From: Chthonomonas sp.
GTDB lineage: Bacteria > Armatimonadota > Fimbriimonadia > Fimbriimonadales > Fimbriimonadaceae
Length of the DNA: 64,000 nucleotides
Direction: 5' to 3'
NCBI GenBank assembly: GCA_016788425.1
Contig: JAEURQ010000002.1
Span: forward strand, 682,001-746,000
Below the pieces are notes generated by a model. That model was not told where the DNA came from, did not search any database, and saw only the letters and a list, made by a program, of their open reading frames with translations. This document shows positions 1 to 64,000 of this stretch, in pieces; positions within the stretch are counted from its first letter, which is position 1, and each line of letters opens with the position of its first letter. A program made the position numbers and the translations under genes.

Positions 1-332
1 CCAAGCTTACGATAGGCTTCCGCGCGGTGCATGTCCGCGACTCGCATGACCACACGCTCCACGTTGAACGTCATGCGCGCCATTTGACCCGCCATAAGGT
101 TGGTGTTGTCGCCGCGAGTAAGGGCAAAAAACATGTCCGCGTTTTTAATTCCGGCCTTCTCGAGCGTGTCCATGTCCAAGCCGCTCCCGAGCACAACCTT
201 GCAACTGTGTTTGTAGCCTAACCGCGAAAGGGCTTCGGGATTCTGTTCGACTACGGTGACCTGGTGGGTCTTGGAAAGCTGTTGGGCGAGGACGGCGCCG
301 GTTCTGCCGCAGCCGAAGATGATGATGTTCAT
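1..332 (-). CDS. TrkA-N (RCK) domain protein, partial
   Basis: These are the N-terminal 110 codons of a gene that runs off the left edge. The product opens with NIIIFGCGRTG, a Rossmann GxGxxG loop, followed by TVVEQNPEAL, the acidic end of strand 2 that binds the ribose, and VLGSGLD. This pattern is typical of TrkA-N/RCK domains, cytoplasmic NAD(H)- or nucleotide-sensing subunits that gate K+ uptake systems. The start codon overlaps the stop of the GlnD-like gene (ATGA), so the two are probably translationally coupled. With the C-terminus missing I cannot tell a two-RCK TrkA from a single-RCK KtrA-like protein. Confidence 0.85.
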   Translation of the reverse strand, partial: MNIIIFGCGRTGAVLAQQLSKTHQVTVVEQNPEALSRLGYKHSCKVVLGSGLDMDTLEKAGIKNADMFFALTRGDNTNLMAGQMARMTFNVERVVMRVADMHRAEAYRKL

Positions 333-2716
333 ACGTCCAGGCTGATTATACTAGCGGCACCGAACGCCCGGGCGACATCTGCCTCGCGAATGGGACCTTC
401 GCTTGGGTTTTCCACGTAGAACGCAGCCACCGCGTGGTCCGCCCATTGTCCGACGCGAGCGGCCAAAATCTCCCAGCCCGCTCCCGCGATGGCCCGCGAA
501 ATGCGGTACGCCATGCCTCGACCTTGCGGCGCCCGGACATCCAGGATCGCCGGCTCGCCGGGTTTCAGCGTGACCTTCAGCACCTTTTGCACAAGGTTTG
601 GGTCTTTGCCCTTGCTTTGCATGAGGATATCAAGCGGCAGTTGTCCACTCAACACCTTGCGTAGCGAGTTTTCGACTTGCGTGGCGATGCCGCTCGGCAC
701 TTGCCTCCCCGCGTGGCAGATGCTCAGCGTGTCGATGGCGACATGCTGCGGCCATTGAGCGGTCGCCGCCCGCACGCCCACCAGTTGCAAGTCGTAGGCG
801 TAGATTACGCCCAGCGCGTCGGACAGCAGACCGCGATAGTCGGGCGCGCAGATGGTGAGGTCCGTCACCTGGCGCTCTTCGTCGGCGACAAGGCGAATCT
901 GGGGCTCGTCGCGGGTGGTCATCCGCGCCATGTGATAGTGCTCGCGAATGGTGGTCGAAGGCGTGGTGAGCACGTAGTGGGCGGGCAGCGCCTCGACATA
1001 ACGCTCGAGTTCCGCTTCAGGAACGTCGGCGCGCATGGCGCGCAGAAGCTCGCGGCGACGACTGCTGGGTTCGGGGGTCGGCGAAAATCCTTCCAAAAGG
1101 TGGGCTCGGGTCGCCGCGTAGAGGTCTTGCAGGCTCGTTTCCTGCAGGTTTGTCCAGAGTTCCGAATTCACGGCTTGGATGTCGGCCACGGTAAGCAAGG
1201 TCAGCATGGCCAGACGCGCCGGGGTTTGCACGAGTTCGGCAAACTCGGCGACGGTCTCGGGGTGCTGAATGTCGCGCGAGCGCACGGTGTGCGCCATGGC
1301 CAAGTGATGCCGCACCAACCATTGCACGTCGGCGACGGAGGCCGCGTCCATCGCCCATCGCTCGCCGACGCGGGTGGCAATCTCTGCGCCGACCTCGCTG
1401 TGCGAGCGCTCGGGATCGATCTTGCCCACGTCATGGAGCAGCACGGCGATGGTGAGCGTTGTCGGCGTGGTCACGTCGTCCCAAAGGCTCTGCCAAAAGC
1501 CATCGGTTTGGCGCATGTGCTCCAGCAATTCCAACGCCTGCATGGTGTGCTCAAAGACGCTATAGCGGTGGGTCGAATCGCGCGGAAGCAGCGTGCGGCA
1601 AGCCTGGAGCTCGGGCAGAATGGTTTGTAGCAAGTGACAGCGTTCCCACACGCGCACCACCTGCGGGCCAAATTGGAGCGCCTCGCGGAGCTCGCGCCAA
1701 TCACAGACCGGGCTCGCGCTGGCCTCAATGGGCTCGATGCGAAGACCGAGCTGATCGCCGAGCGCCACGCCATAGGCGGCTTCGGAAATGCGGGGGCTGC
1801 CCGAGATGCGAACGTCGCCTCGGATCGCCATCACGTGCCGCGTCAGCGTATAGCGATCCTCGCGAACGCGGCTGAGCGCATCGTCTTCCAATGCGGCGAG
1901 CTCGCGCTGAGCGTCGAGCAACTCGCTCATCATGCCGAAGAGTTCACGGCCGAGCAGGTCGGCGATGCGCGCCGCTTTGGGCCGAGCGAGCACGTTGTGG
2001 TTGCCGCTATTCACCGCATGCAAGAGGTTGCGCATGCGCAGAACGATCTCCATGGCTTCGGTGTGGCCAATGGGGCGCTCGCCGAGCGCGGTGCCGATCC
2101 ATTGCGCCAAGTGGTAACTGCGCAATCCGCCGAATCCGAGCTTGAGATCGGGTTCAACGAGCAACGGTGTCCGACCGATTTTGGCTAGCTGCTCACGGCG
2201 TTCCGCGAGTTTAGTGTGGACGAACTCGCCGGGCGAAAACGACTCCCAGAAGTTGTGTTGGAATCGCTCCCACGGCTCATGGCTCCCCGCGACCAGTCGC
2301 CCGTCGAGCACGGCGGTACGGGTTTTCTGGTCCAGCACTCCGGCATCGGTGGGCAGTTGATACGAATAGTCCGCCTTGAGTTTGAGGTCGCGGAAGGTGT
2401 CCTCGATGCGGCGGTACAGGTGGTGCATCGCCCGATCGAAAGTGGCCGACTCCTCGCTGAGCGGGATGATGAGGAAGTCGATATCGGAATGCGGCGACAT
2501 CTCCTGACGTCCGAATCCGCCCGTGGCCACGAAACTGATTGGCGGCAAACCGGGGAAGTCGGCGCGAAACTCAGCCTCGAGTTGCGCCAGAACGTCGTTG
2601 AAAATCGCCGCGAAGCCGAGGCTCCAGATGCGCCCCGAAGGGTGCTCTTGCAAGCGAAGATTCTCGGCTTCGCGCCGCTGGATGAAAAGGTCAACGTCCA
2701 ACTTGGTTCCAAGCAT
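329..2716 (-). CDS. glnD: GlnD-like [protein-PII] uridylyltransferase
   Basis: A GlnD-type sensor would uridylylate and deuridylylate PII in response to glutamine. The N-terminal nucleotidyltransferase motif is ATGGFGRQE then HSDIDFL, with the metal-binding DxD. The GlnD linker motif GFGGLRSYH follows. Mid-protein there is an HD phosphohydrolase domain (FEHTMQALE, then VLLHDVGKID), and the last ~150 residues look like tandem ACT domains. About 795 residues is close to the usual GlnD length. I chose the ATG at 2716 because an upstream in-frame ATG at 2767 would overlap the previous gene by 77 bp. Neither start has a convincing Shine-Dalgarno. No PII gene is visible nearby, so the substrate is inferred from the family. 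Confidence 0.85.
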   Translation of the reverse strand: MLGTKLDVDLFIQRREAENLRLQEHPSGRIWSLGFAAIFNDVLAQLEAEFRADFPGLPPISFVATGGFGRQEMSPHSDIDFLIIPLSEESATFDRAMHHLYRRIEDTFRDLKLKADYSYQLPTDAGVLDQKTRTAVLDGRLVAGSHEPWERFQHNFWESFSPGEFVHTKLAERREQLAKIGRTPLLVEPDLKLGFGGLRSYHLAQWIGTALGERPIGHTEAMEIVLRMRNLLHAVNSGNHNVLARPKAARIADLLGRELFGMMSELLDAQRELAALEDDALSRVREDRYTLTRHVMAIRGDVRISGSPRISEAAYGVALGDQLGLRIEPIEASASPVCDWRELREALQFGPQVVRVWERCHLLQTILPELQACRTLLPRDSTHRYSVFEHTMQALELLEHMRQTDGFWQSLWDDVTTPTTLTIAVLLHDVGKIDPERSHSEVGAEIATRVGERWAMDAASVADVQWLVRHHLAMAHTVRSRDIQHPETVAEFAELVQTPARLAMLTLLTVADIQAVNSELWTNLQETSLQDLYAATRAHLLEGFSPTPEPSSRRRELLRAMRADVPEAELERYVEALPAHYVLTTPSTTIREHYHMARMTTRDEPQIRLVADEERQVTDLTICAPDYRGLLSDALGVIYAYDLQLVGVRAATAQWPQHVAIDTLSICHAGRQVPSGIATQVENSLRKVLSGQLPLDILMQSKGKDPNLVQKVLKVTLKPGEPAILDVRAPQGRGMAYRISRAIAGAGWEILAARVGQWADHAVAAFYVENPSEGPIREADVARAFGAASIISLDV

Positions 2717-4136
2717 ATTTTGGCTCGTTGAGCCGAATCTTCTCAAACTCAGTGCGCAAACTGCCATCCCAAACGGTGATCAGCGGTAGCCCGATGATGA
2801 AGGTAGCGCCCGCCAACACCAGCAGCGACTGCGACATCGCGCCCAAAAACTCGCCCCAGAGGTCCCGCGCCGCGCGCCGCGTAAACCAACTCGCCAGTCG
2901 CACCACGAGCAAGCTGGCGGCGATGATCACGACTGGGAAGGCAGCGAGCTTGCGGAGTTGTTCGCCCAAGTTTGCGCCCGTCGCGGGCAGCCCGCCCAGG
3001 AAGAAGTACACCGCGATCCCGATCGTGGCGGCAATCAAGAACGCGACCAGGCGGGCGGTTGGCGGAAAGTCCTCGCGAGCCGCACGTCCGGCGCCCGGCG
3101 TTCGAAACGCCTGCAAGCCCACCGCGGAGGCGGCCAGCAGAGTCACCACGAGGTCGCGGTTGAACAGCGCGTTGCACCCCAGGCCCGCGACCACCGCGAG
3201 TCCGCCAAGTTGAGCATGGGTGAACGGCTTGCCTTGCGGGAGCGGAATTCGCGCCGCCAACCCTACCAGCAGCCCGGCCAAGGCGGTGAGCAGGACGCTC
3301 GGAATCACCGCGTAGAGCGCCTCGCTGAAGGAGCCATCTGCCTCCAGGTCTTCCAGTGCCGACCACGAATCCGAGGTCAAGAAGATCTGCTCGACATCTT
3401 TGGCGTCTTGCTCGCGGTTCGCCGCGCGCAGGGCGGAGGCCATCCGGAATCGGTCAATCCAGTTGCCGCGCCGAATGTTGGATTTGGTTTGCTCGGATTC
3501 TGGGCTGAAGATCAGCGAAATCCCTTTTCGCGCGCCGTCCAGCCGTTGGCAAAAGTCGCGGATCAAGCGTCCATGCCGAAAGCTGGCGAGCTGCAATTCG
3601 AGCTTTTGATCGGGAGGCGCGGTGGCGATGAGGCGAGCCGAGGCGACTTGGAGCCCGAGTCCGCCGGGAGTGTTGTCCCGCGCCAACAGCTGAAACCACG
3701 CCCAATCGCCCCCAAACCACTCCTGGGCGCTGGCCAGGGTGTTGGCGCTCATCTCGGGATAGTAGTCTTTCCAGTAGCCGCACTTTGACCCGCGAATCCA
3801 GGATCGCCGCGCGAGCTCAAGCTCGTTGGCGTCGAGGTGAGCAATCGCCAAGCCCTGCTGCCAAAAGGCGTTTTCGGGTTCCTTTTGGGCGGCTTCGGCG
3901 AGGTCTTCGCGCATTCCGACGGAGGTGCGCTTCGTGTAAAAGTCAAACGACAGGCGCGAGAATCCGAGCGCTGGTTGGGGCGAGAGCACGACCACTCGTG
4001 CGTTCTCGGGCCCGCGAAAAGTAGTGAGAACACGAACCGCTGACTCCAGGACGGGGCGGGTGCGGTGATGCGCGATACCGAGGATAAGCGTGCCGACCGC
4101 GGCGCCCACAAGGAGCCGCGCAGGAACGCCCAGCAT
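2691..4136 (-). CDS. Multi-pass membrane protein of unknown function
   Basis: This 481-residue protein has an N-terminal hydrophobic segment (residues ~5-25) and then ~260 mostly soluble residues rich in helices and Trp, including a TPR-like stretch (FWQQGLAIAHLDANELELA). The C-terminal ~200 residues contain five or six hydrophobic segments. I recognise no catalytic motif. Its start shares an A with the stop of the preceding candidate anti-sigma gene (TAATG), and it overlaps the GlnD-like gene downstream, so it belongs to the sigma-factor operon. A role in envelope sensing together with that sigma factor is only a guess from position. Confidence 0.75.
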   Translation of the reverse strand: MLGVPARLLVGAAVGTLILGIAHHRTRPVLESAVRVLTTFRGPENARVVVLSPQPALGFSRLSFDFYTKRTSVGMREDLAEAAQKEPENAFWQQGLAIAHLDANELELARRSWIRGSKCGYWKDYYPEMSANTLASAQEWFGGDWAWFQLLARDNTPGGLGLQVASARLIATAPPDQKLELQLASFRHGRLIRDFCQRLDGARKGISLIFSPESEQTKSNIRRGNWIDRFRMASALRAANREQDAKDVEQIFLTSDSWSALEDLEADGSFSEALYAVIPSVLLTALAGLLVGLAARIPLPQGKPFTHAQLGGLAVVAGLGCNALFNRDLVVTLLAASAVGLQAFRTPGAGRAAREDFPPTARLVAFLIAATIGIAVYFFLGGLPATGANLGEQLRKLAAFPVVIIAASLLVVRLASWFTRRAARDLWGEFLGAMSQSLLVLAGATFIIGLPLITVWDGSLRTEFEKIRLNEPKYAWNQVGR

Positions 4137-4564
4137 TAGCGGTCCGTGGTGCGACCGAACGGCGTGTGGAGCAGCGGCGACTGCGAGTCTCGCGTGAGGC
4201 GTGCTTCCGAACTCGGGTTAGACCACGCGGTGAGTTGCGGCGTGTTGAACACTTGCAGCACGGCGGCGAGAATCAGGACCGCGACCAGCGCGCCGCAAAT
4301 GGCCGGCGACCAGTAGCGCAGGCTCGCTTGCTCGTTCGCCACACGGAGTCGGCGCAGAGTCCGCTCGTTAAAATTGGCACTTGGCTCAGTTTCTTCCTGC
4401 AGGCTGCGCAGAAGGTTGAGCGACATGCTTTCGGCGCGAAGCTCGTTGGCGCCGCGTTCGTCGAGAACGCAGGATTCAAGAAAGTCTTCCAGACCCAGCG
4501 GCTCTTCGTTGAGAGCCTGGTCGTGAAAGGCGTTCTTCACCTTACGGCGAGACCACGGGCTCAT
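4136..4564 (-). CDS. Small membrane-anchored protein, candidate anti-sigma factor
   Basis: This 142-residue protein has a charged cytoplasmic N-terminal half and one hydrophobic segment (YWSPAICGALVAVLILAAVL, residues ~83-102). A short polar tail follows. This topology, and a start that overlaps the stop of the ECF sigma gene (ATGA), are classic for an anti-sigma factor. It lacks the HxxxCxxC zinc motif of ZAS-type anti-sigmas, so the function rests on context and topology. It is coupled by TAATG to the next membrane protein. Confidence 0.6.
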   Translation of the reverse strand: MSPWSRRKVKNAFHDQALNEEPLGLEDFLESCVLDERGANELRAESMSLNLLRSLQEETEPSANFNERTLRRLRVANEQASLRYWSPAICGALVAVLILAAVLQVFNTPQLTAWSNPSSEARLTRDSQSPLLHTPFGRTTDR

Positions 4565-5121
4565 TCTTCCTCCGCGGTAGCCGCGATCCAGAGCTCGCGA
4601 AATTTCTCACGAGCGGCGTGCAAACGACTTCGGACCGTACCGATGGGAACGCGCATGACTTGAGAGACTTCTTCGTAGCTCAATTGTTCAATCTCGCGCA
4701 GAACAAGCGTTGTGCGCAGATCCGGCGAGAGCATCGCCAAGAGCTTTTGAATCAGCACGCGGTTTTCGACTTGGGTGCCGCGATCGGCCTCGCCATTGTC
4801 AATCGCCGTGGTTTGCGGCTTGCGCGAGCGCAGTCGATCCATACAGATGCGAACCGCGATGCGATAAAGATAACCGCTAAACGCACGATCGTCGCGCAGA
4901 TTTCTCAGTTCGCGGAATCCACGAATAAAGGCTTCCTGCGCCACGTCTTCGGCTTCGTTGTTGTCGCGAAGGATGTTGGCCGCAACCCGAATGAGGCGCG
5001 CCCGATGCTTATTGATGAGGTAGTTCAGCGCGGTTTCGTCGCCCTGACGCCCCTTCTCCAGCCAAACCAATTCTTCAATTGGTTTTTCAACTATGCCGGT
5101 AAAGCTCATCGCATCTGCCAT
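4561..5121 (-). CDS. ECF (SigE-type) RNA polymerase sigma factor
   Basis: This 186-residue sigma factor contains only regions 2 and 4. Region 2 reads DVAQEAFIRGFRELRNL followed by GYLYRIAVRICMDRLRSRK. Region 4 reads LSPDLRTTLVLREIEQLSYEEV followed by MRVPIGTVRSRLHAAREK, the recognition helix-turn-helix. The start at 5121 is preceded by a GAGGGG Shine-Dalgarno. It heads a minus-strand operon with a candidate anti-sigma directly downstream. A 12-bp perfect palindrome lies ~25 bp upstream. The regulon is unknown. Confidence 0.95.
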   Translation of the reverse strand: MADAMSFTGIVEKPIEELVWLEKGRQGDETALNYLINKHRARLIRVAANILRDNNEAEDVAQEAFIRGFRELRNLRDDRAFSGYLYRIAVRICMDRLRSRKPQTTAIDNGEADRGTQVENRVLIQKLLAMLSPDLRTTLVLREIEQLSYEEVSQVMRVPIGTVRSRLHAAREKFRELWIAATAEEE

Positions 5122-5146
5122 GTTTTTGCCCCTCTAGTATATGACG

Positions 5147-5158
5147 AGTCCTAGGACT
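5147..5158. promoter_or_regulatory. Perfect 12-bp palindrome in divergent promoter region
   Basis: The sequence AGTCCTAGGACT is a perfect dyad lying between the leftward ECF sigma gene and the rightward gene at 5263. Its position suggests an operator, but no cognate regulator can be named. Confidence 0.3.
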
Positions 5159-5262
5159 TCCGGCGTTCATTTGTTCCCCTTTTTTTGTGGAGGCGTGAGG
5201 TCTGGTAATTGTACGGGGAATTTCACCGCCAAACTACGCCCGCTAGGTATCCTAGAATCAAG

Positions 5263-5994
5263 ATGGCGGATCGGCTTTTGTCGGAGAAAGAGGTAGGCGA
5301 GATCATGAAGCGCGCCGCCGAATTGCAGGAGCAAGGGTCGGCCACCGGGTACGTGCCCGGCGTGACGAAGCTCGAGCTTTCGCGCATGGCCTCGGAAATT
5401 GGCATTGACGCCAAGTATCTCGAGATCGCCATGTCCGAACGACGCGATCCGAAGTTAGGCAAAGAAGTCCCGATGTATCCGACGATCGAGCGCGTGTACC
5501 CCGTGGAGTTGGGCCCGGAGGACTTTGATGTGGTGACCGAGTACATCAAGCCGTACCCATCGTACGGCACCAACGGCACGGCCACTCCGGCTATCTCCCA
5601 GGTCGGGCGCACGCTCACCGGCAAAGCCGCCTGCTCGTGGGCGAATCCGGATTTCAAGGTCACGTCCCGCGACGGGCGCACACGGGTAGTGGTGACATCC
5701 GATCAGGGCACGCCGGTTGGTCTTGCTTTAATTTGGGTGTTGCCGATGGTGGGCTCGGTGGTGGCCATGGCAAAAGTGTCGCCCCTGGCCGGGTTTATCG
5801 GCCTGGCCACCTCGGCCGTGATGAGCCTTTTCACCTATCGAGGCGCGGCTCGGAAGAGCGGCGAAATGACGCAGAAGGTGGCGGACCAGATTGAGCGGTC
5901 GGTGAACGAGTTCATCGACTCGCGGCCCCGCATTCCGAGCGAGGCCGCCAGCGTGGTCGAGGACGAGCAGATTCAAGCCCGCCTAAGCGAGTAG
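5263..5994 (+). CDS. Membrane protein with N-terminal helical domain
   Basis: This 243-residue protein starts with a helical region (LLSEKEVGEIMKRAAELQEQG) resembling a short regulatory or oligomerisation domain. A soluble middle follows, then two adjacent hydrophobic segments around residues 168-210. It ends in an acidic tail. I chose the ATG at 5263 over a TTG 18 codons upstream because the N-terminus is then well formed. It diverges from the ECF sigma operon. The function is unknown. Confidence 0.65.
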   Translation: MADRLLSEKEVGEIMKRAAELQEQGSATGYVPGVTKLELSRMASEIGIDAKYLEIAMSERRDPKLGKEVPMYPTIERVYPVELGPEDFDVVTEYIKPYPSYGTNGTATPAISQVGRTLTGKAACSWANPDFKVTSRDGRTRVVVTSDQGTPVGLALIWVLPMVGSVVAMAKVSPLAGFIGLATSAVMSLFTYRGAARKSGEMTQKVADQIERSVNEFIDSRPRIPSEAASVVEDEQIQARLSE

Positions 5995-6018
5995 CCTACG
6001 GTGTAGAATTCCTCGCGG

Positions 6019-7212
6019 ATGAGTGCTCCAGTTCGTAGCCGTAGTGTGAGGCTAAGTGCGGAAGGTCTTGCGACATTTGAAGCAAGGCTCCTTGAGGTGT
6101 GGCGAAACCAAGGGCAATCTGGGAAGCTGACCAAGCGTCGGCAAGCGGAGCTGATGCAAATCAGCGAGAAGACGACTGACCGCATGCTCAGTGGGGATCG
6201 GGTCGACCGCGCGACCGTGCTGCTTGCGCTAAAAAAGCTGGACTTGGTTTGGTCCGACAGCTTAATCGCGAATGACGAGGTTGCCATTGGCCAGCAACTC
6301 GAAGAAGAAAGTGCCCAGCCAGTTCGAATAAGCTCCAGACGTAAGTGGCTGATTGTCGGGTTGCTGGCCGTAACTGTTCCGACCATTGCGATTACGATGA
6401 ACCGGTTTGCGTACGAGCCCACGCTGACCGAAGTCGCCCGCCACGAGTTCTTCGAAATCGTGGCCCGAGGCACGGATCAATACAATAAGGGCAACTACGT
6501 TGCTGCGATGCAAACCCTTAATGTCGCTGAAGAGAGAGCGCAAAAGGAAAATGATGTTACGGGGTTATCTGAAACCTCTCGAATGAGGGGGGACGTTCTC
6601 TTGGCCCAAGGAAATCCGCGCGCCGCCTTGCAGTGCTACTTCACCGCTTTGCGATTGCGTCGCCAGACTGGCCAAGATGTGCTTTTGCCCCCTATTCAAC
6701 AAGCGATAGGTTGGGCATACTACCGGCTCGGCGGATTCGAACAGGCGACGGAGGCACTACGGCAGGCGATTGAAGGCTTCCTGAAGCGCCAGGATCGAGC
6801 CGGGGTCGCGTCTGCTCAAAAGGACCTCGCGGAGGTTTGCATTGCGACTGGCGATCTCGAAATGGCTCTCGCCTGGATCGCATCAGCCCGCTCCTCTCCA
6901 ACGGGGAAAATGGACCAAGACTTCTTAACTGATCTAACGGCACTGCAGGCGCTCATCGAAGGTCTCAGAGGTGAGTCAAAGCAGGCGATTGAGCAGCTTA
7001 CGGAATGCAAGGACTACTGGGTTCGCAAGGATCATCGTCGGTGGGTGGCTCGAATGGACTTGCGATTGGGCATGGTCCTCGCCAAAGCAGGCTTGCAAGA
7101 CCGTGCGATAAAGAGCTTTGAGCAGAGCGAAAATGGATTTAAGATCGCGGGTGACATTGTGGGTCAGCTCGAAGCCCGCCAACTCGGTTTGAAATTATTG
7201 CGGAAGAAATAG
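6019..7212 (+). CDS. HTH-like, single-TM, TPR-repeat protein
   Basis: The 397-residue product has three parts. The N-terminal ~85 residues contain a helix-turn-helix-like stretch (KRRQAELMQISEKTTDRML, then DRATVLLALKKLDL). A single hydrophobic segment follows (WLIVGLLAVTVPTIAITM, ~residues 110-127). The C-terminal ~250 residues form tetratricopeptide repeats (YNKGNYVAAMQTLNVAEERA; GWAYYRLGGFEQATEALRQA; GMVLAKAGLQDRAIKSFEQ). The layout suits a membrane-bound regulator with a TPR sensor. DNA binding is unproven, and no partner is obvious. Confidence 0.75.
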   Translation: MSAPVRSRSVRLSAEGLATFEARLLEVWRNQGQSGKLTKRRQAELMQISEKTTDRMLSGDRVDRATVLLALKKLDLVWSDSLIANDEVAIGQQLEEESAQPVRISSRRKWLIVGLLAVTVPTIAITMNRFAYEPTLTEVARHEFFEIVARGTDQYNKGNYVAAMQTLNVAEERAQKENDVTGLSETSRMRGDVLLAQGNPRAALQCYFTALRLRRQTGQDVLLPPIQQAIGWAYYRLGGFEQATEALRQAIEGFLKRQDRAGVASAQKDLAEVCIATGDLEMALAWIASARSSPTGKMDQDFLTDLTALQALIEGLRGESKQAIEQLTECKDYWVRKDHRRWVARMDLRLGMVLAKAGLQDRAIKSFEQSENGFKIAGDIVGQLEARQLGLKLLRKK

Positions 7213-7286
7213 CCAGATGCGATCCAGAGCGGAACTGACGACATTCTTCAATCCAAAATGCTCCCATTCATTAGTAGCATTCCTGC

Positions 7287-8519
7287 ATGCCGTTCGCAAA
7301 AAACCCTTCGCTTCGCTGCTTGTCAACCCTGGCCACTACAATCTCCTTTGCCGCGCTTACCACAGCGCAAATTGACATCGGAACAACGGATGCTTCCGAT
7401 GGGAACCTATCGGGCAACAACATAATACTTGACTTGTCCCTCGCAACCACGGGCACTTGGAACGGCGTTTCGCCCATCCCGGGTCGAGGCATTTACGATC
7501 CACAAAAGTGGGCCGTCATCTACAAATTTGACTCCGTTTCGGTGTCCAGTTTGAGCTTCCTGCCCCACCCTTCGGGTTGTCCAGTAGTCATCCTCGTGCA
7601 AAACAACTGCACTCTTGCCGGATGGACGATCCCACCAACTGTGGGAGGATTTCCCGGCGGACTAAATAGTTTCGCGGGACCAGGATCGGCAGGTCTGGGT
7701 CTGGGCGGCGGCCAGGCTTCAATCCTTAACGACACCGGCTCGGGTCCGGGATCCTACGCCACACCTGGAGTCGGAGGATCGCCGACAATGCCCGCGGGGG
7801 ATCCGTATGGAAATCCCGCGATTATTCCATTGGTTGGAGGTAGCGGCGGAGGTAGCGCATCACTGGTAGGGTGGAGGCTTGGAGCAGCTGGTGGAGGAGC
7901 AATTCTGATCGCTTGCCGTAACTCGGTTGCAGTAAGCGGTGCAGTTGTTGCAAATGGCAATAGCAATCAATATCCCGCTTCACCTGGTTCGGGCGGCGCT
8001 ATTCGAATTGTTGCCAACTCGATCGCGGGGAATGGCAGTGGAGAACTCTATGCACAAGGGGGTGCGAACGTGGGTGTCGGCGGGCTCGGGAGAATCCGAT
8101 TGGAGGCCAACACATTCGGAACTTGGGGAATTGGCCAGCCCGCTCCATCGCTGGCGACCGTCGGAGCGACGGCGAAGATATGGCCAGCAAGCTCAGATCC
8201 CTCTGTCAAGGTCTTGACGGTGAACAATATTGCTGCACCAGCCGACCCGGGAGCGCCCATGCAGTCGCCGGATGTGCAACTAAATGCAGCCGGTAGTTTT
8301 GCCGTCGCCCTGGAATGTAGAAACGTCCCCCTCGACGGAAGCTGGGAAGTGTCAGTTCGTGGGGTGCCACGAAGCGGACTCGCTACCGTTTACCCGTGCA
8401 CTTTGTCCGGCGGAAACCAAGCCCTTTCAACCTGGGTGGTGTCCATTCCGTTCACGGAGGGCTTGCAAGTCATCCAGGGTCGCGCAAAGAAGGTCTCGGG
8501 TAGCCGACCAGGGCGATGA
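7287..8519 (+). CDS. Secreted glycine-rich protein
   Basis: The first ~28 residues form a signal peptide (CLSTLATTISFAALTTAQ). The mature part begins IDIGTTDASDGNLSG and is rich in Gly, Ser and Asn, suggesting an extracellular beta-rich or beta-helical fold. The C-terminal ~90 residues look like a separate beta-sandwich (VALECRNVPLDGSWEVSVRG). Its last codons overlap the next gene (ATGA at 8516-8519), so the two surface proteins are probably made together. I recognise no enzyme motif. Confidence 0.75.
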   Translation: MPFAKNPSLRCLSTLATTISFAALTTAQIDIGTTDASDGNLSGNNIILDLSLATTGTWNGVSPIPGRGIYDPQKWAVIYKFDSVSVSSLSFLPHPSGCPVVILVQNNCTLAGWTIPPTVGGFPGGLNSFAGPGSAGLGLGGGQASILNDTGSGPGSYATPGVGGSPTMPAGDPYGNPAIIPLVGGSGGGSASLVGWRLGAAGGGAILIACRNSVAVSGAVVANGNSNQYPASPGSGGAIRIVANSIAGNGSGELYAQGGANVGVGGLGRIRLEANTFGTWGIGQPAPSLATVGATAKIWPASSDPSVKVLTVNNIAAPADPGAPMQSPDVQLNAAGSFAVALECRNVPLDGSWEVSVRGVPRSGLATVYPCTLSGGNQALSTWVVSIPFTEGLQVIQGRAKKVSGSRPGR

Positions 8520-9400
8520 AAGCTCGGTTGATCCACAGTGCCTTGGCCGTTGCTTTGGCTTCGGCTGGGCGGGGAATTGAGTTCGAGAGGGACCGCTCGG
8601 TAAGCATCTTGGCGGTCCACGACGTAGTCGCGTTTGTGAGCCCTTCACTCCGGTCCGCGCTGATGTCGCTTGTTGATATCGAAGACGTCGGCTCGCGCTT
8701 AGTCACCGTGGATACGGTCGTTGGGAATCCCTCTGAGGTTTCATCGGTCGGGTCGAGATTGGTAACGGTCTATAAAGATTATGCAGAGGCGACTACAATC
8801 TCATCGGTTGGGTCTCGCCTGGTTACGACCTATGTGCCTGCACCAAACGCGACGGCAATCACAACGGTTGGATCGAGATTGGTGACGGTGAACTACGATC
8901 CGTTTAGAAACGACGACACGCACACGCGGGCGTACACCCTAGACGGAACGATGGCTTTCACAGTGGAGGTGAACTTTACGGGACTCGTTGATGCAGGGCT
9001 CTCGCCGACCCAGGTCGAAGTAGACATCTTCAACAATGATGTGCCGGAACAGTTAGTGCAAACGTTTCCAACGACTCTGAGTGGTGGTCAGGTGACGCTG
9101 ACTTCTCCGACCCGGCAACTCTTGTTCATCAGGGTTCGGCAGGTAGGTACTTGGCTCGGAAAAAAGGTGCCCATTGATCTGCGGGCTTCTCCGCAGACCG
9201 TTGTTTTCAATCTCCTGAATGGAGACGTGGATGGAAACAACTTGATTGACATCGCCGACTATTCGTTGCTAGCCGCTGCGTTCGACGCAACGTCAGAAAA
9301 TGCAAACTGGTTTGCTCAGGCGGACCTGAACCAAGATGGGATCGTGGACATCGCGGACTACACAATCCTCGCGACAAACTTCGACAAAGTCGGAGATTGA
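8516..9400 (+). CDS. Secreted repeat protein with C-terminal dockerin
   Basis: This 294-residue protein has a short N-terminal signal-like segment. Four copies of VGSRLVT follow, spaced exactly 20 residues apart (residues ~58, 78, 98, 118). A beta-rich domain comes next, then a type I dockerin-like pair of calcium loops: GDVDGNNLIDIADYSLL and ADLNQDGIVDIADYTIL. Dockerins bind cohesins or act as calcium-dependent surface modules, and they are frequent in Armatimonadota outside cellulosomes. No cohesin gene is visible here. It is translationally coupled to the glycine-rich secreted protein upstream. Confidence 0.8.
   Translation: MKARLIHSALAVALASAGRGIEFERDRSVSILAVHDVVAFVSPSLRSALMSLVDIEDVGSRLVTVDTVVGNPSEVSSVGSRLVTVYKDYAEATTISSVGSRLVTTYVPAPNATAITTVGSRLVTVNYDPFRNDDTHTRAYTLDGTMAFTVEVNFTGLVDAGLSPTQVEVDIFNNDVPEQLVQTFPTTLSGGQVTLTSPTRQLLFIRVRQVGTWLGKKVPIDLRASPQTVVFNLLNGDVDGNNLIDIADYSLLAAAFDATSENANWFAQADLNQDGIVDIADYTILATNFDKVGD
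8687..8926 (+). repeat. Four tandem 60-bp coding repeats (VGSRLVT units)
   Basis: Units begin at 8687, 8747, 8807 and 8867. The protein motif is conserved while synonymous codons differ (for example tcgcgctta against tcgagattg). This indicates selection on the protein and not a recent duplication. Confidence 0.8.
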
Positions 9401-9408
9401 AACTGAAT

Positions 9409-9430
9409 TGCCCCGCCAATCGGCGGGGCA
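9409..9430. terminator. Hairpin between convergent genes
   Basis: A 9-bp GC-rich stem (TGCCCCGCC / GGCGGGGCA) with a 4-base loop lies between the stops of the dockerin gene and the thiolase gene. It is followed by TTCTTG on the plus strand and could work in both directions. Confidence 0.7.
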
Positions 9431-9437
9431 TTCTTGA

Positions 9438-10616
9438 TTACAGCGCTTCGATGAGCACGGCGGTTGCTTCGCCGCCGCCGATGCACGGCGTGGCGATGGC
9501 GTATTTGCCGCCGCGGCGACGCAACTCGTGCAAAGCTGTCAGCACCAAGCGCGCGCCGGTCGCGCCGATGGGGTGGCCGATGGCCACGGCGCCGCCGTTC
9601 ACGTTCAGCTTGTCGTGCGGAATGCCGAGCTTTTGCGCCACGACCATCGCCACCACGGCGAACGCTTCGTTCACCTCAAATAGGTCAACCTCGTTGACCG
9701 TGAGCCCCGCCTTAGCGAGGAGCTTTTCGACGGCGAAGGCGGGCGCGGTGGTGAACCATTGCGGCTCTTGGGCGTGGGTCGCGTAGGCCACCACGCGGCC
9801 AATCGGCTTCTTGCCATTGCGCTCGGCCCAGTCGGCGCTCGCGAGCACCAACGCCGCCGCGCCATCGTTGATGGAACTGGCGTTGCCGGCGGTCGTTACA
9901 CCTTCCTTGCTAAAGGCCGGGCGCAGACCCGCGAGTTTGTCCGGGAAGCAGCGGCCCGGCTGCTCATCTTGAATGACCTGAATCGGTTCGCCTTTGCGTT
10001 GCGGAATCTCTACTGTCGCGATCTCGTCGGCGAACACGCCGCCGGCCACTGCCGCTTGCGCGCGGCGGACGCTTTCGCCCGAAAACTCGTCAAGCGATTC
10101 GCGGCTAAAGCCACATTCGGCGGCGGTCGCATCGCCGCAGTTGCCCATGTGGACGTTGTGATACGGGTCCCATAGGCCGTCGTGGATCATGCTATCGACC
10201 ACTTGGCCGTTGCCCATGCGGAATCCGCCGCGGGCTGCCGGGAGCACATAGGGGGCGTTGGTCATGCTTTCCATGCCACCAGCCACCACGACTTCGCTGT
10301 CGCCCAGAGCGATGCTTTGGGCGGCGAGCATCACGGCTTTCATGCCCGAGCCGCACACCTTGTTGATCGTCAGGCAGGGAACCGAATTGGGCACGCCCGC
10401 GCCGATGGATGCTTGGCGAGCGGGGGCTTGGCCGAGGCCGCCGCTAAGGACATTGCCCATGATCACTTCGCTGACTTGATCGCCGCTAACGCCGGCCGAT
10501 TCGAGCGCGGCCCGGATCGCCACGGCGCCCAGTTGCGGGGCGGAAAGGCTGCTAAGCCCACCCTGAAATGCGCCGAAGGCCGTGCGCTTGCCGCTAAGAA
10601 TGACCACGTTGTCCAT
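9438..10616 (-). CDS. Acetyl-CoA acetyltransferase (thiolase)
   Basis: This 392-residue thiolase condenses two acetyl-CoA to acetoacetyl-CoA or performs the reverse cleavage. It has the nucleophilic Cys88 in NKVCGSGMK, the FEVNEAFA motif, the histidine motif GGAVAIGHPIGATGAR and the second cysteine in CIGGGEATA. The length and motif order match biosynthetic thiolases. Substrate chain length cannot be told from sequence. It stands alone, convergent with the dockerin gene and 11 bp downstream of murJ. Confidence 0.95.
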   Translation of the reverse strand: MDNVVILSGKRTAFGAFQGGLSSLSAPQLGAVAIRAALESAGVSGDQVSEVIMGNVLSGGLGQAPARQASIGAGVPNSVPCLTINKVCGSGMKAVMLAAQSIALGDSEVVVAGGMESMTNAPYVLPAARGGFRMGNGQVVDSMIHDGLWDPYHNVHMGNCGDATAAECGFSRESLDEFSGESVRRAQAAVAGGVFADEIATVEIPQRKGEPIQVIQDEQPGRCFPDKLAGLRPAFSKEGVTTAGNASSINDGAAALVLASADWAERNGKKPIGRVVAYATHAQEPQWFTTAPAFAVEKLLAKAGLTVNEVDLFEVNEAFAVVAMVVAQKLGIPHDKLNVNGGAVAIGHPIGATGARLVLTALHELRRRGGKYAIATPCIGGGEATAVLIEAL

Positions 10617-10627
10617 GTGGTGCTAGT

Positions 10628-12238
10628 TTACTCGGCTGGCGGCGTGGCGGCCTTGTTTCGGCGATTCAGCGCTCGGCTCAGGTAATCGGTTTCGGGCATG
10701 GCGAGGAACTTGGCGGCGAAGTAGTACACCCAGCCAAAGCAAATAAGAATGAACAGCGTGAGAAGGGCGTTGCCGATGCGTCCGCCTGACGAACTCGCCG
10801 CTGGCATGACCGATTTGACGGCGAAGAGGAACGCTCCCCCGATCGCCGAGGCGATCAGCGACTTGCCGAGGGTGATCGCGACGGGTCGTAATTTGAGCGC
10901 GCCGACATACTTCTGGATGAGAATGATCATCGCGAGGCTCATCAGGATGGCGCAGATGGACCCGGCCAACGGCAGGGCCAGCGGCGGCCATTGGTAGCGC
11001 ACCGCGCAATAGCAAGTGGTCGCGTAGAGGATGGTGCAGGTACTCCCGAGAAGCACCGGCGGAAGCGTGCGTTGCACGGCGAAAAAGCCGCGCATCATGA
11101 CAGGTTGCAGGCACCAGCCGATGATGCCGATGCCCGCCATGGCCACGGCCGGAGCGGTGCGGGCGGTGTCGGCCGCCGTAAAGCGCCCGTGCTCAAACAG
11201 CATGCGCACGATCGGCTCGCTGAAGACCAGGAACATCGCGACGAAGGGCGCGGCCAAGAAAATGCACGTGCGCACCGTCGAGACCAGTTGGTCGCGGTAC
11301 TTGTCCATGTTGCCTTCGGCGAAGAACTGACTGAGCGCGGGCAGCACGGCGATGGCCAGGCTCTGGCCGAAAATGCCAAGGGGCGCCTGCATCAGCTGGT
11401 TCATATTCTCCAGAGCCGAGATTGTGCCGGTCGCGTAGTAGTTGCCAAAGTAGCGCGTGATGACCGGGAACACGCTCGGCAGCGACAACCCAAAAATGAT
11501 CGGGGCCATGAGCCGAAATACCTTGCGCACGCCGGGGTGCTGCAGGCTGAAGTTAGGCCGAAACTCCATGCCCATGCGGCGAATGACGATGAGCGGGATG
11601 ATGAGCGAGCCAAGGTACGCGCCAACCAAAGCGCCCCAGGTCATTCCGGCGACCGGAATCACCAGCAACTGGCTGAGCAGGGTCGCGCCGAAGATGATGC
11701 CGAGGTTATAGATATTCGGCCCCAGCCCGGGGATGCTGAACACCTGCCGCGCGTAGAGCGTGCCCATGAGCAATCCGCCGACAATAAAGGCGAATTGGGT
11801 CGGCACGAGAATGCGGCTCATGCGCGCGATGAGCTGCACCTGATCGGGCGAGGCGTTGGGCGCGAGGTAGTGCGCGACGGGAACCGCCGCCACCCAGCAA
11901 ACGACGATAAAGCCGAGAATGAACGTGCCGCAGATTGTGGCGACCGAGCTAAACACGGCCCAGGCGTCGCGAGGTCGATCGGTGTGGAAGTACTCGCTAA
12001 ACACCGGAATGAACGCCTGGCTGAGCGCGCCCGCGCTGAGCAGATAGAAGAGGAAATCGGGAACCTGAAACGCCGTGCGGTAGGCGTCGGTCATGGCGCT
12101 TTGGCCGAACTTCCAGTTGATGATCATCTCGCGGACGATCCCCAGCACGCGGCTGAGGAAAAGCGAGGCCATCATAATGCCGCCCGCCCTCGCCACATTG
12201 ATGACGGGGGCGGATTTCGGGGTTGCGGCGTCGGCCAT
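10628..12238 (-). CDS. murJ: Lipid II flippase MurJ
   Basis: MurJ moves lipid II across the inner membrane for peptidoglycan synthesis. The 536-residue product opens with the family signature (ASLFLSRVLGIVREMIINWKFG, then TDAYRTAFQVPDFLFYLLSA). About 14 hydrophobic segments are spread through the whole protein. The length is normal. It lies between an AIM24 gene upstream and the thiolase downstream, both on the same strand. Confidence 0.95.
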   Translation of the reverse strand: MADAATPKSAPVINVARAGGIMMASLFLSRVLGIVREMIINWKFGQSAMTDAYRTAFQVPDFLFYLLSAGALSQAFIPVFSEYFHTDRPRDAWAVFSSVATICGTFILGFIVVCWVAAVPVAHYLAPNASPDQVQLIARMSRILVPTQFAFIVGGLLMGTLYARQVFSIPGLGPNIYNLGIIFGATLLSQLLVIPVAGMTWGALVGAYLGSLIIPLIVIRRMGMEFRPNFSLQHPGVRKVFRLMAPIIFGLSLPSVFPVITRYFGNYYATGTISALENMNQLMQAPLGIFGQSLAIAVLPALSQFFAEGNMDKYRDQLVSTVRTCIFLAAPFVAMFLVFSEPIVRMLFEHGRFTAADTARTAPAVAMAGIGIIGWCLQPVMMRGFFAVQRTLPPVLLGSTCTILYATTCYCAVRYQWPPLALPLAGSICAILMSLAMIILIQKYVGALKLRPVAITLGKSLIASAIGGAFLFAVKSVMPAASSSGGRIGNALLTLFILICFGWVYYFAAKFLAMPETDYLSRALNRRNKAATPPAE

Positions 12239-12257
12239 AGACCCTTATTATGAAGGC

Positions 12258-12971
12258 TTATCCGTTGGTGCTTTGCACAATCGGGCTTTCTTCGTAGGGT
12301 TGCACGACGACAAAGCCATCGCCGCGGAACACCATTTGGAAGGTTTCGCCGCCCCCGCGCCCGATGAGGGTCTTGAGATTGATGTCCGTGCGAAGCTCGG
12401 GGGTGAGGTTTCCGGACCACGCCACGGTCGCATTGGGGTCGGTGATCACCGGGTCGTTGGGGGTCACGCGCAGGGTAAGCGGACGCCCATGCGACATGAT
12501 GGCGACGAGCCCGGTGCCGGTGAGGCGCGCCGAGAATAGGCCGCCGCTGAGCATGCCGGCCACGCGCCGGTGCATCGTGATGGCGTACTGAATCGAGCTT
12601 TCGAAGGCGAGCAGGTCCTTGCCGCTCACGCTAATCGCGTCGCTGGCTTGCAGACGCAGAATCGAAATCTGCTTACCTTGATCGGCGAGATACACCTTGC
12701 CTTGGCCCTTAATCTCGGTGAGCGGGCTCATTTCTCCGGAGACCATTTTCATGAGCGCTTTGCCGATGCCGCCCGCAAGCATGCCCTCGCGCTTGAATTC
12801 GAGGTTGCCGCGGTAGGCAATCATCGCGCCGAGCTTGGACCACATCGCGCCATTGACATGCGCCTCCAACATCTTGGGGCTTTCGAGTTCAAAGATGTCG
12901 CCGGGGTGATCGCGCTCGGCGGTCTCCTGGACGAAGTCTTGAATGCTGTAACTGGGGACGTCAGGATTCAT
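12258..12971 (-). CDS. AIM24 family protein
   Basis: This 237-residue all-beta protein has the glycine-rich pattern of the AIM24/TIGR00266 family (GAMIAYRGNLEFK, GLVAIMSHGRPLTLRV, AWSGNLTPELRTDI). The molecular function of the family is unknown in bacteria. I chose the ATG at 12971 because an in-frame ATG at 13025 would place the N-terminus inside the terminator hairpin of the preceding operon. Confidence 0.85.
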   Translation of the reverse strand: MNPDVPSYSIQDFVQETAERDHPGDIFELESPKMLEAHVNGAMWSKLGAMIAYRGNLEFKREGMLAGGIGKALMKMVSGEMSPLTEIKGQGKVYLADQGKQISILRLQASDAISVSGKDLLAFESSIQYAITMHRRVAGMLSGGLFSARLTGTGLVAIMSHGRPLTLRVTPNDPVITDPNATVAWSGNLTPELRTDINLKTLIGRGGGETFQMVFRGDGFVVVQPYEESPIVQSTNG

Positions 12972-12999
12972 CACGGCTAGTATGCCCAGCGGCAAAAGA

Positions 13000-13027
13000 A
13001 AATGGCCCCTCTTTCGAGGGGCCATTT
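13000..13027 (-). terminator. Rho-independent terminator of pseudopilin-lipoprotein operon
   Basis: A perfect 12-bp inverted repeat (AAATGGCCCCTC / GAGGGGCCATTT) with a 4-base loop is followed on the minus strand by TTTTCTTTT. It sits 7 bp after the lipoprotein stop. Confidence 0.9.
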
Positions 13028-13033
13028 GTGGTT

Positions 13034-13219
13034 TTACTTTCCGACCGGCGTTGGCAACGGCGGAGATTCCGAACTCGCTCCACCCATAGGGTCGGCGGTC
13101 TTCTGTCCTTCAGTAGCCGGCGCGGCCTTGGGGGCATCGCCACTTTCCGCGGCGCTAGACCCACAGCCAACCAAGCCGAAGCTAGCAATGATGAGCAATG
13201 CAAAGCAGAGCTTCTTCAT
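13034..13219 (-). CDS. Small lipoprotein
   Basis: This 61-residue product has a clear type II signal peptide: [15 protein letters not shown] followed by the lipobox LVGC. The ~43-residue mature peptide is low-complexity and rich in Pro, Ala, Ser and Gly. Its start overlaps the pseudopilin stop (TAATG), so both come from one mRNA ending at the hairpin just downstream. It probably accompanies the pseudopilin on the cell surface. No specific function can be given. Confidence 0.85.
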   Translation of the reverse strand: MKKLCFALLIIASFGLVGCGSSAAESGDAPKAAPATEGQKTADPMGGASSESPPLPTPVGK

Positions 13220-14049
13220 TAGAGCTTGGTTCGACCAGCAATGATCACGTCGGCCACACCCTTACACGTGTAACCGGAGTAGCTCGTGGAAGGTTTGTCG
13301 ATGGCGATACAGTGATTGTAGATGTCTTGCGGACGTTGCGGCATAACCGTGAACGCATACACGCTGGTTCGGTAACCGGCCATGAGGACCGACTTTACGT
13401 GACCATCCATGTACAGGTGCGACCATTGGCCGTTGTGGCGGACGACGCGAGTGTTCGTTCCGTCAGTGCCTTGGAAGGCCAACGAGAGCGAGTAGTACGG
13501 ATAGTCAAGCGTATCAGCAATCGTCAGGAACTGAGCGGGAGACTCAACTTCCGAAGTTGCGTAACCAACTGCACCGGCACCGGGATCACCCGTTTGGTAA
13601 GCGCGGTAAAGGCCGATCGAGTCGCCGATGCTCCACATGCCGAAGTTCGAACCGTAGCCGAGTTGACGGCGGGTCAGATTCCAGGAGTAGGAGTTGTAGC
13701 TGTGGCGCGACGTGCGATCCGGGCAGAAGTAGATCGCGTAGCTCTTCATGAACGGTGCCAGGCGAACGACCATGTCACCGGCGCGCGGATTGCCGTAGTC
13801 GGTAACGTTGCGCTCGACGGTCGGGAAGGTGTCATCGTACTGGTCTTGATACAGTTGCATGGCAAGACCGATGTTCTTCATGTTGGCGAGACAGGACGTG
13901 CGACGAGCGGCTGACTTGGCCTGGGTGAAAACCGGGAACAAGATGGCAGCCAGGATCGCGATGATGGCGATTACGACGAGCAGTTCGATAAGGGTGAACG
14001 CCGCCGTGGATGATTTGGAATGATGGCGAAATGACTTCACAATTCGCAT
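13219..14049 (-). CDS. Type II secretion-like pseudopilin (DUF1559-like)
   Basis: The 276-residue product has a short basic leader and a class III prepilin signal, [20 protein letters not shown], with cleavage expected before the Phe. Downstream is the [20 protein letters not shown] helix and a C-terminal [11 protein letters not shown], the HxxxxDGH-like signature of the large pseudopilin families in Planctomycetes and Armatimonadota. Such proteins are usually present in many copies per genome and are thought to form secretion pseudopili or sheath-like fibres. It forms an operon with the lipoprotein gene. Confidence 0.9.
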
Positions 14050-14113
14050 TCTAATCCAAAAACCGGTGAATTGATGGAAATTCTTTGAACTTTTTTATGA
14101 ATTGTTCGTAAGC

Positions 14114-15166
14114 TCAAAGTTGACCCACCGTTTCGGTTAGGTTCAGCGAGAATCCGTGCTCGTTGCTGTCGTCCGGGTCATCCAAGATGCGATCGCCCTG
14201 ATGAATCGCGCCCAATCGCTTGTAAATTCCATGGGCGGTTGCGAGTTTCACGTCGGACCAAATCTCCATTTCGGAGGCCCCGTCGGCCAGCGCTTGGTCG
14301 CGAACGACCCGCAGCAGCGCACGCCCCAAACCCTGGCCCTGCGAGTCGGGGTGAACATACAGCCGGTGCAACTCGCAATCGGTGCCGCCGATGCGTGTTT
14401 GTCCCGGCCGCGGATCTGGAATGAGCCCAAGTTGCCCGCTAACCTGGGCATGGAGCGAAAGCGCCGCCGTGCCGAGAATCTCGCCTTCGACTTCGGCCAC
14501 CCAAAAGTAGGCTTGCGGTCGCTCGTAGCTGCTCTCCAACGCATAGAGGTCGCGGCAGTAGTCCGCCTCATCCCAAGTAAATCCGTGGACATCGAAGCAG
14601 TCGCGAATGACGCGCACCACGCCCGATGAATCGGCGTCGGTGGCCAGCCGCAGGACGGGGCCGGCTGCGAGGTTCTTGACCATCACCACGCTGCGGTAGT
14701 TCGGGCCGTCCCACTGCACCTCGTGCCGTTCGTGGAAGCCGTGGCGGGCGTAGTAGCCGCGCAGATTGCTCGCGGGCAGGGCGGTGTCGAGCATCACTTG
14801 CGTTGCGCCGGCGGCGGCAGCTTGACGCTCAGCAAAGGCGAGTAGCTCGTCGCCGAGGCCTTGACCGCGCATCTCCTGCAATACGCAGAACTGAGAAATG
14901 ATGCGGGTTTGCGAGCTGACGTAAAACTGCTCGTTTTGCTCCGGCGATTGGGAGCGATCTTCCAGACTGATCGTCCCGACCAACTCGCCTGCTGGGCTTT
15001 CGGCGACCCACACCTGCGCGCGGCTGGCGGGGTCAGCGGTGATCTCGTCGTTCTGGTAGGTGCCCAGGAACCGCAATCCCTGGTCGGCGAGCGTGGCGTA
15101 GCTCGCGTTGACCAGTCGAGTGAGATCGCCAATGCGGTCGTCGGGACGCCACTCGCGGATGGTCAT
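14114..15166 (-). CDS. Tandem GNAT N-acetyltransferase
   Basis: The 350-residue product contains two GNAT domains. The first (residues ~1-170) has the acetyl-CoA loop QEMRGQGLGDELL. The second (~180-350) has HPDSQGQGLGRALLRVV. GNAT enzymes acetylate amines, and the substrate is not predictable here. The ATG at 15166 overlaps the stop of the HNH gene (ATGA). An in-frame ATG further upstream would extend far into that gene and was rejected. It is the last gene of the PIN-TRAM / ispDF / HNH / GNAT operon. Confidence 0.9.
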   Translation of the reverse strand: MTIREWRPDDRIGDLTRLVNASYATLADQGLRFLGTYQNDEITADPASRAQVWVAESPAGELVGTISLEDRSQSPEQNEQFYVSSQTRIISQFCVLQEMRGQGLGDELLAFAERQAAAAGATQVMLDTALPASNLRGYYARHGFHERHEVQWDGPNYRSVVMVKNLAAGPVLRLATDADSSGVVRVIRDCFDVHGFTWDEADYCRDLYALESSYERPQAYFWVAEVEGEILGTAALSLHAQVSGQLGLIPDPRPGQTRIGGTDCELHRLYVHPDSQGQGLGRALLRVVRDQALADGASEMEIWSDVKLATAHGIYKRLGAIHQGDRILDDPDDSNEHGFSLNLTETVGQL

Positions 15167-15807
15167 GCGCGTTCTCCCGCCATGTAGGCTCGCCAATCCC
15201 ACTTTAGCGGATCGTCGCACGGCAACAGCGCCGTCTCGGCCCAAACTCGCCCCTGTACTTGCTCTAAATCGAGCGTCGGTGCGGCGAGAACTTCGGGGTG
15301 GTGGAAGGGGCGGGTCACCTGACAATTCTGACAAACCGCGAGCAAGTTGATCGGGCGATTGCAGGCGGTTTTGATGTGGTCGAACGTCGTGGCCGCCTCG
15401 CCGCAGTGGGCGCATACGCCGCCCTTTTGGCGGAGCGTTCGCACGCGACCGGCTTCGGGGATGAGCGTGAGCCGATGCGGAAATCCGCCGCCAAGTTGAT
15501 GCCACAGGGTTTGGCCCAGCCCGAGTTGACGTTCTGGATCGGTGATCGCGCCGCTGAGGATCGCCCCCCGGGTTTGCCGGACGACGCTACTGATGGAGCG
15601 GCACGATTCCCCGCAAAAGGGGCTGCGTTTGCCATGCGGCTCCACGCCGCAGTTGGCGCACATTTCAGGTCCTCGCTTATTGATGCTGCCGGGAATGGCT
15701 TCGAAGAGTGCGAGGTGAACCACGCTCGCTCCGCAGGCCGCGCTATCGCCGACAGCGACCGGCGGGAGGGCCAGCCGGGCAGATTCGATGGCGGCGCGCC
15801 AATCCAT
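15163..15807 (-). CDS. HNH-like zinc-binding protein
   Basis: This 214-residue protein has several Cys pairs: CANCG and FCGESC near residues 50-70, and CAHCG, then FDHIKTAC and VCQNC at ~133-170. The second set resembles an HNH/beta-beta-alpha metal fold (CxxC - DH - N - CxxC), suggesting a nuclease-like or DNA-binding protein. It starts 3 bp after the ispDF stop and overlaps the GNAT gene. Catalytic activity is unproven. Confidence 0.75.
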   Translation of the reverse strand: MDWRAAIESARLALPPVAVGDSAACGASVVHLALFEAIPGSINKRGPEMCANCGVEPHGKRSPFCGESCRSISSVVRQTRGAILSGAITDPERQLGLGQTLWHQLGGGFPHRLTLIPEAGRVRTLRQKGGVCAHCGEAATTFDHIKTACNRPINLLAVCQNCQVTRPFHHPEVLAAPTLDLEQVQGRVWAETALLPCDDPLKWDWRAYMAGERA

Positions 15808-15810
15808 GGG

Positions 15811-16914
15811 TCACCGGCAAATGGTCGCCACGGCCATGGCGGCGATTCCTTCGCGACGGCCAATCGCGCCGATCCCTTCGTGAGTCGTCGCCTTGAGGCT
15901 CACGCAGTCGGCGGGGATGTCGCACGCCTCGGCGATCAGACCGCAGATTTCGAGGCGGTGGGGAAGAATCTTGGGTGCTTCGGCCAGCACCGTCGCGTCG
16001 ATGTTCACCAGCGTCCAACCTTCGCTGCGTAGCATCGCCGCCGATTCGCGCAAGAACTCGATGGAGGCGCGATCCTTCCAGCGCGGGTCGGTGTTCGGAT
16101 AGTGCATGCCAATGTCGCCGAGACTTGCCGCGCCGAGAATGGCGTCCACGACCGCATGCAGCAAGGCGTCGGCATCACTGTGACCCTCCAGGCCGCGTTC
16201 GCCCGGGAAGAGCCGCCCCCCCAACCGCAACGGACGCGAGGCGTCTGTCGAAAAGGCGTGGACGTCGTAGCCAAACCCGGTTCGGGTGACGGTGGGGAAG
16301 TGCGATCGAAGTTGCGTCATGTCGTCGGGGGTCGTGAGCTTCAGGTTAGCCGATTCGCCGGGCACCAGCGTGATCTCATGACCGGCGCGGCGCAGGTATT
16401 CGAGGTCATCGGTAAACGACTCGCCCGGGAATTGGGCGTGAGCTTCGGCCAATGCCTGGCGCGTGGAGCCTTGCGGAGTTTGCATCGCCATGAGCTCCGC
16501 GCGGTCCATCAATTCTTGGCCTCGGCGAACGGTGTCGCTGACCGGCATGGCGCAGCCAACGGCGGTCGCTCCCGCCCGCAGCGCGGCAAGAACTCTATCA
16601 ATCAGGGCGTCGCTGACCAAGGGCCGCGCAAGGTCGTGCACCAGCACGAAATGGGCATCGGCGGGCACACGCGCCAGACCGTTGCGCACGGACCCCGGGC
16701 GGTCGGCCCCCGGCTCGGCGCGAAGCATATGCCCGGGTACGGCGAGGTCATCCGGCGCGACAACCACGATTCCTTGTATCTCTGGGTGATCAGAAAAGGT
16801 GCGAATGGCGTGTTGATAGGCGTGGATGCCGCCGAGGTCTTCGCGCAACTTATCGCGGCCAAATCGCTGGCTGGAGCCGCCGCCGAGCAGAATCGCCCAC
16901 GCCTTATCGGCCAT
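15811..16914 (-). CDS. ispDF: Bifunctional IspD-IspF (MEP isoprenoid pathway)
   Basis: One 367-residue polypeptide carries two enzymes of the methylerythritol phosphate pathway. The N-terminal ~205 residues are 2-C-methyl-D-erythritol 4-phosphate cytidylyltransferase (AILLGGGSSQRFGRDKL nucleotide loop; VHDLARPLV). The C-terminal ~155 residues are 2-C-methyl-D-erythritol 2,4-cyclodiphosphate synthase (GYDVHAF metal ligands; GHSDADALLHA; TTHEGIGAIGR). Fused IspDF occurs in scattered lineages, and the intermediate IspE is not visible here. The ATG at 16914 overlaps the PIN-TRAM gene by 11 bp. An ATG eight codons upstream is also possible. Confidence 0.95.
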   Translation of the reverse strand: MADKAWAILLGGGSSQRFGRDKLREDLGGIHAYQHAIRTFSDHPEIQGIVVVAPDDLAVPGHMLRAEPGADRPGSVRNGLARVPADAHFVLVHDLARPLVSDALIDRVLAALRAGATAVGCAMPVSDTVRRGQELMDRAELMAMQTPQGSTRQALAEAHAQFPGESFTDDLEYLRRAGHEITLVPGESANLKLTTPDDMTQLRSHFPTVTRTGFGYDVHAFSTDASRPLRLGGRLFPGERGLEGHSDADALLHAVVDAILGAASLGDIGMHYPNTDPRWKDRASIEFLRESAAMLRSEGWTLVNIDATVLAEAPKILPHRLEICGLIAEACDIPADCVSLKATTHEGIGAIGRREGIAAMAVATICR

Positions 16915-17977
16915 ATCGCTTGTTGCGGTTCGCGTCAAAATCCGGCGCTTCGGCGAAGATCATTTTGCCGCGCTCGGTTTGGATAATCTGCGTGACCTTG
17001 ACTTCCAAAATCTCGTTGAGGTGCGGGCGACCGCCCTCGACCACAACCATGGTGCCATCGTCCAGGTAGCCGACGCCCTGATTGGCTTGGCTGCCTTCTT
17101 TGACGATGGTCAGGGCCAGCTTTTCGTTGGGCAGAATATTGGGTTTCATCGCCAGCGCCAGGTCGTTGATGTTGAGCACACGAACCTTTTGTAGCCGCGC
17201 AACGGAGTTGAGGTTCATGTCGTTGGTCACCAAGTCCGCGCCGAGCAGCTGGGCCAGGCGCACGAGTTTGCTGTCCACTTCCTCGCGGGCGCCGCCGAGC
17301 AGGTGGTCTTTCGAACCGGCTTCGAGCGCGAACTGGTCCTCAATGAGCTTGAGAACGTCGAGGCCGCGCTTGCCGCGCTGCCTTCGCAGCGGGTCCGCCG
17401 AATCGGCGATGTGCTGAATCTCTTCGAGCACAAACTTGGGAATGTAAAGTTGCCCTTCAATGAACCCGGATTGCAGGACATCGTAGATGCGGCCATCAAT
17501 GATCGTGTTGGTGTCGAGAATCTTGATTCCCGAGCGCCGCGCGGGGCGATCTTCGCGGTACCACGGCAAGGCGTCGCGCATGGAGCGCAGCGCGAAGAAC
17601 ATGATGAGGCTCGACGAGATGAGCGTGACGATGGTGGCGGTCGGCGCGATAAACGCGCCCGATGAGGAGAAGATGAGCAGGATCGGCGAGGCGACCACCA
17701 TGCCCATGAGAATGCCGATGACCAGCGTGACCTTGTCACCCGAGCGCGCTTGTAGCCAACTTCGGCTGATGCGCTCCCACGCCCACACGAGCACCGTCGC
17801 GAGACCGGCGGCCACCACGAAGCCGAGCAGGCTAAGGCTGACGGCGACCAAACCGCGGTTGGGATTGTTGTCTTGGACGAAGCGCTCAGTAACGCTGTTG
17901 GAATATTGCGCGGTCATCCCGGCGCCGACAAGGCCCGCGATGCCAACCAAGATCAAGCGCAACAATCCTTTGTTCAT
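16904..17977 (-). CDS. PIN-TRAM membrane protein (YacL family)
   Basis: The 357-residue protein has about four N-terminal transmembrane segments (to ~residue 130). A PIN nuclease-fold domain follows (KILDTNTIIDGRIYDVL, VLEEIQHIAD, LVTNDMNLN) with the conserved acidic residues, and then a C-terminal TRAM domain (EGGRPHLNEILEVKVTQII). This is the YacL architecture, found beside ispD/ispF in many bacteria. That context supports both calls. The RNA substrate is unknown. It heads the operon that continues into ispDF. Confidence 0.92.
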   Translation of the reverse strand: MNKGLLRLILVGIAGLVGAGMTAQYSNSVTERFVQDNNPNRGLVAVSLSLLGFVVAAGLATVLVWAWERISRSWLQARSGDKVTLVIGILMGMVVASPILLIFSSSGAFIAPTATIVTLISSSLIMFFALRSMRDALPWYREDRPARRSGIKILDTNTIIDGRIYDVLQSGFIEGQLYIPKFVLEEIQHIADSADPLRRQRGKRGLDVLKLIEDQFALEAGSKDHLLGGAREEVDSKLVRLAQLLGADLVTNDMNLNSVARLQKVRVLNINDLALAMKPNILPNEKLALTIVKEGSQANQGVGYLDDGTMVVVEGGRPHLNEILEVKVTQIIQTERGKMIFAEAPDFDANRNKRYGR

Positions 17978-18007
17978 CAGAAACTGCCTTTGATGAACAA
18001 AGGCTTA

Positions 18008-19426
18008 CTAATAACGTACCAGTTCTAGACTCACTTTCGCGGCTCGAACTACACGAATGTTAAACGCTTCTTCTACGGAGCCAGCCGTGATTTTGATGTG
18101 GGTCGCGTCGAAAAATCCGTCTTGATTGCTGGGGTCGAGCGGAATCCACTCGCGGCCATTGAACGCCTCAACCCAGGCGTGGTAGCGCAGTTCCTGACCA
18201 TCGGCGATGAGGCCGCCCACGAGTTTGGCGGGGATGCCCGACGCCCGCATGAGGGTCGCCGCGAGCACGGCTGCGTCACGGCACACGCCCTCGCCGGACT
18301 TGAGAATCTCGACCGCGTTGCGAGCCACACCGATCGTTGAGTCGGCGGTCATGTGGCCGTTCACCCAGGCGCGGATTCGGCGTGCCACCACGAGCGAGTT
18401 GGTGTCCTCGCCAATCAGCTTTTTCGCCACGCGCTGGATGTCGGGATGGTTGACCGGCAGAAGCGACTCTTCGGCGAGAAAGGGCTGAAATTTCTCGGGG
18501 TCGTAAGCGCCGATCGGGAGCGATTGCGAGGCGCGGGCCGCCTTGGCGGCGAGGGTCACGATCGTGTCGTTGCCGTCTATTGTCGCCGTTTGCGTGCGGT
18601 CGTTCGGGAGTTGCAAAGTGGTCGTGCCGCTCAAACGGAATGTCGCCGCGCGGACTTTGCGCGGCTTTTCGATGGGGCGATCAAGTTGCAGAGCGAGAAT
18701 GCGCGCGAGGTTCGGGGCGCTCGCCTCAGGCTCCACCGGAATCGCATTGGACTCGCGGAACTCCATGCCCATTGACGTGCGCAGACCGGCGACTTCGCCG
18801 CTCGGGTTGACATAAATGCTGTTGACGCTGCTGGAATCTTGCAGGCTCAGCTCGCGCAGTTCGTGCCCGCCAAACGCCATCACTTGGCTCACGCCGAGAT
18901 CCACGATCGGGGCGGTGGTCAGCTTGAGCGTGGTCGGGCAGATGGTCGTGAGGTTCGGCTGGGGCATCCCCTCGTTGAGAATCGGCAGATAGCTGAGCAC
19001 GTCGCCAACGAGAACGCTATTCGCTGGGCGGGGGAGGTCGCGGTGGAACAGCACATCGCCATTGGCCACATCCACCTGGAGGCTACGGTTGTTGCAGTGA
19101 ATGTTCACCGTGTGCCGGCGACCGGCGCTGACCTGGACGATCTGGATTCGATCGGAGTCGTTCGCCTCGTCCATCCACGTTTGCGTGGTGGTGCGGACCT
19201 CATTGGTGCCGGTCGTCGTGGCTATCGTGGTGACCCGCGTCGTCTCGATGAGGTGGCCGGGCTCTTTGTCGGGCCGGTTGAGAACGCGGACCGAGCAGTG
19301 CCCCACCGGGCTGCCTTGCCAACTTATGACAAAGCTTTGCTCACGAGAAAAATTCTGGGCAACCGCAGACGCACCCAGAACTAGACTGACAAAACCGAGG
19401 AACAATCGCCCCAACACCTTATACAT
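18008..19426 (-). CDS. Secreted transglutaminase-like protein
   Basis: The 472-residue product has a signal peptide (LFLGFVSLVLGASAVA). A long beta-rich N-terminal region follows, and a C-terminal transglutaminase-like core. The Cys-His-Asp triad is visible as GEGVCRDAAVL, then RYHAWVEAF, then WIPLDPSNQ. Such bacterial proteins are usually cysteine proteases or amidases of the envelope and not cross-linking enzymes. It diverges from topA across a 135-bp gap. Confidence 0.88.
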   Translation of the reverse strand: MYKVLGRLFLGFVSLVLGASAVAQNFSREQSFVISWQGSPVGHCSVRVLNRPDKEPGHLIETTRVTTIATTTGTNEVRTTTQTWMDEANDSDRIQIVQVSAGRRHTVNIHCNNRSLQVDVANGDVLFHRDLPRPANSVLVGDVLSYLPILNEGMPQPNLTTICPTTLKLTTAPIVDLGVSQVMAFGGHELRELSLQDSSSVNSIYVNPSGEVAGLRTSMGMEFRESNAIPVEPEASAPNLARILALQLDRPIEKPRKVRAATFRLSGTTTLQLPNDRTQTATIDGNDTIVTLAAKAARASQSLPIGAYDPEKFQPFLAEESLLPVNHPDIQRVAKKLIGEDTNSLVVARRIRAWVNGHMTADSTIGVARNAVEILKSGEGVCRDAAVLAATLMRASGIPAKLVGGLIADGQELRYHAWVEAFNGREWIPLDPSNQDGFFDATHIKITAGSVEEAFNIRVVRAAKVSLELVRY

Positions 19427-19560
19427 AGTGGGCGAAAAACCTCAAAACGATGCAGGTGATTTTGCGGGTTTGTTCATCAAGTTGTCACAAAACGGGGGAG
19501 AAGTTGTCCAGGGGTACCCCTCCAAAAATCTTCGCGAGTTCCGTAGAATAGGAAAGTCCC

Positions 19561-22185
19561 ATGGCAAAGCTCGTCATTGTTGAATCTCCCGCAAAGGCCA
19601 AAACGATCAGTCGTATCCTCGGCCCGGGGTATATCGTCGAGGCCAGCTTTGGCCACGTTCGGGACTTGCCGGAGACCTCCGACGACATCCCTGCCGAGTT
19701 CAAAAAGCTGAAATGGGCGAAGCTCGGCGTGAACATCGAGCAAGATTTTGAGCCGCTCTACGTGGTGCCCAGCAGCAAGAAACGGCGCGTGGATGACCTG
19801 AAAAAAGCCGCGAAAGGCGTGGACGAAATCCTGCTCGCGACTGATGAAGACCGCGAGGGCGAAAGCATCTCGTGGCATATTTTGCAAATTTTGAAGCCGG
19901 CCAAGAAGGTGGGCGTCAAGCGGATTGTGTTCCACGAAATCACGCCGGAGGCGATTAACGAAGCCGTTCGTTCGCCGCGCGACGTGAACGAATCGGTGGT
20001 GCGCGCGCAAGAGGCGCGCCGCATTTTGGACCGGCTCTACGGGTTCACCTTGTCGCCGCTGCTCTGGAAGAAAGTTGCCCCCAAGCTCAGCGCAGGGCGC
20101 GTGCAGAGCGTTGCCGTGCGCTTGTGCGTGGAGCGTGAACGCGAGCGCCGCGCTTTTGTGAGCGCCGAGTACTGGGATTTGTCGGCGCAGCTCTTCGCGC
20201 CGAGCAGCGAGTTTAAGGCTACGTTAACGTTAGTGCAAGGCAAGCGCGTGGCCAGCGGACGTCACTTTGATTCGGTGACCGGGAAGATGACCGGCGACGC
20301 CGTGCTGATTGACCGCGACCAGGCGCTGGACCTGCGCACCGCCGCTGAGAACGCCAAGGCGTGGGCCGTGAGCAGCGCCGAAAAGAAGCCCGGCCAAGAA
20401 ACGCCGCCGCCGCCCTTTATGACTTCGACCTTGCAGCAGGAGGCCAACCGCAAGCTGCGATGGCCCTCCAAGCGCACCATGCAGATTGCGCAGACGCTGT
20501 ACGAGGGCGTGGACCTGCGCGGCGACCGCGTGGGCCTGATCACCTACATGCGTACCGACTCGCTGAACCTGGCCGAACGCGCGCTGCAGGAGGCAAGGGA
20601 AGTGATTCGCGACCTTTACGGCGCGGAGTTTCTGCCCAACAGCCCGGTGCGATATCGCACCAAGAGCAAGGGCGCCCAGGAGGCGCACGAAGCCATCCGC
20701 CCGACCGACCTCAGTCGCCGCCCGCAAGATGTGCGCTCAGCGCTTTCCGACGAGCAATATGCGCTTTACGACCTGATTTGGAAGCGGACGCTGGCCTCGC
20801 AGATGTTGCCCGCTAAGGTGCTGCGCAACACCGTTGAGATTGAGGCGACCACCGAGCGCGGCACGCTGACCTTCGGCGCGAGCGGCAAGGAGATCGGTTT
20901 CCCTGGGTTCCTCCGAGCCTATGTCGAGGGTAGCGACGACCCCGAATCGGAACTCGGCGATCGCGAAACCGTGCTCCCGGCCATGAAGGTCGGTCAGCCG
21001 ATTGAGTGTTGCGGTGTGGGCGCCGACGAGCACCACACCCGGCCGCCAGCGCGATACACCGAAGCCAGCCTCATCAAGACGTTGGAGGAAGCGGGTGTCG
21101 GTCGCCCGAGCACCTACTCCTCGATTATCTCGACGATTCAAGATCGCGGCTACGTGAACAAAAAGGGCAACGAACTGATCCCGACGTTCACCGCGTTTGC
21201 CGTGACCGAGCTGCTGGAGGACTACTTTACGAACCTGGTGGACCTGCGATTTACGGCGCACATGGAGGAGGAACTCGATGAAGTGGCCGATGGCGATCGG
21301 CACTGGGTGGAGCCGCTGCGCGAGTTCTTCTTGGGCGAAGATGGTCTGCAGCAACGTGTCGATCGGCAGGCCGCGGAGATACCGTTCCCGGCGATGGAGC
21401 TTGGCAAGGACGAATCCGGCGAGCCCGTAATTGTCCGCGTGGGACGCTATGGCACCTTTGTGCAGCGAGGCGAGGGCGGCCCCGGCAACCGCGCGACCGT
21501 GCCGGACACGGTGGCTCCGGCGGACCTGGACCTGGCGAGCGCGATTAAGCTGCTGAGCGGTCCCGCCGCGGTGGGCACCGACCCGGTTTCGGGCCGACCG
21601 GTTTTCCTGCGGAAGGGTCGGTTTGGCGATTATTTTGAAGTAGAACAGACGCCCGAGGAAGCCGAAGCCGGCGAAAAGCCGCGCCGCGCCAGCGTGCCCA
21701 AGGGCATGTCGGCCAGCGAGGTGACCGAGGAGCAGATGGGCAAGTTGCTGCAGTTTCCGCGCGACCTGGGCCTGCACCCGGATTCGGGTCAGCCGATCAT
21801 GGTGACCATTGGGCAGTACGGCCCCTATGTGAAATCCGGCACCGAGATTCGCAATATTGAGACCTGGGAGCAGGCGGCGGAGATCACTCGCGACGAGGCG
21901 ATTGCCGTGTTGGCGACCGCCAAGCCGGTGCGCGGACGTGGCGCGGCGGCGGCTGCGGCGGAGGCGATTAAGGAGTTCGCGGCGATGGAAGGCGTGGCCG
22001 GGCCAATGCGTGTGTTGGCGGGCCGATATGGACCCTATGTGACGGATGGCAAAACCAACGCCACCCTTCCCAAGGACATGGCTCCGGAGGATGTGACCGC
22101 CGAGCAGGCGCGGGATTTGATCGTGGCGCGCGCCGGTCAGCCGAAGAAAAAGGGGTTCAAAAAGCGCTCGTTCGCGCGCAAATGA
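19561..22185 (+). CDS. topA: DNA topoisomerase I
   Basis: Type IA topoisomerase relaxes negative supercoils. The 874-residue enzyme has the Toprim start KLVIVESPAKAKTISRILG and the DEDREGESISWH acidic motif. The active-site tyrosine is Tyr329 in GLITYMRTDS. Past ~residue 600 it has Topo_C repeat units (GRYGTFVQRG, GQYGPYVKSG, GRYGPYVTDGKTNATLP) and no CxxC zinc fingers, then a Lys/Arg-rich tail. AGGAAAG precedes the ATG. tRNA-Ala follows on the same strand. Confidence 0.98.
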   Translation: MAKLVIVESPAKAKTISRILGPGYIVEASFGHVRDLPETSDDIPAEFKKLKWAKLGVNIEQDFEPLYVVPSSKKRRVDDLKKAAKGVDEILLATDEDREGESISWHILQILKPAKKVGVKRIVFHEITPEAINEAVRSPRDVNESVVRAQEARRILDRLYGFTLSPLLWKKVAPKLSAGRVQSVAVRLCVERERERRAFVSAEYWDLSAQLFAPSSEFKATLTLVQGKRVASGRHFDSVTGKMTGDAVLIDRDQALDLRTAAENAKAWAVSSAEKKPGQETPPPPFMTSTLQQEANRKLRWPSKRTMQIAQTLYEGVDLRGDRVGLITYMRTDSLNLAERALQEAREVIRDLYGAEFLPNSPVRYRTKSKGAQEAHEAIRPTDLSRRPQDVRSALSDEQYALYDLIWKRTLASQMLPAKVLRNTVEIEATTERGTLTFGASGKEIGFPGFLRAYVEGSDDPESELGDRETVLPAMKVGQPIECCGVGADEHHTRPPARYTEASLIKTLEEAGVGRPSTYSSIISTIQDRGYVNKKGNELIPTFTAFAVTELLEDYFTNLVDLRFTAHMEEELDEVADGDRHWVEPLREFFLGEDGLQQRVDRQAAEIPFPAMELGKDESGEPVIVRVGRYGTFVQRGEGGPGNRATVPDTVAPADLDLASAIKLLSGPAAVGTDPVSGRPVFLRKGRFGDYFEVEQTPEEAEAGEKPRRASVPKGMSASEVTEEQMGKLLQFPRDLGLHPDSGQPIMVTIGQYGPYVKSGTEIRNIETWEQAAEITRDEAIAVLATAKPVRGRGAAAAAAEAIKEFAAMEGVAGPMRVLAGRYGPYVTDGKTNATLPKDMAPEDVTAEQARDLIVARAGQPKKKGFKKRSFARK

Positions 22186-22236
22186 TCGCGTGGTATAATT
22201 TCTGAACGCCGCCGGCTGGTCCGGTCGGCCTCACGT

Positions 22237-22311
22237 GGGGGCATAGCTCAATGGGAGAGCACCTGCTTTGCAAGCAGGGGGTTAGGGGTTCGAGTCCCCT
22301 TGCCTCCACCA
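22237..22311 (+). tRNA. tRNA-Ala (UGC anticodon)
   Basis: The cloverleaf is complete. The acceptor stem is GGGGGCA with TGCCTCC and includes the G3:U70 pair, the alanine identity element. The D stem is GCTC/GAGC. The anticodon stem CCTGC/GCAGG encloses the loop TTTGCAA (anticodon TGC), and the T arm has TTCGAGT. CCA is encoded at 22309-22311. A phage integrase gene lies 65 bp downstream, so the 3' half is the likely integration site. Confidence 0.98.
22285..22311 (+). other. Probable prophage attachment site (tRNA-Ala 3' end)
   Basis: Tyrosine-integrase phages often recombine in the T arm and acceptor end of a tRNA gene and restore it. The integrase begins immediately downstream and the rest of the window is phage. 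The matching repeat should be at the other prophage end, beyond 64000, so the exact core cannot be set here. Confidence 0.45.
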
Positions 22312-22338
22312 CGATTTTGAACCTAAATGCTTGACGAT

Positions 22339-22368
22339 GTGTCACCCATAAACCCCTGGGGGTGACAC
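22339..22368. terminator. Hairpin after tRNA-Ala and integrase
   Basis: A 9-bp perfect stem (GTGTCACCC / GGGTGACAC) with a 12-base loop is followed by TATGTTTTT on the plus strand, just past the integrase stop. It could terminate tRNA transcription, or it could be part of the attachment region. Confidence 0.55.
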
Positions 22369-22375
22369 TATGTTT

Positions 22376-23488
22376 TTATCTGTCTGCTAGTTTTGCAATC
22401 ATTTCCATTTCATCGTTGGGGCGGCGATCTTGGTACTTTCGACTGGTGCTGATGCTGGAATGGTTGAGAATTGCGAGAATCATGCTTTCAGGGGCACCGG
22501 CCGCCTGTAGGTTCGAGCGGCACGCAGCTCGCAGGTCGTGGAACGTGACGCGCTGGACCCCGGCCCGCTCGCAGAGTTCCGGCATCGACTTCGTGATTCG
22601 ATCCGGCGCGATTGGTTTGCCGTGGGCGTCGTGGAAAACATAAATCCCTTCGTGCTGGCCAAAGCTGAGAATCTTTTCGCCAACCGATCGAGGAATTCGC
22701 AGGCAGTGGACCTTGCCCGGCCGCTTTGACTTGAGGCGCTGCTCTTCGCCGTGCGATTGCCGGTTCGAGCGAAGTGTGACCTCGGCATGGGTGTCCAGAA
22801 GCTGGATGTCAGATTTCTTGAGCCCACACACCTCGTTGCGACGCAGTCCGATGTGGCTGGCCACGTAAACCGGGCCTTCGACGCTCGATCCCACGGCCGC
22901 TGCGCAGAGTTTGCGCACCAGCTCGCTGTCAAGATCAGTCCGTTCCTTGCGCTCTGGGATCGGGGCGAGTTCGACCAGGCGATGATCTTCGTACGGGTAG
23001 CGGCGGGTTTTCTTTGCCAACTCGAGTATTGATGTCATCACAGCGTAGATGTTCGCGACTCGCTTTGGCGATCTCGGTTTCACGCTGACAACCCGGCCGG
23101 TCTTGTCCTTGGTTTCGATCAGCTCGCTCGCGATTTCGGAAATCCACGGTTGCAATACTTCGAGCGTGAGGCTGGTCACTTGGTAGCCGTAAAACCGGCT
23201 GATGTGCTTTTCCAGGATCGAGACGTATCCTTTGATCGTTGAGGTTGTGCAACGGACTTTTGCGCGTGGCCACCAAACGGTTTCGATGAATTCGCCAAGA
23301 CATCCCGGCACCATTGGCTCGGGGCCATCGAGTTCACGCTCGAAGGCTTGCCGCTTTTGGATCACGATCAGGCGGCCCTCTTCTCCAGCTTTTCGCGACC
23401 TAAACCAGCGACGGTTTTTGCCTGAGCCCAGGCTTGTTTCCCACCGCTGATTGCTCTCGTCCCATCTCGGTTCCACGATCTGCATCAT
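22376..23488 (-). CDS. int: Tyrosine recombinase integrase
   Basis: This 370-residue integrase has an N-terminal arm/core-binding region and a C-terminal catalytic domain. Its tetrad residues are the first Arg in SHIGLRRNEVCGL, the HxLR motif in TFHDLRAACR, the later His in LNHSSISTSRKY, and the nucleophilic Tyr in the same stretch. I chose the ATG at 23488 because AAAGGAG lies 8 nt upstream (23497-23503). The start lies inside the end of the excisionase-like gene, an overlap that may couple the two. It is the last gene of the leftward operon, next to the tRNA. Confidence 0.95.
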   Translation of the reverse strand: MMQIVEPRWDESNQRWETSLGSGKNRRWFRSRKAGEEGRLIVIQKRQAFERELDGPEPMVPGCLGEFIETVWWPRAKVRCTTSTIKGYVSILEKHISRFYGYQVTSLTLEVLQPWISEIASELIETKDKTGRVVSVKPRSPKRVANIYAVMTSILELAKKTRRYPYEDHRLVELAPIPERKERTDLDSELVRKLCAAAVGSSVEGPVYVASHIGLRRNEVCGLKKSDIQLLDTHAEVTLRSNRQSHGEEQRLKSKRPGKVHCLRIPRSVGEKILSFGQHEGIYVFHDAHGKPIAPDRITKSMPELCERAGVQRVTFHDLRAACRSNLQAAGAPESMILAILNHSSISTSRKYQDRRPNDEMEMIAKLADR

Positions 23489-23693
23489 ACATGATTCTCC
23501 TTTCGATTTCGGCGGCAAGCCCGGTGACTTGCTTGGTAGCGAACGTGCCCCAGACTCGGTCCGGCGTCAGTGATCCGTCCTTGATGAGGGCTTTGAGTTG
23601 TGCGTCGCTGATGCCCAGGTACCGCGCGGTGGCCGCTCTGCTCATGATGGGAGACAGCGGGTCGCGTTCGGGGCTTGCAGCGGCGCGGGGCAT
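23400..23693 (-). CDS. Excisionase-like small HTH protein
   Basis: This 97-residue protein has a winged-helix, MerR/excisionase-like core (SRAATARYLGISDAQLKALI then KDGSLTPDRVWGTFA). It lies directly upstream of int and overlaps its start by ~89 bp, the usual place for an excisionase. The basic, unstructured C-terminus corresponds to the overlap. Function is inferred from size, fold and position. A gp3-like directionality factor candidate is also encoded at 36570. Confidence 0.6.
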   Translation of the reverse strand: MPRAAASPERDPLSPIMSRAATARYLGISDAQLKALIKDGSLTPDRVWGTFATKQVTGLAAEIERRIMYDADRGTEMGREQSAVGNKPGLRQKPSLV

Positions 23694-23694
23694 T

Positions 23695-24702
23695 TTAGGC
23701 GGTGGCCTCCGTGAAGACGATGGGGAGTTGAACGCGGCTGATTCGTTCGCGGATCAGATCGCAGTACTCCGCGTTGATTTCGATTCCGATGGCTTGTCGA
23801 CCGTGCGCGATCGCGGCGGCCAAGGTAGTGCCAGTGCCCGCGAACGGGTCGAGCACGACTCCACATGGTGGGCACGAGGCTAGTATGCAGCGGCGCGGGA
23901 TCTCAGATGGGAAAGCGGCGAAGTGGGCGCCCTTGAAAGGTTCGGGGCCGATGGTCCACACGGTGCGGCAGTTGCGGGTGTCGGATTCTACTCGTGTTGT
24001 TTCGCTGCGACGATCTTGACCGGGGCCGAACTTGCGACCGGGGACACTGCCTTTGTAGCTGGCCGGAACCTTGACGGTGGCATGCTCGATGGTCGCGTGT
24101 GAGCCGGGGCCGGTGTCCCAACCGGCGGGCGTCCGGCCGTTGGTGGTCTTGCGCGGAACCGCGATCGCTTTGGCGTCGTACCAGTAGCGGCGCGACTTCG
24201 CGAACATGAAAATGTATTCGTGGCTCCTTGTCGGACGGTCCTTGACCGACTCTGGCATGGCGGTCGGCTTCTCCCAGATGATGTCGCTGCGGAGAATGAA
24301 ACCCATGTCTTGCAGTGCGAAGGCGAGCCGCCACGGCTGGCCGATCAGGGATTTGGGCGGCAGGTCGGTGCCGTTTCGATTTGGCGCCTTTTCGGGATTC
24401 ACGCCCTTGCTTGGAACGCTGAGGTTGGACGGGCCGCCTTGGCCACCCCATGAACCGGCGTACGCGTCGCCCATGTTGATCCACATGGTTCCGGTCGCCT
24501 TGAGGACGCGGTGGCATTCGGCGAACACCTCGATCAGATTATCAAGGTACTCCTGGAAGGTGGGCTCCAATCCGATCATCCCGGGGTCCTCGCCGTACTT
24601 GCGAAGTCCCCAATAGGGCGGCGACGTGACGATGCAATCTACGCTCGCGTCGGGGAGAGTGCGGAGCATGTCGAGGGCGGTGCCATTGAGCAATTCGCAC
24701 AT
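23695..24702 (-). CDS. DNA methyltransferase, beta class (TSPPYW)
   Basis: This 335-residue S-adenosylmethionine-dependent enzyme has catalytic motif IV near the N-terminus (TSPPYW, residues 26-31) and motif I near the C-terminus (LDPFAGTGTTLAAA), the order of beta-class enzymes. SPPYW is most often found in N4-cytosine and some N6-adenine methylases. No partner nuclease is adjacent, so it is probably an orphan that protects phage DNA or marks regulatory sites. The ATG at 24702 overlaps the previous stop (TGATG). Confidence 0.93.
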   Translation of the reverse strand: MCELLNGTALDMLRTLPDASVDCIVTSPPYWGLRKYGEDPGMIGLEPTFQEYLDNLIEVFAECHRVLKATGTMWINMGDAYAGSWGGQGGPSNLSVPSKGVNPEKAPNRNGTDLPPKSLIGQPWRLAFALQDMGFILRSDIIWEKPTAMPESVKDRPTRSHEYIFMFAKSRRYWYDAKAIAVPRKTTNGRTPAGWDTGPGSHATIEHATVKVPASYKGSVPGRKFGPGQDRRSETTRVESDTRNCRTVWTIGPEPFKGAHFAAFPSEIPRRCILASCPPCGVVLDPFAGTGTTLAAAIAHGRQAIGIEINAEYCDLIRERISRVQLPIVFTEATA

Positions 24703-24911
24703 CAAAAGATGATCAACTCCTTCGGAATTTCGTCTGGCTTCGTGGCGACAATGCGGCATCCGATATTCTGCAATTCGATCACCTTGGTCGTCGCGTGGAT
24801 CGCTCGGACGATGGCCTCGTTTTGGCTCACGTCGCCAAGGAGGTTCATGAGTTTGTCGAGCGTTTGCCGATCAAGCGAACCGATGTTGAGACTAATCTGA
24901 GTGCGGCTCAT
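24702..24911 (-). CDS. Small protein, possible ribbon-helix-helix
   Basis: This 69-residue product (SRTQISLNIGSLDRQTLDKL, then VSQNEAIVRAIHATTKVI) has a strand-helix-helix pattern like RHH DNA-binding proteins. The ATG at 24911 has GGAGG 7 nt upstream (24919-24923), which decides the start. It is coupled to the methyltransferase by TGATG and overlaps the HNH gene by 20 bp. Confidence 0.6.
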   Translation of the reverse strand: MSRTQISLNIGSLDRQTLDKLMNLLGDVSQNEAIVRAIHATTKVIELQNIGCRIVATKPDEIPKELIIF

Positions 24912-25242
24912 GCGCATGCCTCCAGGATGTTGAGCGCGTGACTCCATCGTTTGCCCAGTCAACGTTAGGAGCTATGCTCAGCTGAACGCCAATGGTTTCA
25001 ATCCAAAGTGCGGTGATCCTCTTTTTCCTTTTCAGTCGATAGCGGAACTTATGCAGTGATGAGTTGCGCTTCATGTTGTTGCAGGCAGAGCAACAACAAA
25101 CCCAGTTTCCTGGTTGATCTGGCCCGCCGTTGGACAGCGGCACGATATGGTCGATTGTCAGCGCCTGTACATCGTTGCCACAGTATCCGCAGTGGCTACC
25201 GAATCGATGCACGTAGGCAACAGCGAACGCACGTCGGTCCAT
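24892..25242 (-). CDS. HNH endonuclease
   Basis: The 116-residue HNH nuclease has CGYCG, then LTIDHIVPLSNGGPDQPGNW, then CSACNNMK: a zinc knuckle with the DH catalytic pair and a conserved Asn. The C-terminal ~40 residues are outside the fold. HNH proteins in phages serve as homing nucleases, packaging partners or DNA-degrading enzymes. This one sits in the early leftward operon away from terminase, which argues against the packaging role. The start shares bases with the upstream stop (TAATG). Confidence 0.9.
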   Translation of the reverse strand: MDRRAFAVAYVHRFGSHCGYCGNDVQALTIDHIVPLSNGGPDQPGNWVCCCSACNNMKRNSSLHKFRYRLKRKKRITALWIETIGVQLSIAPNVDWANDGVTRSTSWRHAHEPHSD

Positions 25243-25499
25243 TAACGCAGTTCCTCTGTTATCATCGCTTCCTCGGAATCAGACAATGTGCGTTCGACGC
25301 ACTCAGCTCGAATCCACTTGCTGCTCTGATATTGGTGAACCTTTCCTTTTGACGTGACTGTTGCGGCGGGATACTGGACATTGATGTACCAACCAAACCA
25401 CCATGCTCGATTGAGGACTAGCCCGCGATTTGCACCAGATTCAATGTTAAAGACCCCGTGCTTGATTTGCACGACGTCGCCGACGTTGATGCTAGGCAC
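25242..25499 (-). CDS. Hypothetical protein (SH3-like beta)
   Basis: This 85-residue protein opens PSINVGDVVQIKHGVF and looks like a small beta-barrel of KOW/SH3 type. I chose the GTG at 25499 because it overlaps the preceding stop by 8 bp and follows a GGGGG stretch. A longer reading would run into the neighbouring gene. The function is unknown. Confidence 0.6.
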   Translation of the reverse strand: MPSINVGDVVQIKHGVFNIESGANRGLVLNRAWWFGWYINVQYPAATVTSKGKVHQYQSSKWIRAECVERTLSDSEEAMITEELR

Positions 25500-25908
25500 T
25501 CTCGAACCCCCACTGATTGTGCTCGGGGAACATTTCCTCAATCGCTGATTTTCGCCCCTCGCGCTCAGCTAGGTCTAGCCGATCTTCGTATCCGGAGAAC
25601 ATTGACGGGTAATTCAGATTGGCCTCATCTATCAGCATATTTCGGTAGCGCATCAGCGCAAATGCCAGTTCGCCGACGCGCCCATAGACCTCATGTTCGC
25701 CTGTGATCTCCTTCGCCGCGTCGTAGCAATGTTTGAGCACGCCCGTTGTGAGTCGGCAACACGCTTTGCAACCTGCCCAGTGGGTAGGGTTCCCGGCGTT
25801 ATCTACCGTCTCAATTGCGCTCAGCTTCCCGCCGCAGTACTGGCAAACGAAGTCCTTTCGCAAGGACTTTTCGCACTCATCCAAGGTAACGACGTAGTTG
25901 CTTCTCAT
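25492..25908 (-). CDS. Hypothetical protein with zinc-ribbon-like cysteines
   Basis: This 138-residue product has CQYCGG near the start, then CKACCRLTTG about 28 residues later, which suggests a structural zinc site. The rest is helical. The ATG at 25908 overlaps the upstream stop (ATGA). I do not recognise the family. Confidence 0.7.
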   Translation of the reverse strand: MRSNYVVTLDECEKSLRKDFVCQYCGGKLSAIETVDNAGNPTHWAGCKACCRLTTGVLKHCYDAAKEITGEHEVYGRVGELAFALMRYRNMLIDEANLNYPSMFSGYEDRLDLAEREGRKSAIEEMFPEHNQWGFESA

Positions 25909-26114
25909 ATCCACGTCTCCACGATGCACAGCTCGTCAGAATAGTGACGATTGATGCAAACAAAGCCGTCTGGAATGTGGGCGCGGGCATCGTCCAATGT
26001 TTCAAAATCCCACGATTCCATTGGCTCCAGTCCGTTTGCGGAAACATCCCATTGCCTGACGACGAACCGGCCGGGAAAGTCGTCGGGTGAGTTGTACACG
26101 ACGTACTGGATCAT
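25905..26114 (-). CDS. Hypothetical small phage protein
   Basis: This 69-residue acidic protein (IQYVVYNSPDDFPGRFVVRQ) is typical of small phage-encoded ligand-binding-like folds. The ATG at 26114 overlaps the ASCH gene stop (ATGA), which fixes the start. The function is unknown. Confidence 0.65.
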   Translation of the reverse strand: MIQYVVYNSPDDFPGRFVVRQWDVSANGLEPMESWDFETLDDARAHIPDGFVCINRHYSDELCIVETWI

Positions 26115-26638
26115 GCATTCACCTTCCGGATTAGGTCCTTGGTGTTGCCGCAAACGCCGCAGGTGGTGCTTTCGCCCGTGTCGCCATGGCAGCCTTTGCA
26201 GTACAGGTGAGCGGGTGTGATTTCGCCCGGAACCTCAAACAGCCCGAGTTGTCCTTTCAGCAGGACTGGGATCGCAAGCGGGCGCGGGTTGGCGAGCTTC
26301 CAGCACCAGTAGTCAGGATCCGGACCGGCTTTCCACGGTGAGTCGCAAGCGTAGCTCGGGATGCAGTCAACGAGGTCCACGACGCCGATGATCGCGCCGC
26401 GGGGCTCGTTACCAACGAAGTCGTACTCGTTTATGAACTCGGTCGCCATTCTCAGCCAAGGGTTGCCGTAGTCCCCTCGACAGTAGTCGCGAAAGTCGTC
26501 CAGGCGCATGTCGAATTGCTTCCCAGCGTGGATGGCGAGGGGTCCACGGTAATTCGTCCTCCAGTTGCGGTTTTCAATGTCTTTGCCGCCGTGGATGATC
26601 GCCCAGGCCCACGGTTGTCGGATGGAAAGGACTTTCAT
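26111..26638 (-). CDS. ASCH domain protein
   Basis: This 175-residue protein begins MKVLSIRQPWAWAIIHGGKD followed by ENRNWRTNYRGPLAIHA, the ASCH/PUA-like signature, with GAIIGVVDLVDCI further in. ASCH domains bind modified nucleic acids or nucleosides, and some cleave N4-acetylcytidine. The C-terminal ~35 residues add CKGC and CGVC, a likely zinc ribbon. In a methylase-rich phage operon a role in nucleic-acid modification or counter-defence is plausible but inferred. Confidence 0.88.
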   Translation of the reverse strand: MKVLSIRQPWAWAIIHGGKDIENRNWRTNYRGPLAIHAGKQFDMRLDDFRDYCRGDYGNPWLRMATEFINEYDFVGNEPRGAIIGVVDLVDCIPSYACDSPWKAGPDPDYWCWKLANPRPLAIPVLLKGQLGLFEVPGEITPAHLYCKGCHGDTGESTTCGVCGNTKDLIRKVNA

Positions 26639-26817
26639 CTGGTCACCTTCTTGCGTCGTCGCTTCTTGCGCTGCGCGTCATCGTAGTTCATGGCAGCCAT
26701 TTCGAGCATGTACTCCGCTTCATTGCGGGCCTTGTTCGGCGGCTGAGCCGAGATCACCGCCGATGCGAGTGCCCACGGGTAGAGCTCGGAGGTTGGGGGG
26801 ATGACGATTTTTTTCAT
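26635..26817 (-). CDS. Small basic hypothetical protein
   Basis: This 60-residue protein has a helical middle and a very basic tail (QRKKRRRKKVTR), which suggests nucleic-acid contact. Both ends overlap neighbours by ATGA, which supports it as a gene. The function is unknown. Confidence 0.6.
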   Translation of the reverse strand: MKKIVIPPTSELYPWALASAVISAQPPNKARNEAEYMLEMAAMNYDDAQRKKRRRKKVTR

Positions 26818-27239
26818 ACCGACTCCTGCCCAGCGGCATGGAACTCGGACGCCTCATCTCCATCGCACTCACCACAAATGGCATCGCCGTTCGACTTGAA
26901 ACGGTAGCTTCCGAGGGCCTTGTGGTTGTCGCCATCGTAGAGGACGCTATCGCACTTACAGCAACTGATCCACGGTTCCGCAGGCTGCATCCAACCACCA
27001 CGGTCTGTAACGATTGCTGGTATTACCCTCAGGCACCAGTGAATGTCGCGGAACATCCACGAGTTCGACCGTTCCGTGAGGTACCTCCCTTCCGCAGCAA
27101 GCGTGAGGAAGTTTCCATCAGCCATTTGGCGCCGAATCGTCCGTCCGTCTACGAGTTCCCATGGGCCGAACTCAGGGTCGCACATCCACCGAGAAGGTTT
27201 CAGTACCTGGTCCCCGTCGAACGCTTGGTTCACGGTCAT
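26814..27239 (-). CDS. Hypothetical protein with C-terminal zinc site
   Basis: This 141-residue, Trp-rich product has SCCKCD and CGECDGD in its last 50 residues, a probable zinc ribbon. It begins in a TAATG overlap with the gene upstream and ends in an ATGA overlap with the gene downstream. The family is not recognised. Confidence 0.7.
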   Translation of the reverse strand: MTVNQAFDGDQVLKPSRWMCDPEFGPWELVDGRTIRRQMADGNFLTLAAEGRYLTERSNSWMFRDIHWCLRVIPAIVTDRGGWMQPAEPWISCCKCDSVLYDGDNHKALGSYRFKSNGDAICGECDGDEASEFHAAGQESV

Positions 27240-27460
27240 TAACCCTCATCCTCCACGTCCGACAGTTCAAACGGCGGGTTGTTAACCTCAGTTCGGCAAT
27301 TGAACGGCGCATCTGATACGGGCCAAAAACAATCGTTGTGTGTTTCGCCCTCCTGTGGGAACGACCCGACGGCTTGGAAATCACTCCAGACCATCATAAA
27401 ACGGGCACACTCGGCTCGAACTGGGCAGCCGCCATTTGTGCAAGCGGCGTAATCAGGCAT
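27239..27460 (-). CDS. Small cysteine-rich hypothetical protein
   Basis: This 73-residue product reads MPDYAACTNGGCPVRAECAR and has a further Cys pair downstream. The CxxxxxCxxxxxC spacing suggests metal binding, reminiscent of Fe-S or zinc micro-domains. The ATG at 27460 overlaps the upstream stop by 8 bp. An upstream in-frame start was rejected because it would run into that gene. Confidence 0.65.
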   Translation of the reverse strand: MPDYAACTNGGCPVRAECARFMMVWSDFQAVGSFPQEGETHNDCFWPVSDAPFNCRTEVNNPPFELSDVEDEG

Positions 27461-27683
27461 CTCGCCCTCCTCGCTCTCGCTTTTTAAGCCTCCGAGTGCT
27501 CCAAATGTCCGTAGGAGTGAGGTCCACTGCCAGTGCCAGCTCAAATCGAGCATGCGCATCCGCAATCGACTCCTTGCCGAGGTAAATGGCTACCACGGGT
27601 CCGCGATTATGGGAGTATGCCCACCAGCCGGTCTGGCTGGGAGGGGAGTAAGTAAACCGTAGTGGTTTCCGGGGCCTTGGCAC
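27453..27683 (-). CDS. Hypothetical small phage protein
   Basis: This 76-residue basic protein starts at a GTG that overlaps the upstream stop (TAGTG). It contains a KRERGGRD tail. No family is recognised. Confidence 0.6.
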   Translation of the reverse strand: MPRPRKPLRFTYSPPSQTGWWAYSHNRGPVVAIYLGKESIADAHARFELALAVDLTPTDIWSTRRLKKRERGGRDA

Positions 27684-27937
27684 TAGACAGTTTCTCCTCG
27701 GCGAACGATCTCGCGGTGAAGCAGTTCGGCCTTTTCGATGGCCTTGGCGGCGTCCATGATCGCGACGTCTCGGTAGTGCCGGAGTGTCACGGTGGGATCA
27801 ATCCCGTAACATGGTCGCTCGGCCATTTCGGTGAGGTGGCGTACCTCGTCCTCGACAGTAGGGTCGGGCGTCGTGATGGCGCGGGCCACTGCGGCTTCGG
27901 CCTGGATTCTGAGCCAGTGCTCTTCTGCGTGTCTCAT
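27683..27937 (-). CDS. Hypothetical helical phage protein
   Basis: This 84-residue, almost entirely helical protein (HWLRIQAEAAVARAIT, DAAKAIEKAELLHREIV) has an ATGA overlap upstream. The function is unknown. Confidence 0.65.
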   Translation of the reverse strand: MRHAEEHWLRIQAEAAVARAITTPDPTVEDEVRHLTEMAERPCYGIDPTVTLRHYRDVAIMDAAKAIEKAELLHREIVRRGETV

Positions 27938-28170
27938 AGCGCGGCTCCCTCCTGCTCCTGTTCGTCAGTTTCTGCACCTATGTTTCGCACGACCTGCGAC
28001 GGATCAACGAGTATTCGAGTTTTTGGGATCGGTGGCTTTCGGAATACTTCGTCGGGAACTTCGAGCTCGACTTGCATGGCGTGTTCGCCTGCATTGAGCT
28101 TGAAATTCTCCGTTTTGGTAAACCGATCGATTCCTCGCTTGTTGAAGATTACAAAGTAGCTGTCTTTCAC
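27934..28170 (-). CDS. Hypothetical small phage protein
   Basis: This 78-residue protein (FVIFNKRGIDRFTKTENFKL then GEHAMQVELEVPDEVFR) has a beta-strand pattern and an acidic tail. It is coupled by ATGA on both sides. The function is unknown. Confidence 0.65.
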   Translation of the reverse strand: MKDSYFVIFNKRGIDRFTKTENFKLNAGEHAMQVELEVPDEVFRKPPIPKTRILVDPSQVVRNIGAETDEQEQEGAAL

Positions 28171-28427
28171 AAGAGCACCCCTTGGGCTGGTTCCCGGAGG
28201 AGCTTGTCTAGCTCGCGCTCAGCGGATTTGGATGCTTCGAGCTTGTCCTTTTGTCCGGCAAAGTATGCACGTTGGAGAGCGCGGACTTCATAGGCTTTTC
28301 GTGCGACTGTCAAGACATAAGCGGTGTCAAGGTCGCTCAGCTTGATGCCGCCGTCAAGCTCTACTGGAGAAAGGGCGCCGAGGCGCAGTTCTGGGCCAGG
28401 AGCGATGCCATTCAGGGCTCCGCTCAT
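28167..28427 (-). CDS. Hypothetical helical phage protein
   Basis: This 86-residue product has a long helix or coiled coil (YEVRALQRAYFAGQKDKLEA). It overlaps both neighbours by ATGA. The function is unknown. Confidence 0.65.
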   Translation of the reverse strand: MSGALNGIAPGPELRLGALSPVELDGGIKLSDLDTAYVLTVARKAYEVRALQRAYFAGQKDKLEASKSAERELDKLLREPAQGVLL

Positions 28428-28690
28428 CGCTCCTCCTCAAGGGTCGCATCAGCGACAAAATCAACGTGGAGTCGTGCTAGGTCGCGAGCGTTTTCGATTC
28501 CCACTTCGCGCTCAGTTGGCACAACCGACCGCTCGGGCTGGAATTCGTAAAGAGTGCCGTAAATCAGGTTGCCGCTTGCTGTGGCGTACCACTGGGGATA
28601 ACCACCGGGTAACTTGTGCGCCGTTTCGGGGCTCTTGCCGCACCCGATGAGGAGCAGAGCGATGGTAAGGATAAGTGTGTTAGGTTTCAT
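28424..28690 (-). CDS. Phage-encoded lipoprotein
   Basis: The 88-residue protein has an N-terminal type II signal (KPNTLILTIALLLIGC) with a lipobox at LIGC. A short polar domain follows. A lipoprotein made from the early leftward operon is expected to reach the host envelope, where phage lipoproteins often block superinfection. That role is inferred from type and not from homology. The start lies in a TGATG overlap with the methylase gene. Confidence 0.75.
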   Translation of the reverse strand: MKPNTLILTIALLLIGCGKSPETAHKLPGGYPQWYATASGNLIYGTLYEFQPERSVVPTEREVGIENARDLARLHVDFVADATLEEER

Positions 28691-29487
28691 CAGATGTCCA
28701 TGAGCACCTGGCCCTTGCGGTCCAGGATGATGTCGGGCGCGGCGATAACCGCGGCGGGTGCGAGTGGGTCGGTTTCAGGCACCAGCGTTGCAATGGCGCT
28801 AGCCTGGCGCATGATGTTGAGGGCCGCGAGCTCGTGAGGCTGAGCCAGTCCGGTCGCTAGCGGGTGGAAGATATTGCGGCGACGTCCGTAAACTTCGTAG
28901 CTTAGTGAGTTTCCGTGAACGACCTCGGCCGGGATTCCGTGCAGAGTGAAGTTGATGAACGACATGTCGCAGGCCAGGGGACTCACGTCCCAAGCCTCGA
29001 CGTAGATGTTCAGGCAACTGCACAACCCCCGGATCGAGATGAGTTCCTCGGCGGCGCACAACACCATTTGCCCGGCACCAGTGCAAGGTTCCTGAATCAG
29101 GAGTGGGCGGTCAACGGGGATCGTCACATCGGTTACGGTCAGCCTTGCCATGAGACGGCAGACATCGTACGGGGTGTAGAACTCCCCGTTGCTTCGCTGG
29201 GCGCTTTTGCTCCCGAGTTCCATGTGGACCGGCCCCATGACATCTCGGAAGTCGTTCAACTCCGCGGCCGCGATGAACTCGGCGAACGTATCACTGAGGG
29301 CTTGGATTTGGGCAGGCTTGTAGGGCGCGACCAATTGCCGATAGTCATCCTCGCGCTGTCCGGCGGCGAGCGCACACGCGGCGCATGCTACGAATAGCCG
29401 GAACGCTTCATGAGGATACGTGCGAAGGATGTCGCCAAGCTTCTCGAATGTTCGGGGACCGAACGAAGGCTTAGCGGTTTTCTTCAC
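28690..29487 (-). CDS. Phage N-6 DNA methylase-like protein
   Basis: The 265-residue protein has SNGEFYTPYDVCRLMARL and motif I QEPCTGAGQMVLCAAEEL, the pattern of HsdM-like adenine methylases. I see no NPPY/F motif IV. Where it should fall the sequence reads HGNSLSYEVYGRRRNIF. Short phage relatives of HsdM share this loss, so activity is uncertain and a binding or regulatory role is possible. The GTG start at 29487 overlaps the stop of a 55-residue gene (GTGA). Confidence 0.82.
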   Translation of the reverse strand: MKKTAKPSFGPRTFEKLGDILRTYPHEAFRLFVACAACALAAGQREDDYRQLVAPYKPAQIQALSDTFAEFIAAAELNDFRDVMGPVHMELGSKSAQRSNGEFYTPYDVCRLMARLTVTDVTIPVDRPLLIQEPCTGAGQMVLCAAEELISIRGLCSCLNIYVEAWDVSPLACDMSFINFTLHGIPAEVVHGNSLSYEVYGRRRNIFHPLATGLAQPHELAALNIMRQASAIATLVPETDPLAPAAVIAAPDIILDRKGQVLMDI

Positions 29488-29651
29488 GAGCGGACCCCCA
29501 ACTCGACTAGGCTATAGTCTCCCCTACCTACGATGCGAACATGTGTGGCCCCGATCGCCCACTTCTTCTTCAGGATTGTTGCCAGAGGTGCCTGACGGCA
29601 CTCGATCCAGCCTCGTCCAGGGATGAAGATCTGATCAACCTGCTTGCTCAC
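29484..29651 (-). CDS. 55-residue hypothetical protein between ATPase and methylase genes
   Basis: This short gene starts at a GTG overlapping the upstream stop (GTGA at 29648-29651) and stops in the GTGA that starts the methylase (29484-29487). The coupling on both sides supports it despite its size. The product begins VSKQVDQIFIPGRGWIE and contains a basic LKKKW stretch. The pattern suggests a small beta protein. The function is unknown. Confidence 0.65.
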   Translation of the reverse strand: MSKQVDQIFIPGRGWIECRQAPLATILKKKWAIGATHVRIVGRGDYSLVELGVRS

Positions 29652-29911
29652 GCTTCCTCCTTATTTGGGAAAATGCGGTCGAAGTCGTCTGCATCTTCAG
29701 AGTCACATTCAAACCACTCCATGCAAGTGCGCAGGAGGTGGTCATAGTCTCCGGAAGTGGCTTCGGCGTTGAACCTGGTCCAGATTTCTTGCCAATCTTC
29801 GCGCCCCGTTTCCTTGAGGGCCCCGCGAGCTCGAGCAAGAATTGCAAACGCGTTTCCGTTCTCGCCCACCAGCTTTAGATGGGCGAGTTTCTTGATATTG
29901 GCCGTGCTCAT
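29648..29911 (-). CDS. Hypothetical protein next to ATPase gene
   Basis: This 87-residue helical protein (ANIKKLAHLKLVGENGNAFA) has an acidic C-terminus (CDSEDADDFDRIF). The ATG at 29911 overlaps the ATPase stop (ATGA), which decides the start. The function is unknown, but it is probably made with the ATPase. Confidence 0.7.
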   Translation of the reverse strand: MSTANIKKLAHLKLVGENGNAFAILARARGALKETGREDWQEIWTRFNAEATSGDYDHLLRTCMEWFECDSEDADDFDRIFPNKEEA

Positions 29912-31278
29912 GCACCGACTCCCGACAGCTCGCGGTAGCCGAGTTCGGTGTTGGCTCCGTCGTGGATGTAGATCGAGCATTGGCGGTCAAAGCCTTCTTC
30001 TTCCAGGTTGGCGACCACTTCGGCGAAGACCTGGGCGCCGCGCTGGGCGGCTTCGTCGGCGATGAGGCGCAGAGTTTTCTTGTCCACCGTGCTGGCGTCT
30101 CGGATCAGGATCAGGCCGAGTTGGCCACGCATGGCGAGGGCGATGCCGACCGACGCCCGCACCTGCTCGGCGTGGGAAGCCTGCCGGAACGGAATTTCGT
30201 TGAGGGTGACTTCTTTGGCGTTGAACGCGAGGCCAGGAACCGGGAAGTTGGCTTCGCTGAGCATCCGCTTCTTTTCCGACTGGAGGTAGGTCACCTGCTG
30301 GATGGCTTGCCCAAGCTCGGCTTCGGCCTTTGTCCATTCATCCTTTCCGGCGAGCTTCGCTTGGTTGTCGCGGAATTTTCGATTTGCTTCCTCGACCCCC
30401 GCCATTTGATTTTGAATTGCGGTTGGATCCTGCTTCACCATCTGATGCGCGGCCATTTCCAGGTTGCCCAGTAATCGACGATGCTCGGCGAGATTTGCTT
30501 CTTGTGTTTTCAGCCGGCTTTCGGCTTCTTCGAGTTGACGCTTCAGCCGTTGTATTTCGGCGGCGGATCGGTCAATCGCGTCCTCCATGCCGGTGATTTC
30601 CTGCCGTTTCAGGTCCGTGGCATTTCGCGCCTGGTCGCACGTGTTGTTGTGGTCAAGGATTCGCTGAAGCTCCTGACTTAGGTCGGCTACGCTGACTTCG
30701 GCGTCGGGGGCATCATCGTGCCAGGGGAGTTCGCCAACGCGGGCGATGAGTCGCTTTTGATGCTCATCAAGTTGGCTCTGTCGACTCCGCGCGTCTTCGA
30801 TCTGCTTGTCGATCGCATCCATGTCGAGCCCGACCAGGTCGGCGAGGATGCGGCGTTGCTCGATGGGTTGTTTGGCAATAAAATCGAGCGGATCCACGAA
30901 CATGCCTCCGATGAGGTCGTTCAGGAACTGTTGGGGATTCGGCACCTTTGTGCCGTCGTCAAGCCGCGTGATTTCCAGGTTCGGTTTTCCGTTGGCATCG
31001 AAAAGCCGCTTGACCTGGTACGGCGGGATGGTGACCTTGATGCCGGCTCCCTGGGCACCTGAGTGCACGGGCATGGTTTGCGTTCGGGGCACTCCGCAGA
31101 GGGCGTTTTCGATGGCGTCCAGGACGGAGCTCTTGCCATTGGCGTTTTCGCCGCCGATCGTGACGAGGTTGTCGCCCTCATCAAGAGTGAGTGAGAAGGC
31201 TCGGACGCGCTTGAACGAGCGGATGTCGATACCGGTGATCCGGATTTGATTATTGGGTAGTTGTAGTGTTGTGGACAT
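29908..31278 (-). CDS. SMC/RecF-like AAA ATPase
   Basis: The 456-residue protein has Walker A at residues ~42-51 (GGENANGKSS), a long coiled coil (~residues 160-340, e.g. IQRLKRQLEEAESRLKTQE), and a C-terminal half with SHAEQVRASVGIALAM, equivalent to the ABC signature helix region. The Walker B strand (LGLILIRDAS) lacks the usual DE pair. It resembles AAA_23 or RecF-like phage ATPases that act in recombination or DNA-end handling. It lies mid-way in the leftward operon with small genes on both sides. Confidence 0.88.
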   Translation of the reverse strand: MSTTLQLPNNQIRITGIDIRSFKRVRAFSLTLDEGDNLVTIGGENANGKSSVLDAIENALCGVPRTQTMPVHSGAQGAGIKVTIPPYQVKRLFDANGKPNLEITRLDDGTKVPNPQQFLNDLIGGMFVDPLDFIAKQPIEQRRILADLVGLDMDAIDKQIEDARSRQSQLDEHQKRLIARVGELPWHDDAPDAEVSVADLSQELQRILDHNNTCDQARNATDLKRQEITGMEDAIDRSAAEIQRLKRQLEEAESRLKTQEANLAEHRRLLGNLEMAAHQMVKQDPTAIQNQMAGVEEANRKFRDNQAKLAGKDEWTKAEAELGQAIQQVTYLQSEKKRMLSEANFPVPGLAFNAKEVTLNEIPFRQASHAEQVRASVGIALAMRGQLGLILIRDASTVDKKTLRLIADEAAQRGAQVFAEVVANLEEEGFDRQCSIYIHDGANTELGYRELSGVGA

Positions 31279-31281
31279 GGT

Positions 31282-31500
31282 TTAACGTTGGGGCGTGATG
31301 CCGAATCGGGCATTGAGGTCAGCGCGGTTTGCGGCTTGGGCTTCCGCCCAGACCTGGCCGAGAATGATGCCGACGGAGAGGGTGCCGGCGATCAGCAGGG
31401 CCAGGCCGGGGCGTTTTCGCCGCCGTGGTTTACATTCGCAGATGGTTTGAATGGGGATGTGTCCGGAGCTCATCAGGCTCCTCGCTTGGCGGCGAGTCAT
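31282..31500 (-). CDS. Small single-TM protein
   Basis: This 72-residue product has a basic N-terminus (CKPRRRKRPG), one transmembrane helix (LALLIAGTLSVGIILGQVWA) and a short tail. The ATG at 31500 overlaps the upstream stop (ATGA). The function is unknown. Confidence 0.7.
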   Translation of the reverse strand: MTRRQARSLMSSGHIPIQTICECKPRRRKRPGLALLIAGTLSVGIILGQVWAEAQAANRADLNARFGITPQR

Positions 31501-31742
31501 GCGGCCACCTCGTACATGGCGTCGATTTCTTCGCTTGTTGCCCCGGACAGGAATGCCCGTTCCGCAAGAATTGCTTCGTGGGCGGCGGCGCAAAGCATGG
31601 ATGCTCCCAAAACAGAACCCATTCGGTTCAGAAATTCGCGGTCCTCGCGAGTTGCGATCGCGGTGAAGCGGAACTCGGGCCAGAGTGGGATCTGGTGTAC
31701 AGCGCGGTAGGCGCGAGACAATTGGAGTTCATGCGTTTTCAT
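31497..31742 (-). CDS. Hypothetical helical protein
   Basis: This 81-residue protein (KTHELQLSRAYRAVHQIPLW ... SGATSEEIDAMYEVAA) is mostly helical. The start at 31742 is fixed by the ATGA overlap with the KTSC gene. The function is unknown. Confidence 0.65.
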   Translation of the reverse strand: MKTHELQLSRAYRAVHQIPLWPEFRFTAIATREDREFLNRMGSVLGASMLCAAAHEAILAERAFLSGATSEEIDAMYEVAA

Positions 31743-32080
31743 CGCATCGCTCCCTTTGTGTGAATGTCGGCCCAGTACTCGTCTGTCGGTTTGGATTCCA
31801 ATTCGAGATCGGGGATCAATTCCTTGGCAACCTTGGTGTACGGGAAGTGCGGCTTGATCTGCTGGTTTAGCCATTGGCCGATGCTGAAGCCGGTCCCGAT
31901 TTCGATAATGATTCCGGTTGCGGCGACGGCGTTGGGCACGTTGGTGTAGTCGTAGGTACCGCCGTTGCGAAACTCAACCCGCAGGACTTTGGCGTCGGTG
32001 CTGTATTCGAGCTTTGCGATTTGGGAGGACTTGCCCGCCGGAACTCGGCGGGTGATGTCGAAGTTGACGGCCTTAGACAT
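31739..32080 (-). CDS. KTSC domain protein
   Basis: This 113-residue protein has the KTSC pattern: SSQIAKLEYSTDAKVLRVEF followed by GGTYDYTNVP. KTSC domains occur in phage and prophage proteins and have been linked to RNA-binding or lysyl-tRNA synthetase-like contexts, but the function is unknown. The ATG at 32080 overlaps the upstream stop by 8 bp. Confidence 0.8.
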   Translation of the reverse strand: MSKAVNFDITRRVPAGKSSQIAKLEYSTDAKVLRVEFRNGGTYDYTNVPNAVAATGIIIEIGTGFSIGQWLNQQIKPHFPYTKVAKELIPDLELESKPTDEYWADIHTKGAMR

Positions 32081-32504
32081 TTGCGGCCTCCAGCGGTGCG
32101 CCAAGCTTGGTTTTGAGCGAGATGAATGTGCCGCCGGTGGAAACAAACCAGTCGGTTCCATCCCAGAGGTAGATGTATTCGGCCCAGCTTTCCTTGGCGC
32201 AGTCGACGAATTCTTTGAGCGTATTAAACGAAATTCTCGATCGGAACTCCTCGCCGCGGTCGCGGTGGTAGGCGCGGGTCCAATTGGCTGTCTCCTCGGT
32301 CTTGTTGTCGAAGTCGTGCTTTTCGCCGATTTCGCTCCCGAGTGAGCTGATGTCGCCCAACTCCAGGAGCTGCTTGACTTTCTCGTCGGTCGTGTAGTGT
32401 TTTAGGAGAGTGGTTCCAACTCCTGCGAGGTAGCCGTCGAAGTGGCAGTAGATGGCTTCGAATCCGAAATCGACTTTGCGGCCGATAAATGATCGGGTGC
32501 TCAT
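32073..32504 (-). CDS. Conserved phage hypothetical protein
   Basis: This 143-residue product starts MSTRSFIGRK and continues FEAIYCHFDGYLAGVG, a pattern seen in small early proteins of many tailed phages. It ends with a WAEYIYLWDGTDWFV strand pair. The function is unknown. ATGA overlap with the upstream gene. Confidence 0.75.
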   Translation of the reverse strand: MSTRSFIGRKVDFGFEAIYCHFDGYLAGVGTTLLKHYTTDEKVKQLLELGDISSLGSEIGEKHDFDNKTEETANWTRAYHRDRGEEFRSRISFNTLKEFVDCAKESWAEYIYLWDGTDWFVSTGGTFISLKTKLGAPLEAANV

Positions 32505-32830
32505 GCTGGCACCTCGTTGTACTCAGAGATGTGAAGTGGTAAATCTTCAAATTTGCCGGGCAACACGAACGCAACCCAGGTTGACTTCCACATCTGGTGG
32601 GCCTCTGCCTGGTTGCCACGATGAACTCCGAGCGTCCAACCATCGTCGCGGATGAAGATTATCGGGGCGTTCAGGTAGATGGACTTATCAAGGTCACCAA
32701 TGCTCTGAGGGGACCGCGCGAAGCCGTCATCGCAGAGAATTCTCGCGGGGCCTTCGGATTGGAGTTGGCGAATGGCCTTCTTAATGGCCTCGGCATGCGG
32801 GCCGCCTTCCCACCATTTACATGCGGGCAT
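32501..32830 (-). CDS. Hypothetical phage protein
   Basis: This 109-residue alpha/beta protein (HAEAIKKAIRQLQSEGPARI) starts one base after the stop of the first gene of the operon. The family is not recognised. Confidence 0.7.
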   Translation of the reverse strand: MPACKWWEGGPHAEAIKKAIRQLQSEGPARILCDDGFARSPQSIGDLDKSIYLNAPIIFIRDDGWTLGVHRGNQAEAHQMWKSTWVAFVLPGKFEDLPLHISEYNEVPA

Positions 32831-32831
32831 C

Positions 32832-33146
32832 TCAGCAACCCTCCACGGAGAAGGATTCGGACTGGCCTTCGGTAGTCCACATGGCGAGGTCGGCGAGCAT
32901 TCTCTGCTCGGCTTGCTTGTCGCGCTTGGATTGGCCGTAAGTTCCGCGGATTGTGGCGAAGGTGCTGGCCTTCACCCACTGGCGGATGCTGGGGACGTAG
33001 ACGTTCCCGGTGTGCCGGTCGTGGACGTTGGCGCCGGTCAGGCGGTGAGCTTTGGTGACCGCGCTGACGCGGTCGTCGCAGTTGTCGATAATGAGCAGTC
33101 GGCTCGTTCGCGGGGTCGCGATTCTGACGGAGTAACGTGTGTTCAT
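32832..33146 (-). CDS. First gene of leftward operon, hypothetical
   Basis: This 104-residue protein (NTRYSVRIATPRTSRLLIID) has a beta-rich N-terminal half and a basic C-terminal half. The ATG at 33146 has GAGGA upstream and lies ~30 bp below a TGGTATAAT extended -10 element. The start fits a normal leader, unlike the rightward genes nearby. The function is unknown. Confidence 0.7.
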   Translation of the reverse strand: MNTRYSVRIATPRTSRLLIIDNCDDRVSAVTKAHRLTGANVHDRHTGNVYVPSIRQWVKASTFATIRGTYGQSKRDKQAEQRMLADLAMWTTEGQSESFSVEGC

Positions 33147-33176
33147 TTTGTCCTCGGGGCGGTGCCCTGAGAACAT

Positions 33177-33185
33177 ATTATACCA
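33177..33185 (-). promoter_or_regulatory. Extended -10 promoter of leftward operon
   Basis: The minus strand reads TGGTATAAT, a perfect -10 with the TGn extension. A TTGATA lies 20 bp upstream (33203-33208), longer than the optimal 17-bp spacing. It drives the 10.8-kb leftward operon. Confidence 0.7.
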
Positions 33186-33188
33186 AAC

Positions 33189-33208
33189 TTGATCGAAATT
33201 TATATCAA
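33189..33208. promoter_or_regulatory. Imperfect 20-bp palindrome, candidate repressor operator
   Basis: The half-sites TTGATCGAAA and TTGATATAAA match at 8 of 10 positions and lie just upstream of the leftward -10. Related TTGAT half-sites occur at 33262 and around 34802-34849, where the repressor and its opposing gene start. Confidence 0.45.
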
Positions 33209-33261
33209 ACGCGAAGTTTTGTTGAATATTGTGCTGACGATGGGCAAGCGTGTGACCAAAA

Positions 33262-33273
33262 TTGATACGTCAA
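33262..33273. promoter_or_regulatory. TTGA-N4-TCAA dyad
   Basis: The sequence TTGATACGTCAA shares the TTGATA half-site with the palindrome at 33189 and lies upstream of the rightward TACAAT. It may be a second operator. Confidence 0.35.
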
Positions 33274-33293
33274 TAGGCACTTTGGCCCAGTCG

Positions 33294-33302
33294 TGATACA
33301 AT
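33294..33302 (+). promoter_or_regulatory. Extended -10 promoter, near-leaderless
   Basis: TGATACAAT is an extended -10 (TGn + TACAAT). TAGGCA lies 17 bp upstream as a weak -35. Only 6 bases separate the -10 from the ATG at 33309, so transcription should begin at or next to the start codon. Confidence 0.55.
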
Positions 33303-33308
33303 CGCCTC

Positions 33309-34091
33309 ATGTCTCAGCCGCCGATCAATCAACCGCCACAGCAAGTGCCTCCCCCATTTCCGGGGCATGGAACATCCATGCAGCCGCCAAGGAAAAATCC
33401 AGGGCTGATCACCTTGATCGCTCAGGCGTTCAAGCAGTGGTTCATGGGACTCTCGGGAACCGGCAAGGCGTGGGTCGTGGGAATCGGAGTTGTCGTAATC
33501 TTTGGAGCTCTTTCAGGACCTCCTAACAGTAAGGATGAAGTAGACGCCGGCAAGCCTGCTTCAAAGACAGACTTAGATGCGAAGCGGTCTTCGCTTGGTC
33601 AACCGCCAAAGCAACCAGAACAGCGCGGGACGGGAAAGCGCACCAGATCGCAGTACATTGCCGAAGCTACACAAGCGTACGCAGCCGAACTCGATGCAGC
33701 CAAGTTAGCGGCTCGTGGGGATGCCCCAAAGCCTAGTGAGTGGGATGGCATTTGCCCCGAAGTCAATCGTTACTTGAAAGCAACACTCAATGATCCAGAT
33801 TTTGATTTGGTCAAGTGTTACGAAGTGCTAGACCTGGGCGAATATTGGGGGCAGATGGTTCAATACCGAGCCAGAAACGGGTTTGGCGCTAAGGTGATGG
33901 CAGTGCACTTATTCCTGATTCAGCATGGTGAGGTGGTCCGACAAGTTGGAGACGTGAAAGAAATTGAACGACTTGTCGAACAGAAAAAGAAGGCGGAAAA
34001 GCTCACGGTGCGTAAACTCGGCGCCGCCCTGGAGAAGGCGCAACAGGAGGCGGACTCGATGGTTCGAAAGGGTATCTTAGTGAAGGACTAA
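33309..34091 (+). CDS. Proline-rich membrane protein, candidate moron
   Basis: The 260-residue protein has a Pro/Gln-rich N-terminus (MSQPPINQPPQQVPPPF), one hydrophobic segment (GKAWVVGIGVVVIFGALSG, ~residues 52-70), a charged linker and a helical C-terminal domain. It sits between the leftward operon and the repressor, faces the repressor, and their stop codons overlap. It has its own promoter, so it is likely expressed in the lysogen. A lysogenic-conversion role is inferred from position. I do not recognise the family. Confidence 0.75.
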   Translation: MSQPPINQPPQQVPPPFPGHGTSMQPPRKNPGLITLIAQAFKQWFMGLSGTGKAWVVGIGVVVIFGALSGPPNSKDEVDAGKPASKTDLDAKRSSLGQPPKQPEQRGTGKRTRSQYIAEATQAYAAELDAAKLAARGDAPKPSEWDGICPEVNRYLKATLNDPDFDLVKCYEVLDLGEYWGQMVQYRARNGFGAKVMAVHLFLIQHGEVVRQVGDVKEIERLVEQKKKAEKLTVRKLGAALEKAQQEADSMVRKGILVKD

Positions 34092-34777
34092 AGTAGTCGG
34101 CCCCGGAGCTTTTCTTCGAACATGGCCCGGGTAAGGCCATCGTATTCGGGGCCGATTTTCAGGTCTCCTGACTTGCTGATGACGCCAATGAGATATCCGC
34201 GCAAGACCGCTTCTTGAATCTCGCGGTCGGGGTAGGCAGAGTTCCACGAGCGGAGGATCCATCGCCCATTTTCGTACACCATTTCCTTGAGGACGGCCGA
34301 AGTGTCCCCGTCGAGGTAGACAGCGAATGGCATGCGGTTGCGCGGCTTTGTGCTATCCATGAACACGCATGTATCCCCCTCGTGAATCAAGGGCATCATG
34401 CTGTCGCCCTCGATCACACAGCCGCTGAACTCTTCCATGGCGAACTCAGGAGGGACCGGGATGGTGGCGGGGGACGATGTGCGCTCCCCGGCGGTTGCGG
34501 TTCCCATACCTGCGCTCAATGGCTCGACCAGTTTTAACAAGCCCACTTTCGCGGGCGCGACTTTGCGTACTCGGCCGCGTTCCACTTCCTGGCCCTCGGG
34601 TCGATAGCCCTTCTCCACGAGCTTCAGTAGGATGTCCTCAGGAATTGGTTGGTCGGGCCGGTACTCATAGTTTTTGTACATGCCATACGAAATCCCCAGC
34701 TCAGAAGCCAGTTCAGCTTGAGACCGTCGATATTCCTGTTTTCGCCAACGGACCAGGTCGAAGCGTTTGGACCCCAT
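34088..34777 (-). CDS. CI-like repressor (XRE HTH + S24 peptidase)
   Basis: The 229-residue repressor has an XRE helix-turn-helix (RRSQAELASELGISYGMYKNYE) and a C-terminal S24 LexA-like autoprotease domain. The latter has the nucleophilic Ser in VIEGDSMMPLIHEGD and the catalytic Lys in SAVLKEMVYENG. Self-cleavage at RecA filaments would induce the prophage. The cleavage site should lie in the linker around residues 85-115. I chose the ATG at 34777. Upstream in-frame starts add a sequence unlike XRE repressors. It is convergent with the proline-rich membrane protein. Confidence 0.93.
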   Translation of the reverse strand: MGSKRFDLVRWRKQEYRRSQAELASELGISYGMYKNYEYRPDQPIPEDILLKLVEKGYRPEGQEVERGRVRKVAPAKVGLLKLVEPLSAGMGTATAGERTSSPATIPVPPEFAMEEFSGCVIEGDSMMPLIHEGDTCVFMDSTKPRNRMPFAVYLDGDTSAVLKEMVYENGRWILRSWNSAYPDREIQEAVLRGYLIGVISKSGDLKIGPEYDGLTRAMFEEKLRGRLL

Positions 34778-34801
34778 TTCACCATTGTTCCGGGAAAATA
34801 A

Positions 34802-34849
34802 TTGATCAGTTGAGATATTTTCTGATATCACGATGTATAATTCTATCAA
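34802..34849. promoter_or_regulatory. Candidate operator cluster between repressor and Cro-position gene
   Basis: The region contains TTGATC (34802), TGATATCA (34823-34830, perfect palindrome) and an inverted TTGATA (34844-34849). TTGAT half-sites match those at 33189-33273, so one repressor may control both. Confidence 0.4.
34836..34841 (+). promoter_or_regulatory. Rightward early promoter -10 (TATAAT), near-leaderless
   Basis: A perfect TATAAT lies 7 bases before the ATG at 34849. A TTGAGA is found 20 bp upstream. The mRNA would start at or beside the start codon. Confidence 0.55.
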
Positions 34850-35025
34850 TGCGCTCAGCAAATCAGCCGAATTGTGAGGGGAAACAAGTAATTGAACGTG
34901 GGACCTTAGTCCAAAAAGTCAACCAGTTAGTGGCGGATGGATATAAGGTTCTCTCAGCTTGTCAGAAGGTTGGGATTACGCCCCTTCAGTACTACCGCTG
35001 GCGCAAATCCGCGTCGGGCGGCTAA
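34849..35025 (+). CDS. Small HTH protein in Cro position
   Basis: This 58-residue protein has a C-terminal helix-turn-helix (LVADGYKVLSACQKVGITPL then QYYRWRKS), similar to the Tn3/IS3 OrfA-type HTH fold. It is the first gene rightward of the repressor, the place of Cro in lambdoid phages. The ATG at 34849 has no Shine-Dalgarno and lies just below a TATAAT, consistent with leaderless expression. It could antagonise the repressor or activate the early operon. Confidence 0.7.
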   Translation: MRSANQPNCEGKQVIERGTLVQKVNQLVADGYKVLSACQKVGITPLQYYRWRKSASGG

Positions 35026-35042
35026 CCCCGGCAAGCACACCT

Positions 35043-35294
35043 ATGAACACACACGTTAATCCTTCTCAATCCGGGCCAGGCGGCCCGTCAACACTTGCGC
35101 CCGAGCCGGGCGTTCTTTACGATTTGCAGTTTGACTGCCCAGTCTGTGGGGTGCTTCGGCCAGTCGCGCTGGACCTCATGTCCAGCGGCGTGACGGCGCA
35201 CTGCGCGGCCTGCGGTGAGCAGGTTCCGGAGGTTCGGCCGGTTGAGGCTCATGACCCGGATCGGGACAAGCATCCGTATGGGGGCTTGGGTTGA
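35043..35294 (+). CDS. Zinc-ribbon hypothetical protein
   Basis: This 83-residue protein has CPVCG and, ~26 residues later, CAACGE: a zinc ribbon. The N-terminus is Pro/Ser-rich. The stop overlaps the TTG start of the nuclease gene (TTGA). It probably binds nucleic acid or protein; nothing more specific can be said. Confidence 0.75.
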   Translation: MNTHVNPSQSGPGGPSTLAPEPGVLYDLQFDCPVCGVLRPVALDLMSSGVTAHCAACGEQVPEVRPVEAHDPDRDKHPYGGLG

Positions 35295-36394
35295 TCGACG
35301 TCTTCGAGCCTCAGGACACGGCGGACAGCCCGATGTATGCGGCGGCCGAGAATGGCAACTGCTACACATGGGCGGGGCGGAAATACCCTCGGGTGACCTC
35401 GATCTTGTCCGTTTTCCCTTCTGACCACCTCATGGCGTGGGCGGGAAAGATGGGAGCCTTGTCCGCCGCCGCCCCGCTGGTTCATGCCGGGCTATTCACT
35501 CCGGACATGGAATCGACCACGATGGCCGAACTCGAACGCTACGTCGATGCCGAGGCGATGCGGGAGATCAGCCACGCCGAAGCGATTGACCGGGCTTGTG
35601 ACTGGTCTGACAATATGCGGGCTCAGTTCCGATACCGCGATCACAAGGGGCGGATCGGTTCGGTTTACCACTACTGCCTTTACGAGCGGGCACTGGGCCT
35701 GTGGGACGGACGCGACGTGTTCGAGCAGGTTCATGCGGTCTCGGCGAGTCGCAGGATTTGGGTCGGGCATGAAGATGCTCTGCTTCGCTACGCCGAATAC
35801 GGCAAGGAACCGAGTGCGGTCTGCCTCGACCTTGCGCATCACGCTCTCCGATACGTTGAGCGTGGCCTCGAGTTCCTGGAGCGATTCCGGCCGGAATTCG
35901 AAGCCCTCGGAACCGAGTCGGTTGTGGTTCACACGGGCGAGGAATACGCCGGCACGATGGATGTTGCTTTCCGGGTGCAACGATCAGCATTCCAGGAAGT
36001 CGATCTCGCGTGGCCGTTTGTTGGTCAGGATTCTGCATTGCTTCTTGGCGACTGGAAGACATCGAATTACCTGAGCGGAACCGTTCGGTTCCAATTGGCG
36101 GCGTACGCCCGGGGTTCATTTATCGGCATGCTTGATGACCACAGCGAGCACAGCATCCCTGATGTTGATGGCCTGGCGGCACTCCACATCACGCCGGATG
36201 AGCCCGTGGTCCCGAAGATTTGGGCGGGTCGGGATAAGATCGACGCCTTCTTCGAGGTGTTCTGCGCGGCGAATTCGTTGTACCGGGGCATGCAAGACCT
36301 GCCCAGAGCCAACGCCGCGAGGCGTTACTCGGAGCCGAAGCCACCGAAGCGCGGTGAGCGGGTTTGTCCGATTCAAGTCGGGGGTGGTCGATGA
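35291..36394 (+). CDS. PD-(D/E)XK (RecB/Cas4-like) nuclease
   Basis: This 367-residue protein carries the RecB-like nuclease motifs: GTMDVAFRV (conserved Asp), then LLGDWKTSNY (D-x-K), then QLAAYARG (the Q-xxx-Y motif). Phage proteins of this class work as exonucleases in recombination. It starts at a TTG overlapping the upstream stop (TTGA). Early-operon position fits a role in phage replication or recombination. Confidence 0.88.
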   Translation: MIDVFEPQDTADSPMYAAAENGNCYTWAGRKYPRVTSILSVFPSDHLMAWAGKMGALSAAAPLVHAGLFTPDMESTTMAELERYVDAEAMREISHAEAIDRACDWSDNMRAQFRYRDHKGRIGSVYHYCLYERALGLWDGRDVFEQVHAVSASRRIWVGHEDALLRYAEYGKEPSAVCLDLAHHALRYVERGLEFLERFRPEFEALGTESVVVHTGEEYAGTMDVAFRVQRSAFQEVDLAWPFVGQDSALLLGDWKTSNYLSGTVRFQLAAYARGSFIGMLDDHSEHSIPDVDGLAALHITPDEPVVPKIWAGRDKIDAFFEVFCAANSLYRGMQDLPRANAARRYSEPKPPKRGERVCPIQVGGGR

Positions 36395-36570
36395 TCGGAC
36401 GCATTGTGCGGGTGCTCGACATGCGCTATCGGGTGCTGGAATCAGACGGTCGCGACTTTTACGGATTCCCGATCGGGGTCGAGGACCCTGTCGCGCAGTG
36501 GATCCCTGTGTCATGGATTGACCGTGAGGACATCCCGCCTGTCGCTGACGTGCTCCAGGAGGTGAGCTGA
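36391..36570 (+). CDS. Hypothetical small beta protein
   Basis: This 59-residue product (IGRIVRVLDMRYRVLESDGR) looks like a small beta-barrel. It is coupled by ATGA to the nuclease gene and by TGATG to the gp3-like gene. The function is unknown. Confidence 0.7.
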   Translation: MIGRIVRVLDMRYRVLESDGRDFYGFPIGVEDPVAQWIPVSWIDREDIPPVADVLQEVS

Positions 36571-37664
36571 TGCCGAACCTCCTTCAGCGCCAACAGCGGA
36601 TGGTTGAGGTTGGACGGATTCGGATTGGCGAAAAGACCGCAGCGGGATACCCCACCAGCCGCAGCACCTTCCGGTTCACGTCGCGGCACAAGGACATCCT
36701 GCAATTGGTTCAGGAGCAATATGGCGGCGAGCTTCGGCCATGGAGCGAAAAGCCGGGTGAGTGGGAGCTTCTCTCTGATGCGGCAGAGGTCAAGGTGCTC
36801 TTCAGTTCCAAGCCCCGCGGGGACGGCGATCTGGAGTCGCTGGTGCAGAACTGGGAGCGTTGGGCGGGTGGAACCTGCACTCATCGGTGCGACGGGCGGA
36901 CCTGCCAATTTTGGCGACAAACCGGCACCAAGAGGGGCAAGAACGGGAAGGTGGTGCCGGTTCATGAGCGAGCTTCCGGCCCTTGCCAGTGCGACCATAG
37001 CGGAGCTGCTTGCAAGCCAGCTTGCAAGCTCGTCAGCAGGTTGATGCTGATTTTGCCGAAGGTTCCGACCCTCGGCATGTGGCGAGTGGATACCAGCTCG
37101 ATGGTCTTCGACACCGAGATTCAGGCCCTCCTCGACACGCTGGGGGCGCTTGCGCCAGGGAATGTATCGCCGCTACTGATGTCCATCGAGTTCCGGGTCA
37201 AGCGGACTGGACCCGATGAGGACAACAGTCGGTTCCCGGTGATCAAGTTGGTGCTCGATCCGGATCCAGTTTCGCTGCCGGCACTCATCGCAGGGATTCG
37301 CGCTCAGTCCATGGCCCTCCCTGAACCCGGTCCAGTTTCCGGTCTAGGGGAGCTTCCGGCTCCGCGACCCTCGTTGCCCCCCGGGGCGCCAACCCTTGCC
37401 GCCGGTTCAGAGCCGAGTGACGATGAGCTTCGCGCGTATGTGTCGTCGCTGGGCGAGCAAGTGGGGGATTTTTGGACTTGGTGCGAGGGGGAGGAGCTTG
37501 ATTGGCGGGTGATTGCCCGCGCGGCGTTTGCGCGGAAGATCGCTTGCGCCACGACATTCTGGGAGGGAGCTGAGAAGTTCCGCTCCCGCAAACATGAACG
37601 AGAACATGAGAACGAAATGAACGACACTCAAAAATCGGGCGACAGTGGAGTGAGCCCGTCATGA
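36570..37664 (+). CDS. gp3-like (recombination directionality factor-like) protein
   Basis: The 364-residue protein opens with VEVGRIRIGEKTAAGYPTSR and RFTSRHKDILQLVQEQYGGE, the signature of a large family related to phiC31 gp3. The middle has THRCDGRTCQFW and CQCDHSGAACKP, a metal-binding cluster, followed by LPKVPTLGMWRVDTSS. phiC31 gp3 controls the direction of a serine integrase. This phage has a tyrosine integrase, so the role may differ (see findings). The start overlaps the upstream stop (TGATG). Confidence 0.75.
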   Translation: MPNLLQRQQRMVEVGRIRIGEKTAAGYPTSRSTFRFTSRHKDILQLVQEQYGGELRPWSEKPGEWELLSDAAEVKVLFSSKPRGDGDLESLVQNWERWAGGTCTHRCDGRTCQFWRQTGTKRGKNGKVVPVHERASGPCQCDHSGAACKPACKLVSRLMLILPKVPTLGMWRVDTSSMVFDTEIQALLDTLGALAPGNVSPLLMSIEFRVKRTGPDEDNSRFPVIKLVLDPDPVSLPALIAGIRAQSMALPEPGPVSGLGELPAPRPSLPPGAPTLAAGSEPSDDELRAYVSSLGEQVGDFWTWCEGEELDWRVIARAAFARKIACATTFWEGAEKFRSRKHEREHENEMNDTQKSGDSGVSPS

Positions 37665-37858
37665 TCACTCTGCACTTGACAAAGGGGTTCGAGGAAGTCT
37701 TCGTGGACCCCTCGAATATTACGGTTGTACAACCGACTGAAGCGGGAGGGTCCTTTGTAGTTTGCGGACCCGACTGGCGAATTCGTGTCAACGAATCGCC
37801 CACTGAAATCCGGGCATTGATGGAGTCGCACAAGGGGGCGCAGCATGTCGCTAGCTGA
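37661..37858 (+). CDS. Hypothetical small protein
   Basis: This 65-residue beta-rich product (ITLHLTKGFEEVFVDPSNIT) starts in an ATGA overlap and ends 14 bp into the FtsK gene. The function is unknown. Confidence 0.65.
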   Translation: MITLHLTKGFEEVFVDPSNITVVQPTEAGGSFVVCGPDWRIRVNESPTEIRALMESHKGAQHVAS

Positions 37859-39983
37859 TTCGCTGGCCGGGAAATCCTCCCTGCCCCTACGTGGAAGCGT
37901 GGTGCTCGCGATGATGAAGGCGTTTGCGATGAAGCCGCCTCAGGGTGACGACAAATGGCCGACGTGTTCGGTGGGGGTTGCGCACAACTCGGTTGTGGCC
38001 ACGGATGGCAGTTCGGCGATCATCATTGGTGACCAGGCGGCGGAGCATGAGGCGACGGATTACAAGGAAACGGTGATCGCGTGTACCCGTAGCGAGCTGT
38101 ACGGTGAGCCGGTCGATCTCGACGCGCTGGAGCGCAACATCGACGAAGAAAGTGGTGAGGTCACGATGATGCCTAACGTGAGCGGGACGATTGCTCGAGA
38201 GATTGCGGCGATGGAACGCGTCGCCTCGCTCGACCCTCGTGCGCTCCTCCGAATGGCACAAGTGGCGATCAAAGCCGGAGCGACAACGGTCGAAATTCTC
38301 CAACCGGTTAAGGCAGACGTAAAGCGGCTTGGTTTCAATCTCGCGTTCACTCCCGCTTCGGAGCACATCAACCTGTTTTCCGAGTGGAACGGCATGATTA
38401 CGGCCTCGGGGGTTGTGATTGTCGACGAAGGGCGGAAGTCCGAGCGGGCTAAACCCGAACCGTCAGCGGAGAATCCGTCCACCGCTGACGAACCAGCGTT
38501 TGACGCGGAATGGACGAAGCCGGCCAAGAAGGGCAAGAAGAAGCCCGCGGCTCAGGAGCCAGCGGTTGAGGCTGAGGCACCTCCGGTGCTCACGGTGGTG
38601 GAATCAGTGGACATCCATCAGCAAGAAGAGCGGGGCGGAGTTACATTGCCGGCGCTCTCGATCCTCGGTGATTACCCGATGGAAACGGGCACCGGTGAAC
38701 ATGCAGACGAGATGCTCAAGGCCCTCGCAAATTTCAATATCGCTGGGCGGGTTGAGCGAGTGGACTGTGGCCCATGTGTGAGCATGTACGAGGTCAAGAT
38801 TCCGAACACCGTTTCAGTCAAGCGCGTGACCTCGCTCCAGGATGACCTGCAAGCCCAGCTGGGAGTTCGATCGATTCGGATCCAGGCCCCGATTCCGGGA
38901 AAGAAAACGATCGGTATCGAATTGCCGAACGCAAAACCGCAGACGGTCGGACTTCGCCATGTACTGGCTCAGAAGGATTTCGTTTACGGCCCGCCGCTGA
39001 CCATCGGCGTGGGTCTGGATGTGGCGGGGAACCCGGTGTTTGCGAACCTGGCCGAGATGCCTCACCTGCTCATCGCCGGTGCGACAAACTCCGGTAAGTC
39101 GATTGGCGTTGCATCGCTGATTTCCAGCCTTCTGCTCCGAAATACTCCAAAAGAGTTGCGCATGATCATGATCGATCCGAAGCGGGTTGAACTGACCCTG
39201 TTCGATGAGATTCCGCACCTGATGTGCCCGGTCATTACGGACATGAAAGAGGCGCCGGGCGTGCTTCGCGCGATCTGGCGGGAGATGGACTGCCGCTATG
39301 ACATCCTGAAATCGGAGGGCCGGCGGAACATCGAGAGCTACAACGAAACGCTCGAACCGGAAGACCGAATGCCCTATATCGTGGTGGTCATCGACGAGCT
39401 CGCGGATCTGATGATTCAGGCGCGTGAGGAAGTCGAAACCTCGATAGTGCGGCTGACGCAGATGGCTCGCGCGGTCGGTATCCACCTGGTGATTGCCACT
39501 CAGCGACCATCAGTTGATGTCGTGACGGGCCTGATCAAGGCAAATGTCCCGAGCCGAATTGGGTTCGCCTGTGCGAGTGGGATTGATTCCAAGGTCATTC
39601 TCGATTCGACCGGAGCGGAGAAGCTGCTTGGCCGGGGCGACATGCTGTATTCGCCAGTCGGGGCTCCGCCGCGGCGGGTGCAAGGAGCGTACGTTTCGGA
39701 GGCTGAGGTCGCGCAAATTGTTGGTTACTGGAAGGCGCAGTCGACGAGGCCAGACTACGAGCTTAAGTTGATTGCCCCACCTGACTACGAGGATGAAGGG
39801 ACGGACGAACGGTATTCGGACGCCGTTGTTTTTGCTCGAGCTGAGGGCAAGATTTCCACGGCGATGCTCCAACGCAAGTTTGCGATCGGGTTCATGGCCG
39901 CGAAGCGACTCCTTGACGAGATGGAGCGTGACGGGGTGGTTGGCCCGGCAGTTGGTCCAGGCCCGCGGGTGGTGATCGGATGA
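37845..39983 (+). CDS. Phage FtsK/SpoIIIE-type DNA translocase with sliding-clamp-like N-terminus
   Basis: This 712-residue protein has three parts. Residues ~1-195 resemble a DNA polymerase III beta (clamp) unit, with GVAHNSVVATDGSSAIIIG near residue 50 and beta-rich ends. A charged linker (residues ~196-265) follows. Residues ~266-712 are a complete FtsK motor: alpha domain, Walker A GATNSGKS (412-419), Walker B VVVIDELADLM (513-523), ATQRPSVDVVTG, and a C-terminal gamma winged helix (ISTAMLQRKFAIGFMAAKRL). There is no membrane anchor. Motor and gamma match chromosomal FtsK closely. The clamp reading of the N-terminus is a fold guess. It lies among early replication genes. Confidence 0.9.
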   Translation: MSLADSLAGKSSLPLRGSVVLAMMKAFAMKPPQGDDKWPTCSVGVAHNSVVATDGSSAIIIGDQAAEHEATDYKETVIACTRSELYGEPVDLDALERNIDEESGEVTMMPNVSGTIAREIAAMERVASLDPRALLRMAQVAIKAGATTVEILQPVKADVKRLGFNLAFTPASEHINLFSEWNGMITASGVVIVDEGRKSERAKPEPSAENPSTADEPAFDAEWTKPAKKGKKKPAAQEPAVEAEAPPVLTVVESVDIHQQEERGGVTLPALSILGDYPMETGTGEHADEMLKALANFNIAGRVERVDCGPCVSMYEVKIPNTVSVKRVTSLQDDLQAQLGVRSIRIQAPIPGKKTIGIELPNAKPQTVGLRHVLAQKDFVYGPPLTIGVGLDVAGNPVFANLAEMPHLLIAGATNSGKSIGVASLISSLLLRNTPKELRMIMIDPKRVELTLFDEIPHLMCPVITDMKEAPGVLRAIWREMDCRYDILKSEGRRNIESYNETLEPEDRMPYIVVVIDELADLMIQAREEVETSIVRLTQMARAVGIHLVIATQRPSVDVVTGLIKANVPSRIGFACASGIDSKVILDSTGAEKLLGRGDMLYSPVGAPPRRVQGAYVSEAEVAQIVGYWKAQSTRPDYELKLIAPPDYEDEGTDERYSDAVVFARAEGKISTAMLQRKFAIGFMAAKRLLDEMERDGVVGPAVGPGPRVVIG

Positions 39984-40735
39984 GTGTCGCAACCTTGTCG
40001 GGCATGACGGTCACGCTGAACATTCCGGTTGCCCATCTCCACGTGCTGTATCAGAGCGTCGTGGAGAATATTGCCGAGGTGGACCGCGAGCTCGTGACAC
40101 TCACGGCGGAACGCTCTCAACTTGGCGAGCTGCTCCAAAGCATTGCTGAAGGGATGGGTGGAGTTCCCGGCGAGCTGACGAGCGCCTTGGAAGTACAAGC
40201 GGCGGAGAAGTTATCCCCGGCTACTTCGGGGATCATGGCTACGGAGTTCATTCCTGGTGACAACGTGGCTGTTACCAAACCAGTGCCGAAGTGCAAGTTG
40301 CTCGAGGTTTCGCAACCTAGCTCAGATGAACAGACGATTGGAGATTGGTCCCCCACGAAAGTCCAGGCGGTTTCCGCACCTAAGGCGGGTCCGCAGGTCA
40401 GCGGGGATGCATACGATAGCCATGCCAGCCGACTGGCCAGCAGGCTTCAGCTTGAATGGGAAGGATTTTTGGCGTCGAGCCCCAGAGTTCCACGCCCTAA
40501 GGTTGTGAAATGGCAGGCGAGCTACACTCCGGAGGATTACGTCGAGGGGCTGGTGGGCCTGGCCATGATTGGCATGACCACCAAGATTCCGGGATCGTCG
40601 ATCAAACACATTCGAGAAAGTGATGGCGAGCTGATCGGATACATTCGGCTCCTCAACGATCATGCTGGGGAAGCGCAACGGGAGCGATTCTGTGCCCAGC
40701 TTCTCGAACAACAGAAGGCGAGGATCGGAGCATGA
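39980..40735 (+). CDS. Hypothetical coiled-coil protein after FtsK
   Basis: The 251-residue product has an N-terminal coiled coil (VVENIAEVDRELVTLTAERS), a low-complexity middle and a globular C-terminus (YTPEDYVEGLVGLAMIGMT). Its ATGA overlap with FtsK suggests a partner of the translocase. No family is recognised. Confidence 0.7.
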   Translation: MSVATLSGMTVTLNIPVAHLHVLYQSVVENIAEVDRELVTLTAERSQLGELLQSIAEGMGGVPGELTSALEVQAAEKLSPATSGIMATEFIPGDNVAVTKPVPKCKLLEVSQPSSDEQTIGDWSPTKVQAVSAPKAGPQVSGDAYDSHASRLASRLQLEWEGFLASSPRVPRPKVVKWQASYTPEDYVEGLVGLAMIGMTTKIPGSSIKHIRESDGELIGYIRLLNDHAGEAQRERFCAQLLEQQKARIGA

Positions 40736-40893
40736 TTGGGTGTCTGATTTTGCTGGCGATCGCCTTTGTCTGCCTGGTTGCGTGGGTGGTGAATGAGCTC
40801 TCTACCGCGCCACTTAACCCGGGGGAGTGGACCGCTGACAACCGCGAGCAAGAAGACATCCCTGACTTCCTTCGCGAGCGGGGGAAGAAATGA
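40732..40893 (+). CDS. 53-residue single-TM protein
   Basis: This small gene overlaps both neighbours by ATGA (40732-40735 and 40890-40893). The product has an N-terminal hydrophobic helix (CLILLAIAFVCLVAWVV) and an acidic C-terminal tail (EQEDIPDFLRERG). It is probably an inner-membrane protein of the early operon. The function is unknown. Confidence 0.7.
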   Translation: MIGCLILLAIAFVCLVAWVVNELSTAPLNPGEWTADNREQEDIPDFLRERGKK

Positions 40894-41330
40894 AGATCGG
40901 TGGCATGACACAAATCCGATTATCTGAGGACCAGATTCAGACGCAGATCGTCCAGGCGCTGGAAGTGGTTGGTTGCAAGGTCTATCACACGAACACGCAC
41001 GGGGTGCGAGGCAAGACCGGGGTTTCGAAGGGGGTCCCGGACTTGCTGGTTCGCCACAAGTGCTTTCCTGTCGCCGTATTGGTGGGGCTCGAGGTCAAGC
41101 GCCCCAAGGGGTGGCGTTGGTCCAGCCAGGAGCAGAAGGAGGCTTTTTCACGCGGTGATACTGAGGTCGTTCACTGCGTGCGGGACGCGCTTTTGGCAGT
41201 CGGTTCCTTCGTAGATCAATGGATGCCGGATGACCCTGATTTCCGAACTTTCGTGGATCGGACGACCGCCATGGCCTACCAATTCCCGGAGGTTGATTCA
41301 GATCCAGTGGCCAAGGGTGTAGGTCGATGA
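40890..41330 (+). CDS. VRR-NUC domain nuclease
   Basis: The 146-residue protein has the VRR-NUC fold motifs: EDQIQTQIVQALEVVGCKVY, KGVPDLLVR (catalytic Asp), and VGLEVKRPKGW (E-x-K). VRR-NUC enzymes are PD-(D/E)XK relatives of Holliday junction resolvases and are common in phage replication blocks. The start lies in an ATGA overlap. Confidence 0.9.
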   Translation: MKIGGMTQIRLSEDQIQTQIVQALEVVGCKVYHTNTHGVRGKTGVSKGVPDLLVRHKCFPVAVLVGLEVKRPKGWRWSSQEQKEAFSRGDTEVVHCVRDALLAVGSFVDQWMPDDPDFRTFVDRTTAMAYQFPEVDSDPVAKGVGR

Positions 41331-41536
41331 GCGAGCAGGAGTTCCGCAAGTTGGAAGTGGGCGACATTGTCCTATCGCCGCTTGATCAAAAGGAGTTGCC
41401 GATCATTCGTGTGGAGCGCAAAAAGGCGCACATGCTGGGCTCGGCACTTGTGACGAAGCGGGTCCACCTTCAGGGCGGGGCGAGTTTTGATGCACGCACC
41501 TGTTGGAAGTGGAAGCGTAAGGGGGCTGTGGAATGA
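41327..41536 (+). CDS. Hypothetical small protein
   Basis: This 69-residue basic beta protein (RKLEVGDIVLSPLDQKELPI) has ATGA overlaps on both sides. It may be a small SH3-like fold. The function is unknown. Confidence 0.65.
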   Translation: MSEQEFRKLEVGDIVLSPLDQKELPIIRVERKKAHMLGSALVTKRVHLQGGASFDARTCWKWKRKGAVE

Positions 41537-42483
41537 ACTACGTCGACTTTCACATCAACGATTGGGCCAGCGCGACGGTTGGGCTGTCGTTTGCCGAGCG
41601 CGGCATGTACCTCACCATGATCCAGGTCTATTACCGAGACGAGATGCCCCTCGCGGCACGGGACATTGAGCGAACGGTGGGGGTGCGAACTCCTGAAGAG
41701 CGTGACTGCCTAGACTACCTGCTTCGAACCTTCTTCGATCTTCAGGATGGCTTTTGGCACAACTCCCGTTGTGATGAGGAGATCGCGGCCTACCACGGCC
41801 GGTCCACGAAGGCCCGAGACGCGGCGAACCGTCGTTGGAATAGGAAGTCACTATCAGGCGCTACGTCGCACATGCCTGAGACGTGCTTAGATGATGCTCA
41901 ACCGTCACATGAATCATGCCCCGACGATGCTAGGACAATGCAAACGCATCCGCCGGGCATTGCTCAAGTGATGCCGGAGCCATGCAAAGACGATACCAAG
42001 CCTGTGCTAAACCGATGCCTCCCATCTAACCATCTAACCAGTACTACAACAACATCAACAGGCGTGGGCGCGGGCCCGCCTTGGTGGGATGAGGAGCAGG
42101 ACCCGGTGATTCGCCAGGTGGCGAGCTGCCTCGGCGGTTTGCCGAAGCGCAACGCGGCCGGGGATGATTTGAGTTCAACCGAGGAGTTTGTGCGGCGATT
42201 CGTGGCCAAAGCTCGACAGGCGGCGACGATGCTGGGCGATGAGGCAGACGCCGGAATCTTGGCGATGCTCGAGGAGTTCGGCGATGCAAACCGCGGCAAG
42301 AAATTGGAATTCAACTCGAAGCCGTGGGCGGTAGTGCTCAGCCGGTGGCTCGAGAACGAATCCAAGCGTTGGAATCAGCCTCGTGAATCTACCAGGGCGC
42401 CTAGAAATTCTCGGCAAAAGCCCAAACCGCAGTGGCAACAGGATCTGGAGGACGTGAATCGCGGTCTCGGGGTGGCCGGGTGA
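41533..42483 (+). CDS. DUF1376/YdaU-like replication protein
   Basis: The 316-residue protein begins NYVDFHINDWASATVGLSFA and continues ERGMYLTMIQVYY, the YdaU/DUF1376 signature of phage replication initiation proteins. A Thr/Ser/Pro-rich linker follows (~residues 115-180), then a helical C-terminal domain and a basic tail (RAPRNSRQKPKPQW). It probably binds the phage origin or loads a helicase. No phage helicase loader or polymerase is seen, so host replication proteins are expected to be used. Confidence 0.85.
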   Translation: MNYVDFHINDWASATVGLSFAERGMYLTMIQVYYRDEMPLAARDIERTVGVRTPEERDCLDYLLRTFFDLQDGFWHNSRCDEEIAAYHGRSTKARDAANRRWNRKSLSGATSHMPETCLDDAQPSHESCPDDARTMQTHPPGIAQVMPEPCKDDTKPVLNRCLPSNHLTSTTTTSTGVGAGPPWWDEEQDPVIRQVASCLGGLPKRNAAGDDLSSTEEFVRRFVAKARQAATMLGDEADAGILAMLEEFGDANRGKKLEFNSKPWAVVLSRWLENESKRWNQPRESTRAPRNSRQKPKPQWQQDLEDVNRGLGVAG

Positions 42484-42890
42484 GCGAGCTCGCGCAGGTT
42501 GGGGTTGCCGGCGCACTGGCCGCACGAGTGCCGCACGATCGGCTGGTGCTTGCATCCAAATTCTTCGAGTTCTTCCAGGATCGGCCGACGTCGGACGCGG
42601 TCAACCCGGTGATCTCAGCCCAGAAGCTCGCCATTCGTCTCCATTCGATGGAGGCGACTGATGCCGAAGTCTTGCAGGTAGCGGATCGGTTGGACCGGCG
42701 ATGCACGTTCCGGCCAACCGTTGCGGACGTCGTAGGGGAACTGGAGGCGATTCGAAACGAAGTGCACGCGAGGGAATTTGAATTGCGATATCGAGGCGCG
42801 AAGTTGATGCGCTCCCCGGGTGGTGAGGAGGCCATGGTTACCAAGGATCGGATAGAACGGTTGATTTGCGATGGGTGGGAGCTAGCCTAA
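42480..42890 (+). CDS. Hypothetical helical protein after replication gene
   Basis: This 136-residue product starts at a GTG overlapping the upstream stop (GTGA). It is helical (HDRLVLASKFFEFFQDRPTS ... VADRLDRRCTFRPTVADVV) and resembles small replisome-loader proteins in layout, but no motif is decisive. It is coupled by TAATG to the sigma-like gene. Confidence 0.7.
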   Translation: MSELAQVGVAGALAARVPHDRLVLASKFFEFFQDRPTSDAVNPVISAQKLAIRLHSMEATDAEVLQVADRLDRRCTFRPTVADVVGELEAIRNEVHAREFELRYRGAKLMRSPGGEEAMVTKDRIERLICDGWELA

Positions 42891-43492
42891 TGCAATACGT
42901 CCTTGAGTTTTTGCCCTTTCCTGAGTCGGTCAAGCAGGATCGACTGCCGCGACCGAGGGCAACTCCCAAGGAGATCAAGCAGTTTAGGTTCCGATTCGTC
43001 GTTTCGCTCTCGAACCCGGACGCGGAGCGCGTAAACCGACTGGCCATGGCGGCCCGTCTCGGCGATGCCTACGCCGCAGAGCGGTTGATGGGTATTTACC
43101 GCCCGATCGTCGTGCTGATGGCCAACCGGATTTCTGTAGCCGACCTCACGCGTCACGATGTGGTTGGCTGTGCGATGGCGGGGTTTGCCAAAGCGATACG
43201 AACGTACGACGGGCGCGGGGGTACGCCCTTCGATTTCTACGCAAAGCGGTTGGTCTCGAACGCTTTGGCCGAGGTTGTTCGCACGGCGCACCAGAAGCGC
43301 GTGGTGCCTCCAAGTCTGCGTTGTGAGTTTGATGCCGAGGTCGGGAGGGCGGCTGAGACGACTCGCGATGATCGACTCGACGAGATGCGGGCGGCTTGGC
43401 GATCCATTGCCGACTGCTCGCCCGAGGATAGGGCATGGTTGCTCGGAATCCCTCGCCCGATCCTTGATGAATTTGAGCGCGTACTTAACTAG
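42890..43492 (+). CDS. Phage sigma-70 region 2-like protein
   Basis: This 200-residue protein contains DVVGCAMAGFAKAIRTYDGR followed by GGTPFDFYAKRLVSNALAEV and VRTAHQKR, matching sigma-70 region 2 (core binding and -10 recognition). The C-terminal ~60 residues are short and may be a diverged region 4. It is the last gene before the late block, and the first copy of CGTACTT overlaps its final codons. A role as late-gene activator is inferred. Confidence 0.75.
   Translation: MQYVLEFLPFPESVKQDRLPRPRATPKEIKQFRFRFVVSLSNPDAERVNRLAMAARLGDAYAAERLMGIYRPIVVLMANRISVADLTRHDVVGCAMAGFAKAIRTYDGRGGTPFDFYAKRLVSNALAEVVRTAHQKRVVPPSLRCEFDAEVGRAAETTRDDRLDEMRAAWRSIADCSPEDRAWLLGIPRPILDEFERVLN
43480..43486 (+). 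promoter_or_regulatory. CGTACTT motif, before endolysin gene
   Basis: Exact CGTACTT, 8 nt before the ATG at 43495. The spacer (aactagtc) has no Shine-Dalgarno. It overlaps the last codons of the sigma-like gene. Confidence 0.5.
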
Positions 43493-43494
43493 TC

Positions 43495-44040
43495 ATGGCC
43501 CCTGGTCTGACAAAACTGGTTCCACGCCCCGCTCCAAATGCCATCAATAGCGGTCTGTCGTCGCTCAAGGCGGCAACCTTGCTGAAAACACTCGGCCGCC
43601 CGCGGCCGAAGCTCACGAGCAACTGTGAACCCGTGACCAGCTCGGCCATGCGGAAGCGGATTGTGACCGAAGACGTGGGCCCATTTCGCGTCACGGGGCT
43701 GGACATTGCAGTTGACTCCCTGCGCCGGGTGTTCGACGACGTGAGGCGGGAGCGCCCCGATTTATATGACGCCGTCGGCAATATGGGAATGCTTTGCTGC
43801 CGGCTGGTGCGTGGCTCGGCGCACATTGCCAGTAACCATAGTTGGGGTACGGCAATTGACCTCACGTTCAATGGGGTTCTTGACCTGCGCGGCGATGACA
43901 AAGTTCAGATTGGCCTGCTGGCGATTTACCCGTTCTTCCATCGCCATGGGTGGTACTGGGGCGCGGAATTCAACACAGAGGACGGCATGCACTTCGAGCT
44001 CGCCGAAGAAACTTTCCGAAAGTTGGAGTCGGCGCGATGA
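43495..44040 (+). CDS. M15-family peptidase, probable endolysin
   Basis: The 181-residue protein has the zinc-peptidase motifs of the VanY/M15 family: His115 and Asp122 in SNHSWGTAIDL, and His166 in GMHFEL. Such phage enzymes cut D-Ala or L-Ala-D-Glu bonds of peptidoglycan for lysis. It lacks a signal peptide, as expected for a holin-dependent lysin. It opens the late block, and the downstream TM protein overlaps it by ATGA. Confidence 0.92.
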   Translation: MAPGLTKLVPRPAPNAINSGLSSLKAATLLKTLGRPRPKLTSNCEPVTSSAMRKRIVTEDVGPFRVTGLDIAVDSLRRVFDDVRRERPDLYDAVGNMGMLCCRLVRGSAHIASNHSWGTAIDLTFNGVLDLRGDDKVQIGLLAIYPFFHRHGWYWGAEFNTEDGMHFELAEETFRKLESAR

Positions 44041-44357
44041 TGTCTCCAGACCTCAGTTTCATTGGCATTTTGGCCACGGTTATCGGGCTCGTTGGCTGGA
44101 TGGTTAAATTGTCGGCTAAGCGAAGCGAGGCTATCACCGACCGGTTCTTACGCCACCTAGAAGATCAGAACAACAGCAATCAGCAACATCGGGTTGAGTT
44201 TCTGGCGGCGATCCGTGAGCACGCGGCGGCGATGTCTGAGATGGCGGCCCAACAGAAGGAAGTTGCTAGCAAGCTCAGCGATGTTGTGGTTCAGGTACGA
44301 GAGCTCGCCGAAGAAGTGACCCACCTGAAAGCTCGTCAAGGGACAGAACGTACTTAG
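44037..44357 (+). CDS. TM/coiled-coil protein, candidate holin or lysis partner
   Basis: This 106-residue protein has one N-terminal hydrophobic segment (FIGILATVIGLVGWMV), then a coiled coil (AAMSEMAAQQKEVASKLSDV). It overlaps the endolysin gene by ATGA, the usual place for a holin or spanin-like gene. A single TM with a coiled coil also fits other roles, so the call is tentative. Confidence 0.6.
   Translation: MMSPDLSFIGILATVIGLVGWMVKLSAKRSEAITDRFLRHLEDQNNSNQQHRVEFLAAIREHAAAMSEMAAQQKEVASKLSDVVVQVRELAEEVTHLKARQGTERT
44349..44355 (+). promoter_or_regulatory. CGTACTT motif, before 44368 gene
   Basis: Exact CGTACTT, 12 nt before the ATG at 44368. The spacer (aggcggagtgac) contains GGAG. It overlaps the stop of the TM/coiled-coil gene. 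Confidence 0.5.
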
Positions 44358-44367
44358 GCGGAGTGAC

Positions 44368-44655
44368 ATGCCAAAGAAAATTCAAATTGTCACGAAGGAC
44401 GCGAAGTTGGAGGGATTCAGCTTAGTTGGGAATCAGGTGATTGCGGAGATCCCCATTCCGGACGATTACGCAGGCAGGCTCGAAAACCTGTTCCGAATTG
44501 TCGATCGGTTTGATGGGGATGAAGGCGCAACCGACGGCGACATCGATTGCGAAGCCGCAATCCGAGCACGGGTACCAAAACAACTGCGGTTCGTTGAGAA
44601 TCTCACTGGCAAGACCATCGACCTCGACCTTGATCTTGAAGTAAAGATCGTCTAG
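44368..44655 (+). CDS. Hypothetical acidic protein before terminase
   Basis: This 95-residue protein (PKKIQIVTKDAKLEGFSLVG) is acidic (DGDEGATDGDIDCEAAIR) and beta-rich. It lies just before the terminase small subunit. The function is unknown. Confidence 0.7.
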   Translation: MPKKIQIVTKDAKLEGFSLVGNQVIAEIPIPDDYAGRLENLFRIVDRFDGDEGATDGDIDCEAAIRARVPKQLRFVENLTGKTIDLDLDLEVKIV

Positions 44656-44667
44656 CGGGAGGCCCCC

Positions 44668-45162
44668 ATCGCCCACCCGTGGGACAAGCGTCCAGACGAG
44701 AGCCCCAAAGCGTTCGCGGCCTTCCAGAGTTATTTGGAACTCGGGCCGCGGGCGCGTTCTTGCGACGCCGCCTACCGGAAACACAAAGGAAAGGAAAAGG
44801 GGGAAGCGAATTCGTCGTTTCGCGCCTGGTTCCAGCTGTTGGAGTGGGAGAAGCGAGCCCTTGCGTGGGATGCTCACATTGCCACACTTCGTCGGGCTGA
44901 ACTTGAGAAAGTGCACCTTGAACAGGTTGAGGACTTTCATCAACGGCAACGAAAGAAGGCCCAGCTGAAGGATGCCCTGGTTGTCAAACTTGCGGGCAAG
45001 ATCGGGAAGCGGATTGATGATCTGCAGGCCGATGAAATCGAAGTCAAAACCATTGCTCCGCTTCTGAGGGCCATTGCGCACCTCAGCGACTCCGCCACGA
45101 ATTCGGAGGCAACCGCTTTGGGCATTGATGCTCTCGCTGAAATGCTTGAGGAGCCCGATTGA
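44668..45162 (+). CDS. Terminase small subunit-like protein, non-canonical start
   Basis: The frame contains AHPWDKRPDESPKAFAAFQS then YLELGPRARSCDAAYRKH, the typical opening of phage small terminases (HTH for packaging-site binding). It ends in a helical oligomerisation region. From the in-frame TAG at 44653 to a TTG at 44734 there is no ATG, GTG or TTG, yet the family-like sequence begins before 44734. I mark 44668 (ATC, 5 nt after GGGAGG) as a possible start. A conventional annotation would use the TTG and lose about 22 residues. Confidence 0.7.
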   Translation: MAHPWDKRPDESPKAFAAFQSYLELGPRARSCDAAYRKHKGKEKGEANSSFRAWFQLLEWEKRALAWDAHIATLRRAELEKVHLEQVEDFHQRQRKKAQLKDALVVKLAGKIGKRIDDLQADEIEVKTIAPLLRAIAHLSDSATNSEATALGIDALAEMLEEPD

Positions 45163-46679
45163 AATCCAAGCTCGCACGGATTTTTCAGAAACGGGCGGCC
45201 AAGTTGCTTCCGCTCTGCCGGCCGAAGTCGGAATCACCAGTTGAAGTCGAGGCCAAGGCGCTTGATTTTCGGGAGTTTGTCCGGACGGTGTACCCTCGGT
45301 ATCAGTTCCGGCGGGTTCATAACGAGATTCTCAGCGCCCTCGATCAGCTCGAATCTGGCGAGATTCTGAACCCTCTGACGGGTCAACCCATTCGGCGCAT
45401 GATGGTCATGGTTCCACCTCGGCACGGGAAAACGGAGCTGGTGTCCAAGTTATTCCCCGCGTGGTATCTGCGGACGCACCCGACGAAGTGGGTGGCGGTC
45501 ATCTCCTACTCGGCGTCGCTCGCCTATTCCATCTCGAAGATCGCGCGCGGCTACTACACGCGAAGTGGGGGTCTGCTCGATCGCACGATGCGGGCCATCA
45601 AGCAGTGGTGTACCGAGCACATGGGTGGTTTATGGGCCTCAGGTGTTGGCGGCGAGGCGACCGGCAAAGGCTGGCACCGTGGAGTCATCGATGACCCGAT
45701 CAAGAACGTTCAGGAAGCAACATCGGCGAGGTTCAAGACGAGGCTCCGCGAGTGGTACCAGGCGGTCTGGTCCACTCGGCAAGAAGAGGACCCCATCGAG
45801 ATCATTGTTCAGACGCGCTGGGCGGACGATGACCTATGTGGGTGGCTCTTGGACGAAGAGCGACGGCAGATCGAGGAAGAAGGAATTGCCGACGGGTGGT
45901 ACATCGTGTTTTTGCCGGCGATTTCCATGCCGGCTGACCAGGTGCCGGCGTGGCCATCCAGTTGTATAGCTCATCCGGAGTGGCGGGAGCCGGGCGAGGC
46001 CCTGGACCCTGAGAAGTACCCGATCGACAAGCTGGACCGGCTCCGCGTTCGAATAGGGGAGTTCTTTTTTCGTGCTCTTTATCAGCAGTGCCCGACCTCG
46101 CGCGGCGGCGACGTGTTCGACGTTCGCAAAATCGAGATTGTTGACGAGGTGCCGCGTGGCCTCAACAAGGCAAGGGCCTGGGACAAGGGAGCTACGCGCA
46201 ACTCAGGCGACCACACGGCCGGCGTTCGAATGGAAGGGCCGGATAAGCACGGTTTCTACTATCTCTGCGACCTTGTTCGTGGGCAGTGGGAGCCCTACAC
46301 TAGAAATCAGCGAATCCTTGCCACTGCCATCATGGACGGTAGGGGGGTCCCGGTTTTCGGGCCACAGGACCCGGGCCAGGCGGGCGTGATCGATGCCGAG
46401 CAGTTTGTCGAGTTGCTCGCTGGGTTCAACGCCAAGTGCCGACCGGTGAGTGGCGCAAAGCTGCTGAGGGCGTCTCCGCTGGCCGCGCAGGTCAACGCGG
46501 GCAAGGTCCGAATGGTGCGCGGCATGTGGAACAAGGCGATGTTGAGCGAGTTCCAGCAATTCAAGGGTGAGTCTGGCGACACCGACGACATTGTCGACGC
46601 GGCGGCCGATGCTTTCAATGAGCTCGCGGATATGAAGCTCAGCGGGCGGCGCACATTCGAAGTGGGCGGAAGTCGGTAG
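45159..46679 (+). CDS. terL: Terminase large subunit
   Basis: The 506-residue packaging motor has Walker A in MVPPRHGKTELVSKLF, a Walker B region near GVIDDPIKN, and a C-terminal RNase H-like nuclease (RAWDKGATRNSGDHTAG; TDDIVDAAADAFNEL). It pumps DNA into the prohead and cuts concatemers. It starts at a TTG overlapping the small terminase stop (TTGA). Confidence 0.96.
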   Translation: MKSKLARIFQKRAAKLLPLCRPKSESPVEVEAKALDFREFVRTVYPRYQFRRVHNEILSALDQLESGEILNPLTGQPIRRMMVMVPPRHGKTELVSKLFPAWYLRTHPTKWVAVISYSASLAYSISKIARGYYTRSGGLLDRTMRAIKQWCTEHMGGLWASGVGGEATGKGWHRGVIDDPIKNVQEATSARFKTRLREWYQAVWSTRQEEDPIEIIVQTRWADDDLCGWLLDEERRQIEEEGIADGWYIVFLPAISMPADQVPAWPSSCIAHPEWREPGEALDPEKYPIDKLDRLRVRIGEFFFRALYQQCPTSRGGDVFDVRKIEIVDEVPRGLNKARAWDKGATRNSGDHTAGVRMEGPDKHGFYYLCDLVRGQWEPYTRNQRILATAIMDGRGVPVFGPQDPGQAGVIDAEQFVELLAGFNAKCRPVSGAKLLRASPLAAQVNAGKVRMVRGMWNKAMLSEFQQFKGESGDTDDIVDAAADAFNELADMKLSGRRTFEVGGSR

Positions 46680-46683
46680 AAAT

Positions 46684-46690
46684 CGTACTT
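46684..46690 (+). promoter_or_regulatory. CGTACTT motif, before portal gene
   Basis: Exact CGTACTT, 10 nt before the ATG at 46701. It is fully intergenic. The spacer (ttccggtttg) has no Shine-Dalgarno. Confidence 0.55.
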
Positions 46691-46700
46691 TTCCGGTTTG

Positions 46701-48026
46701 ATGGCTTCGAAATCCATGGCCCAGCTCGCGCGAGAGTTTATCAGCGGGCACCCGATTGGCACGCTCCTTTCCTTGCGCGGAATTCTGGGCCCACACTCGA
46801 CCGTAATCACTCCGGATGTAGCGCGGCGCATGATGCTCGATCCCATCGTGTCCGGCTCGGTTCGCCTGCTTCAGGTGCTGATCTTGTCCCACACGCTGGC
46901 CAATGGCTTCAGCGTCGTTGCGAAGGACCAGGACGATGCCGAAAGCGTGGCGATCGCGGAGTTTGTGCAGGAGCAGATCAACTCCATCAACTTCTTTGCC
47001 CCTTGTTTGGAGATGGTCCGGAAGATGTTGGTGGAGGGCTATGGCATCGCGGAATCCGTGTTTGAGCTTGCCGGGGACTCGCTTGTTCTGAGAGCGGTCA
47101 AGCCAAAATCGAGCACCCTCGTCGGGTTCGTTGTCGATGAGTTCGGGAACATCAAGGGGTTCAGGTCGGCGAAAAATTCAGACTTGATTCCGGTGGAAAA
47201 ATTCTGGTGGGTGTCGCACGACGGAGGGCTGGAGGACAGCCCGCAAGGGGCAAGTGCGCTCGAACCAGCTTACAACTATTGGTACTTCAAAACCTCGCTC
47301 TTGCCGGAGTGGTTCAAGTTTCTTCAGCAGTTCGGAACTCCTGGGCTTGTCGGTCGAACCCCGGACGAAGCGCAGGAGGAACCCCAAATCGACGCCGATG
47401 GCAATCCGGTTACCGATGGAGACGGTAACGAACTCATGGTCACTGCCGAGCAGGCATTGCTTCGAGCCCTTCTGGCGTTCGGCAATTCGACTGCTCTGGC
47501 GTTGCCTCATGGGACGGAGGTCGATTTTCTCCAAAGCGAGGGCGATGGGGCAGCATTTTTGGCCGGTCACTCGTATGCGGATCGACAGATCGCAACGGCT
47601 ATCCTGGGCAGTTCACGCACCACGCTTGAGGCTGAGCACGGAAGCAAGGCGGATTCAACCAGTGGTAACGAAGTTACGCAAGCAATCGTTGCTAAGAACC
47701 GACTCATAATACAAGAATCAATCGAACAGTGCCTACTGAAGGTGCTGGTGGAAGCGAATTTTGGGCCGGGTAAGCCGGTTCCGCGGATCGTGCTCTCTTC
47801 GAGCATCGTCGCCAACCGAGTCGAGATGATCAAGGCGGGGGTGGCGGCGTTGCAGGCTGGAATGCTGACGATCGAAGAGGTTCCTGACTTCTGCGCGATG
47901 GTCGGTTTACCCGTTCCGGATATCGAAAAGCTGCGCCAGGCGCAAGAAGATTCCGACATGGTGGCGAAGCTGATCTCGGGTGAAATCGGCAAAGCGACAA
48001 ACCCAGACCCGGATCCACAGCAGTGA
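46701..48026 (+). CDS. Portal protein (DUF935, Mu gp29-like)
   Basis: The 441-residue protein has the DUF935 portal pattern: LARDPIV-like stretch RRMMLDPIVSGSVRLLQVLI, GYGIAESVFEL, and AILGSSRTTLEAEHGS with the Asn/Ser-rich C-terminal region. The portal dodecamer forms the DNA entry vertex. I chose the ATG at 46701, but a TTG directly before it is possible. It is coupled by GTGA to the MuF-like gene. Confidence 0.93.
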   Translation: MASKSMAQLAREFISGHPIGTLLSLRGILGPHSTVITPDVARRMMLDPIVSGSVRLLQVLILSHTLANGFSVVAKDQDDAESVAIAEFVQEQINSINFFAPCLEMVRKMLVEGYGIAESVFELAGDSLVLRAVKPKSSTLVGFVVDEFGNIKGFRSAKNSDLIPVEKFWWVSHDGGLEDSPQGASALEPAYNYWYFKTSLLPEWFKFLQQFGTPGLVGRTPDEAQEEPQIDADGNPVTDGDGNELMVTAEQALLRALLAFGNSTALALPHGTEVDFLQSEGDGAAFLAGHSYADRQIATAILGSSRTTLEAEHGSKADSTSGNEVTQAIVAKNRLIIQESIEQCLLKVLVEANFGPGKPVPRIVLSSSIVANRVEMIKAGVAALQAGMLTIEEVPDFCAMVGLPVPDIEKLRQAQEDSDMVAKLISGEIGKATNPDPDPQQ

Positions 48027-49630
48027 CCTGGTTCAGTCGCGCGGCCTCACTCTTCGTCCGTTCCTCAGGGCTGTACGCCGTTCTTGAACGCCGGCGACGC
48101 GCACTTCTGCGGGGCGAAAAGAAGATGGCCCGTGAGATCATCGCGGCGTACCGCAATTACGAATCCGCGCTCGACGAGCGCCTTGGTAAGGTGGCCAAGC
48201 TCATACACGCGGCGCAAGTTGCTGGGACCGACGTAAACCCACTTTGGCTGACGGAGCAGTCGCAAGTTCGTGAGCTTCTCGTGGCTATTCGTGCCGAGAC
48301 CCAGCGCTTTGCGGAGGCGTCTGCTACGGCGATTGCCAGGAGGCAAAAGGAGCTCGTTGGACTGGCTGGTGTGGATGCCATCGACCTCATCAAGTCAACA
48401 GGGGTCGTCGGTTCGCTCAGCCGAGTCCCGATTGAGCAGCTCCAAGACCTGGTCGGCATTCTCGGATCCGGTTCTCCGCTTCGCGAGATTTTCGCCGAGT
48501 TTGGCGAAAAGGCTGTCCGTGGGGCCTTCGTGGCCCTCACCAAAACGGTTGGTTCCGGCCCTGCGACGATCGCGCGGGAATTGCACAAGGAACTTGATGG
48601 CCTCAGTAAGCACCGAGCTTTGCTGATTGCTCGAACCGAGACAAACCGGACATACCGTACGGCGACCCTACGTAACTTTGTCGCGAATTCGGATGTCGTT
48701 ACAGGTTGGAGGTGGGCGAGTGCCCGCGATCGGCGCACCTGCCCCATCTGTCTGGCCATGGACGGTTCCGAGCATCCACTCACCGAGCAGATGGCAAGCC
48801 ACGCGGCGTGTCGCTGTTCGATGGTTCCGATGATCCTTGGATACACGCCGAGTCGCAAAACTGGCGAGGAATGGCTCCGGGATCAGATGCCAGAAATACA
48901 ACAAGCCGTTCTCGGCAAGACACGCTACGAACTTTGGAACTCCGGACAACTCACCATGCGCGAGATGGTTCAACAGAAGCCGAACTTCAGGTGGGGGCCG
49001 AGCACGGTGCTGAAACCACTCCGTCAACTTCAATCGGAGACGGCACTCGGACTTATCGGGCAGCAGTCGGGTGGAGTAAACTCGGCTTCACGAGCAGTTC
49101 TGATTAAGACAGTGCGGCCGGGCCAAATCCGGCGTGAACTTAGGCGGATAGAAGTGGAATATGCGAACTCCAGAACCGAAGTGGCTCATATTTTCCGATC
49201 GAATGGCGAGATTTGGAGGGTAGACGGTGATGCCGACAGTGTCACCTTCCATCCCGATGATTCTTCGCTCCTGTTCTCATCAATAGTCACGCACCCGCAC
49301 CCGTCTCGGGTTAATCATCTCAGCACGTCGGACATTCTGCAAGCCATCGATGCGCAAATGGGTGAGATCAGAGCGACGGTTCTTGGGAAGGGCATCAAGC
49401 GGTTCACGCCTCCGGTCATGGAAGTCGAAGATGTACTGGTGGCACGGCGACTCCGTGAAATGGCAAGGTCCCAGGCTATTGGCATCACTCGGCGAAAGCT
49501 CGGTAGCATTGATCCCGTTGCGGCGACCGATGAGGAACTAAGGCTCATAAAACGAGAATTTGAGTACCAATGGAGTAAAATCTTCAGAAGGCTCCTCAAA
49601 GATCAGCTGGGCATCCGGTTTTCGTCATGA
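48023..49630 (+). CDS. MuF-like head morphogenesis protein with C-terminal JAMM domain
   Basis: The N-terminal ~300 residues are Mu gpF/SPP1 gp7-like: ARTETNRTYRTATLRNFVAN, then TCPIC (Cys240, Cys243) and HAACRC (Cys263, Cys265). After a linker, residues ~350-460 carry a JAMM metalloprotease motif: Glu386, then His424-Pro-His426, seven residues, Ser434, two residues, Asp437 (H-x-H-x7-S-x2-D). MuF proteins of temperate phages often carry variable C-terminal toxin domains. JAMM domains are zinc isopeptidases or toxin-processing units. A GTG at 48023 overlaps the portal stop. Intact ligands support activity, but no substrate is known. Confidence 0.88.
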   Translation: MTWFSRAASLFVRSSGLYAVLERRRRALLRGEKKMAREIIAAYRNYESALDERLGKVAKLIHAAQVAGTDVNPLWLTEQSQVRELLVAIRAETQRFAEASATAIARRQKELVGLAGVDAIDLIKSTGVVGSLSRVPIEQLQDLVGILGSGSPLREIFAEFGEKAVRGAFVALTKTVGSGPATIARELHKELDGLSKHRALLIARTETNRTYRTATLRNFVANSDVVTGWRWASARDRRTCPICLAMDGSEHPLTEQMASHAACRCSMVPMILGYTPSRKTGEEWLRDQMPEIQQAVLGKTRYELWNSGQLTMREMVQQKPNFRWGPSTVLKPLRQLQSETALGLIGQQSGGVNSASRAVLIKTVRPGQIRRELRRIEVEYANSRTEVAHIFRSNGEIWRVDGDADSVTFHPDDSSLLFSSIVTHPHPSRVNHLSTSDILQAIDAQMGEIRATVLGKGIKRFTPPVMEVEDVLVARRLREMARSQAIGITRRKLGSIDPVAATDEELRLIKREFEYQWSKIFRRLLKDQLGIRFSS

Positions 49631-49866
49631 CAGTCGCAGAAAGATTTCGCAAGCTACCCGAAGGCACTAGTATGCTGTCGGAAGGTCGCAACTCATTTGC
49701 GCCGCTTCTTGATCTGAACCGAGCATGGCTCGACGACTCAGTCTACATTCGGATGTTAGACGAGAGCTTTACTTTTGAGATTCCGCCCAGCGATATGAAC
49801 CTATTTTTCGAAATGTGGCTCATTGAAAACGTGCACGGCGGAGTTGATCCGCGCACGTCCTCCTAG
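49627..49866 (+). CDS. Small acidic protein after MuF-JAMM gene
   Basis: This 79-residue protein (TVAERFRKLPEGTSMLSEGR ... ENVHGGVDPRTSS) is acidic overall and has no known motif. It overlaps the MuF-JAMM stop by ATGA, the position of immunity partners in MuF polymorphic-toxin loci. It could equally be an unrelated head gene. I do not recognise the family. Confidence 0.65.
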   Translation: MTVAERFRKLPEGTSMLSEGRNSFAPLLDLNRAWLDDSVYIRMLDESFTFEIPPSDMNLFFEMWLIENVHGGVDPRTSS

Positions 49867-49870
49867 GCTT

Positions 49871-49877
49871 CGTACTT
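49871..49877 (+). promoter_or_regulatory. CGTACTT motif, before SGNH hydrolase gene
   Basis: Exact CGTACTT, 8 nt before the ATG at 49886. It is intergenic. The spacer (gattgggc) has no clear Shine-Dalgarno. Confidence 0.55.
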
Positions 49878-49885
49878 GATTGGGC

Positions 49886-51184
49886 ATGCTGTTCAACTCA
49901 GTTTTGCCCGGAGACCTTCGCAACCCTAGCCTGGCCCATGTAGCCGAGACTGCTCGGCATTGCCGAAACCTCAATGCGTTAGCGCCGCTTATGACCGCGC
50001 TCGGCAAGAAAAAGGCGACGGTCGCGGTTCTCGGGGACTCAAACACAAAGCGGTTCGGCCTCGACACGCCGGACAGCGGTTGGTTCGAAGTGTTGATCGG
50101 CGAGCTTCAGGGCATTTGCGGATTTGGCGGAGCTGGGTTCCTTGCGGCGGCGACCATGGGCGGTTCAGAGGATGCCACGAGTTACACCAACCAGTTCAGT
50201 GTGGCGGTGCCGGCCAATTCGGTGGACTGGACGCCCAATGCGGCGGCTGGGACCGGCTATAACGGGCGATGGATTGAAGCGTGGGGCGCATCTGTCGCCA
50301 GGTTGAAGGCGGCGGAAGCCGTGACCATGTCAGTCACGACAAGCCGGGGGCGATCTCGAGCAACGCGGGTAGGAGTCGTGACACTCAACAAGAATGGCGC
50401 AACGATCACCCAGCCGTACACGGTTTCGGGTGCGACTACGGCGAGTGGAAACCTCACCCTGCCGGCGGTCAATGATGCTTCCTTGCGAGTCGACTGGATC
50501 ACGCTCACTCCAGGAGTTAACACCATAACGCTGGGGCAGCCATCGGGCGGTGACCCGTGGATTTGCGGATTTCTGTTTGATCAGGGCGACGCATCCAGCG
50601 GTGTTCTTGGCTACAACTTTGCGCATCACGGAATTCGACTCATCGATGACGGTGGGAGTAGCGCGGGCTATTGGCGGGCGAATCTGGTTACGGGGATTGC
50701 GAACCACTTCAACACCTTGAAGTCGGATCGAGTTCTCGATTGCATGATCTGCAACGCGGGACAAAACGACATTGGTAGCAACGCGAGCACAGTTGAAAAC
50801 TTCGTCGCCGCTTACCGTGAGATAGCAACCCGAGCGCAAGCCGCAGGCGGTTGCGTATTAGGGCTGCAGTCCCAGCGAGTTCACCTCGCAAACGGCTCAA
50901 CCCTCACATTTGAACAAACACGGGCGGCCATGGACCAGGTGGCGGACGAATTCCCTAACGTGTTCGCAGTTTATGACGAGTGGGCGCACCTCGGGTTTGA
51001 AGAGTTTCAGCCAGCCAACCGAACGATCAGCGCGGTGACCGTGGCCGGAAACGCGGCGGCAAAGGGATGGCGATGGGACGACATCCACTATTCGCAAGGG
51101 TTTCACTACGGGCGTGCCAATCGAATGATGCAGGTTCTGATGGCGGCCGAGATCGCGAACCAGGGAATGGCGTCGAGGATTTAA
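49886..51184 (+). CDS. SGNH/GDSL-like hydrolase
   Basis: The 432-residue protein has block I VAVLGDSNTKRFG (Gly50, Asp51, Ser52), block III AGQNDIG (Asn294) and block V WDDIHYS (Asp398, His401), a complete SGNH esterase set. A beta-rich insertion lies at ~residues 95-235. It has no signal peptide and sits between head genes, so it may be a virion-borne or capsid-associated esterase, for example against O-acetylated surface sugars. I chose the ATG because it has the standard spacing from the CGTACTT motif. Confidence 0.82.
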   Translation: MLFNSVLPGDLRNPSLAHVAETARHCRNLNALAPLMTALGKKKATVAVLGDSNTKRFGLDTPDSGWFEVLIGELQGICGFGGAGFLAAATMGGSEDATSYTNQFSVAVPANSVDWTPNAAAGTGYNGRWIEAWGASVARLKAAEAVTMSVTTSRGRSRATRVGVVTLNKNGATITQPYTVSGATTASGNLTLPAVNDASLRVDWITLTPGVNTITLGQPSGGDPWICGFLFDQGDASSGVLGYNFAHHGIRLIDDGGSSAGYWRANLVTGIANHFNTLKSDRVLDCMICNAGQNDIGSNASTVENFVAAYREIATRAQAAGGCVLGLQSQRVHLANGSTLTFEQTRAAMDQVADEFPNVFAVYDEWAHLGFEEFQPANRTISAVTVAGNAAAKGWRWDDIHYSQGFHYGRANRMMQVLMAAEIANQGMASRI

Positions 51185-51188
51185 CCGC

Positions 51189-51518
51189 GTGGCCAAAGCT
51201 CAACTCGCGACTGACAAGACGCTTCTTTTCTGGTGCCCAGGGTGCAATGAGGCGCACGGGGTTCCGACAGATGGGCCGCGCAAGTGGGGCTGGAACAACT
51301 CGGTTGACAGTCCAACTTTGACGCCAAGCATTCTGGTTCGTCAAACGCTCTATGGGCCCGATCGATTGACATTTGCGAACTATCACGGCCCTCATCCGCC
51401 CTCAGAATCGGTCCAAGGGGTGTGCCACAGTTTTGTTCGCGATGGGCGAATCGAATTTCTCGGCGATTGCACCCATGCGCTCGCCGGCCAGACGGTTGAA
51501 ATGCCAGACTGGGAATAA
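51189..51518 (+). CDS. DUF6527-like phage protein
   Basis: This 109-residue protein has LFWCPGCNEAHGV followed by CHSFVRDGRIEFLGDCTHAL and AGQTVEMPDWE, a conserved small phage family with a likely metal or zinc site. It starts at a GTG 4 bp after the SGNH gene. The function is unknown. Confidence 0.85.
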   Translation: MAKAQLATDKTLLFWCPGCNEAHGVPTDGPRKWGWNNSVDSPTLTPSILVRQTLYGPDRLTFANYHGPHPPSESVQGVCHSFVRDGRIEFLGDCTHALAGQTVEMPDWE

Positions 51519-51530
51519 TCGGACCCTCAG

Positions 51531-51537
51531 CGTACTG
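51531..51537 (+). promoter_or_regulatory. CGTACTG variant motif, before 51549 gene
   Basis: CGTACTG differs by one base from the motif and lies 11 nt before the ATG at 51549. AGGG is in the spacer. Intergenic. Confidence 0.4.
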
Positions 51538-51548
51538 TTCAGGGTGCG

Positions 51549-51698
51549 ATGATTATCAAACTCTTTGATCAGCACGCTGAATTTATTGAGGAGCTGAGCA
51601 TTTCTGAAGAACAAGCTCCGGCGGAGCTCGCGCACGACGGCAGGACTTATGTCCACGGCGGCGCTAGCAGCTACACGGAAAAGGTGGCCGCCGAATGA
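51549..51698 (+). CDS. 49-residue hypothetical protein before protease/scaffold gene
   Basis: This small gene (IIKLFDQHAEFIEELSISEE) starts 11 nt after the CGTACTG variant and overlaps the next gene by ATGA (51695-51698). The product is helical then Gly/Ser-rich. It is probably a small head-assembly protein. The function is unknown. Confidence 0.7.
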   Translation: MIIKLFDQHAEFIEELSISEEQAPAELAHDGRTYVHGGASSYTEKVAAE

Positions 51699-52891
51699 GG
51701 ATTTCGTTCGACACCATCACCGATCTCATTCGATCCAAGCTCCGGGCCGGGATCGCGAACTCGGACAACTGGCCGTGGATCCGAGATGTTTATCCTGATG
51801 CGTTCGTGTACCAGCTTGATGGTGCCTACTATGAGCGGACGTACACCCTCGGGGAAGATGGTGCCCTCACCTTTGGCGAGCCGACCCCGGTTGTCATCAG
51901 CCGTGAGTACGTGCCCGTCACCGGCTTCTCCGTCACGGCAAACGCCGACGGAACGGTCGACCTGTATGGCCGCGTGTTCCGCATGGGCAACTACCCGGAC
52001 AAGAGTTTTGCTCTGACCGACCCCGCTGAGGCCGACGCCATGATCAGCCGGTTCAACGCCCGCGGCGGCTGTAAGAACGGACTCGAGCACAAGGTAAAGA
52101 CCGTCCTCGGCCACGAGTTAGGGACGCTCAATAAATTGGAGCGGATTGGCACTGAGTTCTGGGGCACGATGCGGCTCCCGGCGTGGCTGTCGAAACTAGG
52201 CGACAAGGAGTTGGGCCCCGACTCGGTTCAGACCTCGCTGGAATTCGCGGTCGGACTGTCTGGAACCGGTCAGCGCGATATCGTTGGCAATGCACTCACG
52301 TTTGATCCGAGAATCGAGGATGCGACCCTCGTTGCATTTGCGAACGGTCCTGTCCCTGAGCGTACTAAATCGGCTGACATGGACGAAAAGGGATTCTTCA
52401 GCAAGTTGGCGGCCCTCTTCGGTGCGGCTGCCAGTGATGGTACTCCAGCTCCGCAACCGGTGCCGCCTGCTCCTACTACGTCGCCGATTTTTTCGGCTGA
52501 CCCGACCACTGATGAGCTTCGCAAGCGCGTTGCCCTCCAGGACAAGGCCCTGATTCAGGCACGGGCACGAGCATTTGCGGCTGAGCAGATCGCAGCGAAG
52601 AAGGTGCTTCCAGCGGAACTGAGCAACGTGGAATCGATGTTCGCGGCCGCATTGGAATCTGATTCGGCGGGAGCGGTTAAGTTTGCCGCAAACGGTGAAA
52701 TCGAGGAAGGCCCGATGTGCAAGGCGATCCGGGAAAACTTCTCGCTTCGAGCCGAACACAAGCTCACTACGGAAGCGATCCCGGCAGGGCAATCGCAAAC
52801 CGAAGAGCAGACGCTCTTTGCCAAGGCAGAGCCAAATCAGGATTTGCCGATCAGCGTTGATCTGAAGCAATTCAAGGGAGGAATTCGATAA
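51695..52891 (+). CDS. Prohead protease/scaffold-like protein
   Basis: The 398-residue protein has a beta-rich N-terminal domain (VYPDAFVYQLDGAYYERTYT), a segment with GLEHKVKTVLGHELG and DSVQTSLEFAVG that could hold a His/Ser pair of a maturation protease, a Pro/Ala-rich linker (~residues 240-270), and a helical C-terminus like a scaffold (KALIQARARAFAAEQIAAKK). It precedes the decoration and capsid genes, the normal place for a protease-scaffold. The catalytic assignment is uncertain. Confidence 0.7.
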   Translation: MRISFDTITDLIRSKLRAGIANSDNWPWIRDVYPDAFVYQLDGAYYERTYTLGEDGALTFGEPTPVVISREYVPVTGFSVTANADGTVDLYGRVFRMGNYPDKSFALTDPAEADAMISRFNARGGCKNGLEHKVKTVLGHELGTLNKLERIGTEFWGTMRLPAWLSKLGDKELGPDSVQTSLEFAVGLSGTGQRDIVGNALTFDPRIEDATLVAFANGPVPERTKSADMDEKGFFSKLAALFGAAASDGTPAPQPVPPAPTTSPIFSADPTTDELRKRVALQDKALIQARARAFAAEQIAAKKVLPAELSNVESMFAAALESDSAGAVKFAANGEIEEGPMCKAIRENFSLRAEHKLTTEAIPAGQSQTEEQTLFAKAEPNQDLPISVDLKQFKGGIR

Positions 52892-53364
52892 TGAAATTTG
52901 GTCCAACCACCACGAACCTCGGCGGGCGCACTCGCGTTCTTGCCAACACGAACTCGGCCCGATCGAAAGTCGGCGGGGTTACGATCGACTGGTCTACGGT
53001 TGCCGCCGTATCCGGCTCGGCGGTCACTCTGGACGGTCAAGTCATTCCCATCGGGAAGAAGTACTTGCCGTACGGAACTGTCTTGGTTCAGATCACAGCG
53101 AGCCGACTGTACGGGCCAGCGGCGACTAACGCCGGTGGTGCGACTGCCGCATCGGATGGGCGCCAAACGATTGACGCCACACGCCGCGGTGCAGTTTTCG
53201 TGCTGGATCGCACCATCACGGAAGACGACGACGGAATCCACATCGGCGAAGTCTTCGATGCTGGAGTTGCGCACAAGGCCCGCATCAAGTGCGGAGCTGC
53301 GGGACAACCGACCTACGCCAATCTGGAAGCCGCGCTTCCCGGCCTGACCTACGCTTCGAGCTAA
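52891..53364 (+). CDS. Head decoration-like protein
   Basis: This 157-residue protein (KFGPTTTNLGGRTRVLANTN) is beta-rich, with GAVFVLDRTITEDDDGIHIG in its second half. It lies directly before the major capsid gene, as lambda gpD does. The start lies in a TAATG overlap and follows GGAGGA. The assignment rests on position and size. Confidence 0.7.
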   Translation: MKFGPTTTNLGGRTRVLANTNSARSKVGGVTIDWSTVAAVSGSAVTLDGQVIPIGKKYLPYGTVLVQITASRLYGPAATNAGGATAASDGRQTIDATRRGAVFVLDRTITEDDDGIHIGEVFDAGVAHKARIKCGAAGQPTYANLEAALPGLTYASS

Positions 53365-53368
53365 GAAC

Positions 53369-54493
53369 ATGTTGATTGCACTCTCACAAATTCTAGGCAC
53401 GACTCGGATCGCTAAGTTCGTTTCCGAGATCGTGGACATCCGTCAGTACCAGGTCTCTCCCTGGGACGCCCGCATTCCGGATGTGCCGGCGACCGAAGAT
53501 GACATCATCTGGAAGGGCGCGGGTTCCCTGGCCGTCGCCGATGTCGTTATGGACGGGGCCATGGCTCCGACCCGCAAGCTCAAGCCAAGCACCTTTGTGC
53601 AAACCAAGGTGCCGAACCTGAAGCACGGCCTCGATCTGGATCAGCGCGATCTCGATCTGCTGTACCGCCTCACCAATGGTGGCGGTTTGGCCGTTGATGC
53701 GGGCTCGCTTGATACCAAAATCGCGGGCTACCTCGCGGGGCTCATCGATGGTGTGAACAAGCGCAAGGCGATTCTCAAGTGCGCGGTCGTTTCGGACGGA
53801 TTTGCGATCGACAAGTTCGGCATCAAGGCATCCGGCGTCACCTTCGGGATGAAATCGGACCTGAAGGTCACGCTAACCGGTGGTCAACAGTACATCAACG
53901 CAAACCTTGCTACCATGACTCCAGTTGCGGATGCGCTGGCGCTCATTCGAAAGGCAAAGGAGACGTACGGTATCACCTACGATCGCATCACCTACGCTAC
54001 TGCGGTCTTTGATGTCATCACGGCATCCGATGAGTTCAAGGCGAAGGCGCAAATCTTCTCGGGCGTCACGTTTGGTTCTGGTTCGTTCCCGCTTCCCGTT
54101 GGGACGGCGAAAGAGCTCCTTCAGCGTGTCCTTGGTGGCGGCATTGAAATCGAAATCGATGATTCCACCTACTTCGTCGAGAATGAGGATGGCACCGAAT
54201 CGACGGCTCGTTACGTGGCCGAGGCGGATGTCATTTTCTCGACCAAAGCAGCCGACGGAAATGCCGGCGTGTGGGACTTCGCCAACTGTCCGGTGACCGA
54301 AGCGATTGCGTCGAACCTCATGCCAGGAACGGTGATTGGAAACAGCATTCCGGCGGGCACTCGCGGCCCGGTTGGCTACGTGACAGCCGCCAATGGCAAT
54401 ATGAACCCTCCGGGCGTGACGCTCTGGGCGGTGACCAAGGGAATGTCCCGGCGGCACCACGACGCGGTCACGGCCAAGATCATCTGTAAGTAA
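53369..54493 (+). CDS. Major capsid protein (lambda E-like)
   Basis: The 374-residue protein has the phage capsid E pattern: VPNLKHGLDLDQRDLDLLYR, KETYGITYDRITYATAVF, and a C-terminal VTEAIASNLMPGTVIG with YFVENEDGTEST. The length is close to other gpE-like capsids. It is followed by a strong terminator. Confidence 0.93.
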   Translation: MLIALSQILGTTRIAKFVSEIVDIRQYQVSPWDARIPDVPATEDDIIWKGAGSLAVADVVMDGAMAPTRKLKPSTFVQTKVPNLKHGLDLDQRDLDLLYRLTNGGGLAVDAGSLDTKIAGYLAGLIDGVNKRKAILKCAVVSDGFAIDKFGIKASGVTFGMKSDLKVTLTGGQQYINANLATMTPVADALALIRKAKETYGITYDRITYATAVFDVITASDEFKAKAQIFSGVTFGSGSFPLPVGTAKELLQRVLGGGIEIEIDDSTYFVENEDGTESTARYVAEADVIFSTKAADGNAGVWDFANCPVTEAIASNLMPGTVIGNSIPAGTRGPVGYVTAANGNMNPPGVTLWAVTKGMSRRHHDAVTAKIICK

Positions 54494-54516
54494 GAACTCA
54501 CTCCACGACCTCGATT

Positions 54517-54548
54517 GCCGCCGCGACTTGACTCGCGGCGGCCTTTTT
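54517..54548 (+). terminator. Rho-independent terminator after major capsid gene
   Basis: A perfect 10-bp stem (GCCGCCGCGA / TCGCGGCGGC) with loop CTTGAC is followed by CCTTTTT. The T tract ends exactly where the CGTACTT motif begins (54549). Confidence 0.9.
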
Positions 54549-54555
54549 CGTACTT
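54549..54555 (+). promoter_or_regulatory. CGTACTT motif, directly after capsid terminator
   Basis: Exact CGTACTT, 11 nt before the ATG at 54567, with AGGTGAT in the spacer as a Shine-Dalgarno. The gene must be transcribed independently of, or by readthrough from, the capsid gene. Confidence 0.6.
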
Positions 54556-54566
54556 GAGCAGGTGAT

Positions 54567-54974
54567 ATGGGAAATCTATCCATTACCGTACAGGAAGCCC
54601 TGGAAATCATTGACGGCGGCTCCTCGTTTATGCACGAAGGCAGAATCATTTCGACGCGCGATCAGCTGCGTTCTGCCCTTGGTGAGCGATTGCCAGACGA
54701 TCCAGAACCAGTTGAATTGGCTGACGACGACGGTCAAAAGATTGATGATGATCTTGAAGAGCGCCTCCTTGATCTGGAGCTCGCGGTCGATGAGTGGCAA
54801 GGGGAAAAGGCCGCGTTGCTCGCTCGCGTGGAGCAACTTGAACTCCATGTAAATGAGCTTCTGGGCGGTGACAATGGGAGTGTCCAGGCGGTAGTTGAAG
54901 CATCTGCAACGGATCCGAAGCCCGAAGAAAAGCCGAAGGCTGAACCCGCAAAGGACAAACCTAAGGAAAAGTAA
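54567..54974 (+). CDS. Hypothetical helical head-tail region protein
   Basis: This 135-residue protein has an N-terminal helix-loop region (SITVQEALEIIDGGSSFMHE), a long acidic coiled coil (ERLLDLELAVDEWQGEKAAL) and a Lys/Pro/Glu-rich tail (EEKPKAEPAKDKPKEK). It resembles small phage proteins between capsid and connector genes. The function is unknown. Confidence 0.7.
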   Translation: MGNLSITVQEALEIIDGGSSFMHEGRIISTRDQLRSALGERLPDDPEPVELADDDGQKIDDDLEERLLDLELAVDEWQGEKAALLARVEQLELHVNELLGGDNGSVQAVVEASATDPKPEEKPKAEPAKDKPKEK

Positions 54975-54977
54975 GTC

Positions 54978-55367
54978 GTGGCGACAACCTACGAACCCGC
55001 GCTTCCCACTCCCCGAGATCGAGCCCGCCTTCTTCTCGGGGATACTGGCGTGCTCCTGGACGCCGTTGGGGCGCGGGTGTGGTTTTATCAGGATGAAACC
55101 CTTGACGCCCTCATCGAGGAGTTCAAGTTTGCCGAGGCAGTCGCCCAGGCCGCCGATGGTCTTTGCTCGAGGTTTGCCCAAGAACCGGATGAATATCAGG
55201 ACGAGGGAGGGGTTCGGGTGCGGTGGAACGAGCGCATCGAGCAGTGGAAGACGCTTGCGAAGAAGTGTCGCGCCGGTGAAATCGGTGGGCCTAAATCCGG
55301 AGTTGCCGGATCACGCTACGCAACCGGCAAGCTCGCCGCACCAGGTGTGGAGAACTTCAGCCTGTGA
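54978..55367 (+). CDS. Head-tail adaptor-like protein
   Basis: The 129-residue product begins with a helical PTPRDRARLLLGDTGVLLDA and continues LIEEFKFAEAVAQAADGLCS, the pattern of phage head-tail adaptor (gp6-like) proteins. It starts at GTG 54978. It is coupled to the next gene by TGATG. Confidence 0.75.
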   Translation: MATTYEPALPTPRDRARLLLGDTGVLLDAVGARVWFYQDETLDALIEEFKFAEAVAQAADGLCSRFAQEPDEYQDEGGVRVRWNERIEQWKTLAKKCRAGEIGGPKSGVAGSRYATGKLAAPGVENFSL

Positions 55368-55765
55368 TGTCAACTGGGACCCTGGCCGCCATCCGAGCCG
55401 TTTCAGATAAGACGCTCCATCCGCACTTTCGCCTCGTTGTTGTGCAGACGGTTGCTGGCGATTTTGGAGAAGAGACGGTAGAACTCACTCCCGAACCGAC
55501 GATTCTTGGTCGTTTGCGGCCGATCAGAGCGGATGAGGTTCCGGGCGAGTTTGCGATGGAGCATCGCGAACTTTCTCGCTTAACCATGCGCCACAGCGCG
55601 ACCATTGAACGGGATTCTTTGGTTTCCATGGGTCAGGAGGTTCCTGGCGCTTTTCAGCAACTGCGAGAGTGGCAGGAATCGGTACGGCTCATCGTTTTGG
55701 GTGATTTGAGCTCGAAGCACGAAGCCACTCGCGGAGTGAGGAGCTACTTGGTGGCCCGGCGATGA
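55367..55765 (+). CDS. Head-tail connector-like protein
   Basis: This 132-residue beta-rich protein (TLHPHFRLVVVQTVAGDFGE) has the size and position of head-closure proteins (SPP1 gp16-like). I chose the ATG at 55367 (TGATG overlap) over the GTG one codon upstream. The assignment is by position. Confidence 0.65.
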   Translation: MSTGTLAAIRAVSDKTLHPHFRLVVVQTVAGDFGEETVELTPEPTILGRLRPIRADEVPGEFAMEHRELSRLTMRHSATIERDSLVSMGQEVPGAFQQLREWQESVRLIVLGDLSSKHEATRGVRSYLVARR

Positions 55766-56172
55766 TCGAGGCCGTGATCAATTGCCTGGAATTGAAACTG
55801 CGGCCTGTTCTGCCCGCAGGGGTGGGCTTGTATGGCTATCCCGGGCCAAAGGCCAAACAACCGGTTGCGGTGATCCACAAGTTCATCAACGGTCAGGCGG
55901 ACTACTTCCTGGGAAATGTTGAGCGGTCAGTGGACATCGTGGTTGAGGTTGCGGTTGAATCGGTCTCGGAAAACATCACACCTGTGCAGGAAATGGCGGA
56001 CCTGATGCACCGGACGATCATGTCCATCCGGTCGTTTTCGACTGAGTACGGCATTATTGCGGATGTGTTTCGTATGGCGCCGGTGAACTATCCAATTGAT
56101 TTGAACGGCAAGACGGTCCAGCACCTGGGCGGCATCTACAAGTTCAACGTTCGCCCCCTGCCACCAGAGTGA
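55762..56172 (+). CDS. Tail terminator-like protein
   Basis: This 136-residue protein (EAVINCLELKLRPVLPAG then VEVAVESVSENITPVQEM) has the alpha/beta pattern of tail-terminator (lambda gpU-like) proteins. ATGA overlap upstream. The assignment is by order and fold pattern. Confidence 0.65.
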   Translation: MIEAVINCLELKLRPVLPAGVGLYGYPGPKAKQPVAVIHKFINGQADYFLGNVERSVDIVVEVAVESVSENITPVQEMADLMHRTIMSIRSFSTEYGIIADVFRMAPVNYPIDLNGKTVQHLGGIYKFNVRPLPPE

Positions 56173-56609
56173 GGATCAAGGTCAAGATGAACCGGATTCC
56201 GGAGTTGGCGAACGCCACGCCGGAACTTCGTGACGCTTGCGCTCGCGCTGTTGGATTTGCGCTGCAGGAGGAAACGGTCGAGCAGATCCGGAGCATGGGA
56301 GCGGTGGACACCGGGGCCATGATGAATTCGGTCTATCTGGAGACCCATTCGATGAGCGAGCGGGGCGCCGCCGTCAGTGCGGCCGCGACCCGTGCGGGAG
56401 CGGCATCAAAGGAGTTCTTGGAAGCGATTCCCAGCGGGCGGCCCGGCCGGGGAATGTCCAAGGTGGCACTGGCCGCTAACTACGCGGTGTACGTGCACCA
56501 GGGGGCACGAGGGCGGGCGTCCAGGCCGTTCTTGATGGTGGCCGGCCAGAATGTCAGCGGCCAGGCGCGACGGATTGTAGCGGGGTTGGTTAAGGAGTGG
56601 GCAGGCTAA
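56169..56609 (+). CDS. HK97 gp10-like tail-completion protein
   Basis: This 146-residue protein has the HK97_gp10 pattern: TGAMMNSVYLETHS, then SKVALAANYAVYVHQGARGR and SRPFLMVA. It starts at a GTG in a GTGA overlap. Its stop overlaps the stop of the minus-strand methyltransferase-nuclease gene. Confidence 0.85.
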   Translation: MRIKVKMNRIPELANATPELRDACARAVGFALQEETVEQIRSMGAVDTGAMMNSVYLETHSMSERGAAVSAAATRAGAASKEFLEAIPSGRPGRGMSKVALAANYAVYVHQGARGRASRPFLMVAGQNVSGQARRIVAGLVKEWAG

Positions 56610-58255
56610 ATTCGCAGTTTCCCTTGAATTCGGTACCGCGATGGTCGAATGTAGTATCCATCCGGAACAGCAAGTCCCACTTCCTTTTGGAGTAGTTGTT
56701 CTATTGGCAACATTTGAAGCCGAGGCACCTTGCGTCCTGCCGATTCCACTGTGCCCAAACTTAGGGCTTCTTGCTCCATGCCTCGCGTTGGGCGTTCGAG
56801 CGTGATGAGTGCGCCGATTGGAGCCTTCTCCCGCTCGATGACATGCGCAAAGTCGCGTACAATGCTCGGGTTGAGTCCTCCCCCTTTGACCTGAATCGGA
56901 GCGATGCTTGTGTCGTGAATCGTTGACTCAAGCCACAGATCGCCATCGATTCCGCGGTCGCCCCCCTTCTTTTCCCTTGGCTGACCGTTGACCAACCCGA
57001 CGGCCCACATTTCGAATTGCTTGTGACTATCCTTTCGCGTCAAGTTGAAGAACTCACGAGCCGCGTCCAGATCAGCGGGCAGCCCCTCAACTCGGAAATC
57101 GGTGCCTTTCTCCAACCCAAACTCCTCCATCAAGCGTTCTTCAATCTCATTGATGGCCAAGAATGTCACGTCGATCCCGATCCACTTCCTCTTGAGCTTC
57201 TGAGCGGCAGATACTGTTGTTCCGCATCCGCAAAATGCGTCGAGCACAACATCGCCCTCATCGGATGAAGCCTCGATTATTCGCTCCATAAGGGCGACCG
57301 GCTTTTGGGTTGGATATCCCCTCGCCTCTCCACTTCGACCGGCGGACTGCAATGGTGGAATGTCTGACCAAATGTTTGATACAACCTGCCCTTGTAGCTC
57401 TTCGAGATATCGCTTCAGTCTGAGTCGCTTCTTTGTATCCGGGCGCCCATCGAGTAGCTTAGGGATGTGAATTCGCCCTGCAATGTCCAATTTCTCCATT
57501 GTTTCCAATGAGTACCGCCATCCGCGGGGAGGAGGATCGAATCCTTTGTACTTGTACCAACCGTTCGGAAGCCCCGTGGCTTTATTGATCGCGGCCATGC
57601 CACCACCTGCAGGTGCAGACATATCTGCAAGTTGGTACTTGCCTCGCCCGTCATGGTCATCGTGTCTGTAGAAACTCCTTACGTAGTCGGGATCGTGAGG
57701 GCAAAAGACCGGCCGGAACTTGACCCGATCAGACTTACCGTAGAAGAGAATCGTATCTGATACGTTGGCAAACTTTAACTTTGCGTCGCTGTGAGCACTT
57801 TGGCGCTTCCAAACAATTTCGTTTCGGAAGTTTTGTGCTCTAAAAACGAGGTCGCAAACGAGTTTTAAATAATGGCTAGCCGCAGGATCGCAGTGAAGAT
57901 AAAAGGACCCAGTTGTCTTCAACTTGTACGAAAGGCTCAGAATCCTTGGAGCCATTGCCACCAAGTAAGCCATCATTTCAGACTCACCGATAAGGTCGTA
58001 AAGGACATCAAGCAGTCGGCGCAACCGTGGGTGATCACATGTCTGCTGGAACTCTTCCATGGCGGTCGGGTCCCACTTCCATGTATCCTCGAACGCCATG
58101 ATTTGAGCTGGTGACGGATCGCCTCTGACTTGCTTGAACAGCAGGTTGTACTGCCTCGCAGAATTGAATGGTGGATCAATGTAAATGAGGTCCACAGACT
58201 CATCCGCAACGCGATCCAGCATTTTTAGATTGTCGCCAAAGTACAACGTGTTCAT
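56606..58255 (-). CDS. DNA methyltransferase fused to PD-(D/E)XK restriction endonuclease
   Basis: This 549-residue polypeptide carries an adenine methyltransferase with motif IV DPPF (residues 27-30) and motif I DAFCGCGTT (339-347), in beta-class order. Its C-terminal ~130 residues carry an Mrr-like nuclease: GGDRGIDGDLW (Asp437) followed by IAPIQVKGGG (Gln455-Val-Lys457). Modification and restriction would therefore lie in one protein. It is on the minus strand inside the tail module and convergent with the gp10-like gene. A 100-bp gap separates it from the rightward tape measure. Confidence 0.88.
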   Translation of the reverse strand: MNTLYFGDNLKMLDRVADESVDLIYIDPPFNSARQYNLLFKQVRGDPSPAQIMAFEDTWKWDPTAMEEFQQTCDHPRLRRLLDVLYDLIGESEMMAYLVAMAPRILSLSYKLKTTGSFYLHCDPAASHYLKLVCDLVFRAQNFRNEIVWKRQSAHSDAKLKFANVSDTILFYGKSDRVKFRPVFCPHDPDYVRSFYRHDDHDGRGKYQLADMSAPAGGGMAAINKATGLPNGWYKYKGFDPPPRGWRYSLETMEKLDIAGRIHIPKLLDGRPDTKKRLRLKRYLEELQGQVVSNIWSDIPPLQSAGRSGEARGYPTQKPVALMERIIEASSDEGDVVLDAFCGCGTTVSAAQKLKRKWIGIDVTFLAINEIEERLMEEFGLEKGTDFRVEGLPADLDAAREFFNLTRKDSHKQFEMWAVGLVNGQPREKKGGDRGIDGDLWLESTIHDTSIAPIQVKGGGLNPSIVRDFAHVIEREKAPIGALITLERPTRGMEQEALSLGTVESAGRKVPRLQMLPIEQLLQKEVGLAVPDGYYIRPSRYRIQGKLRI

Positions 58256-58339
58256 TGCCTGCCGCCGAAAGAAGGCGTTTTACCCAAGTTTTCCAAGGCG
58301 AAGCAATATGTGCGGACTTGTCCACTAACAGCCGCAAGG

Positions 58340-58346
58340 CGTACTT
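58340..58346 (+). promoter_or_regulatory. CGTACTT motif, before tape measure gene
   Basis: Exact CGTACTT, 9 nt before the ATG at 58356. It is intergenic and restarts rightward transcription after the minus-strand gene. The spacer (agcctagcg) has no Shine-Dalgarno. Confidence 0.6.
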
Positions 58347-58355
58347 AGCCTAGCG

Positions 58356-61300
58356 ATGGCCACCCGCGTCGCTGAACTGGAAGTACTGCTCGAAGCTGAT
58401 ACGAAATCCCTGGAACAGGGGATGGATCGGGCGAACAAAGCCATTGATGGGGTGAGCAAGCGCGCTAACAAGGGCGGAAGGTCGCTCCAGGAATTCGGTA
58501 ATAGCACTTCAGCCGCGGGGCGTGACCTGATGGCGTTCTCCGCTCCAATGCTCGGTGCGCTCGGATACATCGGCAAGGTTGCTGCAGACTTCGAGAAGGT
58601 TCAGAACGAGATCCAGGCGGTTGCTGGTCTCACTGCTTCGCAAATGGAGGCGGTCTCGGAAAAGGCGCGACAACTTGGTGCAGACCTTACGCTCCCTGCG
58701 ACCAGCTCGACGGATGCCATGCAGGCGATGCTTGAGCTGTCGAAGGCCGGACTCTCCGTGGTCGACACCATGGAAGCCTCACGTGGCGTCCTCTTGCTCT
58801 CGGCTGCCGGCGCCATCTCGAACGCTCGGGCAGCCGAAGTCGCGGCCAATGCACTGAACGCGTTTCAATTGAGCGGTGATAAGGCGGCAATGGTGGCCGA
58901 CGCGCTCTCCGCCGCAGCCAACCGCTCATCTGCCGGAGTCGATGACTTGGCCCAAGGTTTCCAGGCGGGCGCGGCAGTGGCCAACATGTACGGGCTTACC
59001 GTGCACGAATTCACAACGACCCTAGCGGCGATGGCCAATGCCGGTATCAAGGGGTCCGACGCCGGCACCTCTGTGAAGGCCATGCTGATGGCCCTCACTC
59101 CAAAAACGTCGAAGGCAGCGGAGGCGATGGCCGAGCTCGGGCTCCAGTTCTACGACGCCGCAGGCAAACTCAAGCCGTTCCCTGACATCCTGTCGAACCT
59201 TCATTCGGTGCTCGAACCAATGACCCAGGAGCGCCGCAACTCGGTGATGAGCATGATCTTCGGCTCCGACGGTGTCCGGGCGGCCAGCATACTGTTCCAA
59301 CTTGGTCCGAAAGGGTTTGCTGACCTGGCCGGGGGCATCAGTCAAGCGGGCGCCGCCGGTGACATGGCCAGTGGCAAGCTCAAAGGGTTTGCCGGAGCGT
59401 GGGAGCGGCTGAAATCGGTGACGCAATCAGTAGCTGAAGACCTTGGTTCCAGAGTGCTCGGACTCGCGACCCAGGTTGTCGAAGGAGTTTCGCAGATGAT
59501 CGCCGTGGTGAGTTCTTTGCCGGAGCCGGTGCAGAATGGCATCCTGGTGTTCATGGGGTTGGTTGCGGCAGCGGGCCCTGTTTTGATGGCAATTGGATCC
59601 ATGGCGACGGGGCTATCGGCCCTTGCTCCGATTCTGGCGGCTTTGACGGGGCCGATTGGTTTAGTGGTGGCGGGCGTCGCCGCACTTGCGGCCGCGTTCG
59701 CGACCAACTTCGGTGGCATTCGCGATGCGGTGATGCCGCTGATCCACGAAGCAGCTCCCCAGTTCTTGGCCGCGTGGGAGAATGTGAAAGAGTGGATGGT
59801 GACGGCGTGGTCGGGATTCTCCGCAGAGGTTGCGTCATGGTTCGAGCCGGTTGTCGCCTGGTTCAAAGAGAACTTGCCCGATATTCAGCGTACGGTCGAG
59901 ACTGTGCTGACGACGATTCAAGAATTCTGGAAGGCGCATGGTGAGGACATCACGGCCACGGCCAAATTTGTGTGGGATCTTATCAAGTCGATTGTCGGCA
60001 CTGTGATGCAGGCGATTGGCAACATTATCAAGGTTGTGATGAAGGTCATTCAAGGTGACTGGAAGGGGGCTTGGGAAGTCATCCGGCGCTACTTTGCTGA
60101 CCTGTGGACGGGAATCCTGGGCGTCCTTCAAAAGGCAGTCGTTGCCATATCTGGACTGATGGTTACGCTGTGGAACATGATCAAGGATGCGGCGGGCCGA
60201 ATCTTCCATGCGGCCGTTGACATTGGCAAAAACATTGTCGAGGGCATCAAGCAAGGGTTCATGCGTGTTTGGGAGGGTGCCAAGAAGTGGATGCGAGACC
60301 AAATTACTGCCTTTGTTGAAGGAGTTCGGGGCGTTCTCGGCATTCGTTCACCTTCCAAGGTCTTTGAAGAAATCGGGGGTTACGTCGTTCAGGGCTTTGT
60401 GAACGGGATCGAGGCGGGTCTGGCTCGCATGTTTGAGGTTGGCCGGGCCATGTCGCTCGCGGCTCGGGCGGGGCTGGATTCGGTGCCGCTTACGGGGCTG
60501 GACGCACTGGAGAAGGCGGTGGAGCGGGCTGAGGACCGAGTCGTTCAAATGAAGACGGCCATTGCCGAGGCGATGGACCCGGTTCGAAACGGGCTGGCCA
60601 AATTTGTCGGGCTCAGCCTATCGGAATGGAAAAAGCTGGGCGACGGGATGCAGAAGAAGCTGGTTGGCTTAAGGTTCATGCAAGCTTTGAAGGAAGGCAA
60701 GCTGACATGGCTCGGCGGTCTTGGTCCCTATTCCGGTCCGCTACCGAAGGTACCGGAGCCCGAGACGCCGGCATTGGTTGACACCACTCGGACGTTGGAT
60801 CAGTGGCAGCTCCTGAATCAGCAGATCCACGATGATTCGATGAAGATGCGCGAGGACCTGTATGACACGTTCACGAAGCTCTTTGACGATATTCTGGGTG
60901 GTGGCTTTAAGAACCTATTCGGAACCATCCAGCGGACGATCAGCAACTTTCTGCTCCAGCAGGCTCATGCCGGGCTCTCGGAGCGATTTGGGAGCTGGCT
61001 GGGCGGGGCGTTGAACATTCCGGGATTCGGCGGGGGAATGAGTCCGGTTCCAGTTGGTCCGATGGGCGGAATCTTTGCGGCAGCGATGTCGATTCCTGGT
61101 TTGCTTAAGCGTCGCTCGGTCGGGGGACCGGTTTCAGCTGGCGACACGGCCCTGGTGGGCGAGGAGGGTCCTGAGGTAGTGCAGTTTGGACGCTCTGGTT
61201 CGGTTACGAGCGCCCGGCAAACGGCGGCGCTGGCCGGTAGCAACAACATCGTGGTGCACATCCACATCAATGCGATGGATGCCGGGTCGGTGGTTCGGAG

Positions 61301-61361
61301 TTCAAAGCAGGTCGCGCAGCAATTCGGGAATGCTATCCGCGATGCCATGGGGAACAACTAG
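58356..61361 (+). CDS. Tape measure protein
   Basis: This 1001-residue protein has the TP901 tape measure signature in its N-terminal third (KARQLGADLTLPATSSTDAM and AAEVAANALNAFQLSGDKAA). The middle has several hydrophobic segments (~residues 385-450) and Trp-rich helices. The C-terminus ends with a glycine-rich stretch, then VVHIHINAMDAGSV. Tape measure length sets tail length, and 1001 residues suggest a long flexible tail of roughly 150 nm by the usual 0.15 nm per residue. Its stop overlaps the next gene (TAGTG). Confidence 0.95.
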   Translation: MATRVAELEVLLEADTKSLEQGMDRANKAIDGVSKRANKGGRSLQEFGNSTSAAGRDLMAFSAPMLGALGYIGKVAADFEKVQNEIQAVAGLTASQMEAVSEKARQLGADLTLPATSSTDAMQAMLELSKAGLSVVDTMEASRGVLLLSAAGAISNARAAEVAANALNAFQLSGDKAAMVADALSAAANRSSAGVDDLAQGFQAGAAVANMYGLTVHEFTTTLAAMANAGIKGSDAGTSVKAMLMALTPKTSKAAEAMAELGLQFYDAAGKLKPFPDILSNLHSVLEPMTQERRNSVMSMIFGSDGVRAASILFQLGPKGFADLAGGISQAGAAGDMASGKLKGFAGAWERLKSVTQSVAEDLGSRVLGLATQVVEGVSQMIAVVSSLPEPVQNGILVFMGLVAAAGPVLMAIGSMATGLSALAPILAALTGPIGLVVAGVAALAAAFATNFGGIRDAVMPLIHEAAPQFLAAWENVKEWMVTAWSGFSAEVASWFEPVVAWFKENLPDIQRTVETVLTTIQEFWKAHGEDITATAKFVWDLIKSIVGTVMQAIGNIIKVVMKVIQGDWKGAWEVIRRYFADLWTGILGVLQKAVVAISGLMVTLWNMIKDAAGRIFHAAVDIGKNIVEGIKQGFMRVWEGAKKWMRDQITAFVEGVRGVLGIRSPSKVFEEIGGYVVQGFVNGIEAGLARMFEVGRAMSLAARAGLDSVPLTGLDALEKAVERAEDRVVQMKTAIAEAMDPVRNGLAKFVGLSLSEWKKLGDGMQKKLVGLRFMQALKEGKLTWLGGLGPYSGPLPKVPEPETPALVDTTRTLDQWQLLNQQIHDDSMKMREDLYDTFTKLFDDILGGGFKNLFGTIQRTISNFLLQQAHAGLSERFGSWLGGALNIPGFGGGMSPVPVGPMGGIFAAAMSIPGLLKRRSVGGPVSAGDTALVGEEGPEVVQFGRSGSVTSARQTAALAGSNNIVVHIHINAMDAGSVVRSSKQVAQQFGNAIRDAMGNN

Positions 61362-61678
61362 TGGCAACTTCGCTCCGCGAGCCTACCGTCTTTGAGCTCG
61401 GCATGATCGAGGCCATGGACCGGCTCGAAGTTGCGACGTCGATGAGTGACCAGAATGAAGCGCTCCTCGCCATGCTTGAATGCCTTGCTGCAAGACTCTA
61501 TCCGGAGGGATTTGATTTTGTGTTCTTCAGCAGCTATTCGGATCGGGTCAATGGAACCGAAGGTTCGCTTCGGTTCAAGTGCGCCAACAATACCGAGTTG
61601 CATGGATTGCAAGCGCGCCTTGCCGGGTGGATTCAGGACGAGCTCACGGAGCTTCGGGAGCAAGAGAAATCTGATTGA
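61361..61678 (+). CDS. Hypothetical tail-region protein
   Basis: This 105-residue product starts at a GTG overlapping the tape measure stop (TAGTG). It is helical then beta (LYPEGFDFVFFSSYSDRVNG) with an acidic tail. It could be a tail assembly protein. The family is not recognised. Confidence 0.65.
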   Translation: MATSLREPTVFELGMIEAMDRLEVATSMSDQNEALLAMLECLAARLYPEGFDFVFFSSYSDRVNGTEGSLRFKCANNTELHGLQARLAGWIQDELTELREQEKSD

Positions 61679-61708
61679 TGCCTGAATGGGGCTGAACCGG
61701 CCCGATGC

Positions 61709-61715
61709 CGTACTT
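61709..61715 (+). promoter_or_regulatory. CGTACTT motif, before GH5 gene
   Basis: Exact CGTACTT, 10 nt before the ATG at 61726. It overlaps an upstream in-frame ATG (61705) and so decides the start. The spacer (gtcccttttg) has no Shine-Dalgarno. Confidence 0.5.
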
Positions 61716-61725
61716 GTCCCTTTTG

Positions 61726-62616
61726 ATGAGACGCGTTCTACTAATTCTCCTAACTGTCCTTTCCATTTCGCTGGCCCATGGGTTTGTTGATGTGGGGGCG
61801 GGCGTGTCCCTCGGATGGAAGCCGGATCGGGCAAAAATTGCTGAGATTCATGAAGCAGGATTCAAGTTGCTGCGGTTGCCGTTTGACTCGAATCCGGACG
61901 TCGAGCTGGTCAAGGCGGCGACCTCGAAAGGTCTTCGGGTCGTCGTCGATTTTCACCCTCCGCTTTCCTGGTACTCGGACCCTTTTGCCATGTTTGACCT
62001 GCCGGGGAAGTGGTCGAGATGGGCAAAGCAACTGCAGGGAATTTCGAGTGATGAACTAGCGTTTGAGGTCCTCAATGAACCGAGGGCGGCGAAGCGAGGC
62101 CCGGTATACGACTCGCTCATGGTTGCCTGCATTGCGGCAATCCGGGAAGTTTCTCCTTCGCGCTGGATTGTAGTTTCTAACCCGCAACTTTCTGATATTG
62201 ATTGGTTTGCCGGACCCTTGGGAAATTGGACAGCCCCTCAGTACGACAGACTCATTGTTCCGCTACATTACTACCGGCCGTACGAAGTGACCCATCCGGC
62301 GAGTTACCGTGGCCAAGTCGGCCCAGACACCCCGGTGGGGGGAGGGACTAAGTTTGACCTTTCGGATTGGTCGAACCGTGAACTTCATTTCCAACGCTAT
62401 GTGAACTGGTGCCGCGAGAATCGTGTGCAGGCATGGCTTGGCGAAGCTGGGTGTTATGAGTCGGTGCCAGGCAGGCTTACTTGGTTCAGCGAAGTGGCGA
62501 AGTTGGCTCGTACCTACTCGGTTCCAGTTTGCTGGTGGGGTTGGCGCGATCGGTTCGGCTATCGGCCCGAGCAAAAGGACGCTGCTTCAGTTCTCAAGGT
62601 CATGCTGGATCGGTGA
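61726..62616 (+). CDS. Secreted glycoside hydrolase, GH5-like
   Basis: The 296-residue protein has a signal peptide (RRVLLILLTVLSISLAHG) and a cellulase-like TIM barrel. The acid/base Glu118 is in FEVLNEPR, the nucleophile Glu240 is in WLGEAGCYE, and HYYRPYEV lies in between. GH5 enzymes cut beta-glucans, mannans and similar polymers. The signal peptide suggests export by the host, so it could help the lysogen or the phage degrade surface polysaccharide. I chose the ATG at 61726 because it gives a clean signal peptide and the standard CGTACTT spacing. Confidence 0.85.
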   Translation: MRRVLLILLTVLSISLAHGFVDVGAGVSLGWKPDRAKIAEIHEAGFKLLRLPFDSNPDVELVKAATSKGLRVVVDFHPPLSWYSDPFAMFDLPGKWSRWAKQLQGISSDELAFEVLNEPRAAKRGPVYDSLMVACIAAIREVSPSRWIVVSNPQLSDIDWFAGPLGNWTAPQYDRLIVPLHYYRPYEVTHPASYRGQVGPDTPVGGGTKFDLSDWSNRELHFQRYVNWCRENRVQAWLGEAGCYESVPGRLTWFSEVAKLARTYSVPVCWWGWRDRFGYRPEQKDAASVLKVMLDR

Positions 62617-62619
62617 CAC

Positions 62620-64000
62620 TTGGCTATTACGAATTCCACTCCCTCTTCTGCTAGCAGCTCGTCATGGCTGAATCCGTCGAATGCGATCGCGGATGGTTCA
62701 GGTTCGGCGGTGCTGGCGGGTGGTGCGGCGAACGGCTGGTTGATCCTGACCGGATTTTCCGGGATTCCTAACGAGTCGATCATCGGGATTGAGGTCGTCG
62801 CGGAGGTCGATCCGTACAACCCATCGGTCATCGGCGCATTAGTCTATGGCGCAAACCTGCCTGATTGTGGGGATGACGCGGGCGCGGTCATCGATGGCGA
62901 CGGCGCGACGTGGTACGGCTGGACTACGACCGGCGGAACGCTGGGAGTCACGGCTCTCTTCGATTTTGGGGCCGCCACAACAGTAGGCAAGTTCAGTTTC
63001 GTCGCAGAAGTGTTCGGTGATACGACTCCCACCTGGGACGTGCAGTACTCGGCGGACGGCGTCAACTGGACGGTCGCGCCGACTCTCACCGGGACGTTTC
63101 TGCCAGCTGGCCCGCAAGTGATTTCGATCGCGATGGATCTGGCGACGATTGGAGTAGGGCTAACCCCAGTGACGGCCAGATACTGGCGAGTTTGCGTTGG
63201 CGATCAATCCACTGGAGGGCTCGCCCGGCCGAGAATTTACACGTTCACGCTCTTTGCGGCGGACAGAACGACGGTTCTCACACCCTCGCCGAGTTTGTCC
63301 AGGACAGTGGAAATGTCGGTTAGTCGGAGTGGCACTCCGACAGATGTTCATACGGTGTCACTGCCTTCGTCCGGAGGGCTGGTGTCGGTTGGCGGTCCGA
63401 GTTCACTGTTTTCGCAATCATGGATTCCTGGTGACTTCAACAGCGGGTCGGCAGCGATCTACATTCGACGTGGATCGGGCACCGGAGAGCACACAGGGTC
63501 TCCACGATCCGTTGACCGAGCGTACTTGATTGTCTACAGCACCGCCGTTGGCGGGAGTTTGGGAACAACTATGAGTGTTACGCGCAAGTGTTTTATCGCC
63601 ATTGAGAAAAATGGCTCAGGAGTTTCAACGCGAGGCGCCGGGACACCGGCCACGCACCGAGTGATGTCCGCGCAAATTGATTTTGTGCCCGATGTTCAGA
63701 TCGATCGACACAACGTGATGGGTTCGAAGCTCCCAGACAAGTTCGTGCTCACGAAGGCAAGTTCGGAAGGGTCCTTGGACGAGGGTAAGCCGTGCTACAA
63801 GGAGCTTGGATTTTGGCTTGCCTGCATCTGTGGGGCTCCGGTTTCGACGGAGATCGTTACGGGCGTGTGGCAGCACACATTCACACTGAAAAGCAATTCC
63901 CAGGATGACATTCGCTCGTTGGCGGTCGAAATCGGCGAAGATGCTGGGGCGACGGGTGGCAAGAAGGTGGCGTACGCGATCCTGAACCAGCTCGCGTTCG
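62620..64000 (+). CDS. Tail protein, partial: beta-sandwich N-terminus and tail-tube-like C-terminus
   Basis: An open frame runs from 62620 past the right edge (460 codons). It starts at a TTG 3 bases after the in-frame TGA that ends the GH5 gene. The N-terminal ~200 residues resemble phage carbohydrate-binding sandwiches (SSSWLNPSNAIADGSGSAVL; GWLILTGFSGIPNESIIGIE). Further on come RVMSAQIDFVPDVQIDRHNV, GSKLPDKFVLTKASSEGSL and CYKELGFWLACICGA, which resemble tail-tube proteins. The fusion suggests a tail protein with surface-exposed binding domains. The C-terminus is outside the window. Confidence 0.75.
   Translation, partial: MAITNSTPSSASSSSWLNPSNAIADGSGSAVLAGGAANGWLILTGFSGIPNESIIGIEVVAEVDPYNPSVIGALVYGANLPDCGDDAGAVIDGDGATWYGWTTTGGTLGVTALFDFGAATTVGKFSFVAEVFGDTTPTWDVQYSADGVNWTVAPTLTGTFLPAGPQVISIAMDLATIGVGLTPVTARYWRVCVGDQSTGGLARPRIYTFTLFAADRTTVLTPSPSLSRTVEMSVSRSGTPTDVHTVSLPSSGGLVSVGGPSSLFSQSWIPGDFNSGSAAIYIRRGSGTGEHTGSPRSVDRAYLIVYSTAVGGSLGTTMSVTRKCFIAIEKNGSGVSTRGAGTPATHRVMSAQIDFVPDVQIDRHNVMGSKLPDKFVLTKASSEGSLDEGKPCYKELGFWLACICGAPVSTEIVTGVWQHTFTLKSNSQDDIRSLAVEIGEDAGATGGKKVAYAILNQLAF

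Follow-up and report, generated by a model that had tools for sequence, protein, structure and literature searches.

A start-adjacent CGTA element heads the late units of an Armatimonadota prophage and is probably read by the phage's own sigma factor

The motifs described here belong to a prophage of 50 kb whose 27-bp att repeat is at tRNA-Ala, and were located in a window of 64,000 nt (the whole stretch of DNA analysed). The sigma-factor gene, the copies and variants of CGTACTT linked to starts, and a terminator-like hairpin abutting a copy are placed as follows:

42866–43492, + strand: phage-encoded sigma factor (TTG start, 208 aa), with a diverged sigma-70 region 2 and no recognised region 4
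43480–43486, + strand: CGTACTT, 8 nt before ATG 43495 (M15 endolysin), inside the 3' end of the sigma gene
44349–44355, + strand: CGTACTT, 12 nt before ATG 44368
46684–46690, + strand: CGTACTT, 10 nt before ATG 46701 (portal)
49871–49877, + strand: CGTACTT, 8 nt before ATG 49886 (weak GDSL/SGNH-like match)
51531–51537, + strand: variant CGTACTG, 11 nt before ATG 51549 (49-aa ORF opening a unit with 51695)
52361–52367, + strand: variant CGTACTA, 11 nt before the in-frame internal ATG 52379 of ORF 51695–52891
54517–54548, + strand: terminator-like hairpin and T run (z −4.35), behind the capsid gene and abutting CGTACTT at 54549
54549–54555, + strand: CGTACTT, 11 nt before ATG 54567
58340–58346, + strand: CGTACTT, 9 nt before ATG 58356 (tape measure)
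61709–61715, + strand: CGTACTT, 10 nt before ATG 61726 (GH5 family)
64984 (L002:984), just past the window: eighth start-linked CGTACTT, 9 nt before ATG 65000

CGTACTT occurs nine times in the window, every copy on the + strand; the shuffle expectation is 2.63 (mean over both strands) and none of 100 dinucleotide shuffles reaches nine. The late region (42860–74000) holds nine copies on the + strand and none on the −, and there CGTACTT has the lowest p among all 7-mers, with 6 of 9 copies upstream of starts (p = 1.2 × 10−7). No copy was found on either strand of 33300–42860. Two copies of the window lie away from starts, one within a tail gene (63521) and one in the left arm (24594). The sequence-only reading had placed CGTACTT 8–12 nt before seven late ATGs, and a recount gave spacings of 8, 12, 10, 8, 11, 9 and 10 nt; the CGTACTG that it reported before 51549 is likewise present. 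Its chance figure of about one copy per strand in 20 kb was too high, the shuffles implying ~0.4. The CGTACTA at 52361 points to a possible nested start within ORF 51695–52891.

The distribution of the motif follows the spacing of the late genes. Among those with a gap of at least 10 nt it precedes eight of nine (51549 counted via its variant), versus one of 15 in which the gap is shorter or the genes overlap (43495, gap 2 nt; Fisher 1.0 × 10−4), as expected from the earlier claim that nearly every non-overlapping late gene has the motif and overlapping ones do not. The sole gapped late gene without it, the small terminase gene at 44734 (78-nt gap), counts against the explanation favoured below. 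Most spacers had also been said to lack a Shine-Dalgarno sequence, which was borne out, 44368 (AGGCGGAG) being the exception.

A search of related phages, which the sequence-only reading had suggested, revealed a CGTA core before starts, though each phage has its own variant. The comparison included five other phages, four of them prophages of the same bacterial family and one a metagenomic viral contig. A common layout is seen in these and in the window phage, in which the sigma factor is followed by late units headed by CGTA shortly before the start; the gap after CGTA is 9–14 nt in the relatives (nearly all 9–12) and 11–15 nt in the window, and in all six phages the sigma ORF ends no more than 34 nt from the first motif. 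Enrichment of exact 7-mers in the relatives did not bring out a motif clearly, since the variant changes from phage to phage, and the core was recognised by reading upstream sequences by eye. CGTA stays fixed while the proteins and the flanking motif bases diverge, the variants behind it being CTT (window), ANCGG, TTGG and GGG. Outside the window the motif reads CGTA-NNN-GG, with GG at this position in 52 of 57 sites versus 63 of the other 617 CGTA in the same regions, a count that predates the dropping of any sites by hand. None of nine window sites obeys this rule, which also counts against the favoured explanation, as does the Pfam score of the window sigma, which lies below the cut-off. 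A pooled set of 52 sites was defined from 56 rule-found ones: six were dropped by hand, as not fitting or lying inside genes (G023 20607, among these six, does obey the GG rule), and two window sites that the gene picker had not caught were included. Among the 256 4-mers found 8–15 nt before starts, CGTA ranks fourth in the window, second in G016 and G060, third in G012 and first in G023. G016 and G023, whose hosts belong to a single genus (g6), differ in their variants, and therefore the variant follows the phage.

We propose that 42866–43492 encodes the late sigma factor of the prophage. Its product matches the PHROG 351 sigma factor (7 × 10−5) and Pfam Sigma70_r2 (6 × 10−4, under the Pfam cut-off). 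The latter match is over the cut-off in G016 (3 × 10−9), G023 (6 × 10−8) and L302 (1.6 × 10−5), and under it in G060 (0.00033) and G012 (0.0019), whose sigma genes were first guessed by location and afterwards matched Sigma70_r2. The predicted fold of the window protein matches sigma chains over residues 47–150 with a highest Z of 12.7, a Z below 13 for a helical fold being weak if taken alone; Foldseek alone found nothing that reached E 0.001, its best match being at 0.0058, and the C-terminal part of the model has a pLDDT under 50. As judged by these matches, the protein and its relatives contain sigma-70 region 2, in charge of core binding and −10 recognition. For region 4 (−35 recognition) Pfam gave no match in 5 of the 6 phage sigma proteins; that of G023 has an HTH-like tail and reaches r4_2 at 0.034, short of the cut-off. 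Among 291 genomes of the phylum, 286 have a match to a profile built from the window sigma and three relatives. A tblastn search with the G016 sigma found no match among 50,697 phage records at 1 × 10−3, and neither back-translated sigma patterns (single protein or profile) nor the window's terminase used alone retrieved a relative among viral contigs. The sequence-only reading overlooked this adjacent upstream gene, as well as the CGTA core of the related phages and the leaderless signature of the host.

The CGTA signal was present in 6 of 6 sigma-positive relatives and in 0 of 41 sigma-negative ones (Fisher 9.3 × 10−8), the six forming one lineage and not independent draws and several of the negatives being fragments. 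Two of the sigma-negatives have a match to the sigma profile far off on the terminase contig (G026, ~52 kb off, a 386-aa frame; G028, ~23 kb off, 6 × 10−4). In an out-of-sample set of 28 viral contigs gathered by tail or capsid profile, both the sigma and the CGTA signal were found only in L302. Among 160 terminase loci outside the class, a strong sigma match and a CGTA signal were seen together only in L124 and L181, duplicates of G016 and G012 (CGTA rank 5, p 0.008 in L181). Three other loci of the 160 (L206, L220 and L274) match the sigma profile and show no CGTA; in the L206 sigma both region 2 and region 4 are normal. Around six further sigma matches (L114–L119) no CGTA signal was found, and around that of L120 it is weak (3 seen versus 0.5 expected).

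A closer look at the 50 nt upstream of the 52 pooled sites gave no conserved column attributable to a −35 element, only CGTA and downstream columns, consistent with a single short −10-region element of the kind used by T4 gp55. G023 alone has weak columns at −25, −8 and −1, which, along with its HTH-like tail, may reflect a weak upstream contact.

The tight spacing to the start would also suit a translation signal, that is, a ribosome- or factor-binding site in the mRNA of long late transcripts started elsewhere, and the Start-Associated Sequences of Cluster K mycobacteriophages offer a precedent (available part of PMC3203893). This is quite unlikely given the arrangement of the genes. Divergent genes with 27–33 nt between their start codons each have their own motif, back to back (divergent genes even share the palindrome TTACGCGTAA), the terminator behind the capsid gene ends right at the motif at 54549, and the tape measure gene 58356 and its motif lie behind an opposite-strand DNA methylase gene. 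Moreover, overlapping genes need translation too, yet are without the motif, which co-occurs with a sigma factor. Terminators are rare at motifs, a strict scan giving 2 of 66 versus 22 of 6000 random places; it missed one visible by eye in L302 (11175), and the motif at L002:984 has a weak hairpin only (z −1.8). Like the elements described here, Start-Associated Sequences are short and asymmetric and recur a few nt upstream of a subset of phage starts; according to the same partial source they are 13 bp long (GGGATAGGAGCCC), have a Shine-Dalgarno core, lie 3–7 bp from the start, occupy the non-structural half and were proposed to serve translation (PMC3203893). Here the genes are structural and there is no Shine-Dalgarno enrichment, a Shine-Dalgarno 5-mer preceding 1 of 52 motif genes, which is chance level. 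Identity with these sequences was rejected on that count and on the difference from GGGATAGGAGCCC.

Asymmetric repeats in one orientation across a late block also recall the stoperator arrays of other phages, and the motif could accordingly bind a phage repressor or antitermination factor and be no promoter at all. We consider this highly improbable: the spacing to start codons is tight, the motif is tied to unit-opening genes and co-occurs with the sigma factor, and the + strand of 44200–64000 has no TTGACA/TATAAT-type promoter to control (three were found, all on the − strand, 6.3 being expected).

Host genes show a TANNNT leaderless signature. In 400 kb of host sequence no CGTA signal was seen before genes (rank 91, 17 seen versus 14.6 expected), in agreement with the earlier expectation that the motif would be absent upstream of host genes. 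CGTACTT was also rejected as a host-wide signal, CGTACTT-N6-12-RTG being no commoner than the reversed pattern in the whole host genome (32 + 30 versus 34 + 27). These counts argue against recognition by a host sigma factor, for instance of the ECF type, with the phage sigma-like protein a mere accessory. Host genomes do carry many sigma genes and CGTA resembles ECF −10 elements, but related phages without the phage sigma also lack the motif, and two phages of one host genus have different variants; such recognition is decidedly improbable.

The reading that we favour, with a probability of roughly 0.8, is that the motif is a −10-only late promoter element read by the phage's own sigma factor, with mRNA leaders of roughly 0–8 nt. 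It joins both halves of the initial proposal, a phage late promoter or a leaderless-start signal, and is supported by the comparison with related phages. Early genes would be transcribed by the host polymerase, the last of them being the sigma factor, whose region 2 would steer the polymerase to CGTA (with CTT in the window phage and NNN-GG in the relatives) with no conserved −35. Transcription would begin at the start codon or a few nt before, so that the first gene of every late unit would be translated from an mRNA with no leader or almost none, and overlapping downstream genes would share its transcript. The fixed short distance between element and start codon is what a leaderless, ORF-adjacent −10 would be expected to show. 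We infer sigma-motif binding, transcript start, late timing and leaderless translation from sequence comparison. The evidence leaves evenly balanced a broader view, in which a phage sigma family without −35 recognition reads a 7–9 bp start-adjacent element, promoter and translation start therefore form one compact module, late units with this plug-in promoter invert or move freely, and specificity drifts phage by phage.

T4 late leaders are not known to be linked to the start codon, unlike those of the promoters proposed here. As far as the available excerpts of the cited papers describe them, T4 late genes are likewise preceded by one short −10-region element, TATAAATA at −13 to −6, used by the phage-encoded sigma gp55, and in Aeh1 a divergent sigma accompanies a divergent element; the T4 sequence is different and gp33 and the sliding clamp gp45 are required (PMC1524935). 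In phiEco32 and 7-11 a phage sigma also assumes control of the middle and late genes, promoters were predicted from genome sequence and the motifs of related phages resemble one another but are shifted; these are lytic enterobacterial podophages with an anti-sigma factor, and in the available portions of PMC4331800 their promoters are not described as abutting start codons. Deinococcus-Thermus bacteria resemble the present case in having a −10 element immediately ahead of the start codon, which there is a promoter for leaderless mRNA; their TANNNT signature, read by host RpoD, matches that of the Armatimonadota host itself, whereas the element here is CGTA with a phage sigma (excerpts of PMC12340547). 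In AR9 many separate late units are preceded by a short late-promoter element (AACA-N6-TA/G), and phage transcripts are often leaderless according to the same paper, but AR9 uses a phage multisubunit polymerase and leaders of 26–491 nt (part of PMC5312081). Thermus phage P23-45 has extended −10 middle and late promoters, the late ones leaning little on −35 contact; unlike here, gp39 remodels host sigma-A and the phage has no sigma of its own (part of PMC7403470).

Phage late sigma factors are thus known as a kind, and the start-codon-adjacent CGTA variant is new in that it was not found in the literature searched, which held nothing on a late-switch circuit in Armatimonadota phages. A complete, testable circuit of this type is proposed here for them. 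The sigma/motif pairs would provide natural variants for studying how region 2 reads a −10 without a −35, and start-adjacent promoters would be a compact route to leaderless expression. The motif would also mark start codons and be useful in gene finding; in G023, it suggests that the endolysin starts at a GTG lying 54 nt within the ORF as originally listed.

The + strand of the window carries nine copies of CGTACTT and the - strand none, where 2.6 would be expected over both strands, and none of 100 shuffles reached nine. Seven of these stand 8–12 nt 5' of late-gene ATGs, as the sequence-only reading had described and the motif scan bore out, and the variant CGTACTG that it placed before 51549 is indeed there, at a spacing of 11 nt. 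An eighth start-proximal copy is found just beyond the window end, 9 nt 5' of the ATG at 65000; the copies at 24594 and 63521 are away from starts. CGTACTT has the lowest p for position before starts among all late-region 7-mers. The proposed tie to non-overlapping late genes also held on counting, gene starts being mechanically picked throughout: the motif precedes 8 of the 9 genes with an upstream gap of at least 10 nt, against 1 of 15 that overlap or lie closer to the preceding gene (Fisher 1.0e-4). The sole gapped gene lacking it is the small terminase (44734–45162), which has a 78-nt gap upstream and TTG as its only start. A related sequence, CGTACTA, occurs 11 nt upstream of 52379, an in-frame internal ATG of ORF 51695–52891, from which a shorter nested product is perhaps made.

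The window covers positions 682001–746000 of contig C2 in a 2.67-Mb genome. A repeat of a tRNA end and an integrase gene set the bounds of a 50-kb prophage there:

22286–22312 and 72635 (L002:8635–8661, in the stretch past the window end): 27-bp direct repeat of the tRNA-Ala 3' end, probable attL and attR
22376–23518, - strand: integrase
23695–24759 and 28690–29487, both - strand: two methylase-like genes of the left arm
35.3–42.5 kb: genes for an exonuclease and for Gp3-like, FtsK-like and primosomal proteins
37845–39983: early gene with an FtsK/SpoIIIE-like domain (PHROG 1358, 8e-101)
from 44.7 kb onward: terminase, portal, capsid and tape measure genes
49886–51184: GDSL/SGNH-like protein of the virion block (weak match, 6.7e-4, below cut-off)
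56606–58255, - strand: N6/N4 DNA methylase gene (Pfam 2.9e-39), within the late region and flanked by tail genes
61726–62616: GH5 cellulase-family protein of the virion block (2.3e-22)

The virion block of this phage includes, with the GDSL/SGNH-like and GH5 proteins, carbohydrate- or ester-active enzymes.

The first CGTACTT falls within the last codons of an ORF ending at 43492, which matches phage sigma factors (PHROG 351, 7e-5) and, below cut-off, Pfam Sigma70_r2 (6e-4). Its predicted model has a mean pLDDT of 53.5, with the region 2 helices at 70–85; residues 47–150 fit sigma region 2 with Z up to 12.7, and all 50 fold matches listed are sigma factors or polymerase complexes by title. Since Z values below about 13 can be unspecific in helical folds, the sequence profile outweighs the fold match. 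In two prophages of the same bacterial family, G012 and G060, the gene at this place was translated for its position, and its sole Pfam match was Sigma70_r2 (0.0019 and 0.00033, respectively, both below cut-off). The sigma gene of a third, G023, was found by profile search and encodes an HTH-like tail (r4_2, 0.034); Pfam gave no region 4 match in the other five sigma proteins. When a profile built from the window sigma factor and three relatives was run at 1e-6, 286 of the phylum's 291 genomes gave hits, which are taken as sigma factors of the hosts.

Searching the class (113 genomes) with the terminase gave matches in 26, and stretches from 14 of the 25 besides the window's own were compared. 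The check on related phages suggested by the sequence-only reading revealed, when upstream sequences were read, a start-proximal CGTA core in four prophages, with flanking bases differing from those of the window: CGTAANCGG in G016 (Fimbriimonas MAG contig CAMCVK010000014.1), CGTANTTGG or CGTANTGGG in G060, CGTAGTTGG and kin in G012 (which agrees with Fimbriimonadaceae CP075364.1) and CGTANNGGG in G023. The proteins are far apart, the terminases being 29–47% identical to that of the window. In G023 the first motif begins 4 nt past the sigma ORF end, and its position points to GTG as the start codon of the M15 endolysin.

When all 256 4-mers were ranked 8–15 nt before the ATG/GTG of mechanically picked ORFs, CGTA came 4th in the window, 2nd in G016 and G060, 3rd in G012 and 1st in G023. 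The check before host genes gave no signal: in 400 kb of host DNA, CGTA ranked 91 (17 seen, 14.6 expected). Nine further terminase contigs of the class showed no CGTA enrichment at this distance, none occurred in the stretches preceding the sigma genes of G023 and G060 (L110, L121), and five more prophages with shared capsid or tail genes had neither sigma nor CGTA within the stretches compared. An out-of-sample set of 28 viral contigs, found by tail and capsid profiles, contained one sigma gene, in the metagenomic contig L302 (profile 1.6e-14; whole ORF 1.9e-31), and CGTA was enriched before starts in this contig alone (rank 2, with 7 seen against 1.1 expected). All eight L302 sites fit CGTA-NNN-GG, the first overlapping the end of the sigma ORF. 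In all, CGTA is enriched in 6/6 sigma-positive phages and 0/41 sigma-negative relatives (Fisher 9.3e-8), the latter (9 + 5 + 27) including several fragmentary ones; as phages of one lineage, the six positives are not independent. Counting against the link, two sigma-negatives have a sigma-profile match on the same contig far from the terminase and outside the stretches compared (G026, ~52 kb; G028, ~23 kb). Sigma-profile matches (5.7e-8 to 5e-4) without CGTA also count against it; among 160 terminase loci three have them, L206, L220 and L274, which are left out of the 6/6 and 0/41 counts. The one at L206:5931–6518 (IMGVR_UViG_3300036715_001968, a viral contig with a related terminase) is a sigma factor of ordinary type, having both region 2 and region 4.

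Outside the window, GG stands three bases 3' of CGTA at 52 of 57 sites, a count made before any site was dropped, versus 63 of 617 other CGTA in the same regions. The window phage alone is without GG (0/9), with CTT (8) or CTG (1) following CGTA instead. Across 52 pooled sites, every column of the 50 nt 5' of CGTA fell short of the 0.99 conservation threshold. Shine-Dalgarno 4-mers precede 7/52 motif genes (12% at random host positions) and 5-mers 1/52 (3%); under a laxer rule, a 5-mer before one of the first starts, the figures are 3/45 for motif genes and 36/144 for non-motif genes of these phages. Back-to-back motifs occur between divergent neighbours with start codons 27–33 nt apart (L091 9729–9757; L106 11377–11411 and 17898–17932), one pair inside TTACGCGTAA; if real, these would be very compact two-way promoters. 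A strong terminator (z -4.35) ends at the motif at 54549, another lies 17 nt upstream of the motif at G016 14503 and a third, recognised by eye, is at the motif at L302 11175, the capsid gene preceding the terminator both in the window and in L302; such terminators are rare by strict scan (2/66 motifs). The tape-measure motif follows the opposite-strand methylase gene. These three arrangements argue for a need for local promoters.

ECF sigma factors commonly have CGTA as their -10 sequence. Early transcription would come first, with the sigma factor as last early product, and late units would then follow from the next gene onward, which encodes the M15 endolysin in the window, G012, G060 and G023. 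With CGTA at the usual -10 place, transcripts would start about 8 nt after it, giving leaders of about 1–4 nt in most relatives and 3–7 nt in the window phage. In the host (stretches L021–L040), 24 of 277 starts have TANNNT at a gap of exactly 6 nt, any other gap giving at most 9. This gives the Armatimonadota genome a signature of leaderless genes with ORF-adjacent -10 regions, of the kind reported for leaderless genes of Deinococcus-Thermus (PMC12340547). Because of this resemblance, host ribosomes probably accept leaderless messages.

Among known systems, the closest in logic is T4 gp55 with TATAAATA (PMC1524935), followed by the phiEco32/7-11 sigma factors (PMC4331800). The Start-Associated Sequences of Cluster K (PMC3203893) are similar in position but differ in sequence, with a proposed role in translation. 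AR9 has short late-promoter motifs read by a phage polymerase, with leaders of 26–491 nt; leaderlessness by itself is not new, since the same paper calls phage transcripts often leaderless (PMC5312081). No description of the CGTA element or of Armatimonadota-phage late transcription was found in the open-licence literature by title and abstract. In a terminase relative from Pseudomonas fluorescens (L198, NZ_JSAK01000007.1), CTAG occurs 8–15 nt before starts (6 seen, 0.4 expected) and TTAG is enriched too, perhaps representing another start-proximal element.

What the first reader, a model, noticed from the sequence alone, without database searches (positions are those of the whole stretch)
56606..58255. 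Minus-strand methyltransferase-nuclease fusion inserted in the tail module
A single 549-residue protein has DPPF/DAFCGCGTT methylase motifs and a C-terminal D...QVK Mrr-like nuclease, on the opposite strand between the gp10-like and tape measure genes. Its stop overlaps the neighbour's stop. It looks like a cargo (moron) restriction-modification gene that could protect the lysogen from other phages.
Basis: partly seen in the sequence, partly recalled or inferred. Interest (0 to 1): 0.68.

Follow-up and report, generated by a model that had tools for sequence, protein, structure and literature searches.

The report
Prophage-borne one-protein restriction-modification enzyme
A virus dormant in a bacterial chromosome carries one gene whose protein joins a DNA-marking enzyme to a DNA-cutting domain, a widespread but apparently uncharacterised one-piece defence enzyme that databases label only as a methyltransferase.

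Summary
Window 56606-58255 (-) is one 549-residue gene that combines a beta-class (EcoP15I Mod-like) N6-adenine methyltransferase with a C-terminal Mrr-type PD-(D/E)XK nuclease domain. Its TAG overlaps the neighbour's TAA. It lies in a 50.4-kb prophage bounded by 27-bp att repeats at tRNA-Ala, in a Fimbriimonadales-type Armatimonadota genome. Several hundred relatives were found in bacterial genomes, IMG/VR contigs, plasmids and 28 phage records, where they are labelled only 'DNA methyltransferase'. In 177 relatives both active sites are nearly invariant, while the segment between them (residues 151-310) is variable and exchanged between otherwise similar genes; a tandem pair in a related bacterium has identical ends and a swapped middle. 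No partner gene recurs beside it. The best reading is a solitary, helicase-free, single-chain restriction-modification enzyme carried as cargo. 'Clean insertion' could not be shown: related prophages lack the gene, but their tail genes are ordered differently. Cleavage, target site and protection of the lysogen are inferred, not shown. The combination fits neither Type IIG (gamma-class methyltransferase) nor Type III (needs Res), so it is a new variant of a known kind. REBASE could not be searched.

The parts
56606..58255 (-). single-chain beta-class DNA methyltransferase / Mrr-type nuclease gene, 549 aa
57806..58255 (-). N-terminal methyltransferase part, residues 1-150, with motif IV
   Evidence: conservation profile and region identities
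58166..58177 (-). motif IV DPPF, residues 27-30
   Evidence: D, P and F 178/178, second P 177/178 in the family
57326..57805 (-). variable target-recognition region, residues 151-310
   Evidence: median pairwise identity 0.38 against 0.60 and 0.72 in the flanking methyltransferase parts; swapped in tandem paralogues; history differs from the core
57122..57325 (-). C-terminal methyltransferase part, residues 311-378, with the AdoMet-binding motif I
57215..57241 (-). motif I DAFCGCGTT, residues 339-347
   Evidence: near invariant
56672..57079 (-). Mrr-type PD-(D/E)XK nuclease domain, residues 393-528
   Evidence: Mrr_cat in 40/40 members; model pLDDT 92.8; AspBHI Z 10.5, MspJI Z 9.9, LlaBIII nuclease Z 9.1
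56885..56959 (-). nuclease active site, D433 to K457 (GDRGIDG...QVKGG)
   Evidence: D433 178/178, D437 176/178, S/Q/E455 178/178, K457 178/178
56169..56609 (+). upstream neck-type neighbour ('gp10-like'); stop overlaps that of the methyltransferase gene
   Evidence: no Pfam/PHROG match
58356..61361 (+). tape-measure protein gene, 100 bp from the methyltransferase start
22286..22312 (+). attL: 27-bp repeat in the 3' end of tRNA-Ala; second copy (attR) at extended coordinate 72635-72661, outside the window
22376..23518 (-). tyrosine integrase of the prophage
   Evidence: Pfam Phage_integrase 1e-16

Best explanation
The gene encodes a solitary, helicase-free, single-chain restriction-modification enzyme carried as cargo by an integrated prophage. 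Residues 1-150 and 311-378 form a beta-class (circularly permuted, EcoP15I Mod-like) adenine-N6 methyltransferase. Residues 151-310 recognise the target site. Residues about 393-528 form an Mrr-type PD-(D/E)XK nuclease with active site D437...Q455-x-K457. The inferred mode of action is that the protein, probably as a dimer, binds its site through the shared recognition region; modified sites are left alone and unmodified sites on incoming DNA are cut nearby, so the lysogen's DNA is marked and foreign DNA is restricted. Shown here: domain make-up, active-site conservation, modular exchange of the recognition region, solitary occurrence, location in an att-bounded prophage. Inferred: methylated base, cleavage, dimer, expression in the lysogen, anti-phage effect.
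For: Methyltransferase: PF01555 2.9e-39; closest folds EcoP15I Mod, 6k0w Mod and M.MboIIA. Nuclease: Mrr_cat in 40/40 members; fold closest to AspBHI, MspJI and the LlaBIII nuclease; D and K invariant in the family. Recognition region is variable, swapped between two tandem genes with identical ends, and in this protein closest to L107/L046 (63/62%) while the core is closest to L029 (58%). No recurrent neighbour in 159 loci except mobile-element genes such as integrases. In the phage collection the nuclease domain occurs only in the same 28 full-length fusions. Prophage limits. GC 51.9% against 55-65% in neighbours. Antisense to the late genes.
Against: No cleavage or methylation data exist. 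The acidic/Gln position before the Lys is Ser in about half of the family, which is not a canonical PD-(D/E)XK residue, though Ser occurs there in the Cfr10I/NgoMIV type (own knowledge). No sigma-70-like promoter or clear terminator was found for the gene (the consensus may not apply). One relative keeps the methyltransferase with a frameshifted nuclease (L040), so methylation alone can persist. No clean with/without pair of prophages.
Confidence: 0.66

Rival explanations
1. It is a modification enzyme that shields the phage's own DNA from the host's restriction; the Mrr-type domain is used for DNA binding or is not cutting.
For: The prophage holds two more methyltransferase genes; Ser/Gln variants in the active site; one copy with a frameshifted nuclease but intact methyltransferase; phage annotators call it a methyltransferase.
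Against: Asp and Lys of the nuclease site are invariant in 178 sequences from many phyla, not expected of a relic; the gene is also common on plasmids and chromosomes, beside ordinary metabolic genes, where phage self-protection is not the selective force.
Confidence: 0.17
2. It is a modification-dependent (Type IV-like) nuclease coupled to a methyltransferase: the Mrr domain cuts DNA bearing another methylation pattern while the methyltransferase marks its own.
For: The closest nuclease folds, AspBHI and MspJI, are modification-dependent enzymes; Mrr itself is modification-dependent (PMC3874153).
Against: There is no separate reader domain (SRA or winged helix); the only DNA-recognition region is shared with the methyltransferase. 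The same nuclease fold serves modification-blocked enzymes such as LlaBIII (PMC4872093).
Confidence: 0.08
3. It is a nuclease-methyltransferase used during infection: it marks phage DNA and degrades host DNA to feed replication.
For: It sits in the late gene region of a phage.
Against: It is antisense to the late operon, and relatives lie beside integrases, repressors or on plasmids and chromosomes, not in lytic early cassettes.
Confidence: 0.04
4. It is an orphan methyltransferase with a regulatory role in the host, the nuclease being vestigial.
For: Solitary gene.
Against: A variable, exchangeable recognition region and invariant nuclease residues are the opposite of a conserved orphan such as CcrM.
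Confidence: 0.05

Closest known systems
Type IIG / IIL combined restriction-modification enzymes (MmeI, BcgI kind)
   Same: Methyltransferase and nuclease in one chain sharing one recognition module; no helicase motor.
   Different: Those have a gamma-class methyltransferase (PMC4081073), usually with the nuclease at the N-terminus (own knowledge); here the methyltransferase is beta-class, with motif IV and the recognition region ahead of motif I, and the nuclease is C-terminal.
Type III modification subunits (EcoP15I Mod, 4zcf; Mod 6k0w; Mbo45V)
   Same: Same beta-class fold, recognition region inserted between motifs IV and I; best structural matches.
   Different: Type III needs a separate Res helicase-nuclease; none recurs beside this gene and the nuclease is in the same chain.
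Mrr-family modification-dependent nucleases (Mrr, MspJI, AspBHI)
   Same: Nuclease domain of the same fold with D...QxK site.
   Different: Those pair it with a reader domain for modified DNA; here it is paired with a methyltransferase.
Type ISP enzymes (LlaBIII, LlaGI)
   Same: One chain with an Mrr-type nuclease and an adenine methyltransferase; the nuclease domains superpose (Z 9.1).
   Different: Type ISP has a helicase-like ATPase, gamma-class methyltransferase and N-terminal nuclease, about 1,500 residues (PMC4872093); this protein has 549 and no motor.
'DNA methyltransferase' genes of Streptomyces phages OzzyJ/Yasdnil, Mycobacterium phages Dori/Mask/Amgine, Marinitoga phage MPV1
   Same: Full-length homologues, 38-44% identical over 95%, with the same nuclease domain.
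   Different: Different recognition regions and genome positions: near integrase, repressor or lysis genes.

Membership tests
Beta-class DNA adenine/cytosine amino-methyltransferase | PF01555 with motif IV (DPP[YF]) ahead of the recognition region and motif I | tested here: met
   PF01555 2.9e-39; DPPF at 27, FCGCGT at 341; beta-class folds at the top of the PDB list
Mrr-type PD-(D/E)XK nuclease | Mrr_cat sequence/fold with D...[DEQ]xK site | tested here: met
   40/40 members match Mrr_cat; AspBHI/MspJI Z about 10; D437...Q455-x-K457. This one sequence alone stays below Pfam's cut-off
Type IIG restriction enzyme | methyltransferase and nuclease in one chain | tested here: met
Type IIG restriction enzyme | gamma-class methyltransferase domain (definition in PMC4081073) | tested here: not met
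   beta-class motif order and fold
Type IIG restriction enzyme | AdoMet-stimulated cleavage at a fixed distance from the site | not testable with these tools
   needs protein
Type III restriction-modification system | Mod of EcoP15I type | tested here: met
   top fold matches 4zcf, 6k0w
Type III restriction-modification system | neighbouring Res helicase-nuclease gene | tested here: not met
   neighbours are tail genes; no recurrent Res within three genes in 159 loci
Type ISP | helicase-like ATPase domain in the chain | tested here: not met
   549 aa, no such domain in Pfam or the model
Type IV (Mrr, MspJI) | reader domain for modified DNA | tested here: not met
   only the methyltransferase with its recognition region precedes the nuclease
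Prophage cargo gene (moron) | independent gene inside a prophage, composition and orientation unlike its surroundings | tested here: met
   att repeats; antisense; GC 51.9% against 55-65%
Prophage cargo gene (moron) | absent from related phages at the same place with a clean join | tested here: inconclusive
   absent in G010 and G007, but their tail-gene order differs there; no close relatives found
Prophage cargo gene (moron) | own promoter and terminator | tested here: inconclusive
   no sigma-70-like promoter; terminator-like sites no more than by chance

The most novel reading that the evidence does not exclude
A large, mobile family of helicase-free restriction-modification enzymes in which a Type III-Mod-like beta-class methyltransferase is fused to an Mrr nuclease, with exchangeable recognition cassettes that recombine between tandem copies, spread by phages and plasmids, and missed by defence-gene surveys because its members are filed as methyltransferases.
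Probability: 0.5. Interest if true: 0.65.

Novelty: new variant of a known kind. Interest (0 to 1): 0.5.

Why it matters
If active, it is a one-gene, motor-free defence that a phage can give its host, and a compact chassis (about 540 aa) in which one recognition cassette directs both marking and cutting. Natural cassette swaps show which segment sets specificity, useful for engineering. It would also mean that many 'orphan methyltransferases' of phages and plasmids are complete restriction-modification enzymes; neither the PADLOC nor the NCBIfam models matched here describe the fusion.

Tried and rejected
Looked for an empty-site pair: capsid, tape-measure and neck proteins against IMG/VR, and capsid and tape-measure proteins against the phage collection, gave no close relative; Armatimonadota prophages sharing 29-39% of the capsid protein were read, of which G010 and G007 hold a comparable module but with a reordered tail. 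First suspected that the gene had replaced the missing tail protein between the neck gene and the tape measure; rejected, because a homologue of that 760-aa protein lies after the tape measure (62647-64890). Looked for a partner restriction gene: none recurs (a restriction endonuclease gene next to one plasmid copy is a single case). A PDB sequence search with the nuclease profile found nothing real. Paper searches found no description of this fusion; REBASE and most subscription papers were not available.

Full report
What is there. The reverse strand of 56606-58255 encodes 549 residues from an ATG. The TAG of this gene (56606-56608) overlaps the TAA of the forward-strand gene 56169-56609. 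The next forward gene, 58356-61361, is a tape-measure protein. The upstream neighbour has no Pfam or PHROG match; 'gp10-like' rests on position and on weak homologues in the same place in two related prophages.

Where it lies. The window is part of contig C2 of a 2.67-Mb genome. A tRNA-Ala at 22237-22311 is followed by a tyrosine integrase gene at 22376-23518. A 27-bp repeat of the tRNA's 3' end (22286-22312) recurs at extended coordinate 72635-72661, where there is no tRNA. The prophage is therefore about 50.4 kb with both attachment sites. It holds an S24-type repressor gene, a Gp3-like recombination directionality factor, terminase, portal, head and tail genes. The gene is thus inside a prophage with intact ends, on the strand opposite to the late genes, with 51.9% GC against 55-65% in its neighbours.

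Domains. Pfam finds N6_N4_Mtase at 2.9e-39. The order of motifs (DPPF at 27, then a long insert, then DAFCGCGTT at 339) is that of the beta class; DPPF points to adenine-N6 (own knowledge of the class). A model built on an alignment of 58 sequences has mean pLDDT 87.8, and its closest solved folds are EcoP15I Mod, the 6k0w Mod, M.MboIIA, CcrM and M.BceJIV. The C-terminal domain was modelled alone (pLDDT 92.8); the best structural matches are the nuclease domains of AspBHI (Z 10.5, rmsd 3.1, 117 aligned), MspJI (Z 9.9, rmsd 3.0, 117 aligned) and the Type ISP enzyme LlaBIII (Z 9.1, rmsd 3.1, 112 aligned). Foldseek on its own gave only weak E-values (best 2.7e-3, EcoO109I; MspJI 9.1e-3). All 40 family members tested match Mrr_cat, best 5.6e-12, although this one sequence stays under the cut-off. 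In the model, D437 stands before a strand and Q455-V-K457 at the end of the next one, as expected for this superfamily.

Family. tblastn found 28 phage records with full-length relatives (Streptomyces phages of the OzzyJ/Yasdnil kind, Mycobacterium phages Dori, Mask and Amgine, Marinitoga phage MPV1), 38-44% identical and annotated as DNA methyltransferase or methylase, and 7 plasmids. In an alignment of 177 relatives plus this protein, the nuclease D433 and K457 are invariant (178/178), D437 is kept in 176, and position 455 is Ser (95), Gln (78) or Glu (5). Methyltransferase motifs are equally fixed. Because the best-scoring hits were kept, these counts are biased towards full-length members. 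Ser before the Lys is unusual; it is known in the Cfr10I/NgoMIV type with a displaced acidic residue (own knowledge), and here D/E468 is conserved in 161 of 178, a candidate for that role (inference). One relative, L040, has an intact methyltransferase and a frameshift just after SVKGG.

Recognition region. Median pairwise identity is 0.60 for residues 1-150, 0.72 for 311-378, 0.46 for the nuclease and 0.38 for 151-310. In AP024673 two tandem genes are nearly identical at both ends, including the whole nuclease domain, and differ strongly between. In this protein the middle segment is closest to L107 (63%, core 47%) and to a Rhodobacteraceae gene, L046 (62%, core 42%), while the core is closest to an Armatimonadota gene, L029 (58%, middle 36%). 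The middle segment therefore moves independently of the catalytic parts, as a specificity cassette would.

Neighbourhood and mobility. Among genes within three positions in 159 loci, no family recurs in more than seven; the recurring ones are mostly tyrosine integrases, serine recombinases, transposases and repressor-like regulators (names from reading the sequences). No separate restriction gene or Res helicase recurs. In named phages the gene lies near the integrase (OzzyJ, Amgine), the CI-like repressor (MPV1) or the lysis genes (Mask). The nearest core relatives form a supported group of five rows with this one (98, FastTree), mostly Armatimonadota, and sit between ordinary chromosomal genes. 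On the core tree the viral/non-viral label changes at least 43 times; shuffled labels give 58 on average, minimum 48. So exchange is frequent but there is some clustering; genome contigs may hold prophages, so this is only indicative.

Clean insertion. Six other Armatimonadota genomes hold a homologue of the capsid protein. The two with a comparable module, G010 (39%) and G007 (35%), have the neck-type gene followed directly by a roughly 760-aa tail protein, then a small gene and a tape-measure protein, without the methyltransferase. In the window the 760-aa homologue lies after the tape measure (62647-64890, 34% identical). The gene therefore sits at a module junction, but the order differs and no close pair with and without it exists in the collections searched.

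How it most likely works. One recognition region serves both activities: adenine methylation protects sites, and the Mrr-type domain cuts near unmodified sites, probably as a dimer because EcoP15I Mod and the Mrr-type enzymes act as oligomers (inference from the families). As cargo it would mark the lysogen's DNA and restrict other incoming DNA. Methylation, cleavage, site and expression remain to be measured.

Classification. Type IIG is defined as a DNA-cleavage domain plus a gamma-class methylation domain in one chain (PMC4081073); the gamma subgroup is the main one in Types I and IIB/G (PMC6158711). Type ISP adds a helicase and has a gamma-class domain and N-terminal Mrr-family nuclease (PMC4872093). 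Type III needs Res (own knowledge). Mrr and MspJI join the nuclease to a reader of modified DNA (PMC12707154; PMC3874153). The present protein works like a Type IIG enzyme but fails its gamma-class feature, so I do not file it there. Paper searches found no account of this combination, but REBASE and most subscription papers were not available, so 'uncharacterised' means not found here.

Noticed in passing
window 22286-64000 and on to extended coordinate 72661: Complete prophage limits: tRNA-Ala attL, integrase, 27-bp attR copy outside any tRNA; about 50.4 kb.
   Followed up: yes
window 23695-24759 (-) and 28690-29487 (-): Two further methyltransferase genes in the same prophage, one N6_N4_Mtase next to the integrase and one N6_Mtase (PF02384), so the prophage has three.
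   Followed up: partly
window 37845-39983 (+): A 712-aa FtsK/SpoIIIE-type translocase with alpha, motor and gamma domains inside the prophage.
   Followed up: no
window 61705-62616 (+): A GH5 cellulase-like protein (2.3e-22) with a signal-peptide-like start between the tape measure and the large tail protein.
   Followed up: no
window 49880-51184 (+): A protein with a sub-threshold GDSL-lipase match between the head genes.
   Followed up: no
window 62647-64890 (+), L221: Large tail protein (homologue of the 760-aa protein after the neck gene in G010) lies after the tape measure here; it carries an F5/8 type C domain.
   Followed up: partly
L027 3824-5569 and 5917-7629 (AP024673): Tandem copies of the fusion gene, identical at both ends, with a swapped recognition segment; the same genome holds another copy and what looks like a broken one.
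   Followed up: yes
L040 5986-7476: A relative with an intact methyltransferase and the nuclease frameshifted right after SVKGG, a natural nuclease-minus copy.
   Followed up: partly
L024 3816-4763: On a Cellulosimicrobium plasmid a separate gene annotated restriction endonuclease lies directly upstream of the fusion gene.
   Followed up: no
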